This document shows positions 1 through 64,000 of a stretch of DNA of 64,000 bases, piece by piece (position 1 is the first letter of the stretch; each line of letters starts with the position of its first letter). Position numbers and translations under genes: made by a program. Below the pieces are notes generated by a model that was not told where the DNA came from, ran no database searches, and was given only the letters and a program-made list of their open reading frames with translations. This DNA is from Leisingera sp. ANG-M1 (GTDB lineage: Bacteria; Pseudomonadota; Alphaproteobacteria; Rhodobacterales; Rhodobacteraceae), in contig NZ_JWLC01000020.1 of assembly GCF_000813745.1 (NCBI RefSeq), forward strand, positions 62,001-126,000, in the 5' to 3' direction.

Positions 1-387
1 ATCCGCCACAAACAGCGCTGCGGTGAACAATGCCACCACCATTCCTTGGCTCAGACCGCTGAAATGGGCGGGCACCAGGAAATCCTGCCCGTGCAGGAAG
101 AAATAGATAGCGGTGGCGATGGCCACCTGGCTAAGCAGCAGCGGTGAGATCAGGAAGGTGAACAGCCGGTTGATCACAAAGATCTTGCAGTCCGCCAGCG
201 ACGATTTGGACAGCAGCACTTTGCGGTCGAACACCCGCGCCAGCGCCGCCCGCAGCGGGGTTTTGCGGATGCAGACCAGCCAGGTGAGCGCAATCAGGAC
301 GGACAGGGCCAGATAGCCGAAGAACACCCGTTTCTTCGGATTGGCAAAATCCGCGAACACCGCGGCGATCTGGTCAAACAGGTCCAC
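1..387 (-). CDS. Polytopic membrane protein, possibly sterol desaturase / fatty-acid hydroxylase family (5' part only)
   Basis: Only the first 129 codons are present; the gene runs off the left edge. It opens with GTG at 387 (read MDLFDQ), with GAGG seven bases upstream and an in-frame TGA four codons before it, so the start is well fixed. Hydrophobic stretches lie near residues 21-40, 69-98 and 114-129. The visible end, ALFVAD, resembles the region just before the first histidine box of sterol desaturase family proteins, but no His box is inside the window. The family is therefore a guess; the membrane character is visible directly. Confidence 0.45.
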   Translation of the reverse strand, partial: MDLFDQIAAVFADFANPKKRVFFGYLALSVLIALTWLVCIRKTPLRAALARVFDRKVLLSKSSLADCKIFVINRLFTFLISPLLLSQVAIATAIYFFLHGQDFLVPAHFSGLSQGMVVALFTAALFVAD

Positions 388-410
388 GCTGATGCCTCAA
401 GCAGAGAGGG

Positions 411-438
411 CCGGGCGGCGCCTGGGGACGCCGCCCGG
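411..438 (-). terminator. Hairpin after the DUF4856 gene
   Basis: A perfect 10-bp stem (CCGGGCGGCG / CGCCGCCCGG) with an 8-base loop lies 7 bases past the DUF4856 stop and before the next leftward gene. No U-tract follows, so it may be a weak terminator or a transcript-stabilising hairpin. Confidence 0.5.
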
Positions 439-445
439 ACAGGGA

Positions 446-1843
446 TTAGTCGGTCTCGGCACCGCCGTCGCCGCTCAGGCTGTCGACCAGGCCGGCCAGC
501 TCGGCGGTCTGGTCATTGGCGCGCGCTTCGATGCCAAAGCTGTTCGCCAGCAGCTCCTGCACCCGCAGCATGTGCAGCTGGTAGCTGTTCCAGGACATTT
601 TGCGGTTCTTTTCAAAGTTGCCGTCCGCATCCAGGCCGCTGACAAAGGTGCCGTCCAGGGTCACCGGGCCGTAGCCGATCAGCCGGTTCAGGTGCACCGC
701 GGTTTTGCCCAGGTTGTTCTTGCCGCTCTGCAGCGCCATGGCAAAGCCCTTCAGCTCGCCCCAGTGCTTGACATATTTGCGGTAGGCCTTGGCGCGGGCG
801 GCATCATCCGCTGCTTCGGTGAGGGCGCTGATGTCTTTGTAGACGGAACCTGCGTATTTGAAGGTCGCCTCAGCCAGTACCATTTCCCAGTTGTCGGCGA
901 TGGTCTTGGCATAGCCCTGCAGCTCAGCCCGCTGTGCGTCGGTCAGGTTCTCGCCCGCAGCCGAAGCAATCAGCGACCGACCGTCGATGAACGCCTGGGT
1001 AATGGTCTGCATATAGGCGGTTTTGCCGGACTTGTCGGCGCCTGCGGCGTAGTAGGCGGGGCCAAAGACATATTCGGTCTTCAGGTCGATCACGCCGTCG
1101 CCATTGGCATCGGCCGCAGCGAGATCCTTCATCTTGGCAACGTTATAGTTATCCTCGGCGCTCAGCGTCAGGCTGTGCGCTGCGGCACCGAAGTAGCCGA
1201 AGGCCTCGTCCCAGACGTGCTCTTTGCCGGTGTAATAGGCGCCGTCCTTGTAGGCTTCGCCGTTCGGCTTGGTGCCTGCGCCCAGCTTCTCGTCCAGGTA
1301 GTTGTCGACCGCCTGGCTGAACGGCATCGCGCCCATGGTGAATTTGGAGATCAGCTGTGCGTAATCATAGCCGTTTGCCGCGTCAAAGCCGCCGTCGGCC
1401 TTGGCCGCCTGCGCGATCATGTGCAGCACAACTTCTTTGCCGGTCATATCGCCGGGCCAGGCCGGCATGGCGCCGTCATAGAATTTGCCCGCGATGTTCT
1501 TGCCGCTGGACAGCTCGTTCACAGTGGTCTGCTTGATCGGGAAACCGTCCTTGGAGACCGGCGCGATGATCGGCAGATCCTTGTCCGAACCGTTGAAATA
1601 GCTCAGCATCTGGGCTTCCAGTTCGGCTGCGTTGGCGCCGCCGTTGCCCTTGCCTGCCAGTTTCTTCAGGCTGTCGTGCAGCACATGGCGCGCCACCTGG
1701 CCGGAATAGGCAACCGAGTTGGCTTTTTCGCCGCCGTAGCCTTTTACGGTCACCGGGAACGGGCCGTAAGTGTCCGCTGCAAATGCGGTGCCCGCAGTCA
1801 GCGCTGCCGCCACGATGCAAGTCGTCAGCTTGAGTGAGTTCAT
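446..1843 (-). CDS. DUF4856 domain-containing secreted protein
   Basis: A 465-residue protein with a clear Sec signal peptide (hydrophobic core about residues 7-20, cleavage after AFA at 20-22). The mature part reads like DUF4856 proteins: a Y-S-G-Q-x-A-R-H-V-L-H segment near residues 45-56 and a NYLDEK/EHVWDEAFGYFG region near the middle. Family function is unproven; such proteins are often found with iron-uptake genes. Here it sits next to bacterioferritin and has a TGA-N9-TCA palindrome 26 bases upstream of its start, which fits iron control. Acidic DANGDG and DADGN stretches could bind calcium. Role in iron handling is inference. Confidence 0.75.
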   Translation of the reverse strand: MNSLKLTTCIVAAALTAGTAFAADTYGPFPVTVKGYGGEKANSVAYSGQVARHVLHDSLKKLAGKGNGGANAAELEAQMLSYFNGSDKDLPIIAPVSKDGFPIKQTTVNELSSGKNIAGKFYDGAMPAWPGDMTGKEVVLHMIAQAAKADGGFDAANGYDYAQLISKFTMGAMPFSQAVDNYLDEKLGAGTKPNGEAYKDGAYYTGKEHVWDEAFGYFGAAAHSLTLSAEDNYNVAKMKDLAAADANGDGVIDLKTEYVFGPAYYAAGADKSGKTAYMQTITQAFIDGRSLIASAAGENLTDAQRAELQGYAKTIADNWEMVLAEATFKYAGSVYKDISALTEAADDAARAKAYRKYVKHWGELKGFAMALQSGKNNLGKTAVHLNRLIGYGPVTLDGTFVSGLDADGNFEKNRKMSWNSYQLHMLRVQELLANSFGIEARANDQTAELAGLVDSLSGDGGAETD

Positions 1844-1868
1844 CGTCAGTTCACCTTCCTCGCAAAGG

Positions 1869-1889
1869 TCTTGAGTATTTTTCTCAAGA
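1869..1889 (-). promoter_or_regulatory. Candidate iron-responsive operator (Iron-Rhodo-box type)
   Basis: A perfect 7-bp inverted repeat (TCTTGAG / CTCAAGA, 7-base spacer) 26 bases upstream of the DUF4856 start. Its core is TGA at 1872-1874 and TCA at 1884-1886, separated by nine bases, matching the TGA-N9-TCA Iron-Rhodo-box proposed for RirA-type control in Rhodobacterales and Rhizobiales. The surrounding DNA is unusually AT-rich for this window. Identity of the bound regulator is inference. Confidence 0.5.
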
Positions 1890-2039
1890 TTAAATTCCCG
1901 AGCGAAAAAGTCATATTTCTGCCGGTGATGTCAACAGAAAAGATTGCACCGTGCGCGACGGGGCTGCGGCGGCGCATCAGATGCGGCCGGCCGGATGTCC
2001 GGACCGGCAAAAAATGGTCTGGATTCAGCGTGTTTTAAA

Positions 2040-2064
2040 GGCTGCGGCCAGGCCGGCCGCAGCC
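2040..2064 (-). terminator. Terminator-like hairpin after bfr
   Basis: A perfect 10-bp stem (GGCTGCGGCC / GGCCGCAGCC) with a 5-base loop starts 9 bases past the bacterioferritin stop. On the minus strand it is followed by TTTAAAAC, a short T-rich run. It would separate bfr from the DUF4856 gene. Confidence 0.6.
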
Positions 2065-2073
2065 TCCGGCGGC

Positions 2074-2559
2074 TCAGTCCGCGTCTTCCATCTTGGTGGC
2101 ATTGAGCTGGGCATAATGCTCGGCGCCGATGGATGCATGCAGATCCAGCTGGGTTTCGAGGAAGTCGATATGGCCTTCCTCATCCGCCATCAGCTGCTCA
2201 AACAGGCCCATGGACACATAGTCGCCTGCTGCTTTGCAGACATCCCGCGCTTCCTTGTAGAGCGCCCGTGCGTCCTGTTCGGCGGCCAGGTCGCATTCCA
2301 GCGTTTCCTTGGGGGTTTGCCCGATCCGCAGCGGATCCAGCTTTTGCAGGTTGGGATGGCCTTCCAGCATGATGATCCGCTCGATCAGCTTGTCCGCGTG
2401 TTCCATCTCCTCGATGGATTCCTCGCGGCTTTTCTTGGCCATGCTGCCAAGGCCCCAATCCTCCTGCAGCCGGTAGTGCAGCCAGTACTGGCTCACCGCT
2501 GTCAATTCATGCTTGAGCGCCTTGTTCAGATATTCGAGAACCTTTTTGTCACCTTTCAT
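2074..2559 (-). CDS. bfr: Bacterioferritin
   Basis: A 161-residue four-helix ferritin of the usual bacterioferritin length; it oxidises Fe(II) and stores iron as a mineral inside a 24-mer in the cytoplasm. The full dinuclear ferroxidase set is present at canonical positions: Glu18, Glu51, His54, Glu94, Glu127 and His130. Met52, the axial haem ligand at the dimer interface, is also there, so this is a haem-binding Bfr. No bacterioferritin-associated ferredoxin gene is next to it. It is transcribed in the same direction as the DUF4856 gene but is separated from it by a hairpin. Confidence 0.97.
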
Positions 2560-2679
2560 GGAATGTCTCCTCCGCTGCCTTGCAATGCATCTACGGTTGC
2601 TGAGAGCACCTAAGGCGTTAAGTGTGGCGCGATCGGAAAATTTCCAGAAATGCCCTGACCTGGGCGGCAGGTCCGGGAG

Positions 2680-2700
2680 GGCAGGCCAGGACGGCCTGCC
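2680..2700 (-). terminator. Hairpin at the end of the Rieske-CoA-transferase operon
   Basis: An 8-bp perfect stem (GGCAGGCC / GGCCTGCC) with a 5-base loop lies 22 bases past the alpha/beta hydrolase stop. There is no U-run, so it may be a Rho-assisted end or an mRNA-stabilising hairpin ahead of bfr. Confidence 0.5.
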
Positions 2701-2722
2701 GTCTTAGCGGTGCAAAGAACTT

Positions 2723-3571
2723 TCAAGCCTGGCGGCCCGGCGGGTCCAGTTCGGCGGCAAATTCAGCCAGCAGGGCGTTGAATTCCGAAGCCCGTTCAAT
2801 GTTGACCAGGTGGCCGGTTCCGGGGAACCGGTGCCATACGGCTTGGGGCAAAATCTCTTGCAGGAAAGCATTTGTCTCGCCCACCAGGTAGTAATCCTCG
2901 TCTCCGGTGACCAGCAGCACCGGCTTGTCCAAGGCCTTGAGCCGGGCCTGATCCTCAAACAGCGACCGCCGGTTCCAATGCACGGTCGACAGCACATGAA
3001 CGGCGCCCTCGGGCGATTGGCCGCGCAGGTTTGCGGCATAGATGGCCCAGTTTTCGGGGTCGTTTTTCTGAAAGCTCTGATAGGCGGGGTCGTCCTCAAG
3101 AACAGCGACCGCGCCGTCACCGCCGCGCTCTTCGCGCAGTTTGGCTTCGTGGCCGACCCATTCCTGCCGGTAGCGGATCCGCTCCTGGCCGTCGCGGGGG
3201 CCGGAGCTGTTGCCGACAAGGGTCACGCTGGCAACCCTGCTGGGGTGGTTCAGCGCGAAATCGAGGCTGGTGAAGCTGCCCATGGAGGTTCCGGCCACGT
3301 GGGCCTGGTCAAGCCCGAGATGGTCCATCAGGGCCAGTAGGTCACCGGTCGAATAGGATTGCCCGTACTGGCTGCGGTCCTGCGGAACCGCGGAAGGCAG
3401 AAAGCCGCGGGCGCTATAGGTGATGCAGCGGAAAGACCGGCTCAGCTCTGCCACCTGCAGGTGCCAGCTGCGGTAGTCGCCGCCGAATTCGTGCACAAAG
3501 ACAATGGGGGCGCCGCTCCCGGTCTCCTCGTAGTAGATCGAAATGCCGTCTGCGGTTTGAAATTCGGGCAT
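2723..3571 (-). CDS. Alpha/beta hydrolase
   Basis: A 282-residue single-domain alpha/beta hydrolase. The nucleophile elbow is G-T-S-M-G with Ser96; the acid is probably Asp224 (GDED) and the base His254 (GTGH). An HEFGGD oxyanion segment replaces the usual HGFGG near residue 27. There is no signal peptide, so it is cytoplasmic. It is the last gene of a leftward five-gene operon, 22 bases after the CoA-transferase. In that context it could hydrolyse an ester, lactone or beta-diketone product of the oxygenase, but the substrate cannot be read from the sequence. Confidence 0.85.
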   Translation of the reverse strand: MPEFQTADGISIYYEETGSGAPIVFVHEFGGDYRSWHLQVAELSRSFRCITYSARGFLPSAVPQDRSQYGQSYSTGDLLALMDHLGLDQAHVAGTSMGSFTSLDFALNHPSRVASVTLVGNSSGPRDGQERIRYRQEWVGHEAKLREERGGDGAVAVLEDDPAYQSFQKNDPENWAIYAANLRGQSPEGAVHVLSTVHWNRRSLFEDQARLKALDKPVLLVTGDEDYYLVGETNAFLQEILPQAVWHRFPGTGHLVNIERASEFNALLAEFAAELDPPGRQA

Positions 3572-3593
3572 GTGCTGTGTCCTGAGTTGGCCG

Positions 3594-4760
3594 TTAGGTT
3601 GTTTCTGCGGTCAGCGCGTCGATGGCAGCCGGGGCGTAGCCCAGTTCGGCCAGAATCTCGCGGGTGTGCTGGCCCAGTTCGGGGGGCGGGCTTTCCTGCT
3701 GGCCGCGGTCGGCGATGGGGTTGCGGGCAAACTGCATGGTCCGCCCGGCCGTTCCGGCTTTGACGGTGGAGAAGGCCGCGTATTCCTCGGCAATGGGGCT
3801 GTCGGCGATGGTCTGGATGGTCTCAACCACCGAACAGGGGATGGCGTTGTCGATCAGGATCTCTGTCCAATAGGCAGAAGGGTGCTGTTTCAGGTGCGCG
3901 CCCAGCACCTCGTCCAATGCGTCGCGGTTGGCCAGCCGCGCCTCATCGCCCTGGAACCGCGGGTCGTCCAGCAGTCCGGTATAGCCGATGGCCTCGCAGA
4001 ACCGCGGCCAGTCCTTGTCACTGCCGAGGCCGATGACAATGTCCCGGTCGGCGGTGGGGTAGGGCTCGAACGGTGCCATCGACGGGTGCCGCGAGCCGAT
4101 CGGGCCGGGCACGATGCCTGCGTTGAGGTAACGGGCAAAGGCGTTTTCCAGGCAGACCCACTGGCAGGCCAGCATGGAGACATCCAGATGGCTGGTTTCG
4201 CCTGCGCCCTTGGCGTCACGTTCGTAGAGCCGCTGCATAATGCCGATGGTGGTGAACAGGGCGGCGGCGATATCGCCCACGGAGAAGCCGACGCGGGTCG
4301 GGTCGCCGTCCAGCTCGCCGTTGATGCTCATCATGCCGCTCATCGCCTGCACCACGATGTCATATGCGGGGCGGTGCGACAGGCTGCCGGTTTGGCCAAA
4401 GCCGCTGATGGAGGCGGAGATCAGCCGCGGATTGATCCGCTTGAGGTCGGCGTCGCTGCAGCCCAGCCGGTCGCGCACGCCGGGGCGCATGTTCTCGACA
4501 AAGACGTCCGAGGTGGCGAGCAGCTTGTGCAGGGCCTCTTTGCCCGCCTCGGTTTTCAGATCCAGTTTCACCGACCGTTTGCTGCGGTTCAGCGAGGCGA
4601 AATAGAGGCTGATGCCGTCCTCGAACGGCGGCGTGGTGCGGGCCAGGTCGCCGTTCGGGTTTTCCACCTTGATCACATCGGCGCCGAGGCTGGCGAGCAG
4701 CCAGGTGCAGAACGGGCCGGACAGGACCGAGGTCATATCAACAACGCGGATGCCTTTCAT
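3594..4760 (-). CDS. Family III CoA-transferase (CaiB/BaiF type)
   Basis: A 388-residue family III CoA-transferase, which moves CoA between carboxylic acids through an aspartyl anhydride. The expected Asp is at 193 in the HLDVSM segment; the N-terminal RVVDMTSVLSGPFC and the NPRLISASISGFG segment are typical. I place the start at the ATG at 4760 (MKGIRV), preceded by AGGGGAG, because it gives a 4-base ATGA overlap with the upstream gene; a longer upstream reading is possible but lacks support. It probably activates an acid formed in this operon. A decayed relative of this family lies at 11154-11300. Confidence 0.9.
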   Translation of the reverse strand: MKGIRVVDMTSVLSGPFCTWLLASLGADVIKVENPNGDLARTTPPFEDGISLYFASLNRSKRSVKLDLKTEAGKEALHKLLATSDVFVENMRPGVRDRLGCSDADLKRINPRLISASISGFGQTGSLSHRPAYDIVVQAMSGMMSINGELDGDPTRVGFSVGDIAAALFTTIGIMQRLYERDAKGAGETSHLDVSMLACQWVCLENAFARYLNAGIVPGPIGSRHPSMAPFEPYPTADRDIVIGLGSDKDWPRFCEAIGYTGLLDDPRFQGDEARLANRDALDEVLGAHLKQHPSAYWTEILIDNAIPCSVVETIQTIADSPIAEEYAAFSTVKAGTAGRTMQFARNPIADRGQQESPPPELGQHTREILAELGYAPAAIDALTAETT

Positions 4761-5404
4761 GATGCAGCTCCCCTCAGCATGGATTTGAGTGTTTTCAGAT
4801 GTGCGCCATCGGCGGCCAGTGCTGTGGCGCAAAGGCTGCGGCAAGTGTCTTCCAAAGCCTCCCGCGGTGCCAGCCGGTCCGCCAGTCCCCAGGCGGCGGC
4901 GTCTTCCGCGCTCACCGTATCGCCGCCAAGCAGAATTGCGGCGCTGCAGCCGGGGCCGGTCAGCGCCTTCAGTTTATCAACGTCGTATTGCCCGGGCAGC
5001 ACGTTGTTTTTGAGCACGGGGTAGGAGAACCGCGCTTCGGGCACGCAGACGCGGATGTCGCACCCCAGCGCCAGGGTCAGCCCGCCGCCGATGCAGGGGC
5101 CGTTGATGGCCGCCACCGTCAGCACCGGAACAGCGCGCAGTGCTGCGGCCATTTCGTCCCAGGGATCGGGGCCGAATTGCGCGTCGTAAAGCGTGTTCAG
5201 GTCCGCGCCGGCGCAAAACACCCGTTCGCCCGCGCCTGTTATGACAACTGCCCGCAAATCGTCGTCGCTGGCCGCAGTGCGGAAGATGTCCCGCAGCGCG
5301 CGCAGCATCTCCGTGGTCAGCGAGTTGGCCTTGTCCGGCCGGTTGATGGTGACGGTCAGGCAGGCATCCTCGCGCCGGGTCAGGATCAGGCTGTCTGAAC
5401 TCAT
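4757..5404 (-). CDS. Enoyl-CoA hydratase/isomerase (crotonase) family protein lacking the usual catalytic Glu pair
   Basis: A 215-residue crotonase-fold protein, shorter than the usual 255-270 residues. The oxyanion-hole segments are intact (FCAGADL near 63-69 and NGPCIGGG near 101-108). The two catalytic glutamates of hydratases are replaced: GGGCE becomes GGGLT (Thr110) and the second is Val130 in RFSYPVLK, and the later GAGG motif is missing. It is therefore unlikely to be a plain hydratase; thioesterase, isomerase, decarboxylase or C-C hydrolase chemistry is possible. The start at 5404 overlaps the upstream aldolase stop by 4 bases and the downstream gene start overlaps its own stop. Confidence 0.85.
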   Translation of the reverse strand: MSSDSLILTRREDACLTVTINRPDKANSLTTEMLRALRDIFRTAASDDDLRAVVITGAGERVFCAGADLNTLYDAQFGPDPWDEMAAALRAVPVLTVAAINGPCIGGGLTLALGCDIRVCVPEARFSYPVLKNNVLPGQYDVDKLKALTGPGCSAAILLGGDTVSAEDAAAWGLADRLAPREALEDTCRSLCATALAADGAHLKTLKSMLRGAAS

Positions 5405-6150
5405 GACCGGAACTCCGGCACCGTGCGCTCCAGCATCCGGATCAGCGACGGCCATTGCACATCGCCGTGCGGGCCGTTTTCCGGCGCGCCCCAGTCGTGC
5501 AGGGCGGCCATGGCATCCTCGGTGATGGTGATGGGCTTGTCAGTGGCGCCCAGAATGTCGACCTGAATTTTGCAGGCCATCTCGAGGTAGTAGTGGTAGG
5601 TGAAGGCCTCCGCCGCAGTGCGCCCGGCGACCAGCAGCCCGTGGTTCTGCAGCAGCATGGCGAAATTGCTGCCCAGGTCGCGGGCCAGCAGCGCGCCTTC
5701 ATCCTCGACCGCGGTGGAGTCCTGATAGGGATGGCTGGACAGGGTGCCGAGCACAAATCCGGCGTGCTGGGACAGCGGCAGCAGGCCTTGGGGCATTGCT
5801 GAGACCGCCACACCGGCGCGGGTGTGGCTGTGGATCACGTAGTTCACATCGGGGCGCGCATTCAGAATGCCGGAATGGATGATATGGCCGGCCAGATTGA
5901 TGACCTTGCCGCTGCCGGGCTGGTCATCCACCGCTTCACCTTCGAAAGACATGCGGGTGAGGTTTGATGCGGTGATCTCGTCGAACATCAGGTCGTGCGA
6001 GTTCAGCAGGTAGTGCCCCGGGTCCTGCGGCAGGCGGGCCGAGATATGGGTCGAGGTGAGGTCGGTCCAGCCAAAGTGGTGCGACAGCCGGTAGAGCGCG
6101 GCCAGCTCCTGGCGGATCTGGGTGGCGGAGTCAGATGAGGGGGTCAGCAT
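5401..6150 (-). CDS. Class II aldolase/adducin family protein
   Basis: A 249-residue protein of the class II aldolase/adducin fold (fuculose-phosphate aldolase type). The zinc site is visible as HSHT near residues 106-109 with a later His in QNHG (about 168), and the HIIHSGI segment is typical. Such enzymes cleave aldols or decarboxylate. It is translationally coupled to its neighbours: 7-base overlap with the Rieske gene upstream and 4-base overlap with the crotonase gene downstream. This suggests a stoichiometric role in one pathway with the oxygenase. Substrate unknown. Confidence 0.88.
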   Translation of the reverse strand: MLTPSSDSATQIRQELAALYRLSHHFGWTDLTSTHISARLPQDPGHYLLNSHDLMFDEITASNLTRMSFEGEAVDDQPGSGKVINLAGHIIHSGILNARPDVNYVIHSHTRAGVAVSAMPQGLLPLSQHAGFVLGTLSSHPYQDSTAVEDEGALLARDLGSNFAMLLQNHGLLVAGRTAAEAFTYHYYLEMACKIQVDILGATDKPITITEDAMAALHDWGAPENGPHGDVQWPSLIRMLERTVPEFRS

Positions 6151-7238
6151 TCCGGTTCTCCCAAAGCGTCGCGGTAGAGATTGTGGAAATGGCGCAGGCC
6201 CACTTCGCTCATGGCGCCGCAGCCGTCGCCGATGACGTAAGGGCCGGGTTCAAAGGCTCGGCTTTGCATGCCTTTCTGGATCTTGGAGACCACCACTTCG
6301 TCCTCGGCGCCGGTGGTTTCGCGGTGCTTGACCATCAGGGCGCGGACCTCGTCGTCGGACACCGTGCCGCTTGCGAACCAGCGGTAGCGGTAGATGGTGC
6401 GGTTCCAGGCGACCGGCAGCCATTGGCGGATGGTGAAATAGCCGCCCGGGTAGCAGCACATCGACACATTGGGCCAGATCCAATAGGCGCCGTAGTCGCC
6501 TGCGCGGGGGCTGGCCTCCAGGTCATAGTCGTACTGCTTTTCGTTTTTCGTCTGCGCCTTGCCGTCGTGCCAGATGGTCATGCCCTTCGGCACGGTGGTG
6601 TAGCCTTCCATGTCCAGCACGCCATGGGTCAGCGAGGAGGCATGCACCGTCGGGCAGTGGTAGCATTCGTTGTAGTTCTCGACCGAAAGCTTCCAGTTGG
6701 ACTGGTGCTCAATCTCGGTCTCGCAGACAAACCGCAGCTGGGTCGGGTCGGGGTGGAAGCTCAGCAGGTTGTCCCGGTATTCCTCCAGCGCGGGCGCCAT
6801 CGGCGCGGCGTCCTCATCCAGATTGACAAAGATAAAGCCGCAGAATTCCTCGACCCGGATGGTGCGCAGATTGATCTGATCGCAGGTCAGCCCATCACTT
6901 TCGACCGACCCGGGCGCGCGGCGCAAGCGACCGTTAATCTCGTAGGTCCAGGCATGATAGGGGCAGACCAGCACCCGCTTGCCCTTGCCTTCTCCCTCAA
7001 CAATCGGATGACCGCGGTGGCGGCAGATGTTGTAATAGGCCTTGATGCCGCCATCCGGCGCCCGGATGACAAAGACATCCTCGTCGACAATGGTGAAGGT
7101 TTTGAAATCGCCGGGCTCTGCGATCTCGGACACATGGCAGACGCATTGCCAGCTGCGGAAAAAGATCTTTTCCTTGTCGGTCTCAAAGCAATCCGGCTCA
7201 ACGTAGTAGCGCGCGGAAAGCGGGGTGTCGCGTGACAT
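6144..7238 (-). CDS. Rieske non-haem iron oxygenase, large subunit
   Basis: A 364-residue alpha-subunit-type oxygenase. The Rieske [2Fe-2S] ligands are Cys72, His74, Cys92 and His95 (CRH...CPYH). The mononuclear iron site has His194 and His199 in NECYHCPTVH, in the ring-hydroxylase/SRPBCC C-terminal domain. The overall look is close to GbcA/CntA-type demethylases of quaternary amines, so the substrate may be a betaine or an aromatic acid. It is first in a five-gene operon read leftward; a LysR gene is divergent 400 bases away. No reductase partner is encoded anywhere in the window. Confidence 0.92.
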   Translation of the reverse strand: MSRDTPLSARYYVEPDCFETDKEKIFFRSWQCVCHVSEIAEPGDFKTFTIVDEDVFVIRAPDGGIKAYYNICRHRGHPIVEGEGKGKRVLVCPYHAWTYEINGRLRRAPGSVESDGLTCDQINLRTIRVEEFCGFIFVNLDEDAAPMAPALEEYRDNLLSFHPDPTQLRFVCETEIEHQSNWKLSVENYNECYHCPTVHASSLTHGVLDMEGYTTVPKGMTIWHDGKAQTKNEKQYDYDLEASPRAGDYGAYWIWPNVSMCCYPGGYFTIRQWLPVAWNRTIYRYRWFASGTVSDDEVRALMVKHRETTGAEDEVVVSKIQKGMQSRAFEPGPYVIGDGCGAMSEVGLRHFHNLYRDALGEPEC

Positions 7239-7638
7239 GGGCTGTGCCTCTCAGACAGGTTTCAGGGTGTGGGCTGGGCGCGCGTATGGGCGGCAGTTTC
7301 GCAGGTGCAGGAAACAAGGGCTTCGCAGCACCGGGGATGGGTTTCCTGCACGGCCCCTCGGTGGAGAAGTTCGCGAAACAGACGCTGGCCAGCTTCCCGC
7401 CCCTGGTTTCGCTGAAGGCCATATTGGCGCAGAGCTGGCCGTTCTGCGCCCCATGCGCGGGCAAATTGCGATGGGCCGGTGAAACGCGTTCTCCTAAAGG
7501 CCTTTGTCAGGGTGATCCGGGACAATTCCATCGGGCTGGCCTCTCTGCGTGCTCTGGAATGAGCCGCAGTTTGGCTTGCTCTAAACGTGTTGCATAGATA
7601 TATAATTTTTGCACCTAGGGTAACTTGAAATTGGTCTG
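7239..7638. other. 400-bp divergent intergenic region (Rieske operon / LysR)
   Basis: This stretch separates the leftward oxygenase operon from the rightward LysR gene and should hold both promoters. The last 60 bases before the LysR start are AT-rich (around 7585-7635), as expected for a LysR-controlled promoter. I could not fix a clear T-N11-A palindrome. Short open frames exist on both strands but none resembles a known family. Confidence 0.5.
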
Positions 7639-8541
7639 ATGATGCCGGAGCCTTTGCCTTCCATACCGCTGACGGCGGTGCGGGCCTTTGCCGCCGCGGC
7701 ACGGTTCGAAAATTTCAAACGCGCCGCGGCCGAGCTTGGCGTCACGCCCACCGCCGTCAGTTCCCAGGTCAAATCGCTGGAGGCCTACCTTGGCTGCAGG
7801 CTGTTTGACCGCAACGCCCAATCGGTCACGCTGAGTGACGCAGGACGGCAGTTTTCCGAGGCCTGCGATGCTGTTTTTGCACGGCTCGACAAGGCGGTGC
7901 AGGATGTGCGCCAAACCGCCAGCCGCACTTCGATCACGGTGGGGGTCGGCGCGCTGATCGGCTCGCAGTGGCTGTCCAGGCGGCTGTTCAGTTTTTGGCA
8001 GCGGTTTCCGGAAACCGGGCTGCATCTGCAGTACTCGCCCGGCGGGGTCGAGTTCTCGGACGGCCAGACGGACATGATGATGGCCTGGGGCGACGGGCGC
8101 TGGCCAGGACTGGTGTCGGAGCCGCTGCTGCGTTTCAAAACTTCGCCGGTGATCGGCCCGGCGCTGCTGGCGGGCGGTCCGACCCCGGCCCGGCCGGCGG
8201 GTCTGCTGAACCTGCCGCTGCTGCATTGGAAGGATCAGCACGACTGGCTGGAGTGGTTCGGCGCCATGGGGGTGGAAACCGGCGGCCGCCTGCCGGGCGT
8301 GGTCATCGACGATTCCAGCGTGCTGCTCAGAGCGGTGCTGTCCGGCCAGGGGGTGTCGCTGGGGCTGCTTCCCCTCATCGAAAGCGAGCTGCAATCCGGG
8401 CAGCTTATCCGGCCGTTCAGCGGCGATTTCACCCCGTCGCGGTCCTATCACCTTGTCTATCCGCCGGATGCCATGGACCAGCCGCAGCTGAAAGCGTTCC
8501 GGGATTGGATTGTTGAGGAGGCCGGGGTGCATCAGCCATAG
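7639..8541 (+). CDS. LysR-family transcriptional regulator (GcvA-like)
   Basis: A 300-residue LysR regulator with an N-terminal winged helix-turn-helix (about residues 8-65; FKRAAAELGVTPTAVSSQVK is the HTH) and a periplasmic-binding-like effector domain from about residue 95. The IPLTAVRAFAAAARFENF opening is typical of the GcvA/AmpR branch. Two ATGs in tandem open the gene; either may be used. It is divergent from the Rieske-aldolase-CoA-transferase operon and is its likely regulator. A C-terminal fragment of an AraC-type regulator lies just behind it on the opposite strand. Confidence 0.93.
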   Translation: MMPEPLPSIPLTAVRAFAAAARFENFKRAAAELGVTPTAVSSQVKSLEAYLGCRLFDRNAQSVTLSDAGRQFSEACDAVFARLDKAVQDVRQTASRTSITVGVGALIGSQWLSRRLFSFWQRFPETGLHLQYSPGGVEFSDGQTDMMMAWGDGRWPGLVSEPLLRFKTSPVIGPALLAGGPTPARPAGLLNLPLLHWKDQHDWLEWFGAMGVETGGRLPGVVIDDSSVLLRAVLSGQGVSLGLLPLIESELQSGQLIRPFSGDFTPSRSYHLVYPPDAMDQPQLKAFRDWIVEEAGVHQP

Positions 8542-8543
8542 GG

Positions 8544-8672
8544 TCAGGGTGCGCCTGCGTGCCGGTGGGCCGAGGGCGTTTTGCCGTATTTCCTGCGGAA
8601 GGCGCGGGTGAAGGCGCCGCGGGTTTCGAAGCCGCAGGCGATGGCGACAGCTGGGAGTATTTCGGCACCACC
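8544..8672 (-). pseudogene. Remnant of an AraC-family regulator (C-terminal helix-turn-helix only)
   Basis: Reading leftward from 8672 to the stop at 8544-8546 gives a stretch including VAIACGFETRGAFTRAFRR, then KYGKTPSAHR. This is the second HTH of AraC/XylS regulators (A-x-x-x-G-F-x-S/T-x-x-x-F-x-R-x-F-x-x-x-x-G-x-x-P). The frame is closed by a stop shortly upstream (about 8685) and no N-terminal part is present, so only the tail of a gene survives. The remaining bases up to 8843 hold only the RBS of the next gene. Confidence 0.75.
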
Positions 8673-8843
8673 AGTATGGCGGCTTCATAAGGCGGGTGCG
8701 CATGTGCCATGCGGATTCCCGGGTTAAACGAACGCGGCATGTAGGATTTTGTCAGTTGGCACGTCGTCTATGGCGGTTTCTGCGCCATGCTTGGCGGAAA
8801 AATCAATCTCCATTACGTCCCGCCATGATGGAGGAGCCAGGCC

Positions 8844-9998
8844 ATGCCCCAGCCCGAAACCAGCCCGGACCGCCTCGGCGACAGGGATCTGCGGGCGCTG
8901 CCTTCCAAGTATTATGTCAGCGAAGGCGTGTTTCAGCGGGAGAAGGAGCTGCTGTTCTTTCGAACTTGGCAGTACGCCTGCCACAGCAGCGAAGTTGAAA
9001 ACCCGGGCGACTATGTTGCCACCGATATCCTGGGCCAGAATGTTTTTGTGGTCCGCGATCAGGATGGCGAAATCCGCGCCTTCCGCAATGTCTGCCCGCA
9101 CCGCAGCCACAAGCTGGTGGAGGGCAGGGGCCATACCACGGTTCTGGTCTGCCCGTATCACCAGTGGAGTTTTTCGCTGGACGGCGGTCTGAGGCGGCTG
9201 CGCAAGACGCCGGACAGCCAGGCGCCTGCGGCCGGCAGGGTTTGCCTGACACCGGTGCGCTGCGACCGGATGCTGGGGTTTGTCTTCATCAACCTGGATG
9301 ACGATGCGGCCTCTATTGCCGAGACTTGGCCGGGGGTGGAGGCGCATATCCTGGAAACCTGCCCGGAGGTGATGAGCTACAAGCTGGCGGAGGGCGCCTC
9401 GGCCGTGCCGCCTGCGGATGTCGATTGCAACTGGAGGATCCAGGTCGACAATTACCTGGAATGCCAGCACTGCCGCCACGGGCATGAAAACTTTGCCGAC
9501 ATGCTGGACATCTGCAACCAGAACTACACGCTGGGTGCAAACCACGCTTACTACTTCTTCCTTTCGGCCGGGAAAGCGGACAACAAAGCCTATCCGCTGG
9601 ATCCGGAGCACGATGTGATGGATCTGCACTTCTGGTTCCTGTTCCCCAACATCGGCTTTGGCCAGTTCTCCGGCCCCGGCAACCTGAGCCTGTTTCAGTG
9701 GCTGCCGGTTCATACCGGGAGCGGCATCCGGGTGAATGCCTCGCTGGAACCGGCCGAACCCACTGATCCAGGCATGAAGGTGCGCCAGGCGCTGCGCACC
9801 AAATGGGGCGAGGAGGTTCTGCAGCCCGAAGACCTCGCCTTTATGCGGTCGGTTCAGGTGGGAATGCATCAGCACACATTCGACCAAGGCTGGTACATCG
9901 TCGACCGCGAAAGCCAGGAGTTCTCCGAGGCGATGATCCGCCATTTCCACCAGCTTTATCAGGCGCGGATGGCAGCGCCTGAGCCGAGCGCCAATTAA
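8844..9998 (+). CDS. Rieske non-haem iron oxygenase, large subunit
   Basis: A 384-residue oxygenase alpha subunit preceded by GGAGGAG. Rieske ligands: Cys84, His86 (CPHR), Cys103, His106 (CPYH). The mononuclear iron histidines are His209 and His214 in LECQHCRHGH. The sequence differs clearly from the oxygenase at 6144, so it should act on a different substrate. It is followed after 10 bases by a second, frameshifted oxygenase gene, suggesting the two once formed a pair. No ferredoxin or reductase gene accompanies them. Demethylation of a quaternary amine is plausible from family resemblance but unproven. Confidence 0.92.
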   Translation: MPQPETSPDRLGDRDLRALPSKYYVSEGVFQREKELLFFRTWQYACHSSEVENPGDYVATDILGQNVFVVRDQDGEIRAFRNVCPHRSHKLVEGRGHTTVLVCPYHQWSFSLDGGLRRLRKTPDSQAPAAGRVCLTPVRCDRMLGFVFINLDDDAASIAETWPGVEAHILETCPEVMSYKLAEGASAVPPADVDCNWRIQVDNYLECQHCRHGHENFADMLDICNQNYTLGANHAYYFFLSAGKADNKAYPLDPEHDVMDLHFWFLFPNIGFGQFSGPGNLSLFQWLPVHTGSGIRVNASLEPAEPTDPGMKVRQALRTKWGEEVLQPEDLAFMRSVQVGMHQHTFDQGWYIVDRESQEFSEAMIRHFHQLYQARMAAPEPSAN

Positions 9999-10008
9999 GG
10001 AGCCCGCC

Positions 10009-11152
10009 ATGAACACGCCACAGTCCCATGCCGCTTTCAGCAATGCGCCCGATGCCGATCTGCAGAGCTCCTTTGTGCTGCCGGCCTGGACCTATACCGA
10101 CCCGGAGATCTACGGGCGGGAGAAGCGCGAGATCTTCTACCGCACCTGGCATTACGCCGGGCACCGCTCCCAGCTGGCGGAGCCGGGCAGCTATGTCACG
10201 GCCGTTATTGCCGATGAGGAAGTGGTTGTTGTGCGCGGCCGTGAAGGGGTGCTGCGCGGCTTTTTCAACGTTTGCCAGCACCGGGCGCATCCCTTGTTGA
10301 AGGGCGCTGGTCAGACCAAGCTGATCGTCTGCCCCTATCATTTCTGGACCTATGATCTGGACGGGTCATTGCGCGGGGTGAAGAAAGGCAGCGGCATGTC
10401 CTGCTTTGACAAGGGCAGTGCCCAACTGACGCCAGTTGCGGTGGAGGAGTTCTGCGGGCTGGTCTTTGTCAATCTGGATGCGGACGCGCAAGGCCTCGCC
10501 GAACAGGTGCCCGGGCTGGAGAAGGACATCCGCCGCCTGATCCCGCGCTATGATGAGCAGGTGCCGATGCAGGAAATGGCGATGTTCGACGGCGACCTGA
10601 AAGCGGGCTGGAAGGTGACCATCGACAATATCCTGGAATGCAACCACTGCACCAATGCGCAACCCGGCTCTGGCGGATCTGATCAACATGGAGAGCTACC
10701 GGAACGACACCTTCGGGATCTGGTCGCGCCAGTACGGGCCGGAGATCAGGATTGAGAATTCGGCTTATCCGGTGACCGGCGACTCGCCGGTTCAATACAG
10801 TGCCTTTTGGTACATCTGGCCCTCCACTGCGATCCTGCTGAACCCCGGCGAGGCGCAGATGGATGTCTGCACCATGATGCCGACGGGGCTGGAGACCTCG
10901 ACCTTCCGCGGCATGCATTTCTCGCCCGGGGGCGAGCCGCTGGATGCGGCGCGGATCACCTATATGAACGAAGTGCTGGGGCCCGAGGACACCAGCCTGT
11001 GCGAGATGACCCAGAAGGGGCTGAAGTCCATGGGTTACCGGCAGGGGCGGATCGTGGCGGACTGCAATGGTGATGGCACGCTGGAGCAGGGTGTGCACCA
11101 CTTTCATACACTCGTGTGGTCGGCGCTGTTCGGCGATCAGCCCGCAGACTGA
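10009..11152 (+). pseudogene. Rieske oxygenase large subunit broken by a +1 frameshift
   Basis: The first 217 codons are a normal oxygenase with Rieske ligands Cys89, His91, Cys108 and His111 and the first iron histidine, His213 (LECNHC). At 10660-10662 the frame reads CAA where CAC is expected: one extra A in the CAACCC run. Removing it restores TNAHPALADLINMESY and a continuous reading to the stop at 11150-11152. The extra base hits the codon of the second iron-binding histidine and sends the frame to a stop at 10755. The downstream part could restart at 10655 but would lack the Rieske domain. Either a recent pseudogene or a sequencing error. Confidence 0.88.
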
Positions 11153-11153
11153 C

Positions 11154-11300
11154 CGGGGCAAGGAAAGCGTTCTGCTGAACCTGCGCTAGTCAGTGGGACG
11201 GGCGGCGCTGGACCGGAAAATCGCCTGCGTGGCGCTGAAAGCTCTCAATCCGCGGCTGATCCTTGTGCAGCCCGGCCCGATCCCTGCCGGGCGGCTGTGA
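11154..11300 (+). pseudogene. Remnant of a family III CoA-transferase
   Basis: Directly after the broken oxygenase, one frame reads RGKESVLLNLR, stop, SVGRAALDRKIA, then CVALKALNPRLILVQPG up to a TGA at 11298-11300. These pieces match consecutive conserved blocks of CaiB/BaiF proteins (GK-x-S-V-x-L-D-L, GRAAL-x-x-L-I-A, ALKALNPRLI) with the block between them deleted and an internal stop at 11187-11189. The intact homologue at 3594-4760 has NRSKRSVKLDLK and LKRINPRLIS in the same order. Too short and broken to be functional. Confidence 0.65.
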
Positions 11301-11310
11301 TTTGCGGTAA

Positions 11311-11341
11311 AACGGGAAGAGCCGGAGGGCTCCGGCCCGTT
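11311..11341 (-). terminator. Terminator after the MmgE/PrpD gene
   Basis: A two-part hairpin: outer stem AACGGG (11311-11316) with CCCGTT (11336-11341), inner stem CCGGA with TCCGG and a GGGC loop. On the minus strand the stem ends in CCCGTTTTACC, a short U-run. It overlaps the last codon of the leftward MmgE/PrpD gene and is a fair intrinsic terminator candidate. Confidence 0.55.
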
Positions 11342-12674
11342 ATCCTGATGCCTCCTGCCCAGGCTGGAACAGCTCCAGGACATTGAAATCCGGCTGGGGC
11401 TTGGCCGGGGCCAGCAGCAAGTCTGCCAATACCCCGCGCTGCCGGGAGGTCAGAACACCGGAGGTGTAAAGCTCCATCTTCCCGGCCAGCTCCTGGTCGC
11501 TTAGCGGGGCATCATAGTTGCCGCGGGCGGCTTTGAATTCGGAGGTGAAGCGGCGGCCGTCGCGCAGCGTCAGCGACACTGAGGCGTAGCGTTCGTCCGG
11601 AAAGGCTGCATTGCAGTCGCTGGATTCCTCAAACTCAACCAGATCCGCCAGCCGCCAGGTTTCCGCTGTGCTGTATTGTTCGGGCAGCAGGTGCCCGGGC
11701 AGGATAGTGCCGTGCTGAAGCGCCAGCGCAACAGCAAGCGGCAGGCTGTATTGCGCGGCGTCGCCGTCCAGGGGGCGGCGCACCGACAGCCGGGTTGCTT
11801 CGTGGAAAGTCGTGACGGTGATGCCGGTGATGTCTGCTGGAAGGATGTCCTCGGCACGCAGAAGGGAGAGTGCGGCCTCAACGGGCGGGTGGGCCCAGCG
11901 GCACACCGGGTAGGCCTTGAAGTTGCTTTCAAGAATACGCCAGCGGCGGCCCAGATCGCTCCAGATATCTGCAACCTCGGCCGCTTCGACGGTCAGCGCC
12001 GGAGCGCCGGTGAAACCGTCCTCTGCCAGATCGGCGGCTGAAATCCCGGTCAGGGCGCCCCAGCTGCTGCTGTCCTTGACCATGGCCGGGTGGTCAATGC
12101 AGCGCATCATCGGGGCCCGCGGGCCATAGTATTCGGCGATACCAAGCGCCTCGCGGGTTTGTGCCGGCGGCAACCCGCGCAAACGGCTGGCAATGGCGGC
12201 GCAGCCAAGCGCGTTCCAAGCCCCGGAGGAATGATAGTCCGGGGCCGTGGCATGGAGCGACAGGGCTGCGCGAAGGGCGATTTCCTCGCCCGCGATCAGA
12301 TGGCACAGGAATGCGTCCAGCGTGCAGCTGCGGTCTCCGAGTTCGGCAATCAGGGCGGGCACCAGCGCAACGCTGGCATGGCCTTTGCAGGATTGATGCC
12401 CGTCGTGGGCATCCAGCGCATCAATGCTTGCAGCACCGGCAAAGGCGAAGCCTGCCGGATTGACAGGCCGGCCGTCGAACGGCAGCGGCAACCGGCCCGG
12501 ATAGCGCCGCGCGGCATGGTTGCGCGCGATGCGGGCGGGGGCGGTGGCAGCCCCCGCAGCCCAAACTGACAAAGTGTCCGCCAGGCAGCGCCTGGCCATG
12601 CGGAGCACCTCTGCGGGGAGATCTGCAGGGGTCAGGCCGTGGATGAACTCCGGTGCCGGAATGCGCTTGGCCAT
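11340..12674 (-). CDS. MmgE/PrpD family protein
   Basis: A 444-residue protein of the MmgE/PrpD family, which includes 2-methylcitrate dehydratase and several isomerases and decarboxylases. Family features seen: the N-terminal all-helical DTLSVWAAG segment, DAHDGHQSCKGHASVALVPAL (about 92-112) and KAYPVCRWAHPPVEAAL in the middle. No other methylcitrate-cycle gene is nearby, so PrpD activity is unlikely; it more likely acts as a dehydratase or isomerase on an acid handled with the adjacent oxidoreductase. The start overlaps the upstream stop by one base (TAATG), so the pair is translationally coupled. Confidence 0.87.
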   Translation of the reverse strand: MAKRIPAPEFIHGLTPADLPAEVLRMARRCLADTLSVWAAGAATAPARIARNHAARRYPGRLPLPFDGRPVNPAGFAFAGAASIDALDAHDGHQSCKGHASVALVPALIAELGDRSCTLDAFLCHLIAGEEIALRAALSLHATAPDYHSSGAWNALGCAAIASRLRGLPPAQTREALGIAEYYGPRAPMMRCIDHPAMVKDSSSWGALTGISAADLAEDGFTGAPALTVEAAEVADIWSDLGRRWRILESNFKAYPVCRWAHPPVEAALSLLRAEDILPADITGITVTTFHEATRLSVRRPLDGDAAQYSLPLAVALALQHGTILPGHLLPEQYSTAETWRLADLVEFEESSDCNAAFPDERYASVSLTLRDGRRFTSEFKAARGNYDAPLSDQELAGKMELYTSGVLTSRQRGVLADLLLAPAKPQPDFNVLELFQPGQEASG

Positions 12675-13714
12675 TAGGGAACCTCTAGAACGATTTTGCC
12701 GGTATGGCCCTTTTTGCCAAAATCCTCCTGGGCCTTGTCAATGTCTTTCAGGGCATGCACCGCGGCGACCAGCGGTTTGATTTCGCCGCGTTCGATCCGG
12801 CCTACCAGGTTGCCAAAGACTTCGGGCTCCAGAACAGTGCAGCCAAAGAAGCTCAGATCCTTGAGGTAAAGGGTCCGCACGTCCAGCTCGACCATCGGGC
12901 CGCCGATGGCGCCGGCCACAGCGTAGCGGGCGCCGGGGCGCATCACGTCCAGAAGGGCAGGCCAATTCGGTCCGGCGACAAGGTCAATCACCACGTCGAC
13001 GCTGTTTGCACCGAGCCCGGCGAGCAGGTCATCGTCCCGGCCAAAGGTGCGCGCCGCGCCCAATTCGCGCAGGGTTGCGGATTTTGCCGGGCTGGTCACC
13101 GCGGCAACAGTGGCCCCGCGCGCCCGGGCCAGCTGGACTGCCGCCGAGCCTACGCCGCCTGATGCGCCGGTGACCAGAACGGTGTCGCCGTGCTTGACCT
13201 GCGCGCGGGTCAGCATGTTTTCCGCCGTCGAATAGGAGCAGGGGAAGGAGGCCAGCTCAATATCCGACAATGTGCTGCGGACAGGGTGGGCATGGCGGCT
13301 GGCAACCCGGGCAAACTGTGCAAAGCCGCCGTCGCATTCGGACCCGAAATACCAGGGAGCGGCCAGTTCCGCGCCGTCCGCTTCGCGGATGCAGGGCTCG
13401 ATCAGGACGCGCTCGCCAATTCTGCCGGGGCTGACATCTGCGCCGACGGCGGCGATCTCGCCGCAAACGTCCGCCCCTTGAATGCGCGGAAACTGCAGCG
13501 GGTTGCCGGACCACGAAGCGTCTTCGGCCTGGTTGCCGCCCTTGGAATACCAGGCTGTCCTTGTGTTGATGTCGGTGTTGTTCACAGCTGCGGCGCGCAC
13601 CCGCACAATCACATCCTTCGGACCTGGTTGCGGGACCGGCAAATCATCGCGCCATTCCAGCTTCTCCGGTCCGCCGTGCCCGGTCAGCACGACGCCGCTC
13701 ATCCTGCTATCCAT
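12674..13714 (-). CDS. Medium-chain dehydrogenase/reductase, quinone-oxidoreductase type
   Basis: A 346-residue MDR-superfamily oxidoreductase without catalytic zinc. The GroES-like domain covers residues 1-130; the NADP-binding Rossmann motif is TGASGGVGSAAVQLA near residue 165. The VNNTDINTR segment is typical of the family branch including alginate-lyase- and terpene-related zinc-free enzymes. Two ATGs occur in tandem; I take the second (13714) because it sits 6 bases from GGAGG. It is the first gene after the twin palindromes recognised by the divergent TetR regulator, and is coupled to the MmgE/PrpD gene. Confidence 0.88.
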   Translation of the reverse strand: MDSRMSGVVLTGHGGPEKLEWRDDLPVPQPGPKDVIVRVRAAAVNNTDINTRTAWYSKGGNQAEDASWSGNPLQFPRIQGADVCGEIAAVGADVSPGRIGERVLIEPCIREADGAELAAPWYFGSECDGGFAQFARVASRHAHPVRSTLSDIELASFPCSYSTAENMLTRAQVKHGDTVLVTGASGGVGSAAVQLARARGATVAAVTSPAKSATLRELGAARTFGRDDDLLAGLGANSVDVVIDLVAGPNWPALLDVMRPGARYAVAGAIGGPMVELDVRTLYLKDLSFFGCTVLEPEVFGNLVGRIERGEIKPLVAAVHALKDIDKAQEDFGKKGHTGKIVLEVP

Positions 13715-13735
13715 CATCGTCCTCCGTCGTCAGTT

Positions 13736-13753
13736 GTAGAATCATCATTCTAC
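13736..13753. promoter_or_regulatory. TetR operator copy 1
   Basis: Perfect 18-bp palindrome: GTAGAAT, 4-base spacer CATC, ATTCTAC. It lies in the 75-bp gap between the divergent oxidoreductase and TetR genes. The same arms recur at 13762-13779 with a different spacer, which is strong evidence for a protein-binding site. The divergent TetR protein is the obvious candidate. Confidence 0.85.
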
Positions 13754-13761
13754 TTGTGTGA

Positions 13762-13779
13762 GTAGAATGTTTATTCTAC
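13762..13779. promoter_or_regulatory. TetR operator copy 2
   Basis: Perfect 18-bp palindrome with the same arms as copy 1 (GTAGAAT / ATTCTAC) and spacer GTTT. The centres of the two copies are 26 bp apart. It ends 10 bases before the TetR start codon, so binding would also block the regulator's own gene. Confidence 0.85.
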
Positions 13780-13789
13780 ACGGTCAAGC

Positions 13790-14308
13790 ATGACGGATAC
13801 CGCCACGAAAATTGCTGCGGGGCTGGAACAGGCCTTTGTTGAATTCGGATTTGCCGAGCCGCCGGTGGAAGCGCTCAGAGAAGCTGCCGGGGTCAGCATG
13901 CGCACGCTGTATAAGTACACGCCGTCGCGCAGCGAGATGGTGCTGAGCGCATTGGAGCACCGTCACCGGCGGTATTTGCATCACGTTTTTGACGGGCTGC
14001 CCGGCAGCAAGGCAGAGGCACTGGATGAGATCATCGCCAGGATTGCGCAATGGATGGCCCAGGAGGCGCCCCGCGGGTGCCTGTTTCATGCCGCCGTTGC
14101 AGCCGCCCCGCAGGACGCGCGTCTCCGGGAGCTTTTAAAGCGGCATAAAGGCGAAGTTGCCGCCCGCGCCGCAAAGGCCGCCGGAGCCGAGGACCGGGAA
14201 ATGGATCTTTCGCTGATCTTCGAGGGGCTGACCCAAAGCTGGCCGCTGCACGGGAGCGCAGCAGCCGGCTGCGCCCGGCGCCTGGCGGGCGGCCTTTGCC
14301 CGGGGTGA
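13790..14308 (+). CDS. TetR-family transcriptional regulator
   Basis: A 172-residue TetR-type repressor, a little shorter than usual. The DNA-binding HTH is in the first 45 residues (VEALREAAGVSMRTLYKY), with the typical tyrosine before the domain boundary. The C-terminal ligand domain is short and ends abruptly in a Gly/Ala/Arg-rich tail (GCARRLAGGLCPG), which may be an intact but divergent end or a frameshifted one. No strong RBS precedes the ATG. It is divergent from the oxidoreductase-MmgE/PrpD pair across two identical-arm palindromes and should repress both directions. Confidence 0.85.
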   Translation: MTDTATKIAAGLEQAFVEFGFAEPPVEALREAAGVSMRTLYKYTPSRSEMVLSALEHRHRRYLHHVFDGLPGSKAEALDEIIARIAQWMAQEAPRGCLFHAAVAAAPQDARLRELLKRHKGEVAARAAKAAGAEDREMDLSLIFEGLTQSWPLHGSAAAGCARRLAGGLCPG

Positions 14309-14367
14309 GGAAGCCGACTGAAGGCGGCTGAGATGGCCAGGGGCGCCGTGAGGCTTGCGGTGCCGGT

Positions 14368-15384
14368 CTATCCGCCCCAGGTATCCGACAGGGTGAACCC
14401 CTGCTGGAAGGGGTCCGTGGGGTCGAGGCCGATCTGGCTGATGCCGTAGATCCAGCATTGGCCCGACACGCGGTTTTGGGTGGCGGTGTAGGGGCCGGCA
14501 CGGGTTTCGCGGAGGAATTCGGTTGTGAACTCACCGCCGATGATAGAGCGCGTCAGCGTTAGCGCGCCGGGCTGCACCAGCCCGCGGGCGTGGCGCGCGG
14601 CCATATTGGCGTTGGAGCCGGTGCCGCAGGGGGAGCGGTCGGCGCGGCCCGGGCGCAGGGTGGTGCAGGTGCGGATGGCGCCGTCCGGCTCGGGGCTGCG
14701 GAACATCACATAGGCGAGGCCATTCAGCGCCGGGGTGGTGGTATGCAGCACCTCGGTGCGCCCGGCGATCAGGTTGCGCAGGGCAACGCCGGTCATGGCC
14801 AGCTCGCGGGCGTTTTCCGGCGTGATGGCGAGGCCCAGCTGATCGGCATCCACCAGCGCGTAGAACACGCCGCCGAAGCAGAGGTCATAGGTGATGCGGC
14901 CCCACTCCGGGGTGTCGATCACCGCGTCTTTGGCAGCCACGAAAGCGGGCGGCATATCGAGGGTGACTCGGGTGACCTTGCCGTCTTGGCAGGCGGCTGT
15001 GGCGCGGACCAGGCCTGCAGCGGTGTCGAGCACCACTTCGGTTTCCGGCTCCTGCATGGGTTTCATGCCGGTTTCCAGGATCGCAGTCACTGCGCACATG
15101 GCGTTGGAACCGGACATGGCATGGGCCTGATCCGGCTGAAGCACGATGAAGCCGGTGTCGGCCTCGGGCGTGGTGGCGGGGGGGAGCAGCACGACGGAGC
15201 CTGCTGGCCCCGAGCGCGGCTCGGAACACAGGAGGCGGCGGAGGCTGTCGTCCTGGGTATTCAGGTAATCCAGCTTGTCCGCCATCGTGGTGCCGGGAAT
15301 GTCCAGCAGGCCGCCGGTCACGACGCGGCCGATTTCGCCAGCGCAATGCACATCGACGGTCTGCAGGGTACGGGTCCAGCGCAT
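14368..15384 (-). CDS. Proline racemase superfamily enzyme with Ser91/Cys253 pair (module A)
   Basis: A 338-residue member of the proline racemase superfamily (proline racemase, 4-hydroxyproline 2-epimerase, trans-3-hydroxyproline dehydratase). The first catalytic position is Ser91 (MSGSN) instead of Cys, and the second is Cys253 (DRSPCGTGSNA). A Ser/Cys pair sets it apart from standard Cys/Cys epimerases, so epimerase and dehydratase are both open. It is the last gene of the eleven-gene module A operon, 12 bases after an SDR gene. Its paralogue at 58418 has the same residues at the same positions and the same MRW start. Confidence 0.9.
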   Translation of the reverse strand: MRWTRTLQTVDVHCAGEIGRVVTGGLLDIPGTTMADKLDYLNTQDDSLRRLLCSEPRSGPAGSVVLLPPATTPEADTGFIVLQPDQAHAMSGSNAMCAVTAILETGMKPMQEPETEVVLDTAAGLVRATAACQDGKVTRVTLDMPPAFVAAKDAVIDTPEWGRITYDLCFGGVFYALVDADQLGLAITPENARELAMTGVALRNLIAGRTEVLHTTTPALNGLAYVMFRSPEPDGAIRTCTTLRPGRADRSPCGTGSNANMAARHARGLVQPGALTLTRSIIGGEFTTEFLRETRAGPYTATQNRVSGQCWIYGISQIGLDPTDPFQQGFTLSDTWGG

Positions 15385-15396
15385 GAGGATCTCCTG

Positions 15397-16152
15397 TCAG
15401 GCGACGGCTTGGGCGCCGGTGATTTCGACAACGGAGCCGCAGAGGTAGCCGGCCTCGTCCGAGGCGAGGAAGGCGATCAGCGCGGCGATTTCCTCGGGTT
15501 CGCCGATGCGGCCATAGGGCACCAGCGCGTTGAGGTCGTTGAGGCTGCGCCCGGAGCGGGCGAGGTTGCTTTCCAGCATTGGGGTGCGGACTTCGCCCGG
15601 GGCGACGCCATTCACCCGGATCTTGTCCGGCGCATAGTCGCGGGCGAGGTTTTCCGTGAAGGCCACAACCGCAGCCTTGGTGGTGTTATAGGCGATGTGG
15701 CCGGGTGCGGGGTGCAGCCCCCATTGCGAGGCGGTGTTGACGATGGCGCCGCCGCCCTGGGCCTGCATCACCGGGACCACCGCCTGGCACATGTGGAAGA
15801 GCGCGTCGATGTTGACCTGGAAGGAGAGGCTCCAGTCCTCGGGGGTGAGCTCCATAAGCGCGCCGCGGCGCATCAGGCCCGCGTTGTTGCACAGCACGTC
15901 GATGCTGTGGCCTTTGGCGGTGAGGGCGGAGACAAAGCTGCGGATGGCTTGCGGGTCGGTCAAGTCGACGGCGCTGAAGTCTGCCTGGCCGCCATCGATG
16001 CGGATCGTTGCGGCCAGGTCCTCTGCGGCTCCAGCGTTGGTGTCTACGATCCAGACGTGGGCGCCCTCAGCGGCGAGGCGGCGGCAGATTGCAGCGCCGA
16101 TGCCGCCGGCGCCGCCGGTGACGACTGCTGTCTTGTTTTCGAACCGGTTCAT
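15397..16152 (-). CDS. Short-chain dehydrogenase/reductase (module A)
   Basis: A 251-residue classical SDR. The cofactor motif is TGGAGGIG (residues 12-19), followed by NNAG and the catalytic YNTTK (Tyr and Lys), with an Asp after the second beta strand (IVDTN) favouring NAD. It ends in the usual C-terminal ITGAQ segment. It lies 4 bases from the upstream SDR and 12 from the racemase-family gene. In module A it probably oxidises a hydroxyl group of the substrate or of an intermediate. Module B has only a decayed SDR at the matching place. Confidence 0.92.
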   Translation of the reverse strand: MNRFENKTAVVTGGAGGIGAAICRRLAAEGAHVWIVDTNAGAAEDLAATIRIDGGQADFSAVDLTDPQAIRSFVSALTAKGHSIDVLCNNAGLMRRGALMELTPEDWSLSFQVNIDALFHMCQAVVPVMQAQGGGAIVNTASQWGLHPAPGHIAYNTTKAAVVAFTENLARDYAPDKIRVNGVAPGEVRTPMLESNLARSGRSLNDLNALVPYGRIGEPEEIAALIAFLASDEAGYLCGSVVEITGAQAVA

Positions 16153-16156
16153 TCGG

Positions 16157-16912
16157 TTACCTCATCTGGCTGGCGCCGTTCACGTCGAGAACGGCTCCGG
16201 AAAGGGACGATTGCGACGGGCGCAGGGCAAAGGCGGTTAGTTCTGCTATTTCATTGGGTTCGGCCATGCGGCCGATGGGGATGCCCGAGAGTGCCGCCGC
16301 CTCGCCATGTTTGGCGATATAGGCCTCGGACATTTCCGTGCGGACCCAGCCAGGCGCCAGTGCGGTGGCGGTGATGTTGTCCGCTCCGAAACCGCCCGCG
16401 ATGCTTTGCGTCAGGTTGACCAGCGCCGCCTTGGTGGCGCCATAAGACATCGCTTCGGCCCGGTAGCCGCCCTGCGCCGCGCGGGAGGCCATGTTGACGA
16501 TCCGGCCGCCGCCACGGGCGCGGAAATGGGGGATGGCGGCGCGGCACAGATCTGCGGCGGCCAGCAGGTTCACCTGCACATCGCGCGCCCAGGTCGCCTG
16601 CCATTGGTCCAGCGGGTCATCCACCGAGGAGGGTGACAGGATGCCGGCATTGTTGATCAGCGCATGGATGCGGCCTGCTGCGGCTTCCGCCTCAGCCCAG
16701 AGGCGGGAGGGGGCGGCCGGGTCGCTGAGATCGGCCGCGAAGCACATGGCGCCGTTGCCGATCTCCGCCGCCAAGGCCTCTGCCGTCTCGCGGTTGCGGC
16801 CGTAATGGAGCAGCACCCGGGCGCCCTCGCGGGCGAGCTCCCGGGCGATGGCGGCGCCGATGGTGCCGGTGGCGCCGGTCAGCAGTACGGTTTGCCCTGT
16901 CAGGTGCGCCAT
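16157..16912 (-). CDS. Short-chain dehydrogenase/reductase (module A)
   Basis: A second 251-residue classical SDR, clearly different from its neighbour. Cofactor motif TGATGTIG (13-20), NNAGIL, catalytic MSYGATK. The YGRNR segment after the second strand has no acidic residue and suggests NADP preference. The gene sits between the aldehyde dehydrogenase (3-base gap) and the other SDR (4-base gap), so all three are tightly coupled. Two SDRs of different cofactor preference in one operon could invert a hydroxyl group by oxidation and re-reduction; this is inference. Confidence 0.92.
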   Translation of the reverse strand: MAHLTGQTVLLTGATGTIGAAIARELAREGARVLLHYGRNRETAEALAAEIGNGAMCFAADLSDPAAPSRLWAEAEAAAGRIHALINNAGILSPSSVDDPLDQWQATWARDVQVNLLAAADLCRAAIPHFRARGGGRIVNMASRAAQGGYRAEAMSYGATKAALVNLTQSIAGGFGADNITATALAPGWVRTEMSEAYIAKHGEAAALSGIPIGRMAEPNEIAELTAFALRPSQSSLSGAVLDVNGASQMR

Positions 16913-16915
16913 GGC

Positions 16916-18394
16916 TCAGCCTTTCAGATACCAGCCCCAGGGTTTGGAGCGGTTGTAGGTAGTAATCTGCTTGGTCTCCAAGTAGTTGTTTAGCCCCCAC
17001 TCGCCCAGCTCGCGGCCGATGCCGGATTGTTTGTAGCCGCCCCAGGGCGCTTCGGTGAACGTGGGCTGCGAGCAGTTGACCCAGACGATCCCGGCGCGGA
17101 AGGCGCGGGCAACGCGGTTGGCGCGCTCGAGATCGTTGGACATAACGGCTGCGCCGAGGCCGAAGCGGGAGTCGTTGGCCAGCGTTATAGCTTCCTCTTC
17201 GGTTTTGAAGGGGCGGATGCAGACGACGGGGCCGAAGATTTCTTCGTTCCAGATCCAAGCGTCAGTGGGGACGTCGGCAAAGATGGTGGGTTCGACATAG
17301 CAGCCGTGCTCCAATCCCTCCGGCACGCCGCCGCCGCAGACCAGGCGGGCGCCTTCGGATTTGCCGCGGGCGATGGCGGCGAGGACTTTTTCGTGCTGGC
17401 CCTGGCTGACGAGGGGGCCGAGCAGTACGCCGTCCTCCAGCCCGTGGCCGATTTTGATCTTCTGCGCCTCTTGCTGAAGCCTGGCCAGCAGGGGTTCGTA
17501 GAGACTCTCTTCGATCAGCACGCGGGAGGTGGCGGAGCAGACCTCGCCCTGGTTCCAGAAGATGCCGAACATGATCCATTCGACGGCTTCGTCGATATCC
17601 GCGTCGCCAAAGACCACCATCGGGGACTTGCCGCCAAGCTCCAGGCTGACGGTTTTGATCTCCTGCGCGGCTGTGGCCATGATGCGGGCGCCGGTGGGGA
17701 CAGAGCCGGTGAAAGCGAGCTTGTCGACGCCCGGGTGCTCGGTGAGCGGCTGCCCGGCCTCAGGGCCGAAACCGGTGACGATGTTGAGGACGCCTGCGGG
17801 CAGGCCTGCGGCGGTGGCGATAGTGCCGAGTTCCAGCGCGGTGAGCGGGGTGAGCTCCGAGGGCTTCAGCACCATGCAGCAGCCCGCGGCGAGGGCCGGG
17901 GCGACCTTCCAGGAGGCCATCAGCATCGGGAAGTTCCAGGGGATGATGGCACCTGCCACTCCGACAGGCTCTTTTACCGCCTTGGAGGTGAACTCCGCCA
18001 TCGGCAGTTCGATGTCCTGTTCGGCGCTGTTGGCAAGACGCTCGGCCAGATCGGCGTAGAAGTGAAAGCAGCCCGCGGTGTCCTCGATGTCCCAGACTGC
18101 CTCGGGCAGGGGTTTGCCGTTGTCGCGGACTTCCAGACGCGCCAGTTCGTCGGTGCGGCGGGTGATCTCATCCCCCATCCTGCGCAGGATGGCGGCGCGC
18201 TCGGCCCCGGTCATCCGCGGCCAGATGCCGGTGTCAAAGGCGGCGCGGGCGGCCTGAACGGCGGCGCCGATGTCGGCGGCATTGCCGCGGGCCACCTGGT
18301 GAAATGTCTCGCGGTTGGAAGGGTCCACCACATCGAACAGGGCGCCGGATGCGGAGGCGGCCCATTTGCCGTTGATGAAGAGTTTGTTTTGCAT
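16916..18394 (-). CDS. Aldehyde dehydrogenase (module A)
   Basis: A 492-residue NAD(P)-dependent aldehyde dehydrogenase. Catalytic residues: Asn154 (PWNF), Glu252 (LELGGKSP) and Cys286 (GEVCSATSR). I start at the ATG at 18394 (MQNKLFINGKW), 7 bases from GGAGAAC; an upstream in-frame ATG adds 11 unlikely residues. The FINGKW opening and GEVCSATSR resemble betaine-aldehyde dehydrogenases. In a hydroxyproline-type pathway the expected substrate is alpha-ketoglutarate semialdehyde; next to a choline-sulfatase, betaine aldehyde is the alternative, but no choline dehydrogenase is present. Confidence 0.92.
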   Translation of the reverse strand: MQNKLFINGKWAASASGALFDVVDPSNRETFHQVARGNAADIGAAVQAARAAFDTGIWPRMTGAERAAILRRMGDEITRRTDELARLEVRDNGKPLPEAVWDIEDTAGCFHFYADLAERLANSAEQDIELPMAEFTSKAVKEPVGVAGAIIPWNFPMLMASWKVAPALAAGCCMVLKPSELTPLTALELGTIATAAGLPAGVLNIVTGFGPEAGQPLTEHPGVDKLAFTGSVPTGARIMATAAQEIKTVSLELGGKSPMVVFGDADIDEAVEWIMFGIFWNQGEVCSATSRVLIEESLYEPLLARLQQEAQKIKIGHGLEDGVLLGPLVSQGQHEKVLAAIARGKSEGARLVCGGGVPEGLEHGCYVEPTIFADVPTDAWIWNEEIFGPVVCIRPFKTEEEAITLANDSRFGLGAAVMSNDLERANRVARAFRAGIVWVNCSQPTFTEAPWGGYKQSGIGRELGEWGLNNYLETKQITTYNRSKPWGWYLKG

Positions 18395-18431
18395 GGTTGT
18401 TCTCCGGTGCCGGCCGGTGCCCGGCAAATGT

Positions 18432-19670
18432 TTAGAAACGATCGGCCCTGTAGGCGTGCATGTCGATGTTGGGCTGGCGCCCGGCAGCGAGGCTGCGCAC
18501 CAGTTTGCCGGTGGTGGCGCTGAGAGTGAGGCCGAGCTGGCCGTGGCCGGTGGCCAGGATCACGTTGGCAGCACCCGGAGCCCGGCCGATGATGGGCTTG
18601 GTGTCCGGGGTCAGCGGGCGGCGGCCGATGCGGCGCTCGGCGGGCTCGGTGTGCAGGCCGGGCAGAACGCGCTTGGCCTTCTCCACAAGGATTTCGGCGC
18701 GTTTCCAGTTTGGCTGGGCATCAAGGCCAGCAAATTCGATGCTGCCCGCGACGGCCAGCCCGCTTTCATAAGGCGTGATGCCGAAGCCGCCCTTGGCGTA
18801 GACCATGGCGTGGGTCACATCGACGCCAGGGGCCGTGAGGCTGGTCTGGTAGCCGATGACGCCCTGCATCTGGATCGAAACGCCCAGGTCGCGGGCCAGG
18901 TCTTTGGACCAGGCGCCGGCGGCCAGGACGTATTGGTCGCCGGTGACGGTCTCGCCGCTGTCGGTGCGCACGCCTGCGGCGCCGCTGCCGTTGCGCAGGA
19001 AACTGGTGGCGCGGGCGGGTTTCACGGTACCGCCGCGGGTGGTGAAAACGCGGTGCAGCTCGGTCACGAACCGCTTGGTGTCCACCACCGAGCGCCAATC
19101 GAGGAACACCGTGGCGCAGGCGAAATCACCGGCAATTGAAGGCTCCATTTCCTTGGCCTCGCCGCCGCTGATCTCGTCAATCTGGAAGCCGAGCGCGCGG
19201 CGCATGTCGTGGAAATCGCGCTCGTGGGCGAGCTCTTCGGTACTGTCGTAGAGCTCCATCACCGGGGTCGGGCGCAGCAGGTCCGAGAGCCCATAGCGCG
19301 CCAGCATGGACTGCAGGTCGGCGAGCGACGGCAGGGTGAGCGCGGCGATGTCGGCGCTGATCGCCCGGATCCGGCTGGCGCGGGCGTTGGCGGCAAAGCG
19401 CAGGAACCAGGGCAGCACCCCGAGCGCGGATGAGGCACGCAAGGTCAGCGGCCCCAGCGGGTCCAGCAGCCAGCCCGGTGCCTTCATCATGATGCCGGGT
19501 TTAGAGAGCGGGATCACCTCGCTGACGGCGATGGATCCGCAGGAGGCCCAGCTGGCGCCTTCACCGATGGGGCCGGGTTCCAGCACGGTGACGCGGTGGC
19601 CGTCGTCCTGCAGCTCCAATGCGCAGGCGATGCCGACAACGCCGCCGCCGATGACCACGATATGGCTCAT
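18432..19670 (-). CDS. DadA-like FAD-dependent D-amino/imino acid oxidoreductase (module A)
   Basis: A 412-residue flavoprotein of the DAO/DadA family. The N-terminal FAD motif is VVIGGGVVGIACALEL (residues 4-19) and the C-terminal GHGQLGLT segment is typical of D-amino acid dehydrogenases. There is no signal peptide; electrons probably go to the respiratory chain. In hydroxyproline catabolism the matching step oxidises cis-4-hydroxy-D-proline to the pyrroline. It lies between the DapA-family gene and the aldehyde dehydrogenase, the same partners as its paralogue at 59457. Confidence 0.9.
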   Translation of the reverse strand: MSHIVVIGGGVVGIACALELQDDGHRVTVLEPGPIGEGASWASCGSIAVSEVIPLSKPGIMMKAPGWLLDPLGPLTLRASSALGVLPWFLRFAANARASRIRAISADIAALTLPSLADLQSMLARYGLSDLLRPTPVMELYDSTEELAHERDFHDMRRALGFQIDEISGGEAKEMEPSIAGDFACATVFLDWRSVVDTKRFVTELHRVFTTRGGTVKPARATSFLRNGSGAAGVRTDSGETVTGDQYVLAAGAWSKDLARDLGVSIQMQGVIGYQTSLTAPGVDVTHAMVYAKGGFGITPYESGLAVAGSIEFAGLDAQPNWKRAEILVEKAKRVLPGLHTEPAERRIGRRPLTPDTKPIIGRAPGAANVILATGHGQLGLTLSATTGKLVRSLAAGRQPNIDMHAYRADRF

Positions 19671-19734
19671 GTCTGTCTTGTCCTAAAAAGCCCGGAAACG
19701 GCGCGCCTGCGCCGCCTCCGGTCAGGGAGAGAGG

Positions 19735-20625
19735 TTACCAGTTCAGGATCGGTTCCATCGCGGCGCGGAATTCGGTCTTTTCCTGATCCGTGAGCGAGCC
19801 CAGCGGGGCGCGGCATTCGCCGACAGGCAGGCCCTGCAGCTCGCAGCCGTATTTGATCTTCTGCACGAACTTGCCGGATTCCAGGATGTTCATGGCGCGG
19901 TAGAGCGTCTTCATCATCTCTTTCGCCTTATCCAGGTCGCCCGCCTTGTAGGTGCGGTCCAGGTCGCAGCAGGCCTTGGCCATGCAGTTGGACGGGCCGC
20001 AAATCCAGCTGTCCGCGCCCCAGAACATGAAGTCCAGCGCAATGTCGTCGGAGCCGGAGACCAGCTGGATTTTGCCTTCGTAGCGCGAGGCGATGTCGAT
20101 CGCGCGCTGCAGCACGCCGGAGCTTTCCTTGATGCCGATGACGCGGGGATTGTCGGCGAAGTGGTCCATCAGCTCGAAGCTGATGTCATTGCCGTCCTTC
20201 AGCGGGTAGGAGTAGAGCACCAGGTTCACGTCGACTTCGGCCAGCACGGTCTCATAGTGCTTGATCAGCTCATCCTGGGTCGGGCGGGTGTAAAAGGGCG
20301 GCGCCAGCAGCACGTTGTCATAGCCGATGTCCTTGGCCATGGCAGTCTGCTCGATCACTTCGCGGGTGGCGGGCGCGTTGGTGCCTGCGATCAGGATCTC
20401 GTCATCGTTGGCGAATTCCTTGACGAACTGCAGCACCTGGCGGCGTTCCTCAGTGGACTGGCTGAAGTATTCGCCGGTGGAGCCGTTGGGCACCCAGCCG
20501 GTCACGCCTGCTTCACGGAAATGGGTCAGCAGTTTTTCGAAGGCACCGAAGTCGACGCTGCCGTCGGCGCTGAAGGGGGTCACGAGAGCGGGCATGACGC
20601 CCGAGAGTTTGACGTTGTAGCTCAT
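19735..20625 (-). CDS. DapA/NAL-family lyase (module A)
   Basis: A 296-residue (beta/alpha)8 Schiff-base lyase of the dihydrodipicolinate synthase family. The Schiff-base lysine is Lys166 (GIKESSG), the proton-relay tyrosine Tyr138 (LYSYP), and the carboxylate-binding loop is GSTGEY (48-53). It is unlikely to be the housekeeping DapA because it is embedded in a catabolic operon with an oxidase and an aldehyde dehydrogenase; pyrroline-4-hydroxy-2-carboxylate deaminase is the best fit. Its ATG overlaps the choline-sulfatase-like stop by four bases. Paralogue at 55904. Confidence 0.9.
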   Translation of the reverse strand: MSYNVKLSGVMPALVTPFSADGSVDFGAFEKLLTHFREAGVTGWVPNGSTGEYFSQSTEERRQVLQFVKEFANDDEILIAGTNAPATREVIEQTAMAKDIGYDNVLLAPPFYTRPTQDELIKHYETVLAEVDVNLVLYSYPLKDGNDISFELMDHFADNPRVIGIKESSGVLQRAIDIASRYEGKIQLVSGSDDIALDFMFWGADSWICGPSNCMAKACCDLDRTYKAGDLDKAKEMMKTLYRAMNILESGKFVQKIKYGCELQGLPVGECRAPLGSLTDQEKTEFRAAMEPILNW

Positions 20626-22166
20626 GAGGAGGTCCTTTTGGTGTTGTAGGGGAGGTAGCCGCGCTGTTCGACTTCGGGAAAGGCGTCGCCGCGGCGGACA
20701 TAGTTGGTGTTCTGGGTGAGAGGGCGCGGGGTGAAATCCCAGATTTCCTCGCGGCCCGTAGAGAGGGCGTTGTCGATCAGTTTGCGCGCAACCTGGCTGG
20801 CGATGACGTCATCCAGCAGGGTGTCGAGCGGCCAGGTCTGTTCGGCAAGTTCGGTCAGGCGGGCCTCGTCCGCATCGCCTTGGCCTGCCAGGTTGACCTG
20901 CTCCAGCGGGTCGGCGGCGAGGTCATAGAGCTGCGGCGGGTAGGCGCGGGAGATCACCAGCTTCTTGTCGCCGTCGCGGACGCAGACACGCGGGGCGGAG
21001 GTGCCGCCGTCGATGTGTTCGGCAAAAACGGGGCCGATCAGGGCCTCGCTCCGCAGGGCGGGCATCAGGCTGCGGCCGTCCAAGGGCGTCTTGATGGCCT
21101 CGCCCCGGATGCCGCCGATGTCGAGGAGGGTCGGGAAGATATCCAGCAGCGAGGCCGGTGCCGCGACCCGGCCGGGGGCGTGCCCTGGATGGGCGATGAT
21201 CAGCGGTACCTGAATGGCCGGGTTGAACAGGGTCTTTTTGAACCACATGCCGCGCTCGCCGATCATGTCGCCATGGTCGGAGGCAAAGAGCACCACGGTG
21301 TTGTCTGCATAGCCGCTCTCGTCCAGCGCCTGCATCAGGCGGCCGAACAGGTCATCGACGTAAGAAATCATCCCGTAATAGCCGCGCCGCGCGTTGCGGT
21401 AGTCCTGCTCGCTCAGCGCGCATTTGTCTTGGCCGTAGTGGTAGTAGAGCGACTGGCTGTGGGCGTCGCGCTGTTCCACCGGGATATGGGGCACCTGCGG
21501 GGCGTCGATAGTGTCTTCCGGGTGGCGGTCCCAGTATTCCTGGGTGGTCACATAGGGGTCATGCGGATGGGTCAGCGAGACCGTCATCATGAAGGGACGG
21601 GTGTCGTCGCTGCGCGCCCGGGTGTAGAGCTCGCGCACAGCGTGGTGGATGACGTCCTCGTCGTAGTCGATCTGCATCGACCGGGCAACGGGGCCTGCGT
21701 CGCGCACGGTGTCGATGGTGGAGACGCCGAAGGTATAGGCGCGCTCTTCGTCCTTGTTGTAGTCGCGGAAATCTGCGTCCGGGGTCCAGGACATGTCGGC
21801 CGGGTAGATCTCGGTCGTGAGGCGTTCCTCAAACCCGTGGTATTGGTCGGGGCCGACGAAGTGCATCTTGCCTGAGATACAGGTGTAATAGCCGTTTGCC
21901 CGCAGGTAATGGGCAAATGTCGGGGTGGAGGCGGTGAATTCGGCGCCGTTGTCATAGGCACCGATGCGCGAGGGCAGGCGGCCTGCCATCATTCCGAACC
22001 GAGATGGCGCGCAAAGCGGATAGGGGCAATAGGCGTTTTCGAACACCGTGCCGCGCGCCGCCAAAGCGTCGATGTTGGGGGTTTTGCAGGTGGTGCCGCC
22101 ATAGGCGTTCAGCACAAATGAGGTGAGCTGATCGACCATGAACAGGATGATGTTGGGTTTTGTCAT
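20622..22166 (-). CDS. Choline-sulfatase-like sulfatase (module A)
   Basis: A 514-residue type I sulfatase close to BetC. The formylglycine-forming Cys52 is in CAPSR; metal ligands include Asp12 (MVDQL) and the ASDHGD segment. The C-terminal tail IWDFTPR...NYVRR is the choline-sulfatase C-terminal domain signature. No signal peptide, so it acts in the cytoplasm and would need an anaerobic or FGE-type maturase encoded elsewhere. It is coupled by ATGA overlap to the DapA-family gene rather than to betA/betB, so the true substrate may be a sulfate ester other than choline sulfate, for example an O-sulfated imino acid or betaine. Confidence 0.9.
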   Translation of the reverse strand: MTKPNIILFMVDQLTSFVLNAYGGTTCKTPNIDALAARGTVFENAYCPYPLCAPSRFGMMAGRLPSRIGAYDNGAEFTASTPTFAHYLRANGYYTCISGKMHFVGPDQYHGFEERLTTEIYPADMSWTPDADFRDYNKDEERAYTFGVSTIDTVRDAGPVARSMQIDYDEDVIHHAVRELYTRARSDDTRPFMMTVSLTHPHDPYVTTQEYWDRHPEDTIDAPQVPHIPVEQRDAHSQSLYYHYGQDKCALSEQDYRNARRGYYGMISYVDDLFGRLMQALDESGYADNTVVLFASDHGDMIGERGMWFKKTLFNPAIQVPLIIAHPGHAPGRVAAPASLLDIFPTLLDIGGIRGEAIKTPLDGRSLMPALRSEALIGPVFAEHIDGGTSAPRVCVRDGDKKLVISRAYPPQLYDLAADPLEQVNLAGQGDADEARLTELAEQTWPLDTLLDDVIASQVARKLIDNALSTGREEIWDFTPRPLTQNTNYVRRGDAFPEVEQRGYLPYNTKRTSS

Positions 22167-22208
22167 GCTTTGTCCAATTGCTTAGCAGTACCACGGTGAG
22201 CGTCTGCC

Positions 22209-22258
22209 CGGGCGGGTGCGGAACGCGCCCGCCGTGGGGCGGGCGACGCGTGCCCGCC
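22209..22258 (-). other. GC-rich hairpin pair between transporter and enzyme genes of module A
   Basis: The 132-base gap between the ABC ATPase and the sulfatase gene contains two perfect stems: CGGGCG / CGCCCG (22209-22231) and GGCGGGC / GCCCGCC with a 7-base loop (22238-22258). There is no U-tract. They probably set different mRNA levels for the transporter and enzyme halves of the operon; a second promoter in this gap cannot be excluded. Confidence 0.5.
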
Positions 22259-22298
22259 GCTTGTGCGACGGGCAGGAATTCTGAGGAAACACGGCACT

Positions 22299-23045
22299 TC
22301 AATGCCCCAGAACCTGGCTGAGGAACGTTCGGGTGCGTTCGTTCTGCGGGTTGTCGAAGAACTGCTCGGGCGTGCCCTGTTCGACGATCTCACCATCGGC
22401 CATAAAGATCACCCGGTCGGCGACCTGCCGGGCAAAGCCCATCTCGTGGGTGACGCAGACCATGGTCATGCCGTCTTCGGCCAGCGACACCATCACGTCG
22501 AGCACCTCGGAAATCATCTCAGGGTCCAGGGCCGAGGTGGGTTCGTCAAACAGCATGATCTCGGGCTTCATGCAGAGCGCCCGTGCTATTGCGACCCGCT
22601 GCTGCTGGCCGCCCGACAGCTGGCCGGGGAATTTGTCGGCCTGCTCGGGGATCTTGACCTTGTGCAGGTATTCCATCGCCACCGCCTCGGCCTCTTCGCG
22701 CTTCTGCTTGCGCACCAGGATCGGGGCGAGGGTGCAGTTCTCCAGGATGGTCATGTGCGGGAACAGGTTGAAGTGCTGAAACACCATGCCGGTCTCGCGG
22801 CGGATCTCGTCGATGTGGTCGAGGTTGTCGTCCAGCTCGGTGCCCAGCACATTGATCGAGCCCGCGTGGTAATCCTCCAGCTTGTTGATGCAGCGGATCA
22901 GGGTGGACTTGCCGGAGCCGGAGGGGCCGCAGACGACGATTTTCTCGCCCTTGCGGATGTCCAGGTTGATGTTCTTCAGCGCGTGAAAGCTGCCGTAGTA
23001 TTTGTCCATATCGGCGATGCGCACTGCGGTGTCGGTTGCGGGCAT
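22299..23045 (-). CDS. Amino-acid ABC transporter ATP-binding protein, AapP/GlnQ type (module A)
   Basis: A 248-residue ABC ATPase. Walker [10 protein letters not shown], signature LSGGQQQR, Walker [15 protein letters not shown]-loop CVTHEMGF. The [11 protein letters not shown] segment and length fit the polar-amino-acid subfamily. I place the start at the ATG at 23045 after GGAGG; longer upstream frames run through the permease gene. It energises the two permeases upstream in the same operon. The order binding protein, two large permeases, ATPase is that of the rhizobial general amino-acid system AapJQMP. Confidence 0.95.
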
Positions 23046-23056
23046 GGGTTCCTCCC

Positions 23057-24124
23057 TCAGCGGCTGGCAACGGCCAGGCGGCGTTCCAGATAGGCGCCGT
23101 AGCGGGACAGCGCGAAGACGAAGACAAAGAAGATGAGCGCGACGAAGCTGTAGACTTCGATATGGGCAAAGCTCCATTCGGCGGTGCCAAAGGCCGCATT
23201 GCCCGAGGCCATCACATCAAAGAAGCCGATGATCACAACCAGCGAGGTCTCCTTGAAGGTGATCACAAACTGGTTGATGGTCGGCGGCAGCGCGTTGCGG
23301 AAGGCCTGCGGCAGCACGATATAGCTGATGCGGTGCCAGTAAGACATGCCAAGCGCCTTGGCAGCCTCTTCCTGGCCGGCGGGCAGCGCCTGTATGCCGC
23401 CGCGGATGATCTCGGCCTGATAGCAGGCAAAGAACAGCGCGTAGCCGACGATGACGCGGTAGAGCTTGTCGCCGATCAGCCAGCCCGGCAGCACAAAGGG
23501 CAGCACGATGGCAAAGGTGAACATGATCGACAGCAAGGGCAGCGAGCGGATGGTGTCGATCACCAGCCCCATGGTGCGGGCGATCCACGGGAGCTCGGAC
23601 CGGCGCAGCAGGGCAAAGACGATGGACAGCGGCATGCCGATGATGGCGACCGCGGCGAAGACGAAGATGGTCAGCGACAGGCCGCCCCAGCTTTGCGGCG
23701 GGATTTCTTTGAGCCCGAAATAACCGCCTGCCATCAGCACATAGAAAACGGCAAACCCTGTGAGCCACAGCACCGGCAGGCGCCTGGCGTTCCAGAACCA
23801 GGGCACGCAGGAGAGCGCGGTGACCAGCACGATGGCGGCGCAGGCGATGGCCGAGCGCCACTGTTCCTCAAACGGGTAGAGACCGAACAGGATCAGCCGC
23901 CAGCGCGCGTCGATCACCGACCAGCAGGCGCCGGCATCGTGGCCGCACAGCTCCTTGTCGGCGGCGCTGAACACGGCGTCCAGAACGGCCCAGTTCAGCA
24001 GGCTCCATAGGATCCACAGGGTAATGGCGCCGAAGAGGACCGACATGGCGGTATCCAGGCGGGTGGCGAAGTAGCGGGTGCGGACGTGATCCAGCAGGGT
24101 GGGGCGGTGATAGGTCTTGGCCAT
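23057..24124 (-). CDS. Amino-acid ABC transporter permease, AapM type (module A)
   Basis: A 355-residue inner-membrane permease of the HisMQ family. It has the long N-terminal extension with extra membrane spans that marks the AapM branch. The EAA-loop, which docks to the ATPase, is seen as [12 protein letters not shown] near residue 255. AGGAG precedes the ATG. It is 11 bases from the ATPase gene and 13 from the partner permease. An Aap-type carrier usually has a broad L-amino-acid range; here context suggests proline-like or betaine-like compounds. Confidence 0.93.
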
Positions 24125-24137
24125 GGCGTGTGCTCCT

Positions 24138-25307
24138 TCAGATCCGCAGCTGCGTGCCTTTGAGCTTGATCGCGTCGTTCACGCGATTGAGCACCCAGGC
24201 CATGGTGTAATTGATCAGCAGGTAGCCCCCCATCAGGATTCCGATCAGCTCCAGCGTCTGGCCGGACTGGTTGATCGAGGTGGAGACCACCATGAAAAAG
24301 TCCGCGAACCCGATGGCGATACCGATGGTGGTGGCTTTGAACAGCCAGACGTACTGGTTGATCATCGTCGGCAGCACCACACGGATGGCCAGCGGCAAGC
24401 GGATGCGGCTGAAGATCTGCCAGCGGGTGAGGCCCAGGGCATGGCCGGCCTCGCTCTGGCCGCCGGGGATGGCGTTGAAGCCGGCTCGGATGATCTCGGC
24501 GATGTAAGCGGCGCCGTAGATCGAGATGGCGATGATGCAGGCCAGGAGTTCCGGTGAGATGCGGATGCCCTCGCGGTAGTTCAGCCCCTTGAGGTAGGGC
24601 ATGTTGACCAGCGGGGTGTCCGGCAGGCGGCCGAGCCACATCGACAGGATGCCAAGGATGATGGCCCCCAGCCACAGGCTGCGGCGCAGCGTTTTCTTAC
24701 GTGCCTTGCCCATCCGCGAAAAGCGGCGTGCGGCGCCGAGCCAGAGCGACAGGCCGAAGGCTGCGAGCAGGAACAGGAAGGCGAGGAAGACGGAGCCGCC
24801 GGAGACATTCAGTCCAGGCACAAAGATGCCGCGGCCGGTGAGGGCAATGGAATCCCAGACAAAGGGCGCCTGTTTCGGTTTCGGCAGCCCGATCAGCAGC
24901 GCATACCAGAAGAACAGTTGCAGCAGCAGCGGCACGTTGCGGAATATCTCGACAAAGGCGGTGCCCAACAGCTCGGCCATGCCGTTGCCGGAGGTGCGCA
25001 TAACGCCTGCGGTGACGCCCAGAACGGTGGCGACGGTGAGGCCGATGGCGCCGACAAACATCGAGTTCAGCACGCCGACCAGGATGGCCCGCCAATAGGG
25101 GGAGGATGTGGAATAGTCGATCAGGGAGAAATTGATCTCCCAGCCGGTGGCGCGCTCCAGGAAGCCAAAGCCGGACGTCAGCCCCTGTGCCTCCAGATTG
25201 GTTTGCGCAGTCAGCACAAAGACCACGATCATGATGAACAGACCGCCGGTGAACCCAGCCTGCAGGCCTGCGTCGCGCACGGATTTGCTTCTGAGCAAAG
25301 CTGTCAT
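24138..25307 (-). CDS. Amino-acid ABC transporter permease, AapQ type (module A)
   Basis: A 389-residue inner-membrane permease, partner of the protein encoded at 23057. It has an N-terminal extension of about 150 residues with several spans, typical of AapQ. The cytoplasmic coupling loop is GGQSEAGHALGLTRW near residue 300, and IRLPLAIRVVLPTMINQYV follows it, as in HisM/HisQ family members. The ATG lies after GGGGGGAG. A strong hairpin in the 61-base gap separates it from the binding-protein gene. Confidence 0.93.
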   Translation of the reverse strand: MTALLRSKSVRDAGLQAGFTGGLFIMIVVFVLTAQTNLEAQGLTSGFGFLERATGWEINFSLIDYSTSSPYWRAILVGVLNSMFVGAIGLTVATVLGVTAGVMRTSGNGMAELLGTAFVEIFRNVPLLLQLFFWYALLIGLPKPKQAPFVWDSIALTGRGIFVPGLNVSGGSVFLAFLFLLAAFGLSLWLGAARRFSRMGKARKKTLRRSLWLGAIILGILSMWLGRLPDTPLVNMPYLKGLNYREGIRISPELLACIIAISIYGAAYIAEIIRAGFNAIPGGQSEAGHALGLTRWQIFSRIRLPLAIRVVLPTMINQYVWLFKATTIGIAIGFADFFMVVSTSINQSGQTLELIGILMGGYLLINYTMAWVLNRVNDAIKLKGTQLRI

Positions 25308-25330
25308 AGTGTCTCCCCCCTTTGTTTGAT

Positions 25331-25354
25331 GGGCAGAGCCAGCCGGCTCTGCCC
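25331..25354 (-). other. Intercistronic hairpin behind the module A binding-protein gene
   Basis: A perfect 10-bp stem (GGGCAGAGCC / GGCTCTGCCC) with a 4-base loop lies between the binding-protein stop and the first permease. No U-tract follows. Such hairpins usually protect the upstream mRNA and give excess binding protein over permease. Similar hairpins occur at the same place in the other three transporter operons of this window. Confidence 0.65.
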
Positions 25355-25368
25355 GGGTTCAAACCGGA

Positions 25369-26400
25369 TCAGTCGATGATCATCGGGTAGAAGACGCCGC
25401 CCTCGGTATAGAGCGCGTTGATGCCGCGGGGCAGGTTGTAGGGCGAGCCGGAGCCGATGTTGCGCTCGTAGATCTCGCCGAAATTGCCGACCTCCTTGAT
25501 CATGTTGTAGGCCCAGTCGTCCTTCAGGCCGAGACGCTCGCCGTAGCCCGGGGTGACACCCAGGAACTTGCCCACGGTGGTCGAGGGCGGGTTGGCCTTG
25601 AACTCGTCCACGTTGGCAGAAGTGATGCCCTGCGCCTCGGCGTACCAGAGCGAGTTCAGCATCCAGTTCTGCACGTCCAGCCAGTCCGGGTCGCCCTCGG
25701 GGACGATGATGCCTTCGGCTTCCAGCTCCAGAACGTCGGGCAGGATCACATGGGCGGAGGGGTCTTCGGCCTCAACCCGGGCGGCGGCCAGGCTGGGCGC
25801 CCATTCGATCAGGCCGTCGCAGCGGCCGCCGAAGTAGGAGGTACGGACCTCGTCACCCTTTTCAAAGACGATGATCTCGGCGTCGATGTTGTGGCTTTCC
25901 AGGTAGGAGGCCAGGACCCGCTCGGTTGAGGTGCCGGCCGAGACGCAGATCGAGCCGCCGTCGAGATCCGCCACGCTTTCCGCTTCGGTTTCGGCGTGGG
26001 CCATAACTTGGAAGGCACCGATGAAATAGGGGCGGCTGTAGGCCAGGTTCAGCTCGGTGTCGCGGCTTTGGGTCCAGCCGGAGACCTTGATCACCACGTC
26101 AATGTCGCCCGACTGCAGGGCAGGCCAGCGCTGTGCCCAGCTGATCGGCACGATTTCCAAGTTGCCGTCGGACTGGCCAAAGAGGCCCGCCGCCAGTGCC
26201 TTGCACAGGTCGATGTCGACGCCCTTCCAATTGCCCTGATCGTCCACCTCGGCAAAGCCCAGGAACGAGCCGTTATGGCCCGAGCACAACAGCGATCCTC
26301 GCTCCAGAACGGTGTTGAGGCGGGTGTCATCAGCGGCAAATGCGGTGCCCGCCGCCAGTGCGGCGGCGCCTGCCACGGCGCTCAAAATTGTTGGTTTCAT
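25369..26400 (-). CDS. Amino-acid ABC transporter substrate-binding protein, AapJ type (module A)
   Basis: A 343-residue periplasmic binding protein with signal peptide (residues 1-22, cleavage after AFA). The TRLNTVLERGSLLCSGH start of the mature part and WKGVDIDLCKALAAGLFG match the AapJ branch of the polar-amino-acid-binding family. The start is the ATG at 26400, preceded by GGAGGAGAAC. First gene of the module A operon; the GTCGAC operator region lies immediately upstream, between it and the divergent GntR gene. The ligand cannot be read from the sequence. Confidence 0.93.
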   Translation of the reverse strand: MKPTILSAVAGAAALAAGTAFAADDTRLNTVLERGSLLCSGHNGSFLGFAEVDDQGNWKGVDIDLCKALAAGLFGQSDGNLEIVPISWAQRWPALQSGDIDVVIKVSGWTQSRDTELNLAYSRPYFIGAFQVMAHAETEAESVADLDGGSICVSAGTSTERVLASYLESHNIDAEIIVFEKGDEVRTSYFGGRCDGLIEWAPSLAAARVEAEDPSAHVILPDVLELEAEGIIVPEGDPDWLDVQNWMLNSLWYAEAQGITSANVDEFKANPPSTTVGKFLGVTPGYGERLGLKDDWAYNMIKEVGNFGEIYERNIGSGSPYNLPRGINALYTEGGVFYPMIID

Positions 26401-26415
26401 GTTCTCCTCCCATTC

Positions 26416-26460
26416 TTGTCGACATTTTGTCTGCACGTTTAGTGTCGACAGTTTGGCGAC
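26416..26460. promoter_or_regulatory. Candidate GntR operator array, module A
   Basis: In the 139-bp gap between the transporter operon and the divergent GntR gene there are TTGTCGACA (26416-26424), a perfect TGTCGACA palindrome (26443-26450) and a degenerate TTGGCGACA ending at 26461. The GT-x-x-AC core fits the FadR-subfamily GntR consensus. The 13 bases TTGTCGACATTTT beginning at 26416 recur exactly at 54918 in front of the module B transporter. Confidence 0.75.
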
Positions 26461-26539
26461 ACGTCAATAAATTTGTTTGGCCGGGCAAATGCTGTATGAG
26501 TAGGCAGAGGAGCCGCCTGCCGCCTTTGGAAGAGTAAAA

Positions 26540-27244
26540 ATGACGGAAAATCAGCAGTCTGCACAAAAGCTTGCCAAGGGGCGCGGGGCCAAATTTGTCT
26601 ATGACGAGTTGCGCCGGGAGATCCTGACGCTGGAGCTGGCACCGGGGGAACCCTTGGATGAGACCAGCTTGTCGCAGCGATTCGCCATGTCGCGCTCACC
26701 GATCCGCGAGGCGCTGGTGCGGCTGTCAGCGGACGGGCTGGTGGAAATGCTGTCGAACCGGTCGACCCTGGTGGCGCCGATCCGGCTGGCGGAATTTCCG
26801 CGCTATGTCGAGGCGCTGGATTTCCTGCAGCGGATCAATACCAGGCTGGCGGCCGAATTCCGCAGCGAAGCGGATCTAAAGCAGATGACCCGGGATGCGA
26901 AGGCCTTTGAGGAGGCCTGCCGCAAGAACGATTATCTGCGGATGTCCGCGACCAACCGGGATTTCCATATGACCATTGCGGCAGCGGGCCGGAACCCGTA
27001 TCTGGCGCGGTCTTACGGTCAGCTGCTGGATGAGGGGCGGCGGCTGCTGCACATGCATTTCGACTATATCCAGTCGTCGGCGACGGATCATCTGCTGACC
27101 AGCGAGCATTTCGATATCATCGAGGCGATCCGCAATCAGGATGTGCCGCTGGCCGACAAGCTGGCGCATGAGCATACCCGGCAGTTCCATGACCGGTTCA
27201 TGAGTTTCCTGAGCGCCCGCTATCACTCAGATTTCGAGTTCTGA
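26540..27244 (+). CDS. GntR-family regulator, FadR subfamily (module A)
   Basis: A 234-residue regulator. The N-terminal winged helix has the GntR pattern (REILTLELAPGEPLDETSLSQ), with recognition helix SRSPIREALVRL at about residues 51-62. The C-terminal all-helical FCD domain carries the metal/effector histidines in NRDFHMTIA and SEHFDIIEAI...HEH. It is divergent from the module A operon and faces the GTCGAC array. Its recognition helix differs from that of the module B regulator (55065) by only Ile to Val, so the two probably read the same operators. Confidence 0.93.
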   Translation: MTENQQSAQKLAKGRGAKFVYDELRREILTLELAPGEPLDETSLSQRFAMSRSPIREALVRLSADGLVEMLSNRSTLVAPIRLAEFPRYVEALDFLQRINTRLAAEFRSEADLKQMTRDAKAFEEACRKNDYLRMSATNRDFHMTIAAAGRNPYLARSYGQLLDEGRRLLHMHFDYIQSSATDHLLTSEHFDIIEAIRNQDVPLADKLAHEHTRQFHDRFMSFLSARYHSDFEF

Positions 27245-27551
27245 GCCCGGCGGCAGCCCCGCAATCCTCTGAACGATTCCCTTTTGCCTGCAGCCTGCAG
27301 GCCGTGCAGCAGCGTTGTGCGGCACTGGCTGCTGCGCCTGAATGCTCTGTTCAAGGAAGCTGATCTCTCCTGTTTGCAAGGTCTTAAGGCCCTGCCGGGG
27401 CGTGTCATGCTCAATTATGAAATTTAACAAATGACACTGAAGGATACAAAAGTATTGCAAATGATAAAATCCTTAGCCTAAAGTCCCTCCACCCGATGCG
27501 GCCCGCAAGAACCCGCACCAGTCTGACGCGTCCTGAGCAAGGGAGGGAAAC
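27245..27551. other. 307-bp intergenic region before the TRAP operon
   Basis: Between the GntR stop and the TRAP binding-protein start. The first half contains a small GCCTGC...GCAGGC hairpin (about 27283-27299) that may end the GntR transcript. From about 27410 to 27475 the DNA is AT-rich and holds a motif shared with the RpiR promoter (listed separately). No gene-like reading frame is seen. Confidence 0.5.
27455..27472 (+). promoter_or_regulatory. Candidate RpiR-binding motif upstream of the TRAP operon
   Basis: TTGCAAATGATAAAATCC, about 80 bases upstream of the TRAP binding-protein start. An almost identical stretch (TTGCAAATGTAAAATC, one base shorter in the middle) lies upstream of the RpiR gene at 30547. 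AT-rich identity at two promoters flanking one transport operon suggests a common regulator, most simply the RpiR protein encoded at 30626. Confidence 0.55.
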
Positions 27552-28565
27552 ATGCTCAAATCACTCAAATTCGGAAAACTCCTGGGCCGGGCCGGCCTGG
27601 CAGGCGCCCTGGCCCTGTCCGTTGCCACCCTGGCCTCCGCTGCCGACATGCGCCTGAAATTTGCAGGCACCTTCCCGGTCGATCACCCCGGCACCAAGAT
27701 GATGGAGCAGATCAAGGCGGATATCGAAGCTGCTGATGTGGGCCTCAAGGTCTCGCTGTTCCCGGCCAACCAGCTGGGCTCCGGCGAGGCGCTGATGGAA
27801 GATACCATCCGCGGCAACATCGATTTTACTGCCGCCTTCATCTACAGCCACAAAGACCCGCGGCTGGAGTTCCTGTCGATGCCGTTCCTCGTCAACAATT
27901 TCGACGAGATGGACAGTATCATGCGCAACATGGACAGCCCGTTTAACCAGATCCTGCAGGAGCGCCTGAACGAGCTGGGGCTGCGTCTGCTGGCGAACAA
28001 CCCCGAAGGCTTCACCGGCATCGTTGCCAACAAGAAGCCGGAGAACTGGAACGTCATGGGATCCAAGGACATGAACATCCGGGTCTGGTCCTCGCCTGTT
28101 GTGAAGAACATGGTCGAAGGGCTGGGCTTCCAGGCAACCACCATGGCCTGGGGCGACATCTTCCCGGCGCTGCAGTCGGGCATCGTGGACGGTGCGATCT
28201 GCTGCACCAAGTCGGCGACCTATTCGATCTTTGCGCAGTCGGATGTGGGCAAATACTATGTCCAGTACAACTCGGTGTCCGAGCTGACCTCCTACTACGC
28301 CTCGGAGAAGACCTGGGCCAAGCTGGACGACGCGCAGCGCGCGGCCGTGCAGGCGGCCTTTACCAAGGCGTCGGATGACTTCTTTGCCTACAACCGCGAG
28401 AACGATGCCAAGTTCGGCGAGCTGCTGCAGGAAAAGGGCTATGAGATCCTGGCCCTGAACGACGAAGAGCAGGCTGCGATGGCCGCTTGGGTGCGCGAGA
28501 ACATCTGGCCGACCATGGTCGACACCATTGGGCAGGACACGCTGGACCGTCTGACCGCGGAGTAA
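27552..28565 (+). CDS. TRAP transporter substrate-binding protein (DctP family)
   Basis: A 337-residue periplasmic binding protein with a signal peptide (about residues 1-30, ending ASA). The FAGTFPVDHPG start of the mature part, the central helix and the conserved arginine segment NIRVWSSPVVKN (about residues 176-187) fit DctP-type proteins, which bind a carboxylate through that arginine. GGGAGG precedes the ATG. First gene of a dctP-dctQ-dctM operon. The ligand is unknown; the downstream amidase suggests a carboxylate bearing an amide or nitrogen group. Confidence 0.93.
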   Translation: MLKSLKFGKLLGRAGLAGALALSVATLASAADMRLKFAGTFPVDHPGTKMMEQIKADIEAADVGLKVSLFPANQLGSGEALMEDTIRGNIDFTAAFIYSHKDPRLEFLSMPFLVNNFDEMDSIMRNMDSPFNQILQERLNELGLRLLANNPEGFTGIVANKKPENWNVMGSKDMNIRVWSSPVVKNMVEGLGFQATTMAWGDIFPALQSGIVDGAICCTKSATYSIFAQSDVGKYYVQYNSVSELTSYYASEKTWAKLDDAQRAAVQAAFTKASDDFFAYNRENDAKFGELLQEKGYEILALNDEEQAAMAAWVRENIWPTMVDTIGQDTLDRLTAE

Positions 28566-28577
28566 TCCAAGGACCGG

Positions 28578-28604
28578 GGCCGGCGGCATCCTATGCTGCC
28601 GGCC
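28578..28604 (+). other. Intercistronic hairpin between dctP and dctQ
   Basis: A stem of 7 plus 4 bp (GGCCGGC/GCCGGCC, then GCAT/ATGC, one mismatch) with a 3-base loop directly after the binding-protein gene. It overlaps an upstream candidate start of the next gene (28593), supporting the later start at 28635. Probably stabilises the binding-protein mRNA. Confidence 0.6.
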
Positions 28605-28634
28605 TACTTCTGCCATGGCGAAAGGGGAGGGCTG

Positions 28635-29192
28635 ATGAGCGAGATTACCGAAAGACTGCCGCATGGCGCAGCCGCCCCGCTGCGGGCCGCGTTGCGGTTC
28701 ATGCGCCTGTTTGTGGCCGCAGGCGGGTTGCTGATGGCGCTGACCTTTCTGGCAGTGGTGATCATCCGATACGGCTTTGCCGGCAATCTCTTTGCTTATG
28801 AGGAATGGCTGCTGGCGATCAGTTTCTGGACCTTCTTCTTTGGCGCCGCTTTGGCTGGTGAAAAGAAGTCCCACGTCAATGCCGATATCCTCGGCGTGGT
28901 ATTGGGGGACGGCAAGCTGGCCTGGTGGCGCGGCATCCTAGTCTATCTGATCGAGATCGGGGTCGGCGCCTATATCGTCTACTGGTGCTACCTGGCAGTG
29001 GAGAGCGAGATCATCGCCTACCCGCTGTGGGAGCGCACCACGGCGCTGAAAATCCCCGCAGTTCTCCCCCGTGCCGCGATCATGACCGGCTTTGCCTTCA
29101 TGACCCTCTTCAACGCGATTTACTTCGTGCTGCATCTCATCGATGGGCCTGACGCCTATCACGCGCCCCGCCCCGAGGAGGACGACGCATGA
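28635..29192 (+). CDS. TRAP transporter small permease (DctQ family)
   Basis: A 185-residue membrane protein with four predicted spans (for example LFVAAGGLLMALTFLAVVII, and AIMTGFAFMTLFNAIYFVL near the end) and the EEWLLAISFW segment typical of DctQ subunits. I place the start at the ATG at 28635 (MSEITERL), directly after GGGGAGGG. It forms the membrane complex with the large subunit; the genes overlap by four bases (ATGA). Confidence 0.92.
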   Translation: MSEITERLPHGAAAPLRAALRFMRLFVAAGGLLMALTFLAVVIIRYGFAGNLFAYEEWLLAISFWTFFFGAALAGEKKSHVNADILGVVLGDGKLAWWRGILVYLIEIGVGAYIVYWCYLAVESEIIAYPLWERTTALKIPAVLPRAAIMTGFAFMTLFNAIYFVLHLIDGPDAYHAPRPEEDDA

Positions 29193-30481
29193 TCATCTTT
29201 GGCAGCATTGTCATCATCTGCGGCCTGCTGTTGCTGGGCGTCAGCGTCTATATCGCCTTTGGCGCGGTGCTCTTGTTCCTGGCCATGACCGGCGGCCATG
29301 ACATCACCGGCTATCTGCCTGCGGGCTATTGGAAGATGAACACGCTGGTTCTGCTGGCGATCCCGCTGTTCATGATCTCCGGTGCGATCATGGAAAAGGG
29401 CAAGATCGCCGCACCGCTGGTGGCATTGGCAGAGCTGTTCATCGGCCATATCAAGGGCGGCTTGTCCGCCGCTGCGGTGGTCGCTTCGGGCATCTTCGGG
29501 TCGATCTCCGGCAGTGCGAATGCGACGCTTACCTGCATCGGCGGTATCATGATGCCGCATCTGCGCAAGGCGAATTACCCCGATGGCCTTTCCGCTGCGC
29601 TGATCGTCAGCGCCAGCCCCTTGGGCCTGCTGATCCCGCCGAGCTCCTCGCATATCCTTTATGCCTGGGTGGCGCAGCAGTCGGTGCTGAAGGCGTTCCT
29701 GTCGACCGTTTTTCCGGGCATCATCCTGATTGTCCTGCTGATTGCCACCAACCAGTTTGCCCTGCGCAAATACAAGGACATAAAAACCACTGAAAAGCCG
29801 GTGGACTTTGCCCCGCAGTTCAAGCTGCAGACCCGTCAGGCGATGCCTGCGCTGCTGATGCCGCTGATCATTCTGGGCGGTATCTATGGCGGCATCATGA
29901 CCCCGACCGAAGCCGCAGGCGTTGCGGTGGTCTATTCGATCCCGATTGCGATTTATGTCTACCGCGGCCTCACCTGGCGCGGGCTGATGCAGACGCTGAC
30001 CGGCGCGGGCATCACCATCGGCGTGGTGATGACGATGATCTTCATGGTGCTGATCGTCTCGCGTTTCCTGATCTTCGAGGACATTCCGAACATCGCCCGC
30101 GATCTGGTGTTCTCGGTTTCGGAGAACCCGATTGTGATCCTCTTGATGGTCAACCTGGTGATGATCCTGATCGGGATGCTGATGGACGATATCTCAGGGC
30201 TGCTGCTGGCGACGCCGCTCTTGCTGCCTATTGTGCGCGATGTCGGGGTCGACCCGATCCATTTCGCGGCGATCCTGGGGGTGAACCTTGGCATGGCAAA
30301 TGTCACGCCGCCAACCGCGCCGCTCTTGTACCTGGGCGCGCAGGTGACCGAGACGCCGGTGGGCAAGATGCTAGGGCCGACGCTTTTGTTCATCTTCTGC
30401 GCCTGGCTGCCGACACTGGCGCTGACCACCTTTGTTCCTCAGCTGTCGCTCTGGCTGCCGGATGTGCTGCTGAGCAGCTGA
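29189..30481 (+). CDS. TRAP transporter large permease (DctM family)
   Basis: A 430-residue polytopic membrane protein of the DctM family, which carries the sodium-driven transport path. Typical features: GSISGSANATLTCIGGIMMP in the first half, IIPPS-like LLIPPSSSHILYAW, and GVNLGMANVTPPTAPLLYLG near the end. It starts inside the end of the small permease gene. Last gene of the transporter operon; a long perfect hairpin follows the stop. Confidence 0.95.
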   Translation: MIIFGSIVIICGLLLLGVSVYIAFGAVLLFLAMTGGHDITGYLPAGYWKMNTLVLLAIPLFMISGAIMEKGKIAAPLVALAELFIGHIKGGLSAAAVVASGIFGSISGSANATLTCIGGIMMPHLRKANYPDGLSAALIVSASPLGLLIPPSSSHILYAWVAQQSVLKAFLSTVFPGIILIVLLIATNQFALRKYKDIKTTEKPVDFAPQFKLQTRQAMPALLMPLIILGGIYGGIMTPTEAAGVAVVYSIPIAIYVYRGLTWRGLMQTLTGAGITIGVVMTMIFMVLIVSRFLIFEDIPNIARDLVFSVSENPIVILLMVNLVMILIGMLMDDISGLLLATPLLLPIVRDVGVDPIHFAAILGVNLGMANVTPPTAPLLYLGAQVTETPVGKMLGPTLLFIFCAWLPTLALTTFVPQLSLWLPDVLLSS

Positions 30482-30487
30482 GGCCTC

Positions 30488-30522
30488 CCCGGGCGGCAAG
30501 ATGATCCCCCGCGCCGCCCGGG
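30488..30522 (+). terminator. Hairpin after the TRAP operon
   Basis: A perfect 10-bp stem (CCCGGGCGGC / GCCGCCCGGG) with a 15-base loop starts 7 bases past the dctM-type stop. Only CCTTG follows, not a U-tract, so it is a partial terminator at best before the RpiR gene. Confidence 0.55.
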
Positions 30523-30546
30523 CCTTGAACTTCCCCGTTGCAATGT

Positions 30547-30562
30547 TTGCAAATGTAAAATC
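30547..30562 (+). promoter_or_regulatory. Candidate RpiR-binding motif upstream of the RpiR gene
   Basis: TTGCAAATGTAAAATC, about 64 bases upstream of the RpiR start codon, in an otherwise AT-rich patch that also contains a second TTGCAA just before it (from 30536). It mirrors the motif at 27455 in front of the TRAP operon. Autoregulation by the RpiR protein is the simplest reading. Confidence 0.55.
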
Positions 30563-30625
30563 TTTTGCAGCGGGGTGTATTGAATGGATCGGGCTGCACC
30601 CTTTGGACTTGCAGGGGAGCCTTGG

Positions 30626-31534
30626 ATGCAACAGGAGACGCCGGCCGGCATGAATACCTACCTTCACGTGAGCGACAGGCTGAAGGAGCTGTTCCCGCAG
30701 CTCCCGCGCGCGCTGAAGGTGGCGGCGACCTACATGCTTGAGCATCCGGGCGATATCGCGACGCTGTCGATGCGGCAGGTGGCCGGGAATGCGGGTGTTT
30801 CGCTGCCGAATTTCTCGCGCCTGGCCAAGGCGCTGGGATTTGAGACCTACAGCGAACTGCGCGAGGTTTACCGCAAGCAAGTGCAGCAGAACGATATCAA
30901 CGAGTACCACCTGCGCGCCGAGAACCTGCAGAAATCCGGCGGAGACCAGGCGGCGCGGGAAGTCTGGGAGGACTTCCGAAGCTCCACGATTGGGAACCTG
31001 ACGGCGATTTTCGACTCCATCGATCCTGACTATTTTGCCAGTGTTGCCAAGGTGCTGAACGATGCCGGGCAGGTCTATATGGTGGGGATGCAGGCTTCGG
31101 CCAGCTTCTCAGCCTACGCGCACTACATCGGCGGCATGGCCAGCGGCAAGGTGCGGCTGGTGCGCGGCGAGGGCGGGGTGTTTGCCGATCCGGTCGCTGA
31201 CATCGGCGAAGGCGACGTGATGATTGCCATCAGCCAGCAGCCCTGCGCGCGGGCCGCGATTGAGCTGGCGATGTTGGCGCGCGAGCGCGGTGCCAAGGTG
31301 ATTGCGATCACCGACAGCCCGGCCTCACCGATCGCTATGGAAGCGGACTATGTGCTGCTGGGGCCGAACCGCAGCCCGCTGTTTTTTGAATCCTATGTCG
31401 GAACCACGGTGCTGATCGAGGCGCTGATCGGCTTCTTCACCATTGGCCAGCCCAGCGGCGTGGTGGAACGGATCGAGCGGATCGAGGCCGACCGGCTGCG
31501 CATGAACGAATACTGGAAAAACAAGAAAGCCTGA
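30626..31534 (+). CDS. MurR/RpiR-family regulator with SIS domain
   Basis: A 302-residue regulator: N-terminal HTH_6 domain (about residues 15-90, LSMRQVAGNAGVSLPNFSRLAK is the HTH) and C-terminal SIS domain (about 135-270) of the type that binds phosphosugars. The ATG at 30626 follows GGGGAG by 7 bases; a second in-frame ATG at 30650 is possible. It lies between the TRAP operon and an amidase gene, all rightward, and probably controls both. Roseobacter RpiR proteins often respond to non-sugar compounds, so the effector is open. Confidence 0.92.
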   Translation: MQQETPAGMNTYLHVSDRLKELFPQLPRALKVAATYMLEHPGDIATLSMRQVAGNAGVSLPNFSRLAKALGFETYSELREVYRKQVQQNDINEYHLRAENLQKSGGDQAAREVWEDFRSSTIGNLTAIFDSIDPDYFASVAKVLNDAGQVYMVGMQASASFSAYAHYIGGMASGKVRLVRGEGGVFADPVADIGEGDVMIAISQQPCARAAIELAMLARERGAKVIAITDSPASPIAMEADYVLLGPNRSPLFFESYVGTTVLIEALIGFFTIGQPSGVVERIERIEADRLRMNEYWKNKKA

Positions 31535-31537
31535 GCC

Positions 31538-32386
31538 ATGACCGCCACCGAGACCCTGACCCTTCTGGCCTGCCAGATCAGCATCCCGCCGATGACCAGC
31601 GCGGCGGAGCGCGATGCGCATCTGGCGGCCTCGGCGGCCAAGGTGCGTGCGCAGCTGGAGGCAGCGGACGGCAAGGTCGATCTGGTGGTGCTGCCGGAAC
31701 TGTCCAGCATCGACTATGCCCGCGACACCTTTGCCCGGCTGGATGAGATCGCGGAGCCGCTGGATGGCGCCTCGTTCCAGGCCTGGCGGCAGGTGGCGCA
31801 GGAGCATGGAGTGCATGTCTCCTACGGGTTTGCCCGGGCAGGCGAGGGCGGCCCCTTCATCAGCATCGGTGTGGTTGGCCCGGACGGGGAACTGGCCGGC
31901 CATTACGACAAGCTGCATCTGGCGCAATACGGCGCCTCGATGGAGAAGGAGTACTTCAACCGCGGCAGCCACCTGTTTGTGTTTGAGGTCAACGGCTTCC
32001 GCCTGGCGCCGATCATCTGCTACGACATCCGCATCCCGGAGCTGGCGCGCACGCTGGTGGTGGACCACGGGGTCGACGCGATCCTGCATTGCGGCGCCTA
32101 TTACCGGGATGAGAGCTTTCACACCTGGCATCCTTTTGCGATTGCGAGGGCGCTGGAAAACCAGGTGTTCTTCCTGTCGCTGAACCGGGCTGGGGAGACC
32201 TATGGCAACTCGCTGTTCTGCCTGCCGTGGCAGGACGAAAACACCCCGCCGGTGGAGTTTGCCGAGACCGCGGAGGAGTTCCGTCTGATCATCCTGGACC
32301 GGGAAACCCAGGCCAAGGCGCGGCGGGACTACACTTTCCTCAAGGACCGGCTGGACGACTACCGGATCAGCGTTCTGTCGGCTTAA
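31538..32386 (+). CDS. Carbon-nitrogen hydrolase (nitrilase superfamily)
   Basis: A 282-residue hydrolase of the nitrilase/amidase fold with the full catalytic triad: Glu54 (LPELS), Lys125 (YDKLHL) and Cys161 (IICYDIR). Such enzymes hydrolyse amides, N-carbamoyl compounds or nitriles in the cytoplasm. It follows the RpiR gene after 3 bases, so they are one transcription unit. Together with the TRAP transporter upstream it suggests import and deamidation of an amide-bearing carboxylate. Its stop overlaps the convergent RpiR gene by four bases. Confidence 0.93.
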   Translation: MTATETLTLLACQISIPPMTSAAERDAHLAASAAKVRAQLEAADGKVDLVVLPELSSIDYARDTFARLDEIAEPLDGASFQAWRQVAQEHGVHVSYGFARAGEGGPFISIGVVGPDGELAGHYDKLHLAQYGASMEKEYFNRGSHLFVFEVNGFRLAPIICYDIRIPELARTLVVDHGVDAILHCGAYYRDESFHTWHPFAIARALENQVFFLSLNRAGETYGNSLFCLPWQDENTPPVEFAETAEEFRLIILDRETQAKARRDYTFLKDRLDDYRISVLSA

Positions 32387-33282
32387 CTCCGGATGCGGGG
32401 CGTGCGGCCGGCCTTGTAGTAGGCTCCGCTGTCTTCGCGGGTAGCCTCGTAGTCGGCAATCCGTTGCTGGGCCTCTTCGCCGCCAAGCGCCACGAGGTGG
32501 CCCAGCAGGCACTCCAGCACCGCCATCGCGCCGCCGTAGCAGCCGAAGTAGTGATGCGACTGGGTGGTGATCGGGAAGACGACATCAGGGTCGATCTGCG
32601 GCGCGACCACCTCGCTGTCGGAAATCACGATCAGCCTGGCCCCGCGGCTGCGGGCATAGCGCAGCGACTGGATGGTTTCGGCGGAGTATGGGGCGAAGGT
32701 GATGGCGATCAGGCAGTCCTGCTCGGTTGCGCCAATCAGCTCATCCACGGCTGACCCCATATGGCGGGGGATCAGCTGCAGGCCGGGCAGGGCCATGCGG
32801 CCGACGTAGTGGAAGTAATAGGCCATCGCATAGCTGGAGCGGGTGGCCGTCACATAGCAGTGGCGCGCCCCGGTCATGCAGCGCAAAGCGGTCTCGATCC
32901 GGTCCTGCGACATCATCCGCAAAGAGCGTGAGACGATATTGATTTCATTCCGGGCCAGCCGGGCCTGGGTTCGGGCCAGGCTGTCACCGTCATCCAGTTG
33001 GGCAATCCAGTCGGCGCCCATCTGATCCTCGCGCTCAGTCACCAGGGCATGGCGGAACGGATCGCGGAACGGTTCAAAGCCTTCAAACCCCATCTTCTGG
33101 GCCAGCCGCACCAGCGAGTTGGGGCTGACGCCGATTTTCTCTGCCGAGACGCGGATCGGGTCCATGCCGAAGTCGCCCGGGTTGTCGATGACGTACTTGG
33201 CGATCACCTTGAGCCGCGGCGGCAGGCCGCCGATGGCGGCTTTGAGATCGGCGAGGAGACGGGCTTTGCGGTTCTTGTCCAT
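32383..33282 (-). CDS. MurR/RpiR-family regulator with SIS domain
   Basis: A 299-residue RpiR-type regulator, distinct from the one at 30626. N-terminal HTH (about residues 20-85; VSAEKIGVSPNSLVRLAQKM) and SIS domain (about 125-250). It is transcribed leftward, convergent with the amidase gene and divergent from the dimethylglycine-dehydrogenase-like gene. A perfect TAAGAAC/GTTCTTA palindrome starts 8 bases upstream of its ATG, so it probably represses itself and the divergent gene. Confidence 0.92.
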   Translation of the reverse strand: MDKNRKARLLADLKAAIGGLPPRLKVIAKYVIDNPGDFGMDPIRVSAEKIGVSPNSLVRLAQKMGFEGFEPFRDPFRHALVTEREDQMGADWIAQLDDGDSLARTQARLARNEINIVSRSLRMMSQDRIETALRCMTGARHCYVTATRSSYAMAYYFHYVGRMALPGLQLIPRHMGSAVDELIGATEQDCLIAITFAPYSAETIQSLRYARSRGARLIVISDSEVVAPQIDPDVVFPITTQSHHYFGCYGGAMAVLECLLGHLVALGGEEAQQRIADYEATREDSGAYYKAGRTPRIRS

Positions 33283-33289
33283 GCTTCAA

Positions 33290-33307
33290 TAAGAACGAAT
33301 GTTCTTA
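33290..33307. promoter_or_regulatory. Palindromic operator between RpiR and the flavoprotein gene
   Basis: Perfect 18-bp palindrome: TAAGAAC, spacer GAAT, GTTCTTA. It lies in the 97-bp divergent gap, 8 bases from the RpiR start and about 70 from the flavoprotein start. Likely binding site of the RpiR protein encoded at 32383. Confidence 0.75.
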
Positions 33308-33379
33308 GATTGGCAAATTGAAAACACGCGTGGAGAGGCCAATCTGGCGCAAATCTGATCTTTAGAGAAAGACTGGCCC

Positions 33380-35764
33380 ATGTCCCTTCCTTCCCACGCC
33401 TCGGTCGTTGTCATTGGCGGCGGCATCATGGGGTGCTCGACGCTGTACCACCTGGCCCAGATGGGGGTGAGCGACGCGATCCTCCTGGAGCGCAATAAGC
33501 TGACCAGCGGCACCACCTGGCATTCGGCGGCACAGGTGCGGGCGCTGCGCCATTCGCAGAACCTGACCCGGATGATCCAGTATTCGGTGGATCTTTACTC
33601 GCGGCTGGAGCAGGAGACCGGCCAGTCGGTCGGCTGGATCCAGAAGGGCAGCCTGTCGATTGCCACCAACCCGGACCGGATGACCCACATCAAACGGCAG
33701 GAAGCGCTGGCCCAGGCTTACGGCGTGCGGGCGCAGTCGGTGAGTGCGGAGGAGGCCAAGGAACGCTGGCCGCTGATGAATGCGGAAGACGTGATCGGCG
33801 CGGTCTGGTCGCCGGATGACGGGCGGGTGTCTCCGTCGGATGTCTGTGCGGCGCTGGTCAAGGCGGCCAAGGGGTTGGGCGCGAAGATTTTTGAAAACAC
33901 CGGTGTCACCGGCATCCTGACCGAGAACGGCAAGGTCGTGGGTGTTGAGACCACGCAAGGCACCGTCATGTGCGATGCGATTGCGCTGTGCACCGGTCTG
34001 TGGTCGCGGGAAGTCGGCGCCATGGCCGGGGCCGAAGTGCCCGCGCTGGCCTGCGAGCATTTCTATCTGCTGACCAAGCCGATTGACGGCATCACCGGCA
34101 ACACGCCGACGCTCAGCGACCACGACAACCATCTCTATATCCGGGACGACAGCGGCGGGCTTTTGGTTGGCTGTTTTGAACCGATGGGCAAGCCGATCAA
34201 GCCGGGTGTGCTGGACGAAAGCTTTGAATTCGGGCTGCTGCCCGAGGATTGGGAGCATTTCGAGCCGATGATGATGAACGCGCTGCACCGGCTGCCCGCG
34301 CTGGAGACGGCGGAAGTGAAGATGCTGTTGAACGGGCCGGAGAGCTTTACCCCCGATGGCATGTTTATGCTGGGTGAGACAGCAGAGACCAAGGGGTTGT
34401 TCCTGGGCTGCGGCATGAACTCGGTTGGCCTGGCCTCGGGCGGCGGAGCGGGCATGAACCTGGCGCATTGCATTGTGCACGGCCACACCGCCTATGACCT
34501 GGGCGAGGCGGATGCCAAGCGGTTTGCTCCGGTTTACAACAGTCTGGAGCATCTGATGGCGCGCGCGCCGGAGATCCTGGGCACTCATTATGAGATTGCG
34601 TATCCGGGGCGGCAGCTCTCAACGGCCCGGGGTTTGCGCGCCTTGCCGCTGGAAGCTGAGTACAAGGCGGCGGGCGCGCATTTCACCCAAGTCTATGGCT
34701 GGGAGCGGCCGCTGTACTTGGGCAAGACGGCCGAGCCGCGGATGACCTTCGGCAAGCCGGACTGGTTTGAAAATGTGAAGGCTGAGGTGATGGCCGCGCA
34801 TGAGAAAGCCGCGGTCTTCGATGCTTCGCCCTTTGGCAAGATCGAGGTTCAGGGGCCGGATGCGGAAGCCTTCCTGCAGCGCACCTGCGCGTCGAATATG
34901 GCCAAGGCGCCGGGCAGTGCCATCTACACCGCGGTGCTGAATGGGCGCGGGACCTATGAAAGCGATATCACTGCGCACCGGATTGCCGGGGATCACTACC
35001 GGCTGTTTGTCGGCACCAATGCGATCAAGCGCGATTTTGCCTGGTTCAAGCGGCATGCCGAAGGCTTTGATGTGACCCTGACCGACAGCACTGAGGACTA
35101 TGCAGTGCTGGGCCTGATGGGGCCGGAGTCTGCACGGATCATCGCGGAATGCGGCGCGCCGGAGCTGAACGAGCTGGGTTACTTCAAGGTTGGCCCGGCG
35201 CATGTTGCGGACTGCCATGTGCGTGCTGTGCGGATGTCTTATGTGGGCGAAGCCGGCTGGGAGCTGACCATGAAGGCGGAGGATGCCTCCACGGTTTTTG
35301 CGGCGCTGACCGCTGCCGGAGCGATGCCTGCGGGGATGTTTGCCCAGACCTCGATGCGGGTGGAGAAGGGCTTTGCCGCGATGGGGCATGAGCTGGACAG
35401 CGACACCAGCCCGGTTGAGGCGGGTCTGGACATGCTGGTCTCCAAGAAGAAGAACTTCATCGGCTCCGAGGCGCTGGCCGGGCGGCGCAAAGAGGCCAAG
35501 CGGGAACTGATGACGGTGATTATCGAGGATGAGAGTGCGGTGCCGCTGGGGCATGAACCGGTCTATGCGGGCGGCAAGATTGTCGGGCACACCACCACGG
35601 CTTGTTTCGGCTACCGGGTCGGCAAGCCCATCGCGCTGGCCTATGTCCATATGGAGGATGCGGACGGGGCTGCGGCGGAAGTCAATATTGCCGGCACCCG
35701 GTTTGCCGCGCGTCTGCAGTTCGCCTGCGCCTTTGACCCGAGCGGCAGCCGGATGAAAGGATAG
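33380..35764 (+). CDS. Dimethylglycine/sarcosine dehydrogenase-like FAD protein with GcvT domain
   Basis: A 794-residue two-part enzyme. Residues 8-370 are an FAD-dependent DAO-type oxidoreductase (VVVIGGGIMGCSTLYHLAQ); the SGTTWHSA segment carries His48, the position of covalent FAD attachment in dimethylglycine dehydrogenase. A linker domain and a C-terminal GcvT/folate-binding domain (about 430-790, with VRMSYVGEAGWEL) follow. Such proteins N-demethylate methylated glycines and pass formaldehyde to tetrahydrofolate. Next to a betaine transporter and GbdR-like regulator this fits glycine-betaine breakdown. The exact N-methyl substrate is open. Confidence 0.92.
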   Translation: MSLPSHASVVVIGGGIMGCSTLYHLAQMGVSDAILLERNKLTSGTTWHSAAQVRALRHSQNLTRMIQYSVDLYSRLEQETGQSVGWIQKGSLSIATNPDRMTHIKRQEALAQAYGVRAQSVSAEEAKERWPLMNAEDVIGAVWSPDDGRVSPSDVCAALVKAAKGLGAKIFENTGVTGILTENGKVVGVETTQGTVMCDAIALCTGLWSREVGAMAGAEVPALACEHFYLLTKPIDGITGNTPTLSDHDNHLYIRDDSGGLLVGCFEPMGKPIKPGVLDESFEFGLLPEDWEHFEPMMMNALHRLPALETAEVKMLLNGPESFTPDGMFMLGETAETKGLFLGCGMNSVGLASGGGAGMNLAHCIVHGHTAYDLGEADAKRFAPVYNSLEHLMARAPEILGTHYEIAYPGRQLSTARGLRALPLEAEYKAAGAHFTQVYGWERPLYLGKTAEPRMTFGKPDWFENVKAEVMAAHEKAAVFDASPFGKIEVQGPDAEAFLQRTCASNMAKAPGSAIYTAVLNGRGTYESDITAHRIAGDHYRLFVGTNAIKRDFAWFKRHAEGFDVTLTDSTEDYAVLGLMGPESARIIAECGAPELNELGYFKVGPAHVADCHVRAVRMSYVGEAGWELTMKAEDASTVFAALTAAGAMPAGMFAQTSMRVEKGFAAMGHELDSDTSPVEAGLDMLVSKKKNFIGSEALAGRRKEAKRELMTVIIEDESAVPLGHEPVYAGGKIVGHTTTACFGYRVGKPIALAYVHMEDADGAAAEVNIAGTRFAARLQFACAFDPSGSRMKG

Positions 35765-35770
35765 CTCCCG

Positions 35771-36811
35771 TCAGGAACAGCCCGGTGCCAGCGTTGACGA
35801 TGGCGCCGGACTGCCGCGCGCCGGCAGATAGGCCTGTTTGCGGTCCTGAACGGGCGTGACGCCGTAGAACTTGCGGTAATGCAGCGTCAGGGTCGAGGAA
35901 CTGGCATAGCCGACCGCATGGGCGATGTCCGAGACGGAATCCCAGGAGTAAAGCACCATCTGCCGGGCCGCTTTCAGACGCTGGCGCCGGTAGTATTCGC
36001 CGGGGCTGAGGCCGGTGGCGGTGCGGAAGCTGCGCTCCAGCTGGCGCGGCGAGATCCCTGCCATGCGGGCCACGTCGCGGATGCAGACGGGCGTTTCGAA
36101 GTTCTCCGAGAAGATCGCCATGGCCTCCTTCACTGCGGGCGGCATCTGGTCGACGGTGCGGTCGCTTTGCAGCACCGGGATTTTCTGCCGGGCGCTGCCA
36201 TTGCGGATGACGGGGTGCTGGAACATGCAGGCAACCTCGTTCATGGCATCGGCACCAAGCGCTTTGCCGATCAGCTCCAATGACAGGTCGAACATGGCAG
36301 TGGCGCCGGAGACCGTGTGGACATTGCCGTCGCGCACGATCAGCCGGTCGACGGCGGTGCAATCGGGAAAGGCGGCCTCGAAAGCGCTGCGGTAGCACCA
36401 ATGCACGGCAGAGCGCCGCCCTGACAGCACACCGCTGCGGGCGAGCGGGAAGACACCGCCGGACACCGCGCCCAGGGTTACGCCGTGGCGGGCAAGGTAG
36501 CGCAGCCGGCCGGGGCCTGACACGGGATCTTCAAATTCGGCTTCCGGGCCGGACAGAAGGAACAGGCAGTCGAACCCCTCGGCCTCTGCCAGGCTGGTGT
36601 CCGCTGGAAAAAGGACCCCGGCAGAAGCCTTTGCGTCTGCGCCGGTTTCGCTCACCAGGGACCAGGTAAACACCTGGTGCCCGGCGATTTCATTGGCGGC
36701 ACGCAGGGGCTCCATTGCCGAGGTCAGGCAGGCCATGGGAAAGCCTGGAAACAGCAGAAAGCCTATGCGGGTGTGGGGGGCGGGACCGAAGTCGTTTGAA
36801 TGGATGGTCAT
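35771..36811 (-). CDS. GlxA/GbdR-type AraC-family regulator
   Basis: A 346-residue regulator with an N-terminal DJ-1/PfpI-like domain (about residues 15-195) and a C-terminal AraC HTH pair (about 235-330; VARMAGISPRQLERSFR and IAHAVGYASSSTLTLHYRKFYG). This architecture is shared by GbdR and CdhR, activators of glycine-betaine and carnitine catabolism in Pseudomonas. It is the last gene of the betaine transporter operon (4 bases after the permease) and convergent with the dimethylglycine-dehydrogenase-like gene, so control of betaine use is likely. Confidence 0.9.
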   Translation of the reverse strand: MTIHSNDFGPAPHTRIGFLLFPGFPMACLTSAMEPLRAANEIAGHQVFTWSLVSETGADAKASAGVLFPADTSLAEAEGFDCLFLLSGPEAEFEDPVSGPGRLRYLARHGVTLGAVSGGVFPLARSGVLSGRRSAVHWCYRSAFEAAFPDCTAVDRLIVRDGNVHTVSGATAMFDLSLELIGKALGADAMNEVACMFQHPVIRNGSARQKIPVLQSDRTVDQMPPAVKEAMAIFSENFETPVCIRDVARMAGISPRQLERSFRTATGLSPGEYYRRQRLKAARQMVLYSWDSVSDIAHAVGYASSSTLTLHYRKFYGVTPVQDRKQAYLPARGSPAPSSTLAPGCS

Positions 36812-36815
36812 GGTT

Positions 36816-38780
36816 TTACTCCAGCCCCAGCGCTTCTTTCTTGGTTTTTGCCCAGGTGGTGACCAGATGGTCGACCATCAGCCCCATGAAGGCGACGGCC
36901 AGACCCAGCACCAGGCCTTTGCCCACATCGGTGGAGGACAGTGCGCGCTGCATCTCCTGCCCCAAGTCCTGGGTGCCGATGAAGGCGGCGATGATCACCA
37001 TGAACAGCGAGAACATCACCGACTGGTTCACCCCGACCATGATGGTGGGCAGGGCCATCGGCAGACGGACTTTCCACAGGGTCTGTGACCGGGTGGCGCC
37101 GGACATGTCGGCAGCCTCGATCAGGGTTTCCGGCACCTGGCGCAGGCCTTCGATGGTGTAGCGCACCAGCGGCACAGCAGCGAAGAGGACCACGGCGCCG
37201 ATCACCGCCACGTCGTTCACGCCGAACAGCATCACAACCGGGATCAGGTAGATGAAGCTGGGGAAGGTCTGCAGCGTGTCGCAGATCAGCAGGGCGAGCG
37301 CGGCGCGTTTCTCGTGGAAGGAGCCCCAGATGCCCAGCGGGAAGCCGATCACGGCGGCGATCGAGACGGCAACCACGACAGTATAGACCGTGATCATCGC
37401 GCGGTCCCACCAGCCGGACATGGCGATAAGCCCGAAGAAGGCGAGGCAGACAAGGGCGGAGCGCAGGCCGCCGATGGCCCAGCCAGCCGCCGCCAGCAGC
37501 GCCAGCACCGCGGCGTAGGGCATCCACAGGAAAGCGTCGCGGATCGGGATCAGCACCCAGGTGATCAGGAACCAGCGCAGCCATTGGGTGATCGGGTCGA
37601 TCAGCACGATGAACCAGTCCGCGACCGCGTCGATCGGCTTGGAGATGGTGAAGGCATCGCGGCGGCCGATCTGGTCCATCAGCGGGATGAACTGCGCCAG
37701 CACCAGGCAGGCCAGCGACAGGCCGGCGCCAAGCAGCAGGAACTTGTTGCGGACAGCGAAGGAAGTGCCTTTTTCGAAATGCTCGGGCTGTTTGGTGGCC
37801 CAGGCCTTGGTGCAGCGGTCCAGCATGACCGCCAGCAGCACGATGGTGATGCCGATCTCGACCGAGCGGCCGATCTTGAGCGCCTGCAGGAGCTGCAGCA
37901 GTTTCTGGCCAAGGCCCGGCATGCCGATAAAACTGGCCAGAACCACCATGGCGAGGCACTGCATGATCACCTGGTTCACGCCCACCAGGATCTCGGTCCG
38001 AGCAGTGGGAATGCGCACGTGGCGCAGCAGCTGCCAGCGGGTGGAGCCGCACATGTGGCCGCTTTCGATCACCTCATGCGGAACCTTGCGCAGGCCAAGG
38101 AGGGACATGCGGATCATCGGCGGCACCGAGAAGATGATGGTGACGATGGCGCCTGCCTTGGGGCCGACGCCGATGAAGACAACCACCGGGATCATGTAGG
38201 CGAAATGCGGCAGGCTCTGCGCGATGTTGAGGATCGGGTTCAGGATCCGCTCGAACGTCTTTGAACGCCAGGCGCAGATGCCCATGACCAGGCCGAACAG
38301 GATCGAGAAGGGTGCGGCGACGACGATGACCGAGAGGGTCTCCATCGCCCACTTCCACTGGCCCATGACGGCAATCCAGACAAAGGTGCCGCCGGTGAGC
38401 AGCGACAGGCGCCAGCCTTGCAGCGCGTAGCCGATGACAAAGCCGATGCTGGCAATCACGGTCCAGGGGATCGGGCCGATGCGGGGCCAGCGGTTCTTGC
38501 CGTAAAGCAGGTTGGCGGTCACATCGAGTAGCCATTCGACACCATCGGCAAAAGCGCGGGTCAGGTAGAGAAGGCCCAGGTCATCGCGCAGAAAGGCAAA
38601 GATGGCATTGATCCAGTCGGCAAAGGGCAGCACCAGCCATTCCGGCGGGCGCACCAACCCTGCGGGCAAAACGGAGTTTCCAATGGCCAGCAGGCAGGCT
38701 GCGGCAAAGATCGCCCAGCCGGTTTTGGCCCGTGTCCAACTGTGGTTTTTTTCAGCAAGTGTCATGGTCTGGTCCGTCAT
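36816..38780 (-). CDS. Glycine betaine/proline ABC transporter permease, fused tandem ProW
   Basis: A 654-residue inner-membrane protein made of two complete ProW/OpuAB-type permease domains in one chain. Each half carries its own coupling loop: GLRKVPHEVIESGHMCGST in the first (about 228-246) and GLRQVPETLIEAADMSGAT in the second (about 549-567), both followed by R-x-P and GVNQ. A single ProW is about 300-350 residues, so one polypeptide supplies both halves of the channel. Its ATG overlaps the ATPase stop by four bases. Likely substrate: glycine betaine, proline betaine or choline-like compounds. Confidence 0.93.
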   Translation of the reverse strand: MTDQTMTLAEKNHSWTRAKTGWAIFAAACLLAIGNSVLPAGLVRPPEWLVLPFADWINAIFAFLRDDLGLLYLTRAFADGVEWLLDVTANLLYGKNRWPRIGPIPWTVIASIGFVIGYALQGWRLSLLTGGTFVWIAVMGQWKWAMETLSVIVVAAPFSILFGLVMGICAWRSKTFERILNPILNIAQSLPHFAYMIPVVVFIGVGPKAGAIVTIIFSVPPMIRMSLLGLRKVPHEVIESGHMCGSTRWQLLRHVRIPTARTEILVGVNQVIMQCLAMVVLASFIGMPGLGQKLLQLLQALKIGRSVEIGITIVLLAVMLDRCTKAWATKQPEHFEKGTSFAVRNKFLLLGAGLSLACLVLAQFIPLMDQIGRRDAFTISKPIDAVADWFIVLIDPITQWLRWFLITWVLIPIRDAFLWMPYAAVLALLAAAGWAIGGLRSALVCLAFFGLIAMSGWWDRAMITVYTVVVAVSIAAVIGFPLGIWGSFHEKRAALALLICDTLQTFPSFIYLIPVVMLFGVNDVAVIGAVVLFAAVPLVRYTIEGLRQVPETLIEAADMSGATRSQTLWKVRLPMALPTIMVGVNQSVMFSLFMVIIAAFIGTQDLGQEMQRALSSTDVGKGLVLGLAVAFMGLMVDHLVTTWAKTKKEALGLE

Positions 38781-39808
38781 GACGCCTCTCCCAGAAGAAC
38801 GTCGAGCGCCTCCTGGCGGCTCATGGCTCCGATCAGGCTGCCGGCGGTGTTGGCCACGGGCAGGAAGTCGCGGCTGTCATTGACCAGCAGACGGGCCAGT
38901 TCGGAGATGGTCTGTTTTTCGCCAATGGGGGTGCCTGTCAGGCTGTGGCCGTTGACCTCGCGCGCCAGCACTCCGGCATGCACAACGCGGGATTTCTCGA
39001 TTTCCTCGGTGAACTTGGCGACATATTCGGTGGCTGGGTTCAGCACGATCTGGTCCGGGGTGGCGCATTGCTCGACCACACCGTCCTTCATGATGGCGAT
39101 CCGGTCGGCGAGGCGCAGGGCCTCGTCAAAATCGTGGGTGATGAAGACAATGGTTTTGCCGAGCATCTCCTGCAGGCGCAGGAATTCGTCCTGCATCTCG
39201 CGTCGGATCAGCGGATCGAGGGCGGAGAATGGTTCGTCCAGGAACCAGATGTCGGGTTCAATCGCCAGGCTGCGGGCTATGCCGACACGCTGCTGCTGGC
39301 CGCCGGACAGCTCGCGCGGGAAGTAATCCTCGCGGCCCGACAGGCCCACCAGTTCAATCACTTCCAAAGCGCGGGCGCGGCGCTCGTGGCGGTCCTGGCC
39401 GCGCATCTCGAGCGGGAAGGCGACGTTGTCCAGCACGGTGCGGTGCGGCAGCAGGCCGAAGCTCTGGAACACCATGCCCATCTTGTTGCGGCGCAGGTCG
39501 ATCAGCTCTTTCTCGGACATGTCGCCGATGTTCTGGCCTTCGACACGGACCTCGCCGCCGGTGATGTCGATAAGGCGGGACAGGCAGCGCACAAAAGTCG
39601 ATTTGCCGGAGCCGGACAGCCCCATGATTACCAGCATTTCCCCCTTGGCAATTTCCAGGGACACGTCGCGCACCGCGGCGATGTAGCCGGCCTGGCGGAT
39701 TTCATCAAAGCCCGGGTTGCCGGTCAGCGACTTCAGATACTGTTCCGGATTGGCGCCAAACAGCTTCCAGACGTTTTTGCAGGAAATGACGGGGGTGGCG
39801 GCGGTCAT
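38777..39808 (-). CDS. Glycine betaine/proline ABC transporter ATP-binding protein (ProV/OpuAA type)
   Basis: A 343-residue ABC ATPase. Walker A GLSGSGKST, signature LSGGQQQR, Walker B IWFLDEPFSALDP, H-loop ITHDFDEA. The N-terminal extension VWKLFGANPEQYLK and the long linker before Walker A are typical of ProV. The C-terminal 80 residues resemble a shortened CBS region (LIGAMSRQEALDVLL), smaller than the tandem CBS pair that senses osmolarity in OpuA, so osmotic gating may be reduced. Middle gene of the operon binding protein, ATPase, fused permease, regulator. Confidence 0.94.
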   Translation of the reverse strand: MTAATPVISCKNVWKLFGANPEQYLKSLTGNPGFDEIRQAGYIAAVRDVSLEIAKGEMLVIMGLSGSGKSTFVRCLSRLIDITGGEVRVEGQNIGDMSEKELIDLRRNKMGMVFQSFGLLPHRTVLDNVAFPLEMRGQDRHERRARALEVIELVGLSGREDYFPRELSGGQQQRVGIARSLAIEPDIWFLDEPFSALDPLIRREMQDEFLRLQEMLGKTIVFITHDFDEALRLADRIAIMKDGVVEQCATPDQIVLNPATEYVAKFTEEIEKSRVVHAGVLAREVNGHSLTGTPIGEKQTISELARLLVNDSRDFLPVANTAGSLIGAMSRQEALDVLLGEAS

Positions 39809-39832
39809 GGGTCTACTTTCGTTAGTAAAAAT

Positions 39833-39854
39833 CCGGGGCAGTGGACCGCCCCGG
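39833..39854 (-). other. Intercistronic hairpin behind the betaine-binding-protein gene
   Basis: A 7-bp stem (CCGGGGC / GCCCCGG) with an 8-base loop between the binding-protein stop and the ATPase gene; on the minus strand it is followed by ATTTTTAC. It may act as an attenuator giving excess binding protein. Confidence 0.55.
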
Positions 39855-39877
39855 TGAGTTGGAGAGGAAAGGAAGGT

Positions 39878-40930
<1,053 letters not shown>

Positions 40931-41014
40931 TCAGCCCGGCGGGATGAACAGGCTGGTCAGTGATGTTAAAATTTGTTAACCGGTAGGAAAATTCCGCGAA
41001 GGGGCACAGCGTTT

Positions 41015-41707
41015 ATGGCGCATATTCTGATCATCGAGGACGAGCCGGTCACCCGCGCCACCCTCGCCAGTTATCTGGATGCGCAGGGGTATGATGTCTC
41101 GCAGGCCGAGACCGCGGAGGAGGCTGAGAAAGTCCTGGAAGAGCAGGAGGTTGACCTGCTTTTGGTCGATATCAATCTGCCCGGCAAGGACGGCTTGCAG
41201 ATCACCCGCGAACAGCGCGCCAAGTCGGAGATGGGGATCATTCTGGTCACTGGCCGGGATGATGAGATCGACCGGATTGTCGGGCTGGAGCTGGGCGCGG
41301 ATGATTATGTCACTAAGCCGTTCAACCGGCGCGAATTGCTGGCGCGGCTGAAGAATCTGTTGCGGCGGACGCAGGACATCCGGCGGCTGTCGCGGCGGAT
41401 CTACAAGTTCGGCAAGTTCCAGTTCGACGTGGCCGCGCGGCATCTGCAGACGGTGGAGGGAGACAGCATTGCGCTGACCCGCGCCGAGTTCGAGGTGCTG
41501 GACATGCTGGTCAGCCGGGCGGGCGAAGTGGCCTCGCGCGATGCGCTGATGAGCCGGGTGACCCACCGGCAGTACGGCGCCAACCCGCGTACGGTTGACG
41601 TGCTGATCCGGCGCCTGCGCGGCAAGCTGGAGGAAGACCCGGCCAGTCCGCGCATGATCACCACCGTGCATGGCGAGGGCTATGTTTTCACGGCGCCTTT
41701 GACCTGA
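41015..41707 (+). CDS. torR: OmpR-family response regulator, TorR-like
   Basis: A 230-residue response regulator: receiver domain (1-115; phospho-acceptor Asp52 in [10 protein letters not shown], Lys in VTKPF) and a C-terminal winged-helix OmpR domain (about 135-228). I start at the ATG at 41015 ([10 protein letters not shown]). Assignment to TorR rests on its pairing with a TorS-like hybrid kinase and a TorT-like binding protein in the same locus. It overlaps the convergent kinase gene by 20 bases at the 3' end. No torCAD reductase operon is present, so its target is unknown. Confidence 0.85.
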
Positions 41708-44612
41708 CGGCGCCGCAGGCGCTCAGCACCGCGGCAAGTGTGTCCAGGGTTTGCGGCGCCAGCCGGTTGAGCGCGTCCAGTTTTTCCGCGGCGCCGGCCA
41801 AGTCACCGTCCCCGGCCCGTGCTTCCAAGCCGGCCAGCAGCGTTGCAAGGTCCTGCTGGCCAAAGGTGGCGGCCGCGCCTTTGGCCCGGTGGGCTTCCTT
41901 GGCCAGTGCTGCAAAATCCTGCGCTTCCAGAGCTGCATCCATACGGGCAAGGCTTTGCGGCAGCTCGCGTTCGAACATCTGCGCGATCTTCAGGGCCTGG
42001 GTTTCTCCGAGATCCCGGATGTTTTCCTGCATCTGCTCCATCAGGACAGCGTGCCGGCCGTGCGGTGCAGCGCCAGCCTGGCGGGCCGACAGATATACCG
42101 CGCCCTCGCGTCCCTGGGTGACACTGTCGAGCGCCTTGGCCAGGCGTTCTGGCGACACCGGTTTGGCGACAAACCCGGTCATGCCGGCGTGCAGAAGTGT
42201 TTGGATCTGCTCCTCCTGCACATGGGCGGAGATGCCGACGACCGGCAGGGCGGCGAGCTGCGGATCGGGCAGGGCACGGATATGGCGGGTGGCTTCAGTG
42301 CCGCTGATGCCAGGCAGGTTCACGTCCATCAGCACCAGATCGAAGCCGGAGCCTGGCAGCAGGTCCAGCGCTTCTTCGGCGCTGGACACGCAGTGGCAGG
42401 AATGGCCCATGCGCTCCAGGTAGCCCTGTGCAACCATCTGGTTGATCTCGTTGTCTTCGACCACAAGGACTGACAACGGGTTTTCGGCCTGCGAGACCGG
42501 AGCCGGGGTTTCGTCCGGTGCCAGGTCCGCGGGGGTGCCTGCGTCGAGTTCCAGAGCCAGGGTGAACACCGAACCCACGCCTTGAGAGCTTTCCAGAGAG
42601 AGCCGGGCGCCGATCGCCTCGGCGAAATGCTTGCTGATTGCAAGCCCCAGCCCGGTGCCGCCGAACTTGCGGGCCGTGCCGGGGTCCTCCTGTTCGAAGG
42701 CCTCAAAAATCCGCGACTTTGCCTCGGCCGAGATGCCCTTGCCGGTGTCGCTGACTTCAAAGGCCACTTGGTGCCGGCCATTGGAGGCTTCGTTTGCCCG
42801 GACCCGCAGGATCACTTCGCCTTCCTCGGTGAACTTCAGCGCGTTGGACAGGAGGTTGAACAGGATCTGCCGCAGCTTGGCGGCGTCGCCGCGGACCACA
42901 TCGGGCAGATCCCCGGGGGCATCCAGCCAAAGATGAACGCCTTTGTTGTCAGCTCCCGGGCGCAGTAAGACGACAATATCCCGCACCAGGCCATGAAGTG
43001 AAAATGCGGTTTCCTCGGGCTGCAGCGCGCCGCTTTCGATTTTCGAGTAGTCCAGAATGTCGTTGAGGATTTTCAACAGGTTCTGCCCCGAGACCAGCGC
43101 CGCCCGCAGCCGTTCCATCTGCCGGGGCGGCAACCCGTCGTCGGAGAGGCTGCGCAGCATGCCCAGCACCCCGTTCATCGGCGTGCGGATTTCATGGCTC
43201 ATCATGGCCAGGAATTCCGATTTTGCCTGGTCGGCAGCCTCGGCCATTTGCCGGGCCTCGTCATGGGCTTCGACTTCCTCGCGCAGCCGTTCGGTCTGGT
43301 CATCCACCAGGGCCTGCAGGTTGTTGCGGTGCTCGCGGAGCTCCTGCTCGTTGCGGTCGCGGACCCGTTCCAGTTCCAGTTTTTCGATGGCCTGCTGGCG
43401 GAACACTTCGACGGCTTCTTCCATGCGGGCAATCTCGTCGCTGCCCCGGGGGCGAAGCGGGCGGTCCAGCTGGCCGCGCATCAGTGCCGCCATGGTGCCC
43501 GACAGCTGGTTCAGACGCCGGGTGATGCTGCCGCGCACGTAGAACCACAGCACCGCCAGCGACAGCACAAAGCCTGCAGCCGCGGCAAAGCCGTTGCGCA
43601 GCTGCGCCCGCTGCACGTCCTGGGCGGCTGCATTGCCTGATCTGATGGCCCGCGCCTGTGCCTGATCCGCCACCGCCGCGGCCTCATCGCCCAGCCGCAG
43701 CGCGGTGTCCTGCAGCAGTTGCTGCAGGGCGGTGATGCGGGTTTCGGTGGTCAGGATCCGGTCGCGGAGCCCAAACAAGCCCTCGTCTTCTCCGGAAATG
43801 GTCCGCAGCTGTGCCGCATGGCCTTCGGCCTGTTCGCGGCGGCCCGGGTCGCGGATCGCCTTGATCCGGCGCGAGACGATCAGCAGGCGGCTGGTCAGCG
43901 AGGCTTCGATCTCGCCCAGTTCGATGTCGCTGCCGGCATCTTCGATCCGGTTGATCAGCAGGCCGATCTCTGCGGTTTGGGAGCGCAGCTCGAACATCAG
44001 CCCCAGCTGGAACAGATCCACTTCGATCAGCTTGTCCAGCGTGTCGGTGCGGGCCTGCTCCTCAATGGGGGAGGCGCCGGGGCCGTACAGGCTTGAGATC
44101 ACCGCAGTGGTGCCCATTTCCGCGTTGGCGACCAAGGTGTCGGCCATGCTGAGCAGTGTGTTTGCGGCGGCAAGGTTGCGCCCGGTCAGCGCCTTGAAAT
44201 CCTGGCGCAGGGCGATGCGCGTTTCGACCAGCTCGTTCAGCAGCGACAGCACCCGGGAGGCGTCGGTCACCGTTTCCCGCAGCCGCTCCGAGCCGCCGCC
44301 GGCCTGTTCCAGCGCTTCCAGCCGCCGGGTGAGGGCCGCCACCTGGCCTGCCAGAAACTGCGCGCGGTTGCGGCGGTCGGATTGAGTGGTTACTGCGGCC
44401 AGCTCGGGCGCGATTGCAATGATGCGGGTGCTTTCTTCGGCCATGCCCCGCACTTCGGCAATGGCGGGAATGGTCTGGCTGATCACCTCGGCCTGGCGCC
44501 GGGCCAGCACCCGCAGCTCGACCAGGCCGAGGATGCCCGCAAGGGTGGGCAGCCCTGCAATCACGATGAATGCAAGGCTCAATTTTCCGCCAAGGCCGAG
44601 CTTTCCGAACAT
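41688..44612 (-). CDS. torS: Hybrid sensor histidine kinase, TorS-like
   Basis: A 974-residue tripartite kinase: first span about residues 12-30, large periplasmic helical sensor (about 35-338), second span 341-359, HAMP (about 358-410), coiled coil, HisKA with His473 (MSHEIRTP), HATPase with N box [11 protein letters not shown] and GTGLGLAIS, receiver with Asp763 ([10 protein letters not shown]), and HPt with His908 (AHRAKGAA). This is the TorS layout, which reads TMAO through periplasmic TorT. The gene is convergent with torR and divergent from torT, as in other tor sensory loci. Confidence 0.9.
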
Positions 44613-44704
44613 GCCGGAACTTTCGCCCGCATTGGCGCGCTGTGCAATTTTGAATTTCCCTTTTGTGCTCCGCTGCCTATCCTCCGTGCCGGAAAGGGGA
44701 GGCT

Positions 44705-45757
44705 ATGCGCGTGATCTGGCTGGCGATTTTTACGGTTCTGGGCACCGCGGCAGCGGCGGAAAGCTGGCGTCTGCAAATCCCGCGCACGCCGTTTGATTAC
44801 GAAAGCGGCTATGAAACCGCGGCTTACCAGCCCTTGGAGAAAGCGGCACAGGCGTGGCGGCTGTGCATCGCCTATCCGCACCTCAAGGATGCCTACTGGC
44901 TAAGCGTCAATTACGGGATGGTGGCCGAAGCCGCCCGGCTGGGCGTCTCCTTCAAGCTGGTGGAGGCTGGCGGATACCCTAATTTGCAGCGTCAGATCGA
45001 CCAGGCCGAGGCCTGCGTGGCAGCAGGTGCGGATGCGCTAGTCCTTGGGACCGTCTCCTTCGCGGGTCTTACCAGCACTGTCGAGCGTATTGCGGCCGAC
45101 GTTCCGGTGATCGCCGCGGTGAACGATATTGCGGATTCCGGCATTGCGGCAAAGGCCGGCGTGTCCTGGACCGAAATGGGTGCCATGGCCGGCCGGGTCA
45201 TTGCCGCGCGCCATCCCAAAGGCTCGGCGCCAGTCAAGGTGGCCTGGTTTCCCGGGCCGGAACACGCAGGCTGGGTGGCGTTTGTAGAGCAGGGCTTCCG
45301 CGCGGCACTGGCGGATAGCTCGGCCGTTGTTGCGGCGACAAAATACGGCGACACTGGCCGGGAAATCCAGGTCCGGCTGGTCGAAGAGGCCCTGGATGAG
45401 GTGCAGGATCTTGACTACATCGCCGGCTCAGCCCCCGCCGCCGAGGCCGCTGTTTCGGTGCTGCGGGCGCGGGGCCTGCAGGACAAGGTGAAGATCGTTT
45501 CGGATTACATGACCCATGCAGTCTACCGGGGAGTACTGCGCGGCCGGATTATTGCGGCGCCGACAGATTTCCCGGTGCTGCAAGGGCGGCTGGCGATAGA
45601 GATGGCTGTGCGGGCAATCGAAGGTGAGCTGCACATCAAACATGCCGGTCCGGAAATCCGGGTTTTCGAACAGCAGTCGTTGACCGCGGATGCGCTGGAG
45701 CAGTCTCTGGCGCCGGCGAGTTTTGTGCCGGTTTTCGACTTCCGCCCTCAGCAATGA
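44705..45757 (+). CDS. torT: Periplasmic TMAO-binding-type sensor protein, TorT-like
   Basis: A 350-residue periplasmic binding protein of the LacI/ribose-binding fold with signal peptide (MRVIWLAIFTVLGTAAAA). The mature part keeps TorT landmarks: the CIAYPHLKDAYWLSVNYGM segment and ALVLGTVSF. TorT hands the TMAO signal to TorS. I start at the ATG at 44705, right after GGGGAGG; an upstream in-frame start adds 14 residues and spoils the signal peptide. Divergent from torS with a 92-base gap. Confidence 0.88.
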   Translation: MRVIWLAIFTVLGTAAAAESWRLQIPRTPFDYESGYETAAYQPLEKAAQAWRLCIAYPHLKDAYWLSVNYGMVAEAARLGVSFKLVEAGGYPNLQRQIDQAEACVAAGADALVLGTVSFAGLTSTVERIAADVPVIAAVNDIADSGIAAKAGVSWTEMGAMAGRVIAARHPKGSAPVKVAWFPGPEHAGWVAFVEQGFRAALADSSAVVAATKYGDTGREIQVRLVEEALDEVQDLDYIAGSAPAAEAAVSVLRARGLQDKVKIVSDYMTHAVYRGVLRGRIIAAPTDFPVLQGRLAIEMAVRAIEGELHIKHAGPEIRVFEQQSLTADALEQSLAPASFVPVFDFRPQQ

Positions 45758-45814
45758 CCGGGTGGCCGGCGGCAGGGTGCCGGGCGGGGCGCCGCGCCTG
45801 GCGGAGCCAAAGGT

Positions 45815-46774
45815 TTACGGTCCGCCAGAAGTTCCCGGGCGCAGCTGGGCCGCCGCCGCAAAATAGTGGAGGAACAATTCGCGCTCGGCGGTGATGTCCA
45901 ACTTCGCATAGATTCGGCGCTTGTGGTTCTTGATATTGCCAACGGACAGCCCCAGCATATCGGCAATTGCGCTGTTGCCGTGGCCTTGCAGGATCAAGGC
46001 GGCAATGTCGCGCTCCCTGGGGGTCAGGCCGTTCTGCCCGGCCCAGTCGTCATAGGATTGCAGCGGTGCCTGGTTGCGGCCGTCGGCGGGAGGCAAGGTC
46101 CAGACGAAGTAATCCTGCAGGCCGAAGTCCCCGGCAATGCTGGTGCAAGTTCCAACGGTATCCGGAGTATGCTGGGCACGCCATTCATTGGTCACCCAGA
46201 TTGTCGCGCCGGTGCAGCTGGTGAGCCGCAGCGGCCGCCCGAGCGACGGGGACGCGGCAATGCCCTGGCCGGTCAGCAGCAAGCCGCGGATGTGCTGGCG
46301 GTAAAGTTCCGCGGCGGTTGCAAACAGGTCTTGCAGGGCTGCGATGTCGCCCTGCGTGAACTGGCCGCTGCGCTTGTTGTAGAACAGAGCAACGGAATCC
46401 CCGTCCACTTCGGGCAGCATGAGGCCGATTTCATCAGTGACGCCGATTTGCGGCAGGAAGGTGTCCTTGTAGCGCTGAAAGCGCTTGGTCCCTTTTGAAA
46501 CGCAGGACAGGGCAACAACCCCGGGCTGGCGGGTGCGGGCCCAATGGTCCGCATAGGGGTCGCAGGCGGCGTATTCGGACAGGTAGAGCTCGGCCAGGTG
46601 CGAAGGAAAGCAATGCGAATGGACCAGGAAACAGGGCGGGTTGCGCACCGAATAGCGCACCATAGTTATGAAATCATGCGGAACCGCAGTACCTGCCGCG
46701 TCTGCGAGGTGTTTCTCGAAATGCGCTGTGCCCATGGCGGCTATCGCCTTGGGCAAGGCTGCCAGAAAGGCCAT
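45815..46774 (-). CDS. LuxR-type helix-turn-helix regulator
   Basis: A 319-residue regulator with a C-terminal LuxR/GerE DNA-binding domain (about 245-305: LTPRERDIAALILQGHGNSA, then LGLSVGNIKNHKRRIYAKL). The N-terminal 220 residues form a possible sensory domain that does not show the autoinducer-binding tryptophan/aspartate pattern clearly, and no luxI gene is nearby. The start overlaps the stop of the upstream sulfotransferase gene by one base (TAATG), so they are coupled. Effector and targets unknown. Confidence 0.85.
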   Translation of the reverse strand: MAFLAALPKAIAAMGTAHFEKHLADAAGTAVPHDFITMVRYSVRNPPCFLVHSHCFPSHLAELYLSEYAACDPYADHWARTRQPGVVALSCVSKGTKRFQRYKDTFLPQIGVTDEIGLMLPEVDGDSVALFYNKRSGQFTQGDIAALQDLFATAAELYRQHIRGLLLTGQGIAASPSLGRPLRLTSCTGATIWVTNEWRAQHTPDTVGTCTSIAGDFGLQDYFVWTLPPADGRNQAPLQSYDDWAGQNGLTPRERDIAALILQGHGNSAIADMLGLSVGNIKNHKRRIYAKLDITAERELFLHYFAAAAQLRPGTSGGP

Positions 46775-47556
46775 TAGTCTCCTCCGCTGCCTTGCACTGG
46801 ATCCTCCCCCAGCGCGGCCCCCTTCAAACGCAGATAATAGGGCAGGTGATGCTCGAGATAGTCCAGCAGCCTGGGCTCTTTGCGGGCCAGGGCAAAGAAT
46901 TTGCGCTCCTGTCCGGCGATTTCCTCCAGCGTCAGCGGGCGGATTGCGCGGGAGCTGCTGACGTCGCCGTGCCAGCCGTCCACCTGCTGCCAGTCCTTGG
47001 GGTTTTCGTTTTGCCAGTCAAAGGCCGCCTCGGAAAACTCCAGCCCGATCTTTTCCCACATCCGGGCCAGGGTGCCACGAGTGTCGCTGCGCACCGCTTC
47101 GGCCTCAATCACGAGGGGATCGTGGCCGGCCTGTTTGAGGCCGGTGTAGTGGCGCCACTGGGCTTCCAGGCCGATTTCCTCAAGCGTCAGATCCGGGTCC
47201 AGTTTATAATAGGAGGGGATCGAGGCGATGGGGTTGCGGATCAGGAAGCAATTGACCAGCCGGTCGCGGAAGGCGGCGTCCTGCAGGATGCGGGGCATCA
47301 CGTAATAGCTCATGTCCTTGAAAAACACCGGCTTCTGTTCAGCCCGTTCCAGCAGCATGTCGCGGATTGCCTCGTAGGAGACCGGATGGCCGGGCTGCAC
47401 GTCGAAATGCGGCATCCGGCGGACCTGGCGGCTGACGTAATAGTCATACATGAAGGGCTCATGGGCGCAGTCAAGGTCGCCGCGCTCGCGCATCACCCGT
47501 TCCATCGCGGTCGACATTGAGCGCGGATGCGACCACAGCGCGATAATCTTGTTCAT
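46774..47556 (-). CDS. Sulfotransferase family protein
   Basis: A 260-residue P-loop sulfotransferase-like protein. The 5'-phosphosulfate loop is seen as SHPRSMSTAMERVM (about residues 8-21) and a 3'-phosphate-binding segment as RNPIASIPSYY. I start at the ATG at 47556 (MNKIIALWSHPRS), preceded by GGGAGC; a longer upstream frame is not supported. It would transfer sulfate from PAPS to an unknown acceptor. It is coupled to a LuxR-type regulator gene. A sulfatase occurs in module A, but no direct link between the two is shown. Confidence 0.82.
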   Translation of the reverse strand: MNKIIALWSHPRSMSTAMERVMRERGDLDCAHEPFMYDYYVSRQVRRMPHFDVQPGHPVSYEAIRDMLLERAEQKPVFFKDMSYYVMPRILQDAAFRDRLVNCFLIRNPIASIPSYYKLDPDLTLEEIGLEAQWRHYTGLKQAGHDPLVIEAEAVRSDTRGTLARMWEKIGLEFSEAAFDWQNENPKDWQQVDGWHGDVSSSRAIRPLTLEEIAGQERKFFALARKEPRLLDYLEHHLPYYLRLKGAALGEDPVQGSGGD

Positions 47557-47633
47557 CGGTTGCTCCCTAGGCTGGTTGTCCGGTTCCGGCAGGCTGGCAC
47601 AAAAGGCGGCGCGGCGGAGGGTGCCTAAAGACA

Positions 47634-48557
47634 CTATGCGCAAATTCCGCCGCCGGTCTCTGCCTTGAACCACTCTATCAGGCGCCGCCCGGCCTCATGC
47701 CCGCCCCATTGCGGCAGATGCACCAGGCGGTAGCTGCCCTTGGTCCGCAGCGGTGCGGCCTCCAGAGACTCGAGCCATCCATTTTCCTGATAGGGGCCCA
47801 GCAGCTGGCGCCAGGCCAGGGCGATGCCTTTGCCTTCGGCGGCGGCCTGCAGGCAGAAGGCATAGTTGCGGAAGAAATAGGTTTCCGGCGGCGGACTGTA
47901 GGGAAGCCCCTGGGCGGCAAACCATTCGCGCCAGGAGATCCAGCCCTCCTCACCCTCATCCAGATGGATCAGCGGCTGCTGCAGCAGCCAGCCGGACCGG
48001 TCCCGGGGGGCGAGCACCTGCCAGGCGGCCCGCAGGCCGGGGGCGGCGACGGGCACCACCTCCTCTTTGAACAGGGGAGTGCCGGGTGGGTCTGAATCCT
48101 CGCTGCAGTAGCGGACTGAGAAGTCGATTTCCTCCGGATCGAAGGCGTTGTTGCTCTCGGATGTGACGATTCTGATTTCCCATTCCGGAAACAGCGCCTT
48201 GAGCCGTGAAAACCGCGGCATGATCCAGAGGTGCGAAAACCCGTGGGTGCAGCCGATAGTCAGCACTTTGGGGGCCTCCTGCCTGCGGCATTCCGTCATG
48301 GCGGCAAAGATTGCATCGGTGCCGTCGCGGGCCGCCGCAAACAGCAGCTGGCCTGGGGATGTCAGCGCGATCCGGTTGTTTTTGCGGTCAAACAGGCGGC
48401 AGCCGAGCTGGCCCTCGAGGTTGGCGATATGGCGGCTGACCGAGGGCTGCGAGGTGCCGAGCGCGCGTGCCGCGCGCGAGAAACTGCCCAGGCGCGCGGC
48501 GCTTTCAAACACCAGGACCGCGTTCATGACCGGCTGAAGGCTGCGTTCTTTGTCCAT
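47634..48557 (-). CDS. LysR-family transcriptional regulator
   Basis: A 307-residue LysR regulator: winged HTH in residues 10-70 (SFSRAARALGTSQPSVSRHI) and effector domain from about residue 95. The GCRLFDRKNNRIALT segment closes the DNA-binding domain as usual. It is divergent from the UroD-like gene at 48666 across 108 bases. That gap contains two direct copies of GGTGAAACC (48601 and 48639) that could be part of its binding region. Probably controls the UroD-like/SurE-like pair. Confidence 0.92.
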   Translation of the reverse strand: MDKERSLQPVMNAVLVFESAARLGSFSRAARALGTSQPSVSRHIANLEGQLGCRLFDRKNNRIALTSPGQLLFAAARDGTDAIFAAMTECRRQEAPKVLTIGCTHGFSHLWIMPRFSRLKALFPEWEIRIVTSESNNAFDPEEIDFSVRYCSEDSDPPGTPLFKEEVVPVAAPGLRAAWQVLAPRDRSGWLLQQPLIHLDEGEEGWISWREWFAAQGLPYSPPPETYFFRNYAFCLQAAAEGKGIALAWRQLLGPYQENGWLESLEAAPLRTKGSYRLVHLPQWGGHEAGRRLIEWFKAETGGGICA

Positions 48558-48665
48558 AACGCCAGGCTATAGGCTGCATCGGATTTTTCAAGCTGTCGGA
48601 GGTGAAACCCCACCGCTAACCTGCGGCGCAAGAGACCTGGTGAAACCAACCGATCCGGTGACCGT

Positions 48666-49952
48666 ATGACCGAAGAACTGACCTTTCCCAATGGTATCCG
48701 CCTGCTGGCTGCCTGGCAGCGCGGCGAGCCCGGTGCCGCCAAGCGGCTGCGTGAAATCATGGACGCTGCCATCGACGGCGAATATGACGCGCAGTTCCGC
48801 ACTCCGCCGCCAACGGACCGGGTGAACCTGGGCGGCTCGGTCAATATGACCACGCTCAGCCTGCTGCATGACCTTTACGGCTTTGATTCCATGGAGGTTT
48901 ACCGGGGCGATGCCGACCGCTATGTGCGTACCACGATGATGACCCGGCTGCTCTTGGGGATGAACAAGATGTACATCAGCTGGGCGGTTTATGCGCTGGC
49001 GGCTGAGGCGCTGGGGCAGGAAACCATGTACCCCGACAAGTTTCCGCCCGGCGCCGACCCGGACCAGCCGCTGCTGAACCGGGACAACTGGCATCTGCTC
49101 AGCACCCCGGATTTCGACAGCGGCGTGGCCGGGCATATCCGCGATCTGGTGGATTCCTACACCCGCATCACCGGGCTGGAGCCGATCCTGCAGATCTCGG
49201 CGCCTTATAACATGGCGGCAGACATCTATGGCCAGGAGCCGCTCCTGGGCGAGCTGATCAACGACCCGGAATTTGCCAACAAGCTGCTCGACCATATCGT
49301 CGACACCGTGCACAAGCCCTGGATCGACCACCACATGGCGCGCCATCCGAACGGCTGGGTGGAACTGTCGGACGCCTCCGGCTCGCCGTTCTTCATCGGG
49401 CCGGAGAACTGCAAGAATTTCTCGATCCGCGCGATCCGCCGCCTCAAGGAGGAAAACCCTTGGGGCCACCGGGTTTATGACGCCAATTACCGCGGTGACT
49501 ATGTGGCGACGGTAGAGAAGAAGGACCGCCGCAGCGCCCGCAAGGAGCGGCGGGCGGCCGCGCCCAAGGTGGATCTGGCGGCGCTGACCGCAGAGAAGCA
49601 TAAGATCTGCGAGGATTACGTGATCCGCCTGCATGACGATCTGGTGCCGGTCGACTTTTACGCTTCTGAGGCGATCAAACAGCGTGTGCCCTTCTTTGCC
49701 GGCGTCGGCTCGGCCGAAGTGGACCGCAACGGCATTGCCGATCTGGAGGCGGCCAAGGCTGATCTGGACCGCCGCACCCGTGAAAAGGTGCGCGAGGTCC
49801 GCCGGGTGGCCCATGCGATCCGGGCCGGGGGCTATACAGAGCAGATGCCGCCCTGGCCGGGCACGCTCTATTTCGAAGATATCAGTGGCGAAGCCAGTTT
49901 TGATCTGGTTGAAACGGCGATACGGGCGGGCCTCGAGGAAGGCGCGCTTTGA
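48666..49952 (+). CDS. Uroporphyrinogen decarboxylase-like (UroD/MtaA superfamily) protein
   Basis: A 428-residue protein that resembles the UroD superfamily, which includes HemE and cobalamin-dependent methyltransferases such as MtaA/MtbA. It is longer than HemE (about 345) and has a charged insertion (KKDRRSARKERRAA near residue 285). A LLHDLYGFDSMEVYRGDADRY segment and the central EPILQISAPYNMAADIYG region fit the fold. It is not the haem-pathway enzyme by context: it pairs with a SurE-like gene and a divergent LysR. A methyl-transfer or decarboxylation role is possible; the assignment to this superfamily is moderate. Confidence 0.65.
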   Translation: MTEELTFPNGIRLLAAWQRGEPGAAKRLREIMDAAIDGEYDAQFRTPPPTDRVNLGGSVNMTTLSLLHDLYGFDSMEVYRGDADRYVRTTMMTRLLLGMNKMYISWAVYALAAEALGQETMYPDKFPPGADPDQPLLNRDNWHLLSTPDFDSGVAGHIRDLVDSYTRITGLEPILQISAPYNMAADIYGQEPLLGELINDPEFANKLLDHIVDTVHKPWIDHHMARHPNGWVELSDASGSPFFIGPENCKNFSIRAIRRLKEENPWGHRVYDANYRGDYVATVEKKDRRSARKERRAAAPKVDLAALTAEKHKICEDYVIRLHDDLVPVDFYASEAIKQRVPFFAGVGSAEVDRNGIADLEAAKADLDRRTREKVREVRRVAHAIRAGGYTEQMPPWPGTLYFEDISGEASFDLVETAIRAGLEEGAL

Positions 49953-49983
49953 TCTGACCCGGCCAATTTCAGAAGGTCCGCCT

Positions 49984-50784
49984 ATGACGCTTCACGCCCA
50001 TATCCAGCCGCTGCCGCCCTTGAGCCAGTGCCGCATCCTGATCTGCAATGATGATGGTTTCGACAGCGAAGGCATCCGCATCCTGCTGGAGGCGGCGCGG
50101 CGGCTGGCGGACGATGTCTGGCTGGCCGCTCCTGCCAGCAACCAGTCGGCCCGCAGCCGCGCCTATTCCATCGCCCGTGACGTGACCGTGCAGCAGCTGG
50201 ACGAGCGCCGCTTTGCGGTGGCGGGCACGCCGGTCGACTGCGCCATTGTGGGGTTGAACGGTCTCATTCCGGGCAAGCGCCCCGATCTGGTGCTGAGCGG
50301 TGTCAACGAGGGCACCAATCTGGCCGAGGACATTCCCGCCTCGGGCACCATCGGCGCCTGCCTGGAGGCCGTGGATCAGGGTGTCCCGGCCATCGCCTTC
50401 AGCCAGGTCGGCACCTACAAGGCCTCGGAAAAGGGCAGCTGGCTGGCAGCGGAGTCCTTGCTGCCGGATTTGCTGCCCAAACTTGCGGCGCAGCTCGGGC
50501 CGGACGTTCCAATGCTGAACGTCAACTTCCCGCAATTGCGGTCAGCGGATGCGTTGAAGGGCGTCAAGGTGACGGCGTCGGGCCGCCGGAAAGACCCTGT
50601 GCATGTGCAGCAAAGGGCCGGAAGCACACCCGGCGAAAGCATCTTTTACTTTGATCTCTTGCGGGATGACGTGCCGCGGGTCCCGGAAGGGGATATCCAT
50701 TTCGCGCTGGATGGCTATGTGACGGTCACTCCTCTGTCATGGACGCTGACAAATCAGCAGGGTCTGGATCGGATTGACCTGTAG
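49984..50784 (+). CDS. SurE-family phosphatase
   Basis: A 266-residue protein of the SurE survival-protein/5'-nucleotidase family. The metal site is visible as CNDDGFDSEGI (two Asp), a conserved Asn in APASNQSARS and a second in GVNEGTNLAEDI. The ATG at 49984 is preceded by AGAAGG. It is not in the usual surE-pcm-rpoS-like setting but 31 bases after a UroD-like gene, so it is probably a specialised paralogue acting on a phosphorylated metabolite of that pathway rather than the housekeeping SurE. Confidence 0.87.
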   Translation: MTLHAHIQPLPPLSQCRILICNDDGFDSEGIRILLEAARRLADDVWLAAPASNQSARSRAYSIARDVTVQQLDERRFAVAGTPVDCAIVGLNGLIPGKRPDLVLSGVNEGTNLAEDIPASGTIGACLEAVDQGVPAIAFSQVGTYKASEKGSWLAAESLLPDLLPKLAAQLGPDVPMLNVNFPQLRSADALKGVKVTASGRRKDPVHVQQRAGSTPGESIFYFDLLRDDVPRVPEGDIHFALDGYVTVTPLSWTLTNQQGLDRIDL

Positions 50785-50808
50785 CCTAGCCTGGAGGCCG
50801 GCCAGGCT

Positions 50809-51912
50809 TCAGGTGTAAGCTGCCACAGGGGCGCCTAGCACGCTGAAGTCGGGAACGATCCCCAGGCCGGGACGGTCCGGGGCGGTCATCTTGCCATTTA
50901 CGCGCTGCGGTGCCCCCGAGGCGATTGTCACCGTTCCATAACTGTTGAAGTCTGTGGCCGAGAAACAGAACTCTTCCGGCGTCGAGCGCGCTAAATGCGC
51001 AATCGCTGCGGTGGTAATGTCGCCGCCCCAAGTGTCCTCGATAGTCATCGGGATGCCTGAGGCCACGCATAAGTCGCGCATCAGTTTCGCACGGGTCAGG
51101 CCGCCGACCTTGGAGATCTTGAGGTTGATCACGTCCATCGCGTCCTCAGCAATACCCCGCACCAGCATGCCTGTGCCGTCAATCATCTCGTCCAGTACAA
51201 AGGGCAGGCCGGTGCGGCGGCGGATCGAGACGCTTTCCTCGTAGGTGGGGCAGGGCTGTTCGATATAGACATCAAGATCCTGCACCGCTGCAACGACCCG
51301 TGCCGCCTCGTGCCGGGTCCAGCCGGTGTTGGCGTCGGCGACCAGCAGGTCCGACGGTTTCAGCGCGGCGCGGGTGGCCCGGATGCGGTCAATATCGTCA
51401 TTGGCCGCGCCGCCTACCTTGAGCTGGAACTTGGTGTAGCCCTCAGCCGCATAGCCTTCGATCTTGGCGGCCATCTGCTCGGGGCTTTCCTGGCTGATCG
51501 CCCGGTACAGAGAAATCTCGTCCTGAGCAGCCCCGCCTAACAGATTGTAGACCGGCTGGCCGGTTGCCTTGCCCAGCAGGTCCCAGCAGGCGATATCAAC
51601 CGGCGCCTTGGCATAGGGGTGGCCGCGCAAGGCCGCGTCCATCCGCCGGTTGATGCCGCCGATGTTGAGCGGATCCTGCCCGATCAGATGCGGCGCCAGC
51701 TCCTGCAGCCCGGCCCGCACACCCAGCGCAAAGGACGGCAGATAGGCCGAGCCCAGCGGGCAGCATTCAGCGTATCCGGTCAGCCCCTCATCGGTCTCAA
51801 TGCCGATAACCGTGCTGTCGAAGACATCGATGTAATTGCCGTTGGACCAGCTGTAGCGGCCTTCCTTCAGCGGCAGGTCAACCTGCCAGACCTTGATCGC
51901 GGTGATTTTCAT
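50809..51912 (-). CDS. Enolase-superfamily (mandelate racemase/muconate lactonizing) enzyme, module B
   Basis: A 367-residue enolase-superfamily enzyme. Metal ligands Asp193, Glu218 and Asp241; acid/base lysines Lys165 (FQLKVGG) and Lys265 ([10 protein letters not shown]), the MLE arrangement. Segments such as [29 protein letters not shown] and EDTWGGDI resemble hydroxyproline-betaine 2-epimerase (HpbD) and cis-3-hydroxyproline dehydratase known from roseobacters; either reaction would fit. I start at the ATG at 51912 after GAGG. Last gene of the leftward module B transporter operon, 11 bases after the ATPase. Confidence 0.88.
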
Positions 51913-51923
51913 GGGCCGCTTCC

Positions 51924-52646
51924 TCACTTCACCTTTGACAGGAATTTCTGCAGATGCTCCGACTTCGGCGCGCCGAAAAGCTCTTCGGGCGGGCTGATTT
52001 CCTCCATGATGCCCTGGTGGAAAAACGCCACCCGGTCCGAGACTTCGCGGGCAAAGCCCATTTCATGGGTGACGCAGATCATAGTCATGCCCTCCTCAGC
52101 CAGCAGCCGCATGGTATCCAGCACTTCGCCCACCAGTTCCGGATCCAGCGCCGATGTGGCCTCGTCGAACAGCATGTAGCTGGGCTCCATCGCCAGGGCG
52201 CGGGCGATGGCCAGGCGTTGCTGCTGGCCGCCCGACAGGGCCAAGGGGTAATTGTTCAGCTTGTCGCCCAGGCCGACATGCACCAGCTGCTGCTCGGCAA
52301 TCTCGCGTGCCCGGGCCTTGTCCAGCCCGCGCACGATGCGCGGCGCCAGCGCCACGTTTTCCAGCACCGTCAGATGCGGGAAGCTGTTCCACTGCTGGAA
52401 CACCATGCCCAAATTCTGGCGCAGCGTGTTGATGTTGGTGCCCTTGGCATGCACGTCGGTGCCGTCCACCAGCACGCTGCCCTGCTGAATCGCCTCCAGC
52501 GCGTTGATGCAGTAAAGCAGCGTCGACTTGCCGGAGCCCGAGGCGCCGATGACACTCAGCACCTCGCCCTTTTCAACATCCAGGTTGATGCCTTTCAGCA
52601 CATGCAGAGCGCCGAAATACTTATGCAGATCGCGGATTTCGATCAT
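51924..52646 (-). CDS. Polar amino-acid ABC transporter ATP-binding protein (module B)
   Basis: A 240-residue ABC ATPase of the GlnQ/HisP type: Walker [10 protein letters not shown], signature LSGGQQQR, Walker [14 protein letters not shown]-loop CVTHEMGF. Note Ala for the usual Pro in DEAT. I choose the ATG at 52646 because it overlaps the upstream permease stop by four bases (ATGA); a GTG three codons upstream is possible. It powers the two small permeases encoded upstream in this operon. Confidence 0.94.
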
Positions 52647-53305
52647 TGAGTCCACCTCTTTTCAAGCCGCGCGGCGTAGTGGGAAATCGGATATGACAGG
52701 GCAAAGTAGAACGCCCCTGCGATGGCCAGGATCAGGAAGGTTTCCTGGGTGCGGGTGATCAGGATCTGGCTGGCTTTGAGCAGCTCGACATAGCCCAGCA
52801 CCGACACCAGGGCGCTGTCCTTCATGACGCCCAGTGCGACGCCGATCCAGGCCGGGAACACGGCACGCAGACCGATGGGCCAGACCACATACCGCATGTC
52901 CTGCCAGTAGCTCATGCCCAGGCTGCGGGCGGCGCGGCGCATCGGGCCGCCCACGGCCTCGATCCCAGCCTGCGCCACCGTGGCCACATTGGCCGAGGTG
53001 TAGACGACCAGCACAATCAGCCCGGCCTCAAACGGGTTCAGCCGCAGCCCGATCATCGGCGCAAAGTTGAAGAACAGCACCAGCTGGATGATCAGCGGCA
53101 CCGAGCGGAACACATCCAGCACCGGCGCCAGAGTCAGCGCTCCTGCCCTGCGGCTAACGCTGAGCAGCCAGCCGAAGACAACGCCCATGGCACTGCCGAA
53201 GGTGATGGCCAGGATGGAAATCCACATAGATTTGAGTGCGGCTTCGCCGAGGAACCAGAGATCGTTCAGCGTGAAGCCGGAAAAGAAAGTTGCGGTAGGT
53301 TGCAT
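52643..53305 (-). CDS. Polar amino-acid ABC transporter permease (module B)
   Basis: A 220-residue HisM/HisQ-type inner-membrane permease with about five spans. The coupling loop is GGPMRRAARSLGMSYWQ near residues 138-154. It is of the usual short length, unlike the long Aap permeases of module A. It is coupled to the ATPase gene by ATGA overlap and follows the other permease after 12 bases. Confidence 0.93.
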   Translation of the reverse strand: MQPTATFFSGFTLNDLWFLGEAALKSMWISILAITFGSAMGVVFGWLLSVSRRAGALTLAPVLDVFRSVPLIIQLVLFFNFAPMIGLRLNPFEAGLIVLVVYTSANVATVAQAGIEAVGGPMRRAARSLGMSYWQDMRYVVWPIGLRAVFPAWIGVALGVMKDSALVSVLGYVELLKASQILITRTQETFLILAIAGAFYFALSYPISHYAARLEKRWTQ

Positions 53306-53317
53306 GCCGGCCCTTCC

Positions 53318-53977
53318 TCAATATCTGAACAGGCGCACGGCCAGCAGCCGGGAAGCGCCCAGGATGAGCTTGACGATCACGTAGTAGATCACCGCGGTAA
53401 CCGCGAAATACTCGAAGATCCGGAAGGTCTTGGAGGCAAAGAACTGGGTTTCGCCCGACAGTTCGCGGAACCCCACCAGCATGCCCAGCGACGAGATCAG
53501 CACCGCCCAGACCATCTGGTTGGTGATCGGCAGATAGACGATGCGCAGCACCTGCGGGATGACGATCCGGGTATAGGCCTGAAACGCCGTCATGCCGAGG
53601 CTGCGGGAGGCGCGGATCTGGGTCTCCGGCACGGCGCCGAAGCCGCCGCGGAAGTTTTCCGCCAGATAGCCTGCGTTGTTGAAGCTCAGCGCCAGGAGCA
53701 CGATCATATACGGGCTCAGATGCAGCCCGAATGAGCCGAGCCCGAAGCCGAAGAAGAACAGCTGGAACAGCGCCGGCGTGTTGCGGGCCAGCTCGACCCA
53801 GGCCGAGGCCAGCCATTTGACCGGCCCGGTCATATGCAGCCGGATCAGCGCCAAGCCCAGCCCGATCACGATGCCGAAGACGATGGAGATGGCAGCGACC
53901 TGCAGGGTCAGCAGCGACGCCTCCAAGAGCTCGGGCAGCGCCTTGATCACCGGTTTCCAGTGAAAGTTGTAGTCCAC
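53318..53977 (-). CDS. Polar amino-acid ABC transporter permease (module B)
   Basis: A 219-residue HisM/HisQ-type permease, partner of the one at 52643. The coupling loop is TQIRASRSLGMTAFQAY near residues 138-155, and the first span begins near residue 20. It follows the binding-protein gene after 63 bases containing a strong hairpin. The two permeases probably form a heterodimer. Confidence 0.93.
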   Translation of the reverse strand: MDYNFHWKPVIKALPELLEASLLTLQVAAISIVFGIVIGLGLALIRLHMTGPVKWLASAWVELARNTPALFQLFFFGFGLGSFGLHLSPYMIVLLALSFNNAGYLAENFRGGFGAVPETQIRASRSLGMTAFQAYTRIVIPQVLRIVYLPITNQMVWAVLISSLGMLVGFRELSGETQFFASKTFRIFEYFAVTAVIYYVIVKLILGASRLLAVRLFRY

Positions 53978-53997
53978 GGGTCTACTCCCTTTGGAAC

Positions 53998-54029
53998 CGC
54001 TCCCCGGCCCGATGGCGGACCGGGGAGCG
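53998..54029 (-). other. Intercistronic hairpin behind the module B binding-protein gene
   Basis: A perfect 10-bp stem (CGCTCCCCGG / CCGGGGAGCG) with a 12-base loop between the binding-protein stop and the first permease. It sits at the same operon position as the hairpins at 25331, 28578 and 39833. Confidence 0.65.
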
Positions 54030-54040
54030 CGGGTGCCGGA

Positions 54041-54850
54041 TCAGTAGTAGACGCCGGGAATGCGCAGCTCGGGCGCTTCACCGCCGACATATTTGCCCCA
54101 CAGCTCCTGGTAACGGCCGGAGCGCACCTGATGGGTCACAAACAGGTTGAGGTAGTTAAGCCAGGTGACATCGGTGCGCGGGCCGACAACCGAGGTGTAA
54201 TCGGTACCCCAGGGCATCCGCGGGCCTGCCACCAGGCTGTCATACTGCTGGGTCACCGGCAGCACTGCAGTATTGGTTGTGATGCCCGCATCTGCCTTGC
54301 CCTGAGCCACCGCCAGAAAGACTTCGTTTTCGGACTGGTAGCCCTGGTAGTTGCCCTCTTCGCCCCATTCCTTGGCGATCTTCAGCCATTCCTGCTCGGG
54401 GACGGTGCCGACAGCCGCCGCCACCCGCTTGCCGCGCAGGTCCTCAAAACTTTGGATGCCGGTGTCGGCGCCAACCACGACCTGCGCATAGTAGATCGCA
54501 TAAGGTACCGAGAAGCCCACGGTCTTGGCACGCGCCAGCGAATCCGAGGTGCCGCCGAACACCACATCGGCGCGGTTGGTGACGATCACCGGCAGCCGTT
54601 CGGCCCAGGTCACCGGAATGATTTCCGCCTCAACCTCCAGCGCTGCTGCCAGGTCAGTGCAATAATCGACGTCAAACCCGGCCGGGTTGTTGTTGGCATC
54701 GCGGTAGCCGATCGGAGGGAAATCCAGCACCACACCGCAGCGCAGCACGCCCTCGTCGATCACATCGTCCAGCTTGTCCGCTGCCGCGGCGCCGGCACCA
54801 AGCCACAGCGCTGCGGCGGCTGCAGTCAGGATCTTTGTTGCTTTGATCAT
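54041..54850 (-). CDS. Polar amino-acid ABC transporter substrate-binding protein (module B)
   Basis: A 269-residue periplasmic binding protein (SBP_bac_3 fold) with signal peptide (MIKATK start, cleavage after AAAA near residue 24). Features: GVLRCGVVLDFPPIGYRDANN and GFDVDYCTDLAAALEVE at the start of the mature domain, and ADVVFGGTSDSLARAKTVGFS. I start at the ATG at 54850, preceded by GGGAGAAG; a longer frame is not supported. First gene of the module B transporter operon, directly behind the GTCGAC array. Different subfamily from the module A binding protein. Confidence 0.93.
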   Translation of the reverse strand: MIKATKILTAAAAALWLGAGAAAADKLDDVIDEGVLRCGVVLDFPPIGYRDANNNPAGFDVDYCTDLAAALEVEAEIIPVTWAERLPVIVTNRADVVFGGTSDSLARAKTVGFSVPYAIYYAQVVVGADTGIQSFEDLRGKRVAAAVGTVPEQEWLKIAKEWGEEGNYQGYQSENEVFLAVAQGKADAGITTNTAVLPVTQQYDSLVAGPRMPWGTDYTSVVGPRTDVTWLNYLNLFVTHQVRSGRYQELWGKYVGGEAPELRIPGVYY

Positions 54851-54917
54851 TTCTCTTCTCCCTGTGTCCACCGGCGTTCCGGTGCAATGGGGGCCTGAGT
54901 ATCAAGTTGAGCGCAAT

Positions 54918-54950
54918 TTGTCGACATTTTAGTCGACAAATAAGTCGACA
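54918..54950. promoter_or_regulatory. Candidate GntR operator array, module B
   Basis: Three GTCGAC cores at 54920, 54932 and 54944, exactly 12 bases apart, in an AT-rich stretch 68 bases upstream of the binding-protein start. The first copy reads TTGTCGACATTTT, identical over 13 bases to the module A site at 26416. The array lies between the GntR terminator and the transporter start, where a repressor would block the transporter promoter. Confidence 0.8.
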
Positions 54951-54991
54951 GGAAACCGGCAAAATTGGAAGGCGACCTCTTATGCGTTGAT

Positions 54992-55022
54992 AAAAAACAA
55001 AAAAGCGCGCCCATTGGCGCGC
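54992..55022 (-). terminator. Intrinsic terminator of the module B GntR gene
   Basis: A perfect 7-bp GC stem (GCGCGCC / GGCGCGC, 4-base loop) 43 bases past the GntR stop. On the minus strand it is followed by TTTTTTGTTTTTT. This is the clearest Rho-independent terminator in the window and separates the regulator from the transporter operon that follows in the same direction. Confidence 0.88.
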
Positions 55023-55064
55023 CCTTACCTTGCTTCATTTCAGGAGATTCACCTCCGGCGGGTC

Positions 55065-55763
55065 TTAATATTCCACCGAATACCCGGTCATTTGCCGGCT
55101 GCCGAGGTAGCTGAGGAATCGCTGCTGCATCTCGATGGTGTGCTCGCGGGCATAGCGCTCGGCCCGCTCCGGATCCCGGGCTTCGATGGCGGCGATCAGA
55201 TTGTCGTGGCCGCCCAGCAGCTCAACCGGCAGCACATCGCCGTAGGATTTGAAATACAGCCGCAGGAACCGGCGCCCGTCGTCCAGAAGCTGGGCATAGG
55301 CCTCTTCCAGGTACTTGTTGTTGGTGGCCTGGGCGATGGCGACATGGAAATCGCGGTTGCACAGGATCATGCCCAGCACATCATTGGCCTTCACCGCATC
55401 GACAAACCGCTGCTGTGCCTCTTTGATCAGCTCCAGCCCGCGGTCGCTGCGCACCTCTGCGGCCAGCCGCGAGGCGGCGCGCTGCACCAGGTCCAGCGTG
55501 TCGACATATTGCGGAAACTCCTGGATCCGCAGCTGGGCAACAATGGTGCCCTTGTTGGGCAGGGTCTGCAGCAGCGACTCCGACACCAGCCGCACCAAAG
55601 CCTCCCGCACCGGCGACCGCGACACCCCGAATCGCGTCGCCAAACGCGACTCATCCACCAGCTCTCCGGGCTGCATTTCCAGCGACAGGATTTCATCCCT
55701 GAGCGTCTCGTAAATCGTCAGGGCGCCAAAGCCGCGCGCATTTTTCCGTTTGTCTGTTGCCAT
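55065..55763 (-). CDS. GntR-family regulator, FadR subfamily (module B)
   Basis: A 232-residue regulator paralogous to the one at 26540. Winged helix with LRDEILSLEMQPGELVDESRL and recognition helix SRSPVREALVRL (about 49-60); FCD ligand domain with NRDFHVAIA and GGHDNLIAAI...REH metal/effector residues. It sits between the leftward transporter operon and the rightward enzyme operon of module B and probably controls both. The near-identical recognition helix of the module A protein implies overlapping operator use. Confidence 0.93.
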   Translation of the reverse strand: MATDKRKNARGFGALTIYETLRDEILSLEMQPGELVDESRLATRFGVSRSPVREALVRLVSESLLQTLPNKGTIVAQLRIQEFPQYVDTLDLVQRAASRLAAEVRSDRGLELIKEAQQRFVDAVKANDVLGMILCNRDFHVAIAQATNNKYLEEAYAQLLDDGRRFLRLYFKSYGDVLPVELLGGHDNLIAAIEARDPERAERYAREHTIEMQQRFLSYLGSRQMTGYSVEY

Positions 55764-55849
55764 TTATCCAACCCGCCTTTCGGCTTCACTATCCCATCTG
55801 ACAGGTCTGAATTCAAGCTGGACATCCCTGGCCGTCTTTGTTGTATATT

Positions 55850-55875
55850 GTTTGTCGGCAAGTTTGCATACAAAC
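55850..55875 (+). promoter_or_regulatory. Imperfect palindrome upstream of the module B enzyme operon
   Basis: GTTTGT (55850-55855) and ACAAAC (55870-55875) form a 6-bp inverted repeat with a 14-base spacer, inside an AT-rich patch 29 bases before the DapA-family start. The first arm continues as GTTTGTCGGC, a weak relative of the TTGTCGAC motif. Probably the control region of the enzyme operon, but the binding protein is not proven. Confidence 0.45.
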
Positions 55876-55903
55876 CGCCGGCATGGCGAACAGGAGAAAC
55901 AGA

Positions 55904-56809
55904 ATGCGCTTCACCGGAATCTACACCCCGATCATCACCCCGTTCCTCGACGACGGATCGATTGATTGGGACGGCTACGCGGACGTCATCGAATGGCAGA
56001 TCGAAAACGGCGTGGCCGGGATTATCGTGGGCGGCTCCACCGGCGAGTTTTACGCGCTGTCCAAGGAAGAGCGGATCCAGCAGTTCCGCTTTGCTGCTGA
56101 GCGGATCAACGGCCGGGTGGAGCTGATGGCCGGCGTCAACGACATCCGGGTCGAGGAATGCCTGGAGATTGTTGCAGCAGCGAAAGAGGCTGGCGCCCAG
56201 TCGCTGCTGGTGGCGGCACCGCCCTATTCGCTGCCCTCCGAGGCCGAGCTGGCGCATCATGTACTCAAGATCGCCGAAGCAGGGCTGCCGATCATGCTCT
56301 ACAACTACCCGGGCCGCACCGGCGTTGAGATGGGCGAGGAGTTCCTGTCGATCGTGTCGCAAAACCCGCTGGTCTGCGCGATCAAGGAATCCAGCGGCGA
56401 CTACAGCCGCCTGCCTTTTCTGGCCCGCAACTACCCCGGCATCGAACTGGTTGTCGGCGGCGAGGAGCAGGTGCTGGAGTTCGCCGCCTGGGGCGCCAAG
56501 GCCTGGGTCTGCGCCAGCGCCAATATCTTCCCGGCGGAATGCGTGAAGTTTATGGAAATCGCCGCCAGCGGCGCCGATCAGGCGCAGGCACGGCAGCTGA
56601 TGGCCGCCTTCATGCCCCTGATGGGTATTCTCGAACAGGGCGGCAAGTTCCTGCAATGCGTCAAACACGGCTGCGCCGAACAGGGCCGCCCTTCTGGCAT
56701 CGTGCGGCCGCCGCTGCTGCCGATGGACGACGCGCTGAAGCAGGAGATGAGCGGCATCACTGCCGCCACACGCCAGGACGTGAACGCAATCCTCAACGCA
56801 AAAGGCTGA
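55904..56809 (+). CDS. DapA/NAL-family lyase (module B)
   Basis: A 301-residue Schiff-base lyase of the dihydrodipicolinate synthase family: Lys161 (AIKESSG), Tyr133 (LYNYP), GGSTGEF loop (44-49). I start at the ATG at 55904 (MRFTGIYTP), 8 bases after AGGAG; an upstream frame adds 22 unlikely residues. In this operon the best fit is deamination/dehydration of pyrroline-4-hydroxy-2-carboxylate to alpha-ketoglutarate semialdehyde. First gene of the rightward module B enzyme operon; paralogue of 19735 but not a close copy. Confidence 0.9.
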   Translation: MRFTGIYTPIITPFLDDGSIDWDGYADVIEWQIENGVAGIIVGGSTGEFYALSKEERIQQFRFAAERINGRVELMAGVNDIRVEECLEIVAAAKEAGAQSLLVAAPPYSLPSEAELAHHVLKIAEAGLPIMLYNYPGRTGVEMGEEFLSIVSQNPLVCAIKESSGDYSRLPFLARNYPGIELVVGGEEQVLEFAAWGAKAWVCASANIFPAECVKFMEIAASGADQAQARQLMAAFMPLMGILEQGGKFLQCVKHGCAEQGRPSGIVRPPLLPMDDALKQEMSGITAATRQDVNAILNAKG

Positions 56810-56813
56810 TCCC

Positions 56814-58328
56814 ATGTCCGATCTTTTGACCAAGGAAGACTATCAGGCGGTGGCCGCGGGGCTCAGCCTGCCCACCGAAGCCTTCCTCAACGGCGCCTTC
56901 CGCAAGCCTAATGCAGGCAAGACCATGAAGACCGTCAACCCGGCCACCGGCCAGGTGCTGGCGCAGATCTCGGCCTGCGACGCATCCGATGTCGACGATG
57001 CGGTGGCCGCCGCCAAGGCCGCCTTCGAGGGCGGCAGCTGGTCGCAGCGCCATCCGGGTGAACGCAAGGCAGTGCTGCTGCAGCTGGCGCAGCTGATAGA
57101 GGACAATCAGACCGAACTGGCGGTGCTGGAAAGCCTGGAAAGCGGCAAACCGATCAGCGAATGCGTGCAGACCGATCTGCCGGAAACCATCAGCACCATT
57201 CGCTGGCACGCCGAGGCGATCGACAAGCTCTATGATCAGGTGTCGCCGGCCAACGCAGACGGTATCGGGCTGATCGTGCGCGAGCCGCTGGGGGTGGCGG
57301 GCTGTGTGCTGCCCTGGAACTTCCCGCTGATGATGCTGGCCTGGAAGATCGGCCCGGCGCTGGCGGGCGGCAACAGTGTGGTGGTGAAACCGGCCGAACA
57401 GACCTCTATGACTGCGCTGCGGGTGGCTGAACTGGCGCATCAGGCCGGCATCCCGGCGGGCGTGCTGAACGTGCTGCCGGGCCTCGGTCCGGATGTGGGC
57501 GAGCCGATGGGGCGCCATCCGGATATCCAGGCGCTTTCCTTCACCGGCTCGACCGAGGTCGGGCGGCTGTTCCTGGAGTTCTCGGCACAAAGCAACCTCA
57601 AGAAAGTGATCCTGGAATGCGGCGGTAAGAACCCCGCGGTGGTGCTGTCGGATGCCGGCAATCTGGACGCTGTGGCCGAACACGCGGTCTTTGCCGCGCT
57701 GTGGAACATGGGGCAGAACTGCACCGCCAACTCGCGGCTGATCGTGCACAAGGATCTGGCGGGCGAGCTGCTCGCCAAGGTGCAGGAGAAGCTGGCAGAG
57801 TGGCACACCGGCGATCCGCTGGAGCCTTCCAACCAGCTGGGCGCCATCATCTCGCAGGAGCAGTACGGCAAAATCCTTGGCTACATCCAATCGGCCAAGG
57901 ATCAGGGCGCCGAACTGGCGGCCGGCGGCAAGGCCATCGAACGGGACGGCGGGTTGTTCATCGAGCCGACGCTGTTCACTGGTGTCACGCCGAGCATGAC
58001 CATCGCCCAGGAAGAAATCTTTGGCCCGGTCTTTGCGATGATGGTTGTCGGCAGCGACGAGGAGGCCATCAAGCTGGCCAATGACACCTGCTACGGGCTG
58101 CAGGCCTCGCTTTACACGTCCAATGTGACCAAGGCGCATAAATACGGGCGGATGCTGCAGGCGGGCACGGTCTCGGTGAACTGCTACGGCGAAGGTGACA
58201 TCACCACGCCCTTCGGCGGCTACAAGCTGTCGGGCTTCGGCGGCCGCGACAACTCGCTGATGGCGCATGACCAGTACACCGAGACCAAGACGCTGTGGAT
58301 CGACATCAGCGCCGATCCGGCGGCCTGA
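56814..58328 (+). CDS. Aldehyde dehydrogenase (module B)
   Basis: A 504-residue aldehyde dehydrogenase with catalytic Asn169 (PWNF), Glu268 (LECGGKNP) and Cys303 (GQNCTANSR). The sequence is of the PuuC/gamma-aminobutyraldehyde-dehydrogenase-like branch and differs clearly from the module A enzyme at 16916, so the two were not produced by a recent duplication. It follows the DapA-family gene after 4 bases. Expected substrate in a hydroxyproline-type route: alpha-ketoglutarate semialdehyde. A 7-bp hairpin follows the stop. Confidence 0.93.
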   Translation: MSDLLTKEDYQAVAAGLSLPTEAFLNGAFRKPNAGKTMKTVNPATGQVLAQISACDASDVDDAVAAAKAAFEGGSWSQRHPGERKAVLLQLAQLIEDNQTELAVLESLESGKPISECVQTDLPETISTIRWHAEAIDKLYDQVSPANADGIGLIVREPLGVAGCVLPWNFPLMMLAWKIGPALAGGNSVVVKPAEQTSMTALRVAELAHQAGIPAGVLNVLPGLGPDVGEPMGRHPDIQALSFTGSTEVGRLFLEFSAQSNLKKVILECGGKNPAVVLSDAGNLDAVAEHAVFAALWNMGQNCTANSRLIVHKDLAGELLAKVQEKLAEWHTGDPLEPSNQLGAIISQEQYGKILGYIQSAKDQGAELAAGGKAIERDGGLFIEPTLFTGVTPSMTIAQEEIFGPVFAMMVVGSDEEAIKLANDTCYGLQASLYTSNVTKAHKYGRMLQAGTVSVNCYGEGDITTPFGGYKLSGFGGRDNSLMAHDQYTETKTLWIDISADPAA

Positions 58329-58343
58329 TCCTAAGACTGTACT

Positions 58344-58368
58344 GGCTGGCGGCCCTACGCTGCCAGCC
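58344..58368 (+). other. Intercistronic hairpin between aldehyde dehydrogenase and racemase-family genes
   Basis: A 7-bp perfect stem (GGCTGGC / GCCAGCC) with an 11-base loop in the 89-base gap. No U-tract. It may adjust the relative mRNA level of the two halves of the operon. Confidence 0.45.
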
Positions 58369-58417
58369 GGCACCCCGAAAGATTGCACTGAACAGGCCCA
58401 GCCAAAAGGACGTCAGC

Positions 58418-59452
58418 ATGCGCTGGAAAAAGACAATCACTATGGTCGAGGCTCATGCAGAGGGCGAAGTCGGCCGCATCGTCACCGGCGGCGTCCTGGA
58501 CGTGCCCGGCCGGACCATGCTGGACAAGATGAACCACATCAACCAGGTGGACGACAGCCTGCGCCGCTTCCTGGTGAACGAGCCGCGTGGCTGCGCCCAG
58601 ATGAGCACCAACCTGCTGCTGCCCAAAACCCACTCGGACGCCGACGCCGCCTATATGATCTTTCAGGGCGACAAGGCGCATGCGATGTCCGGCTCCAACA
58701 GCATCTGCCTGGTCACCGTGCTGCTGGAAACCGGCATGGTCGAGATGGTCGAGCCGGAAACCATTGTCACGCTGGAAACCCCCGCCGGGCTGGTGCGGGC
58801 GCGGGCCGCCTGCAAGGACGGCAAATGCGAGCGGGTGACCCTGGACATGCCGCCCTCTTACGCCGACCAGCTGGATGCGGTGGTCGAGGTTGAGGGGCTG
58901 GGCAAGGTCACCGTCGACATTGCTTTTGGCGGCATCTTCTACGGGCTGATCGATCCGGCGCAGTTCGGGTTGCGGATCACACCGGAGAACGCGCGCAAGC
59001 TGGTGGAGATCGGCTGCCGGGTACACCGGGCGATCAATGCCCAGCTGGAGGTGCGGCACCCGCAGCTCGAGGGGCTTGAGGGCATCTCCTACACGATGTT
59101 TGTCAGCCACGACGATGACGGCACCATGAAAGGCGCCACCATCCTACCGCCCGGGCGCATCGACCGTTCGCCCTGCGGCACCGGCAATTCGGCCCGGCTG
59201 GCCTGCATGCATGCGCGCGGCTTGGTCGCCGAGGGCTCCACCCATACCGCCCGCTCGGTCATCGACAGCACCTTTGAGGTGACCGTCACCGGCACAACCG
59301 AGGTCGCGGGCCGCCCGGCAATTCTGCCGCGTGTGTCCGGGCGCGGATGGGTGCATGGCATCCACCAGATCGGGCTGGATCCCTCCGACCCCTACCCGCT
59401 TGGCTATATGGTCGCCGACTGCTGGGGCGACGCCTTTGACTTGCTGAGCTGA
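58418..59452 (+). CDS. Proline racemase superfamily enzyme with Ser91/Cys253 pair (module B)
   Basis: A 344-residue member of the proline racemase superfamily. As in its module A paralogue, the first catalytic position is Ser91 (MSGSN) and the second Cys253 (DRSPCGTGNSA). I start at the ATG at 58418 (MRWKKT), 8 bases after AAGGA. Expected reactions: 4-hydroxyproline 2-epimerisation or trans-3-hydroxyproline dehydration; the Ser/Cys pair prevents a firm choice. It lies between the aldehyde dehydrogenase and the DadA-like gene (4-base gap to the latter). Confidence 0.9.
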   Translation: MRWKKTITMVEAHAEGEVGRIVTGGVLDVPGRTMLDKMNHINQVDDSLRRFLVNEPRGCAQMSTNLLLPKTHSDADAAYMIFQGDKAHAMSGSNSICLVTVLLETGMVEMVEPETIVTLETPAGLVRARAACKDGKCERVTLDMPPSYADQLDAVVEVEGLGKVTVDIAFGGIFYGLIDPAQFGLRITPENARKLVEIGCRVHRAINAQLEVRHPQLEGLEGISYTMFVSHDDDGTMKGATILPPGRIDRSPCGTGNSARLACMHARGLVAEGSTHTARSVIDSTFEVTVTGTTEVAGRPAILPRVSGRGWVHGIHQIGLDPSDPYPLGYMVADCWGDAFDLLS

Positions 59453-59456
59453 CCAG

Positions 59457-60719
59457 ATGAGCACGAAATTCGAAACAGGCGCCTCCATCGCGGTGATCGG
59501 CGCCGGCATCGTTGGCGTGGCCAGCGCCTTTGACCTTGCCCGGCGCGGCTATGCGGTGACTGTGTTCGATCCGGCGCCGCCTGGCCAGGGCGGGCCGTCG
59601 TGGCGCAATGCCGGGCAGATCGGCGCCTCGGACCTGCAGCCGCTCAGCACCCCCGGCATTGCTCTGACCGGGTTGCGGATGATGCTGCGGAAAGACAGCC
59701 CGCTGAGCATCCCAGGCCTTGAGAAGCTGCGGCTGATGCCCTGGTTCTGGCGCTTCCTGGCCACCTCGCGCGGTGAAAACTACCGGAACGCCTGCTCGGC
59801 GATGAAAACGCTGGCGCGGCATGCCTTCGAGGACATGTCCGACATGCTGTCTGAGGCAGGCATCCTTGGCAAAATGCGCCGCTCCGGTGCCGGTTTCATC
59901 TATGACAGCGCCCAGAGCTTTGCCGCCAGCCAGCCCACCTGGGCGATGAAAGCCAAGGCCGGTTTTGCCGCATACCCGATGAACCGGCAGGACATTGCCG
60001 CCCGGTTGCCGGAGATGGATACGGCCTTCACCCACGGTATGCTCTCGGAAAACTGGGGCGATGTATCCGACCCGCTGGAGATCGTTCAGGATCTCGCCAA
60101 AGAGCTGCGCCGCCGCGGCGTTGCCTTCCGGGAGAACACTGTCACCGGGCTGACCCCAGCCGAAAAAGGGGTATCGGTGACGACCCCGGCGGGGATTGAG
60201 GTGTTCGACGGAGCGGTTGTCGCCGCGGGTATCGCCTCCCGGCAGTTCGCCAAGGCTTTGGGGGAGAAGCTGCCTCTGGTGGCCGAGCGCGGCTACAACC
60301 TGACCTTCCCAAACCCGGGCTTCAAACTGGAGTTGCCGCTGATCCTGCCGGACCGCGGCATCGCCATCACCCAGCTGGGCGAAGGGCTGCGGATCGGCGG
60401 CTGGGCGGAATATGCCGCCAATCCCGGCCGTCCGGAAAACAAGTCCTATTACCGGGCGCTGTCGCGGATCAGCTCGGAGATCTTCCCAGGCTTGAACCAA
60501 AGCGGCGCCATCGCCTGGATGGGCAACCGCCCCTCGCTGCCGGATTCGATACCGGTGATTTCGCGCTCCCTGCGCAGCACCCGCGTGTTCTACAATTGCG
60601 GGCACGGCCACTACGGGCTGTCCAATTCGGCCACCTCGGCCCGCATTCTGGGCACGTTGATCGCGGGCGCCGAGCAGCCGCCGGCCCATCGGGCTTTTAC
60701 TCTCCGGCGCTTCAACTGA
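59457..60719 (+). CDS. DadA-like FAD-dependent D-amino/imino acid oxidoreductase (module B)
   Basis: A 420-residue flavoprotein of the DAO/DadA family: FAD motif IAVIGAGIVGVASAFDLARR (11-30) and GHGHYGLSNSATSARILG at the C-terminus. No signal peptide. In the hydroxyproline route it would oxidise cis-4-hydroxy-D-proline to the pyrroline carboxylate. It is 4 bases from the racemase-family gene. Downstream only gene fragments remain, so it is now the last intact gene of the operon. Paralogue of 18432 but only distantly similar. Confidence 0.91.
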   Translation: MSTKFETGASIAVIGAGIVGVASAFDLARRGYAVTVFDPAPPGQGGPSWRNAGQIGASDLQPLSTPGIALTGLRMMLRKDSPLSIPGLEKLRLMPWFWRFLATSRGENYRNACSAMKTLARHAFEDMSDMLSEAGILGKMRRSGAGFIYDSAQSFAASQPTWAMKAKAGFAAYPMNRQDIAARLPEMDTAFTHGMLSENWGDVSDPLEIVQDLAKELRRRGVAFRENTVTGLTPAEKGVSVTTPAGIEVFDGAVVAAGIASRQFAKALGEKLPLVAERGYNLTFPNPGFKLELPLILPDRGIAITQLGEGLRIGGWAEYAANPGRPENKSYYRALSRISSEIFPGLNQSGAIAWMGNRPSLPDSIPVISRSLRSTRVFYNCGHGHYGLSNSATSARILGTLIAGAEQPPAHRAFTLRRFN

Positions 60720-60752
60720 CGCACCACAAAGCCACAGAAAGGGCCGCAGACC

Positions 60753-60987
60753 ATGAGAATGGCAGGAAAGAATGCTGTCATGACCGCGGCGGGCGGCGGC
60801 ACCGGCCGGGCCGCCGAGGGCGTAATCGTTTATGCCACCGATGTCGACTAGGCCGCTGGACAGCCAGCCGACCCGCGAAATGGCCATGCCCGAGGATATC
60901 GTGCCGATGATTGTCTACTTGGCCAGCGATGCATCCAAAATGGCCACCGGGCAGTTCTTCGTGGTTGATGGCGGGTGGATGATTTGA
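60753..60987 (+). pseudogene. Decayed SDR gene: N- and C-terminal pieces with the middle deleted
   Basis: From the ATG at 60753 the frame reads MRMAGKNAVMTAAGGGTGRA and soon reaches VIVYATDVD and a TAG, the usual first third of an SDR compressed to 31 codons. In another frame, up to the TGA at 60985-60987, it reads AMPEDIVPMIVYLASDASKM and then ATGQFFVVDGGWMI, a typical SDR C-terminus. The central part with the catalytic Tyr/Lys is missing. It follows the DadA-like gene after 33 bases, the matching partner of the SDRs in module A. Confidence 0.8.
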
Positions 60988-61320
60988 TGGGTGGCGATCT
61001 GCGTATCGGGTTAATCGGGCTGGGCACCGTCTGAAACCGCACCCCGGTAGAGGCGCCTCTAGCCGAGGGCGCCACCGAATAACCCAGCGACGGCGAACTG
61101 GCCGCCACCAGTGGTGTGATCCTCCGCTGTCTGCCGGGTTCCGGCACCGTTGAGGGGGGCATGATGGAGGTCCTCAGCCCTGGAAAGACCCTGATCAATA
61201 CCGGCACGTCTTTGCTGCAGCCGACCAAACAGTTGGCACAGGAGCTGGCTGGACGCAGCGTGGAATTCGCTGAAGCGCCTCTGACCGGCGGTATAGCGCA
61301 AGCTGCCGCCGGAAAGCTGG
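60987..61320 (+). pseudogene. Decayed 3-hydroxyisobutyrate dehydrogenase-like gene
   Basis: The frame begins MGGDLRIGLIGLGTV at 60987, overlapping the SDR stop (TGATG), then hits stops at 61032-61034 and 61080-61082. It continues as VILRCLPGSGTVEGG and, to about 61320, includes GKTLINTGTSLLQPTKQLAQ and VEFAEAPLTGGIAQAAAGKL. These are conserved blocks of the 6-phosphogluconate/3-hydroxyisobutyrate dehydrogenase family (GLIGLG, then DAP-x-SGG with A-x-x-G-x-L). The family's first motif GLGxMG is damaged and the C-terminal domain is absent. Confidence 0.75.
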
Positions 61321-61450
61321 GCCATCATCCTGCGATTCCGCCAGTGCAAAGAAGTCACGCTGAATGTGATCAACAACCTGGGCGAGGATACCTCAGTCCA
61401 CTGGCACGGGCAGATCCTGCCGTTCGGCCAGGACGGCACCCAAACAAAGC
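61321..61450 (+). pseudogene. Fragment of a multicopper oxidase (first cupredoxin domain)
   Basis: In the frame from 61321 the translation contains VTLNVINNLGEDTSVHWHG followed by QILPFGQDGT. This is the first copper-binding segment of CopA/laccase-type multicopper oxidases (N-x-L-x-E-D-T-S-x-H-W-H-G). No signal peptide precedes it and no further cupredoxin domain follows, so it is an isolated fragment that joined the preceding remnant by deletion or insertion. Confidence 0.72.
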
Positions 61451-61781
61451 AGCATTCCCAGAAATGGAGCAACGGTTTGTGCGGGACGCGCCCCTTTCAG
61501 CACGTTGGAGACGTTTTGAGTGACATGCTCTTTCACATCAAAGTTGACCTTGACCGAAAACTCTCCCGGCAGGGGTGGTACCGGTCTGCCATGGGCACGC
61601 TGCCGGTCCCAGAAACATGCTTTCCACCTTGGCTGTTCAAGAAGCAGGCGCCGGAAACTGACATCGCCCTGCAGATCAGAGGAGGATGCACGTGCCAAAG
61701 CCTCATCAACCCGCGCTTCGGCAGCGGCCTGACTGTTTCGCAAATATTTCACGGCGCGAGCAAGCGAGTGCGTGGCTGGTT
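61451..61781. other. Unassigned stretch between gene remnants and the SDR gene
   Basis: About 330 bases with lower GC than the neighbouring operons. An open frame of 119 codons runs leftward (61393-61752), but it crosses the multicopper-oxidase fragment, has no recognisable domain, and is probably chance. It is likely more decayed sequence; it also holds the 3' flank of the SDR gene at 61782. Confidence 0.4.
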
Positions 61782-62531
61782 TCAGCGGACGGCGCGGTTC
61801 ATCCCGCCATCCGACAGGATACTCTGGCCATTGATGTAACGCGCCCCATCGGATGCGAGGAAGACGCAGGCTTGTCCAATTTCTTCAAACGTGGCGGTGC
61901 GCTGCGCCGGAATGGATTTCCGTGCAAATTCGGACAGGTTTACGTTCTCGCAAAATCCGGGCAGCAGGTTGTTCATCCGGATATTGTGGCGGGCATAGCG
62001 GTCGCCATATAGCTTGGAGAAACTGTGCAATGCGCCGCGCAGCATGCTCATCGGGTAGGGCGCGCGCGGTTCAATTGTGTTCATTGACGAGATGTTCACA
62101 AAGGCTCCTCCGCCCTGTTTGATCAGGATCGGGGTGACAATGCGGGCAATCTTGACGACGTTCAGTACGTACATGTCCAGGCTTTCGTGCCACAGTTCGT
62201 CACTCAGTTCGAGCAGAGGGCCATCAAAGTCGGGGTCAAAGCCAACTGTTTTGATCGCCTCGGGCACAGAGCCGCCGTGCCCCATGTTGCTGACAATCGC
62301 GTCAATCCGGCCAAATTTACTCATCGTGCCGTCAACCATCGACTGCAGGTCGTCCGTGTCCAGTACCGAACCGCGCCGGCCGATGCCGCCCAGCTCTTCG
62401 GCCAGCTCGACGGACCGGTTGGAGGGCGACATCAGCGATACCTTGTATCCGGCCTTCGCCATCTCGATGGCACAGCCGCGGCCGATCCCCTGACCGGTGC
62501 CAGTCATCAATGCGACTTTCAGTTCGGACAT
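61782..62531 (-). CDS. SDR-family protein with altered catalytic motif
   Basis: A 249-residue SDR-fold protein: cofactor motif TGTGQGIG (10-17), an SNMG in place of NNAG, and the C-terminal INGQSILSDGGMNRA. The active-site region reads YPMSMLRGALHSF, so the usual YxxxK lysine is replaced by Met; a loop insertion (GFDPDFDGPLLELSDELWHE) precedes it. It may be inactive as a dehydrogenase or use other chemistry. I start at the ATG at 62531 after AAGGAG. Divergent from a LysR gene, which probably controls it. Confidence 0.88.
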   Translation of the reverse strand: MSELKVALMTGTGQGIGRGCAIEMAKAGYKVSLMSPSNRSVELAEELGGIGRRGSVLDTDDLQSMVDGTMSKFGRIDAIVSNMGHGGSVPEAIKTVGFDPDFDGPLLELSDELWHESLDMYVLNVVKIARIVTPILIKQGGGAFVNISSMNTIEPRAPYPMSMLRGALHSFSKLYGDRYARHNIRMNNLLPGFCENVNLSEFARKSIPAQRTATFEEIGQACVFLASDGARYINGQSILSDGGMNRAVR

Positions 62532-62668
62532 TTTACTCTCCTTCGGCGGTTCCTGCCCACGCTGCGCGGGCCTTCCCCGCTGTTTCACGGTGCTTGGTGA
62601 CGATACTGCCTTTTGCCGCCGGAAACCTATCGAGATTATGGAGTAAAGATGTTAGGTTTTCTCACATC

Positions 62669-63544
62669 ATGGAAAATCTCAGACACCTGCGCGCCCTGCA
62701 AGCCTTTGACGAGACCGCGGCCCATTCCAGCCTGAGCAGGGCCGCAGATGCATTAAATGTCACGCATGGCGCCGTGAGCCGCCAGATCAAGCAGCTGGAA
62801 CTGTACTTAGGCGTGGCCCTGTTCCACCGCCGTCCTAACGGGGTTGAATTGACCAAGGCCGGGGAGCGGCTGCATCAGTCCACAAGGCAGGCCTTCTCCG
62901 CTTTGCAGTTGGGTGTACTTGATGTGAAACGGTTGCATCGCAGACAGTCTCTCACGGTTTCCCTGTCGACTTCTCTGGCACTCAAGTGGCTGGTGCCCCG
63001 CTTGCCTTCCTTTTACAAAGCACATCCAGGCATTGCCTTGCTCCTGGACACCAATGACGCATTTACGGACTTTGATACCTCTGAAGTTGACGTTGCTCTG
63101 CGTTTCGGCGAGCCAGCATGGGAGGGCCTGTACCATGAGCAAATCGCACAGGAAGAGCTGATTGTCGTAGCCTCCCCTGCGCTTATCGGGGACACACCGT
63201 TGCCGATGCAGGCCGAGGCCATTTCCAACCTTCCCTTGTTGCACGACGCTTTCAATGTTGGCTGGGACAATTGGGCGGAGGAAGCCGGGATAAGCATGGA
63301 TCAGATACAATCGCAGCAAACAAAATACGTTGACAGCGCGGTCTTGATTGAAGCCGCGCTGGATCGTCAAGGCGTAGCGCTTACCCGGCATCTGTTAGCG
63401 GCCCGGGACCTGGAGCGTGGGCGGCTGGTGCGGTTGGACAATTCCAGGGTCGCGCTGGACCGCGGACTGTTCTTTGTTTGCCGCCGCGGAGATCAGAACC
63501 GGGCAACGATCAGGATGTTTAAGAAATGGCTGCTTTCGATTTGA
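62669..63544 (+). CDS. LysR-family transcriptional regulator (GcvA-like)
   Basis: A 291-residue LysR regulator of the GcvA branch: HTH in LSRAADALNVTHGAVSRQIK (about residues 20-39), GVALFHRRPNGVELTKAG closing the domain, effector domain from about residue 90. I start at the ATG at 62669 (MENLRHLRALQ), which is where family proteins begin; longer upstream frames run through the 5' region of the divergent SDR. Codon use is less GC-rich than in the main operons. Likely regulator of the SDR gene at 61782. Confidence 0.9.
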   Translation: MENLRHLRALQAFDETAAHSSLSRAADALNVTHGAVSRQIKQLELYLGVALFHRRPNGVELTKAGERLHQSTRQAFSALQLGVLDVKRLHRRQSLTVSLSTSLALKWLVPRLPSFYKAHPGIALLLDTNDAFTDFDTSEVDVALRFGEPAWEGLYHEQIAQEELIVVASPALIGDTPLPMQAEAISNLPLLHDAFNVGWDNWAEEAGISMDQIQSQQTKYVDSAVLIEAALDRQGVALTRHLLAARDLERGRLVRLDNSRVALDRGLFFVCRRGDQNRATIRMFKKWLLSI

Positions 63545-64000
63545 GCGGCCGGGGCTGGACGCACCATACTTATGTTGCTGAAACTGAATGCTATTCTGCA
63601 ATGCTGGTCTGCCGGTGAGTAGTTTTTTGAGCCGTTGCAGTTTTTTAGGATTGGTGTAGGCATCCTCCGCTTTGCAACTCCTTCTATTTTCGCAAAGCGG
63701 CTGGGATGAAAAATCCTGACTGCCTTAGCATCGAAAGACCGGTTGGTCCCGCATAGGCATTGCTTGGGATGAAATGCTGCACCTGGTTGCCAATGGCGGC
63801 TTTGGCGATTGTTGTATGTTGTGACGAATGTCCGCAATGGGTCCGGATGCGCTGCTTAGCGCACCAATTTTCGAACAGTTGGGCCGCAACTTTGGCCATG
63901 TGTGTTTCATGCCGGCTGGAATGATTTACTGCCCGGCGCCACCCTCTCCTCATGCTAAAACGAGAACCAAACCCGGCTTGGCTGCCGATGCTCGGGGAAG
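63545..64000. other. 456-bp terminal stretch without a recognised gene
   Basis: The sequence after the LysR stop is AT-richer than the rest of the window and contains T-runs near 63623-63651. Open frames on the minus strand up to about 90 codons exist (for example 63684-63953), but they show no family motif and no good ribosome-binding site. A gene may begin beyond the right edge. I see nothing I can name here. Confidence 0.4.

Follow-up and report, generated by a model that had tools for sequence, protein, structure and literature searches.

The window, which is the whole stretch of DNA analysed, comprises 64,000 nucleotides of Leisingera sp. ANG-M1 and contains two gene clusters, module A (14368-27244) and module B (50809-60719). 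The original prediction that each module holds a proline-racemase-family enzyme (ProR), a DadA-like oxidase, a DapA-family lyase, an aldehyde dehydrogenase, an amino-acid ABC transporter and a FadR-type GntR regulator was confirmed for all six classes by Pfam and NCBIfam matches (Table 1). Both modules share PF05544, PF01266 (DAO), PF00701 (DHDPS), PF00171 (Aldedh), amino-acid ABC components and GntR plus FCD domains, so that the four trans-4-hydroxyproline enzyme classes with a transporter and a GntR form a complete set in each. Pairwise identities between A and B were 50% for ProR, 38% for ALDH, 36% for DHDPS, 29% for DAO, 45% for GntR, 52% for the ATPase and 33% across 138 residues for the binding protein. 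With this range of 29-52% the modules are not a recent duplication, in agreement with the original prediction. Genes absent from the earlier description were the sulfatase and two SDRs of module A, and the cis-3-hydroxyproline dehydratase of module B.

Table 1. Features of modules A and B, with positions counted from the first nucleotide of the window.
Feature	Position	Strand	Evidence
A proline-racemase-family enzyme, predicted hydroxyproline 2-epimerase (Ser/Cys pair)	14368..15384	-	PF05544 351 bits; best PDB matches 4q2h, 4lb0
A SDR1	15397..16152	-	adh_short; homologues in Roseobacter A operons and S. meliloti pSymA
A SDR2	16157..16912	-	adh_short_C2
A aldehyde dehydrogenase, predicted alpha-ketoglutarate semialdehyde dehydrogenase	16916..18394	-	PF00171 579 bits
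A DadA-like FAD oxidase, predicted D-hydroxyproline oxidase	18432..19670	-	PF01266 186 bits
A DapA-family lyase, predicted imino-acid deaminase/dehydratase	19735..20625	-	PF00701 223 bits; TIGR00674 211 (cut-off 206)
A formylglycine-type sulfatase, clade without two choline-binding residues	20622..22166	-	TIGR03417 581 bits (cut-off 433); CxPSR motif; tree
A ABC ATPase	22299..23045	-	ABC_tran
A long amino-acid ABC permease 1	23057..24124	-	BPD_transp_1
A long amino-acid ABC permease 2	24138..25280	-	BPD_transp_1; own-genome paralogues 45% and 35%
A periplasmic substrate-binding protein, start uncertain	25369..26376	-	TIGR01096 125 bits, below cut-off
A operator-like copy 1, TGTCGACA	26417..26424		site search
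A operator-like copy 2, TGTCGACA, 26 bp from copy 1	26443..26450		site search
A GntR/FCD regulator	26540..27244	+	43% to GntR of S. meliloti pSymB region
B cis-3-hydroxy-L-proline dehydratase, enolase superfamily	50809..51912	-	NF043002 712 bits (cut-off 500)
B ABC ATPase	51924..52646	-	domain match
B short ABC permease	52643..53305	-	domain match
B second short ABC permease	53318..53977	-	domain match
B substrate-binding protein family 3	54041..54850	-	domain match
B GTCGAC x3, 12-bp steps	54919..54950		site search
B GntR/FCD regulator	55065..55763	-	48% to GntR of S. meliloti pSymB region
B DapA-family lyase	55904..56809	+	PF00701
B aldehyde dehydrogenase	56814..58328	+	PF00171 555 bits
B proline-racemase-family enzyme, predicted 4HypE (Ser/Cys pair)	58418..59452	+	PF05544 402 bits; best PDB match 4lb0
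B DadA-like FAD oxidase	59457..60719	+	PF01266 194 bits

Both racemase-family proteins carried the motifs MSGSN and SPCGTG, corresponding to a Ser/Cys pair as in 4LB0. The pair was taken from a description where the labels of two A. vitis proteins are inconsistent, and a Cys/Cys reading was dropped in its favour. The best NCBIfam model for both proteins was trans-3-hydroxyproline dehydratase (NF047722), with scores of 300 (A) and 385 (B) against a cut-off of 550. Both proteins also have Cys at the second position, where that dehydratase has Thr. The top two solved relatives of both were 4q2h and the t4Hyp-bound epimerase 4LB0, which upheld the original ‘hydroxyproline-type’ label. Further support came from the region of S. 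meliloti pSymB that is taken as hyp, whose GntR resembles those of both modules and has the same site. For the aldehyde dehydrogenase of A, no NCBIfam cut-off was reached among the best 25 models listed.

The family placement of the DapA-like proteins, one of the points named in the original prediction as able to refute it, gave a mixed result. Orthology to HypD was expected and not found: the DapA-family protein encoded in the pSymB region of S. meliloti is 28.5% identical to that of A and 23.7% to that of B, and the protein of A also fell narrowly above the cut-off of the DapA model. The ring-opening step is therefore a predicted one. In the alignment, Lys166 was kept in the lyase of A and the DapA arginine, Arg138, was not conserved.

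Module B looks like a known kind of hydroxyproline locus, being likened to Roseibium and Ruegeria loci by its dehydratase gene. Genes named cis-3-hydroxy-L-proline dehydratase on three Roseibium/Ruegeria plasmids were 82-85% identical to that of B, the Roseibium porphyridii gene at 85%. The original proposal of two different substrates was supported in kind, since this dehydratase is found in B, whereas A combines a sulfatase and a transporter of its own. Sulfated forms had been listed as one option, and the sulfatase itself had not been named.

The sulfatase of A has the motif CAPSR and scored above the cut-off of the choline-sulfatase model TIGR03417; the genome has two matches to the formylglycine-generating-enzyme family. 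For comparison, 147 extracted sulfatases and the window's own (148) were reduced to 124 by removal of 24 duplicates, and proteins longer than 700 aa were trimmed to 640. Clade A (39 sequences), delimited by a 51.5% identity threshold chosen after viewing the list, formed a single clade (SH-aLRT 99) in a tree of the 124 sequences built by a quick method. The choline sulfatase BetC (SmCS/SmeCOSe; PDB 6g5z, 6fny, 7pth) belongs to the same sequence family and shares the formylglycine motif, and the Asn75, His201 and Lys309 columns were conserved (columns 201, 309 and 386 were anchored on motifs). Glu386 and His145 have been linked to choline in choline sulfatase (PMC5870055, PMC9063841). In contrast to BetC, all 39 clade-A sulfatases had Gly in place of Glu386 and Ser in place of His145, at the WYHN hairpin position; the operon of A, moreover, is of hydroxyproline type and not bet. 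Outside the clade, Glu386 was retained in 47/47 WYHN-type sulfatases, a group chosen by that motif so that its His145, unlike its Glu386, is kept by construction, and in 33/38 other relatives. His145 was also missing in 28 of these 38, so its loss by itself is not special.

Two further sulfatases of the same genome were considered. The first (C66, locus L055) lies beside a homologue of cis-3-Hyp dehydratase that scored 513 bits against a cut-off of 500, and was rejected as independent support because its three closest homologues (71-84%) lack a dehydratase neighbour while other L055 genes are kept. The other (C13) retains WYHN, and its locus, L054, contains no racemase-family gene; its context, Rieske-SDR-ALDH-SDR, was found also in locus L094.

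The genomic contexts were then compared for the best 80 of 573 relatives, 37 within clade A and 43 outside, the latter being the remainder of the same 80 loci and not a random draw. Locus L141 was placed outside by hand, in agreement with the tree. Contexts were established by tblastn, since simple ORF picking selected frames on the antisense strand at some rhizobial loci of high GC content. Among these 80, a ProR gene was present in 17/37 clade-A loci and 0/43 outside, a label that, the loci being related, is explained by as few as five changes on the tree; the 20 clade-A loci without ProR include some short contigs. The long-permease transporter of A was present in 25/37 loci versus 0/43. 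An enolase-superfamily gene without an assigned function occurred in 10/37 versus 0/43, never alongside ProR, and eight of these ten loci had the long-permease transporter. Of the 85 sequences outside clade A, 72 had loci spanning 8 kb or more and none of these contained ProR, the other 13 being too short or outside the search. The sulfatase and transporter were clustered with racemase, oxidase and lyase genes in Leisingera, Ruegeria, Thalassovita, Defluviimonas, Sulfitobacter, Mameliella, Pelagibius and Shinella, while Sinorhizobium, Mesorhizobium, Pararhizobium and Caballeronia likewise have a clade-A sulfatase together with a racemase-family gene. Marine genera account for many of the carriers.

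These data bear on whether the sulfatase could act on choline sulfate or another osmolyte and merely be lodged among these genes, A then being a second module for free hydroxyproline. The NCBIfam name, assigned above cut-off, and an S. meliloti pSymA operon that exists without a sulfatase would agree with this. It is nevertheless quite improbable, given that Glu386 and His145 are gone throughout the clade and that the association with the transporter persists in alpha- and gammaproteobacterial loci and that with ProR in one betaproteobacterial locus.

Class-IV aminotransferases, which are ill-suited to a secondary amine, were found near 7/37 clade-A sulfatases and 2/43 others among the same 80. 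They would fit an acyclic 4-hydroxy amino acid sulfate, converted by oxidase or aminotransferase to a 4-hydroxy-2-oxo acid that the DapA-like enzyme would split as an aldolase, the aldehyde then being oxidized by the ALDH. A mitochondrial 4-hydroxy-2-oxoglutarate aldolase was indeed among the PDB matches of A's DapA-like protein, ranked under many DapA entries. However, the nearest solved racemase relative of known activity is a hydroxyproline epimerase, and A shares its sites with module B, which carries the cis-3-Hyp dehydratase; such a substrate is considered rather improbable.

The paired TGTCGACA-type sites were found only before A and B in the 5.4-Mb genome, and TGTCGACA was also present ahead of the GntR gene in the S. 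meliloti pSymB region. GTCGAC lay within 260 bp of GntR in 16/16 loci picked for a mapped GntR (L127, L129 and L131-L135 were left out), with at least two copies in 14 of them. GTCGACA was over-represented in the whole window (27 observed, 5.5 expected), mostly within genes.

The pSymB hyp cluster (HypE/HypO/HypD/KGSADH) resembles both modules in its racemase-family epimerase, DadA-like oxidase, DapA-family lyase, ALDH-like gene, ABC transporter, GntR and site. It differs in its DapA-like and ALDH proteins, whose identities of 23.7-29% do not indicate close orthology, and in being without A's sulfatase, two SDRs and long-permease transporter. The pSymA operon of S. meliloti strain ml45 has counterparts of A's genes (GntR 56%, DHDPS 89%, DAO 37%, ALDH 65%, ProR 54%, SDRs 61-62%) and corresponds to A's enzyme operon without the sulfatase and with a short-permease transporter instead. 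The two SDRs have no role in the known hydroxyproline route. Their presence in this sulfatase-free operon would suit two free hydroxyproline stereo- or regioisomers and no sulfate, the SDR pair flipping the C4 configuration via 4-oxoproline. This is very unlikely, as the sulfatase and its co-travelling transporter would be left unexplained and the Pelagibius and Shinella versions are without SDRs of this kind.

The hydroxyproline betaine (Hpb) pathway requires demethylases, and its final part is D-hydroxyproline oxidation. The betaine option of the original prediction was rejected: no demethylase was found in A or B with Pfam and NCBIfam, and the nearby Rieske genes (6144-11152) do not travel with clade-A sulfatases, giving one weak 29% match (L125) among loci L104-L146.

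Based on gene content and comparison, there is about an even chance that module A serves the catabolism of a hydroxyproline sulfate ester, most likely 4-hydroxyproline O-sulfate; a close cyclic hydroxy-imino acid sulfate is the alternative within this best reading. In the predicted pathway, whose reactions, substrate and direction of regulation are all postulated, the long-permease ABC transporter would import the intact ester and the cytosolic formylglycine sulfatase would remove the sulfate. The racemase-family enzyme would invert C2, the DadA-like oxidase would form a cyclic imine, the DapA-family enzyme would open it to alpha-ketoglutarate semialdehyde, and the aldehyde dehydrogenase would yield alpha-ketoglutarate. 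A HypR-like GntR would act at the paired TGTCGACA sites of A, and module B, with the same kind of site, would serve free 3-/4-hydroxyproline. In favour of the hydroxyproline sulfate reading are the clustering of sulfatase, transporter and racemase, oxidase and lyase genes in several lineages, the replacement of both choline-binding residues, the transporter that goes with the sulfatase and differs in the sulfatase-free S. meliloti operon, the paired sites confined to A and B in the genome, and the two formylglycine-generating-enzyme family matches. Against it stand the DapA-model match of A's lyase, the trans-3-Hyp dehydratase model as the top, sub-threshold match of both racemase-family proteins, the SDRs and aminotransferases, the clade loci without ProR and the window-wide excess of GTCGACA. 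No mention of sulfated hydroxyproline, and no description of such breakdown of a sulfated amino acid, was found in the open-access literature.

Hydroxypipecolate sulfate, the six-ring homologue, would be degraded by the same enzyme classes and identical chemistry, with one carbon more, to 2-oxoadipate. 4-Hydroxypipecolate sulfate is present in some legumes, and rhizobia recorded with Leucaena, Calliandra and Gliricidia are three of the carriers on plasmids; a search of the open-access literature for the compound in legumes returned nothing. In locus L112, a reductase adjoining the sulfatase best matched the bifunctional pyrroline-/piperideine-2-carboxylate reductase model, below its cut-off (259 vs 322). 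However, the racemase relatives and common sites indicate hydroxyproline and many carriers are marine, making this homologue an unlikely substrate.

The chances appear evenly balanced that the clade-A sulfatases form a new isofunctional family, wrongly named choline sulfatase, whose substrate is an amino-acid sulfate ester (hydroxyproline O-sulfate or a ring homologue) with an importer of its own. A common import and desulfation front end would then be present in marine roseobacters, Granulosicoccaceae and rhizobia, joined to a racemase-family or enolase-superfamily back end. If true, the substrate implied by the name betC is incorrect for a set of genes, and algae, marine animals or plants are predicted to contain sulfated imino acid as a pool so far overlooked. 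Bacteria of sea water and the rhizosphere would have an amino-acid sulfate ester as a nutrient, and it would be a metabolite to seek.

Scans of the window's proteins with Pfam and NCBIfam models showed that both modules named in the original prediction are present. In module A, the genes run leftwards from a GntR gene in the order substrate-binding protein, two long permeases, ATPase, sulfatase, DapA-family lyase, DadA-like oxidase, aldehyde dehydrogenase (ALDH), SDR2, SDR1 and proline-racemase-family enzyme (PF05544, ProR); from binding protein to racemase-family enzyme all are on the minus strand, with gaps between gene ends of at most 132 bp. Module B carries a cis-3-hydroxy-L-proline dehydratase (NF043002, 712 bits vs cut-off 500), an ABC transporter with short permeases, and a GntR on the minus strand, and a lyase, ALDH, racemase-family enzyme and oxidase on the plus strand. 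Counterparts in the two modules share 29–52% identity. The view of both as hydroxyproline-type sets for different substrates was half right: module B is a known kind of locus, and the best reading of module A is a variant hydroxyproline-catabolic operon fronted by a sulfatase.

Features of the window and of two further sulfatase loci in the same genome
Feature	Position	Strand	Remark
Rieske-oxygenase-like gene	6144-7238	-	glycine betaine monooxygenase model, far below cut-off
Rieske-oxygenase-like gene	8844-9998	+	glycine betaine monooxygenase model, far below cut-off
Third Rieske-oxygenase-like gene	10009-11152	+	split over two frames
Module A	14368-27244		
Module A sulfatase	20622-22166	-	
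Module A GntR	26540-27244		divergent from rest of A
794-aa protein	33380-35764		N-terminal start looks FAD-binding (by eye)
OpuAC-type betaine transporter	36816-40825		permease one 654-aa protein, two matches
TorS-sensor-type hybrid histidine kinase, response-regulator-like gene (by eye), periplasmic binding protein	41015-45757		
Sulfotransferase-domain protein (PF19798)	46774-47556	-	between the modules
Module B	50809-60719		
Locus L055	C66:138500-158400		a further divergent sulfatase, with second cis-3-hydroxyproline dehydratase homologue 1.5 kb away; pairing not kept in its three closest homologues
Locus L054	C13:172500-192400		WYHN-motif sulfatase

The stretch between the modules may serve betaine metabolism, as the 794-aa FAD-binding-looking protein adjoins the OpuAC-type transporter. 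The third Rieske-like gene looks broken, since 10018-10650 and 10748-11146, in two frames, match different portions of the neighbouring Rieske gene. The window holds both a sulfotransferase-domain protein and a sulfatase.

The best PDB matches of both racemase-family enzymes were 4q2h and 4lb0. The latter is a t4Hyp-bound hydroxyproline epimerase from Agrobacterium vitis (eLife 2014, PMC4113996); that paper gives Ser93 and a Cys as the catalytic pair of the new epimerase, labels two A. vitis proteins inconsistently and, in its main text, has no occurrence of 'sulfatase'. The motifs MSGSN and SPCGTG are kept in both window proteins, so their pair is Ser/Cys and not the Ser/Thr of t3Hyp dehydratase. 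As counter-evidence, trans-3-Hyp dehydratase was the top NCBIfam model for both, below cut-off (300 and 385 vs 550).

The module A sulfatase has the C-x-P-S-R motif and passed the choline-sulfatase model TIGR03417 (581 bits vs cut-off 433). No signal peptide was evident by eye at its start, so it was taken as cytosolic. Matches to PF03781 in the genome may include proteins other than formylglycine-generating enzymes. In the S. meliloti choline sulfatase, according to PMC9063841, Trp129 and His145 of a GW-X13-WYHN hairpin clamp the quaternary ammonium; according to PMC5870055, Glu386 determines choline specificity and is invariant in >80 putative choline sulfatases. In an alignment of 124 distinct sequences, Glu386 was replaced by Gly and His145 by Ser in 39/39 members of clade A, to which the window's enzyme belongs, while Trp129, Asn75, His201 and Lys309 were retained. 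Glu386 was kept in 47/47 relatives chosen by a WYHN-type motif; in the remaining 38 sulfatases this position was Glu in 33, Asp in 3 and a gap in 2, and His145 was kept in only 10. So it is the loss of the Glu, and not that of the His, which sets clade A apart. In a quick tree, these 39 sequences formed one clade (SH-aLRT 99). The nearest named relatives of the window's sulfatase were from Leisingera, at 97% over 431 residues (locus L109) and 91–92% over nearly full length (L104, L105), pointing to a Roseobacteraceae genome as the most likely source of the window. Clade A sulfatases occurred in 3 of 393 other genomes, one sample of the window's family (identities 81, 80 and 55%), and are thus patchy; two of the three (G591, G413) carried the whole operon. 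Loci L054 and L094 each hold a WYHN-motif sulfatase in a Rieske-SDR-ALDH-SDR setting, perhaps for another quaternary-amine sulfate.

Gene neighbourhoods were compared for the best 80 of 573 genome-scan matches, 37 in clade A and 43 outside; several clade A contigs are short, so counts are lower bounds. Among these best 80 of 573, a racemase-family gene was found in at least 17/37 clade A loci vs 0/43 others, a DapA-family gene resembling that of A or B in at least 12/37 vs 0/43, an A-type (long-permease) transporter gene in at least 25/37 vs 0/43, and an enolase-superfamily gene, c6, in at least 10/37 vs 0/43. The 17 loci are not 17 independent events, as several are close kin and the racemase label needs as few as 5 changes on the tree. 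Outside clade A, a racemase-family gene was absent from all 72 loci that span 8 kb or more. Class-IV aminotransferases lie near some clade A sulfatases (at least 7/37 vs 2/43 among the best 80 of 573), a hint of an acyclic intermediate; L112 and L107 pair one with an ornithine-cyclodeaminase-family reductase. On a Rhizobium sp. NXC24 plasmid (L213), a clade A sulfatase, ProR and transporter lie ~18 kb from a second set made up of a DapA-like gene (88%), a further ProR, an ALDH and the two SDRs.

Racemase-family and c6 genes co-occurred in no locus of the best 80 of 573. The gene c6, for which a structure search found no close solved relative, stands in place of the racemase-family gene in L107, L111, L112, L113, L115, L116, L117, L119, L121 and L122, from Granulosicoccaceae (8/10 of these among the best 80 of 573), one Roseobacter and one Rhizobiaceae MAG; some carry a DAO-family gene. 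Eight of the ten kept sulfatase and A-type transporter with the racemase set absent, the other two being on contigs <10 kb. Conversely, the operon on the symbiotic plasmid pSymA of S. meliloti ml45 (L184) runs GntR, short-permease transporter, DapA-like (89% to module A's), oxidase, SDR, ALDH, racemase-family enzyme, SDR, SDR, and differs from module A in its short permeases and in having no sulfatase. DapA-like genes 60–90% identical to A's were seen in 103 plasmid records. The transporter thus accompanies the sulfatase, and the catabolic enzymes the desulfated product. This linkage is the chief reason for taking the imported compound to be the sulfate ester. A hydroxypipecolate sulfate would be nearly as good a fit as a hydroxyproline ester.

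The operator-like site TGTCGACA had 4 copies in the window vs 0.71 expected from shuffles, and 1/100 shuffles reached 4. Two copies, 26 bp apart, precede the binding-protein gene of module A; one, part of three GTCGAC at 12-bp steps, precedes that of module B; and one lies inside the module B GntR gene. The window has many copies of the shorter GTCGACA (27 vs 5.5 expected), mostly within genes, so single copies mean little. Across the 5.37-Mb genome, TGTCGACA followed by GTCGACA within 30 bp was found only at A and B (backward control 0). GTCGAC lay within 260 bp upstream of GntR in 16/16 chosen loci, at least twice in 14/16; the 16 include the pSymA operon and, with a single copy, the pSymB region. 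The hyp cluster of S. meliloti is presumably located on pSymB. The 252–280 kb stretch of pSymB, which carries no annotation in its record, was taken for it by gene content (GntR, DapA-family gene, ALDH-like gene, ABC transporter, DAO and two racemase-family genes in a row) and because hyp genes are HypR-controlled, according to PMC5343134.

The DapA-like enzymes share 28.5% (A) and 23.7% (B) identity with the pSymB DapA-family protein. That of module A clears the DapA equivalog model by a small margin (211 vs 206 bits) but lacks the DapA arginine (YSYPLKDG), a functional position in DapA; we therefore infer from gene context that the ring is opened to alpha-ketoglutarate semialdehyde. In the known hydroxyproline route there is no step for the SDR pair; at a guess, it would swap the C4 configuration through 4-oxoproline. 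The open-access literature yielded no description of such a sulfatase-fronted route, and subscription papers could contain one. Hydroxyproline as the basis of the module A substrate has about an even chance of being correct, and the clade A sulfatases are predicted to have a new substrate specificity.
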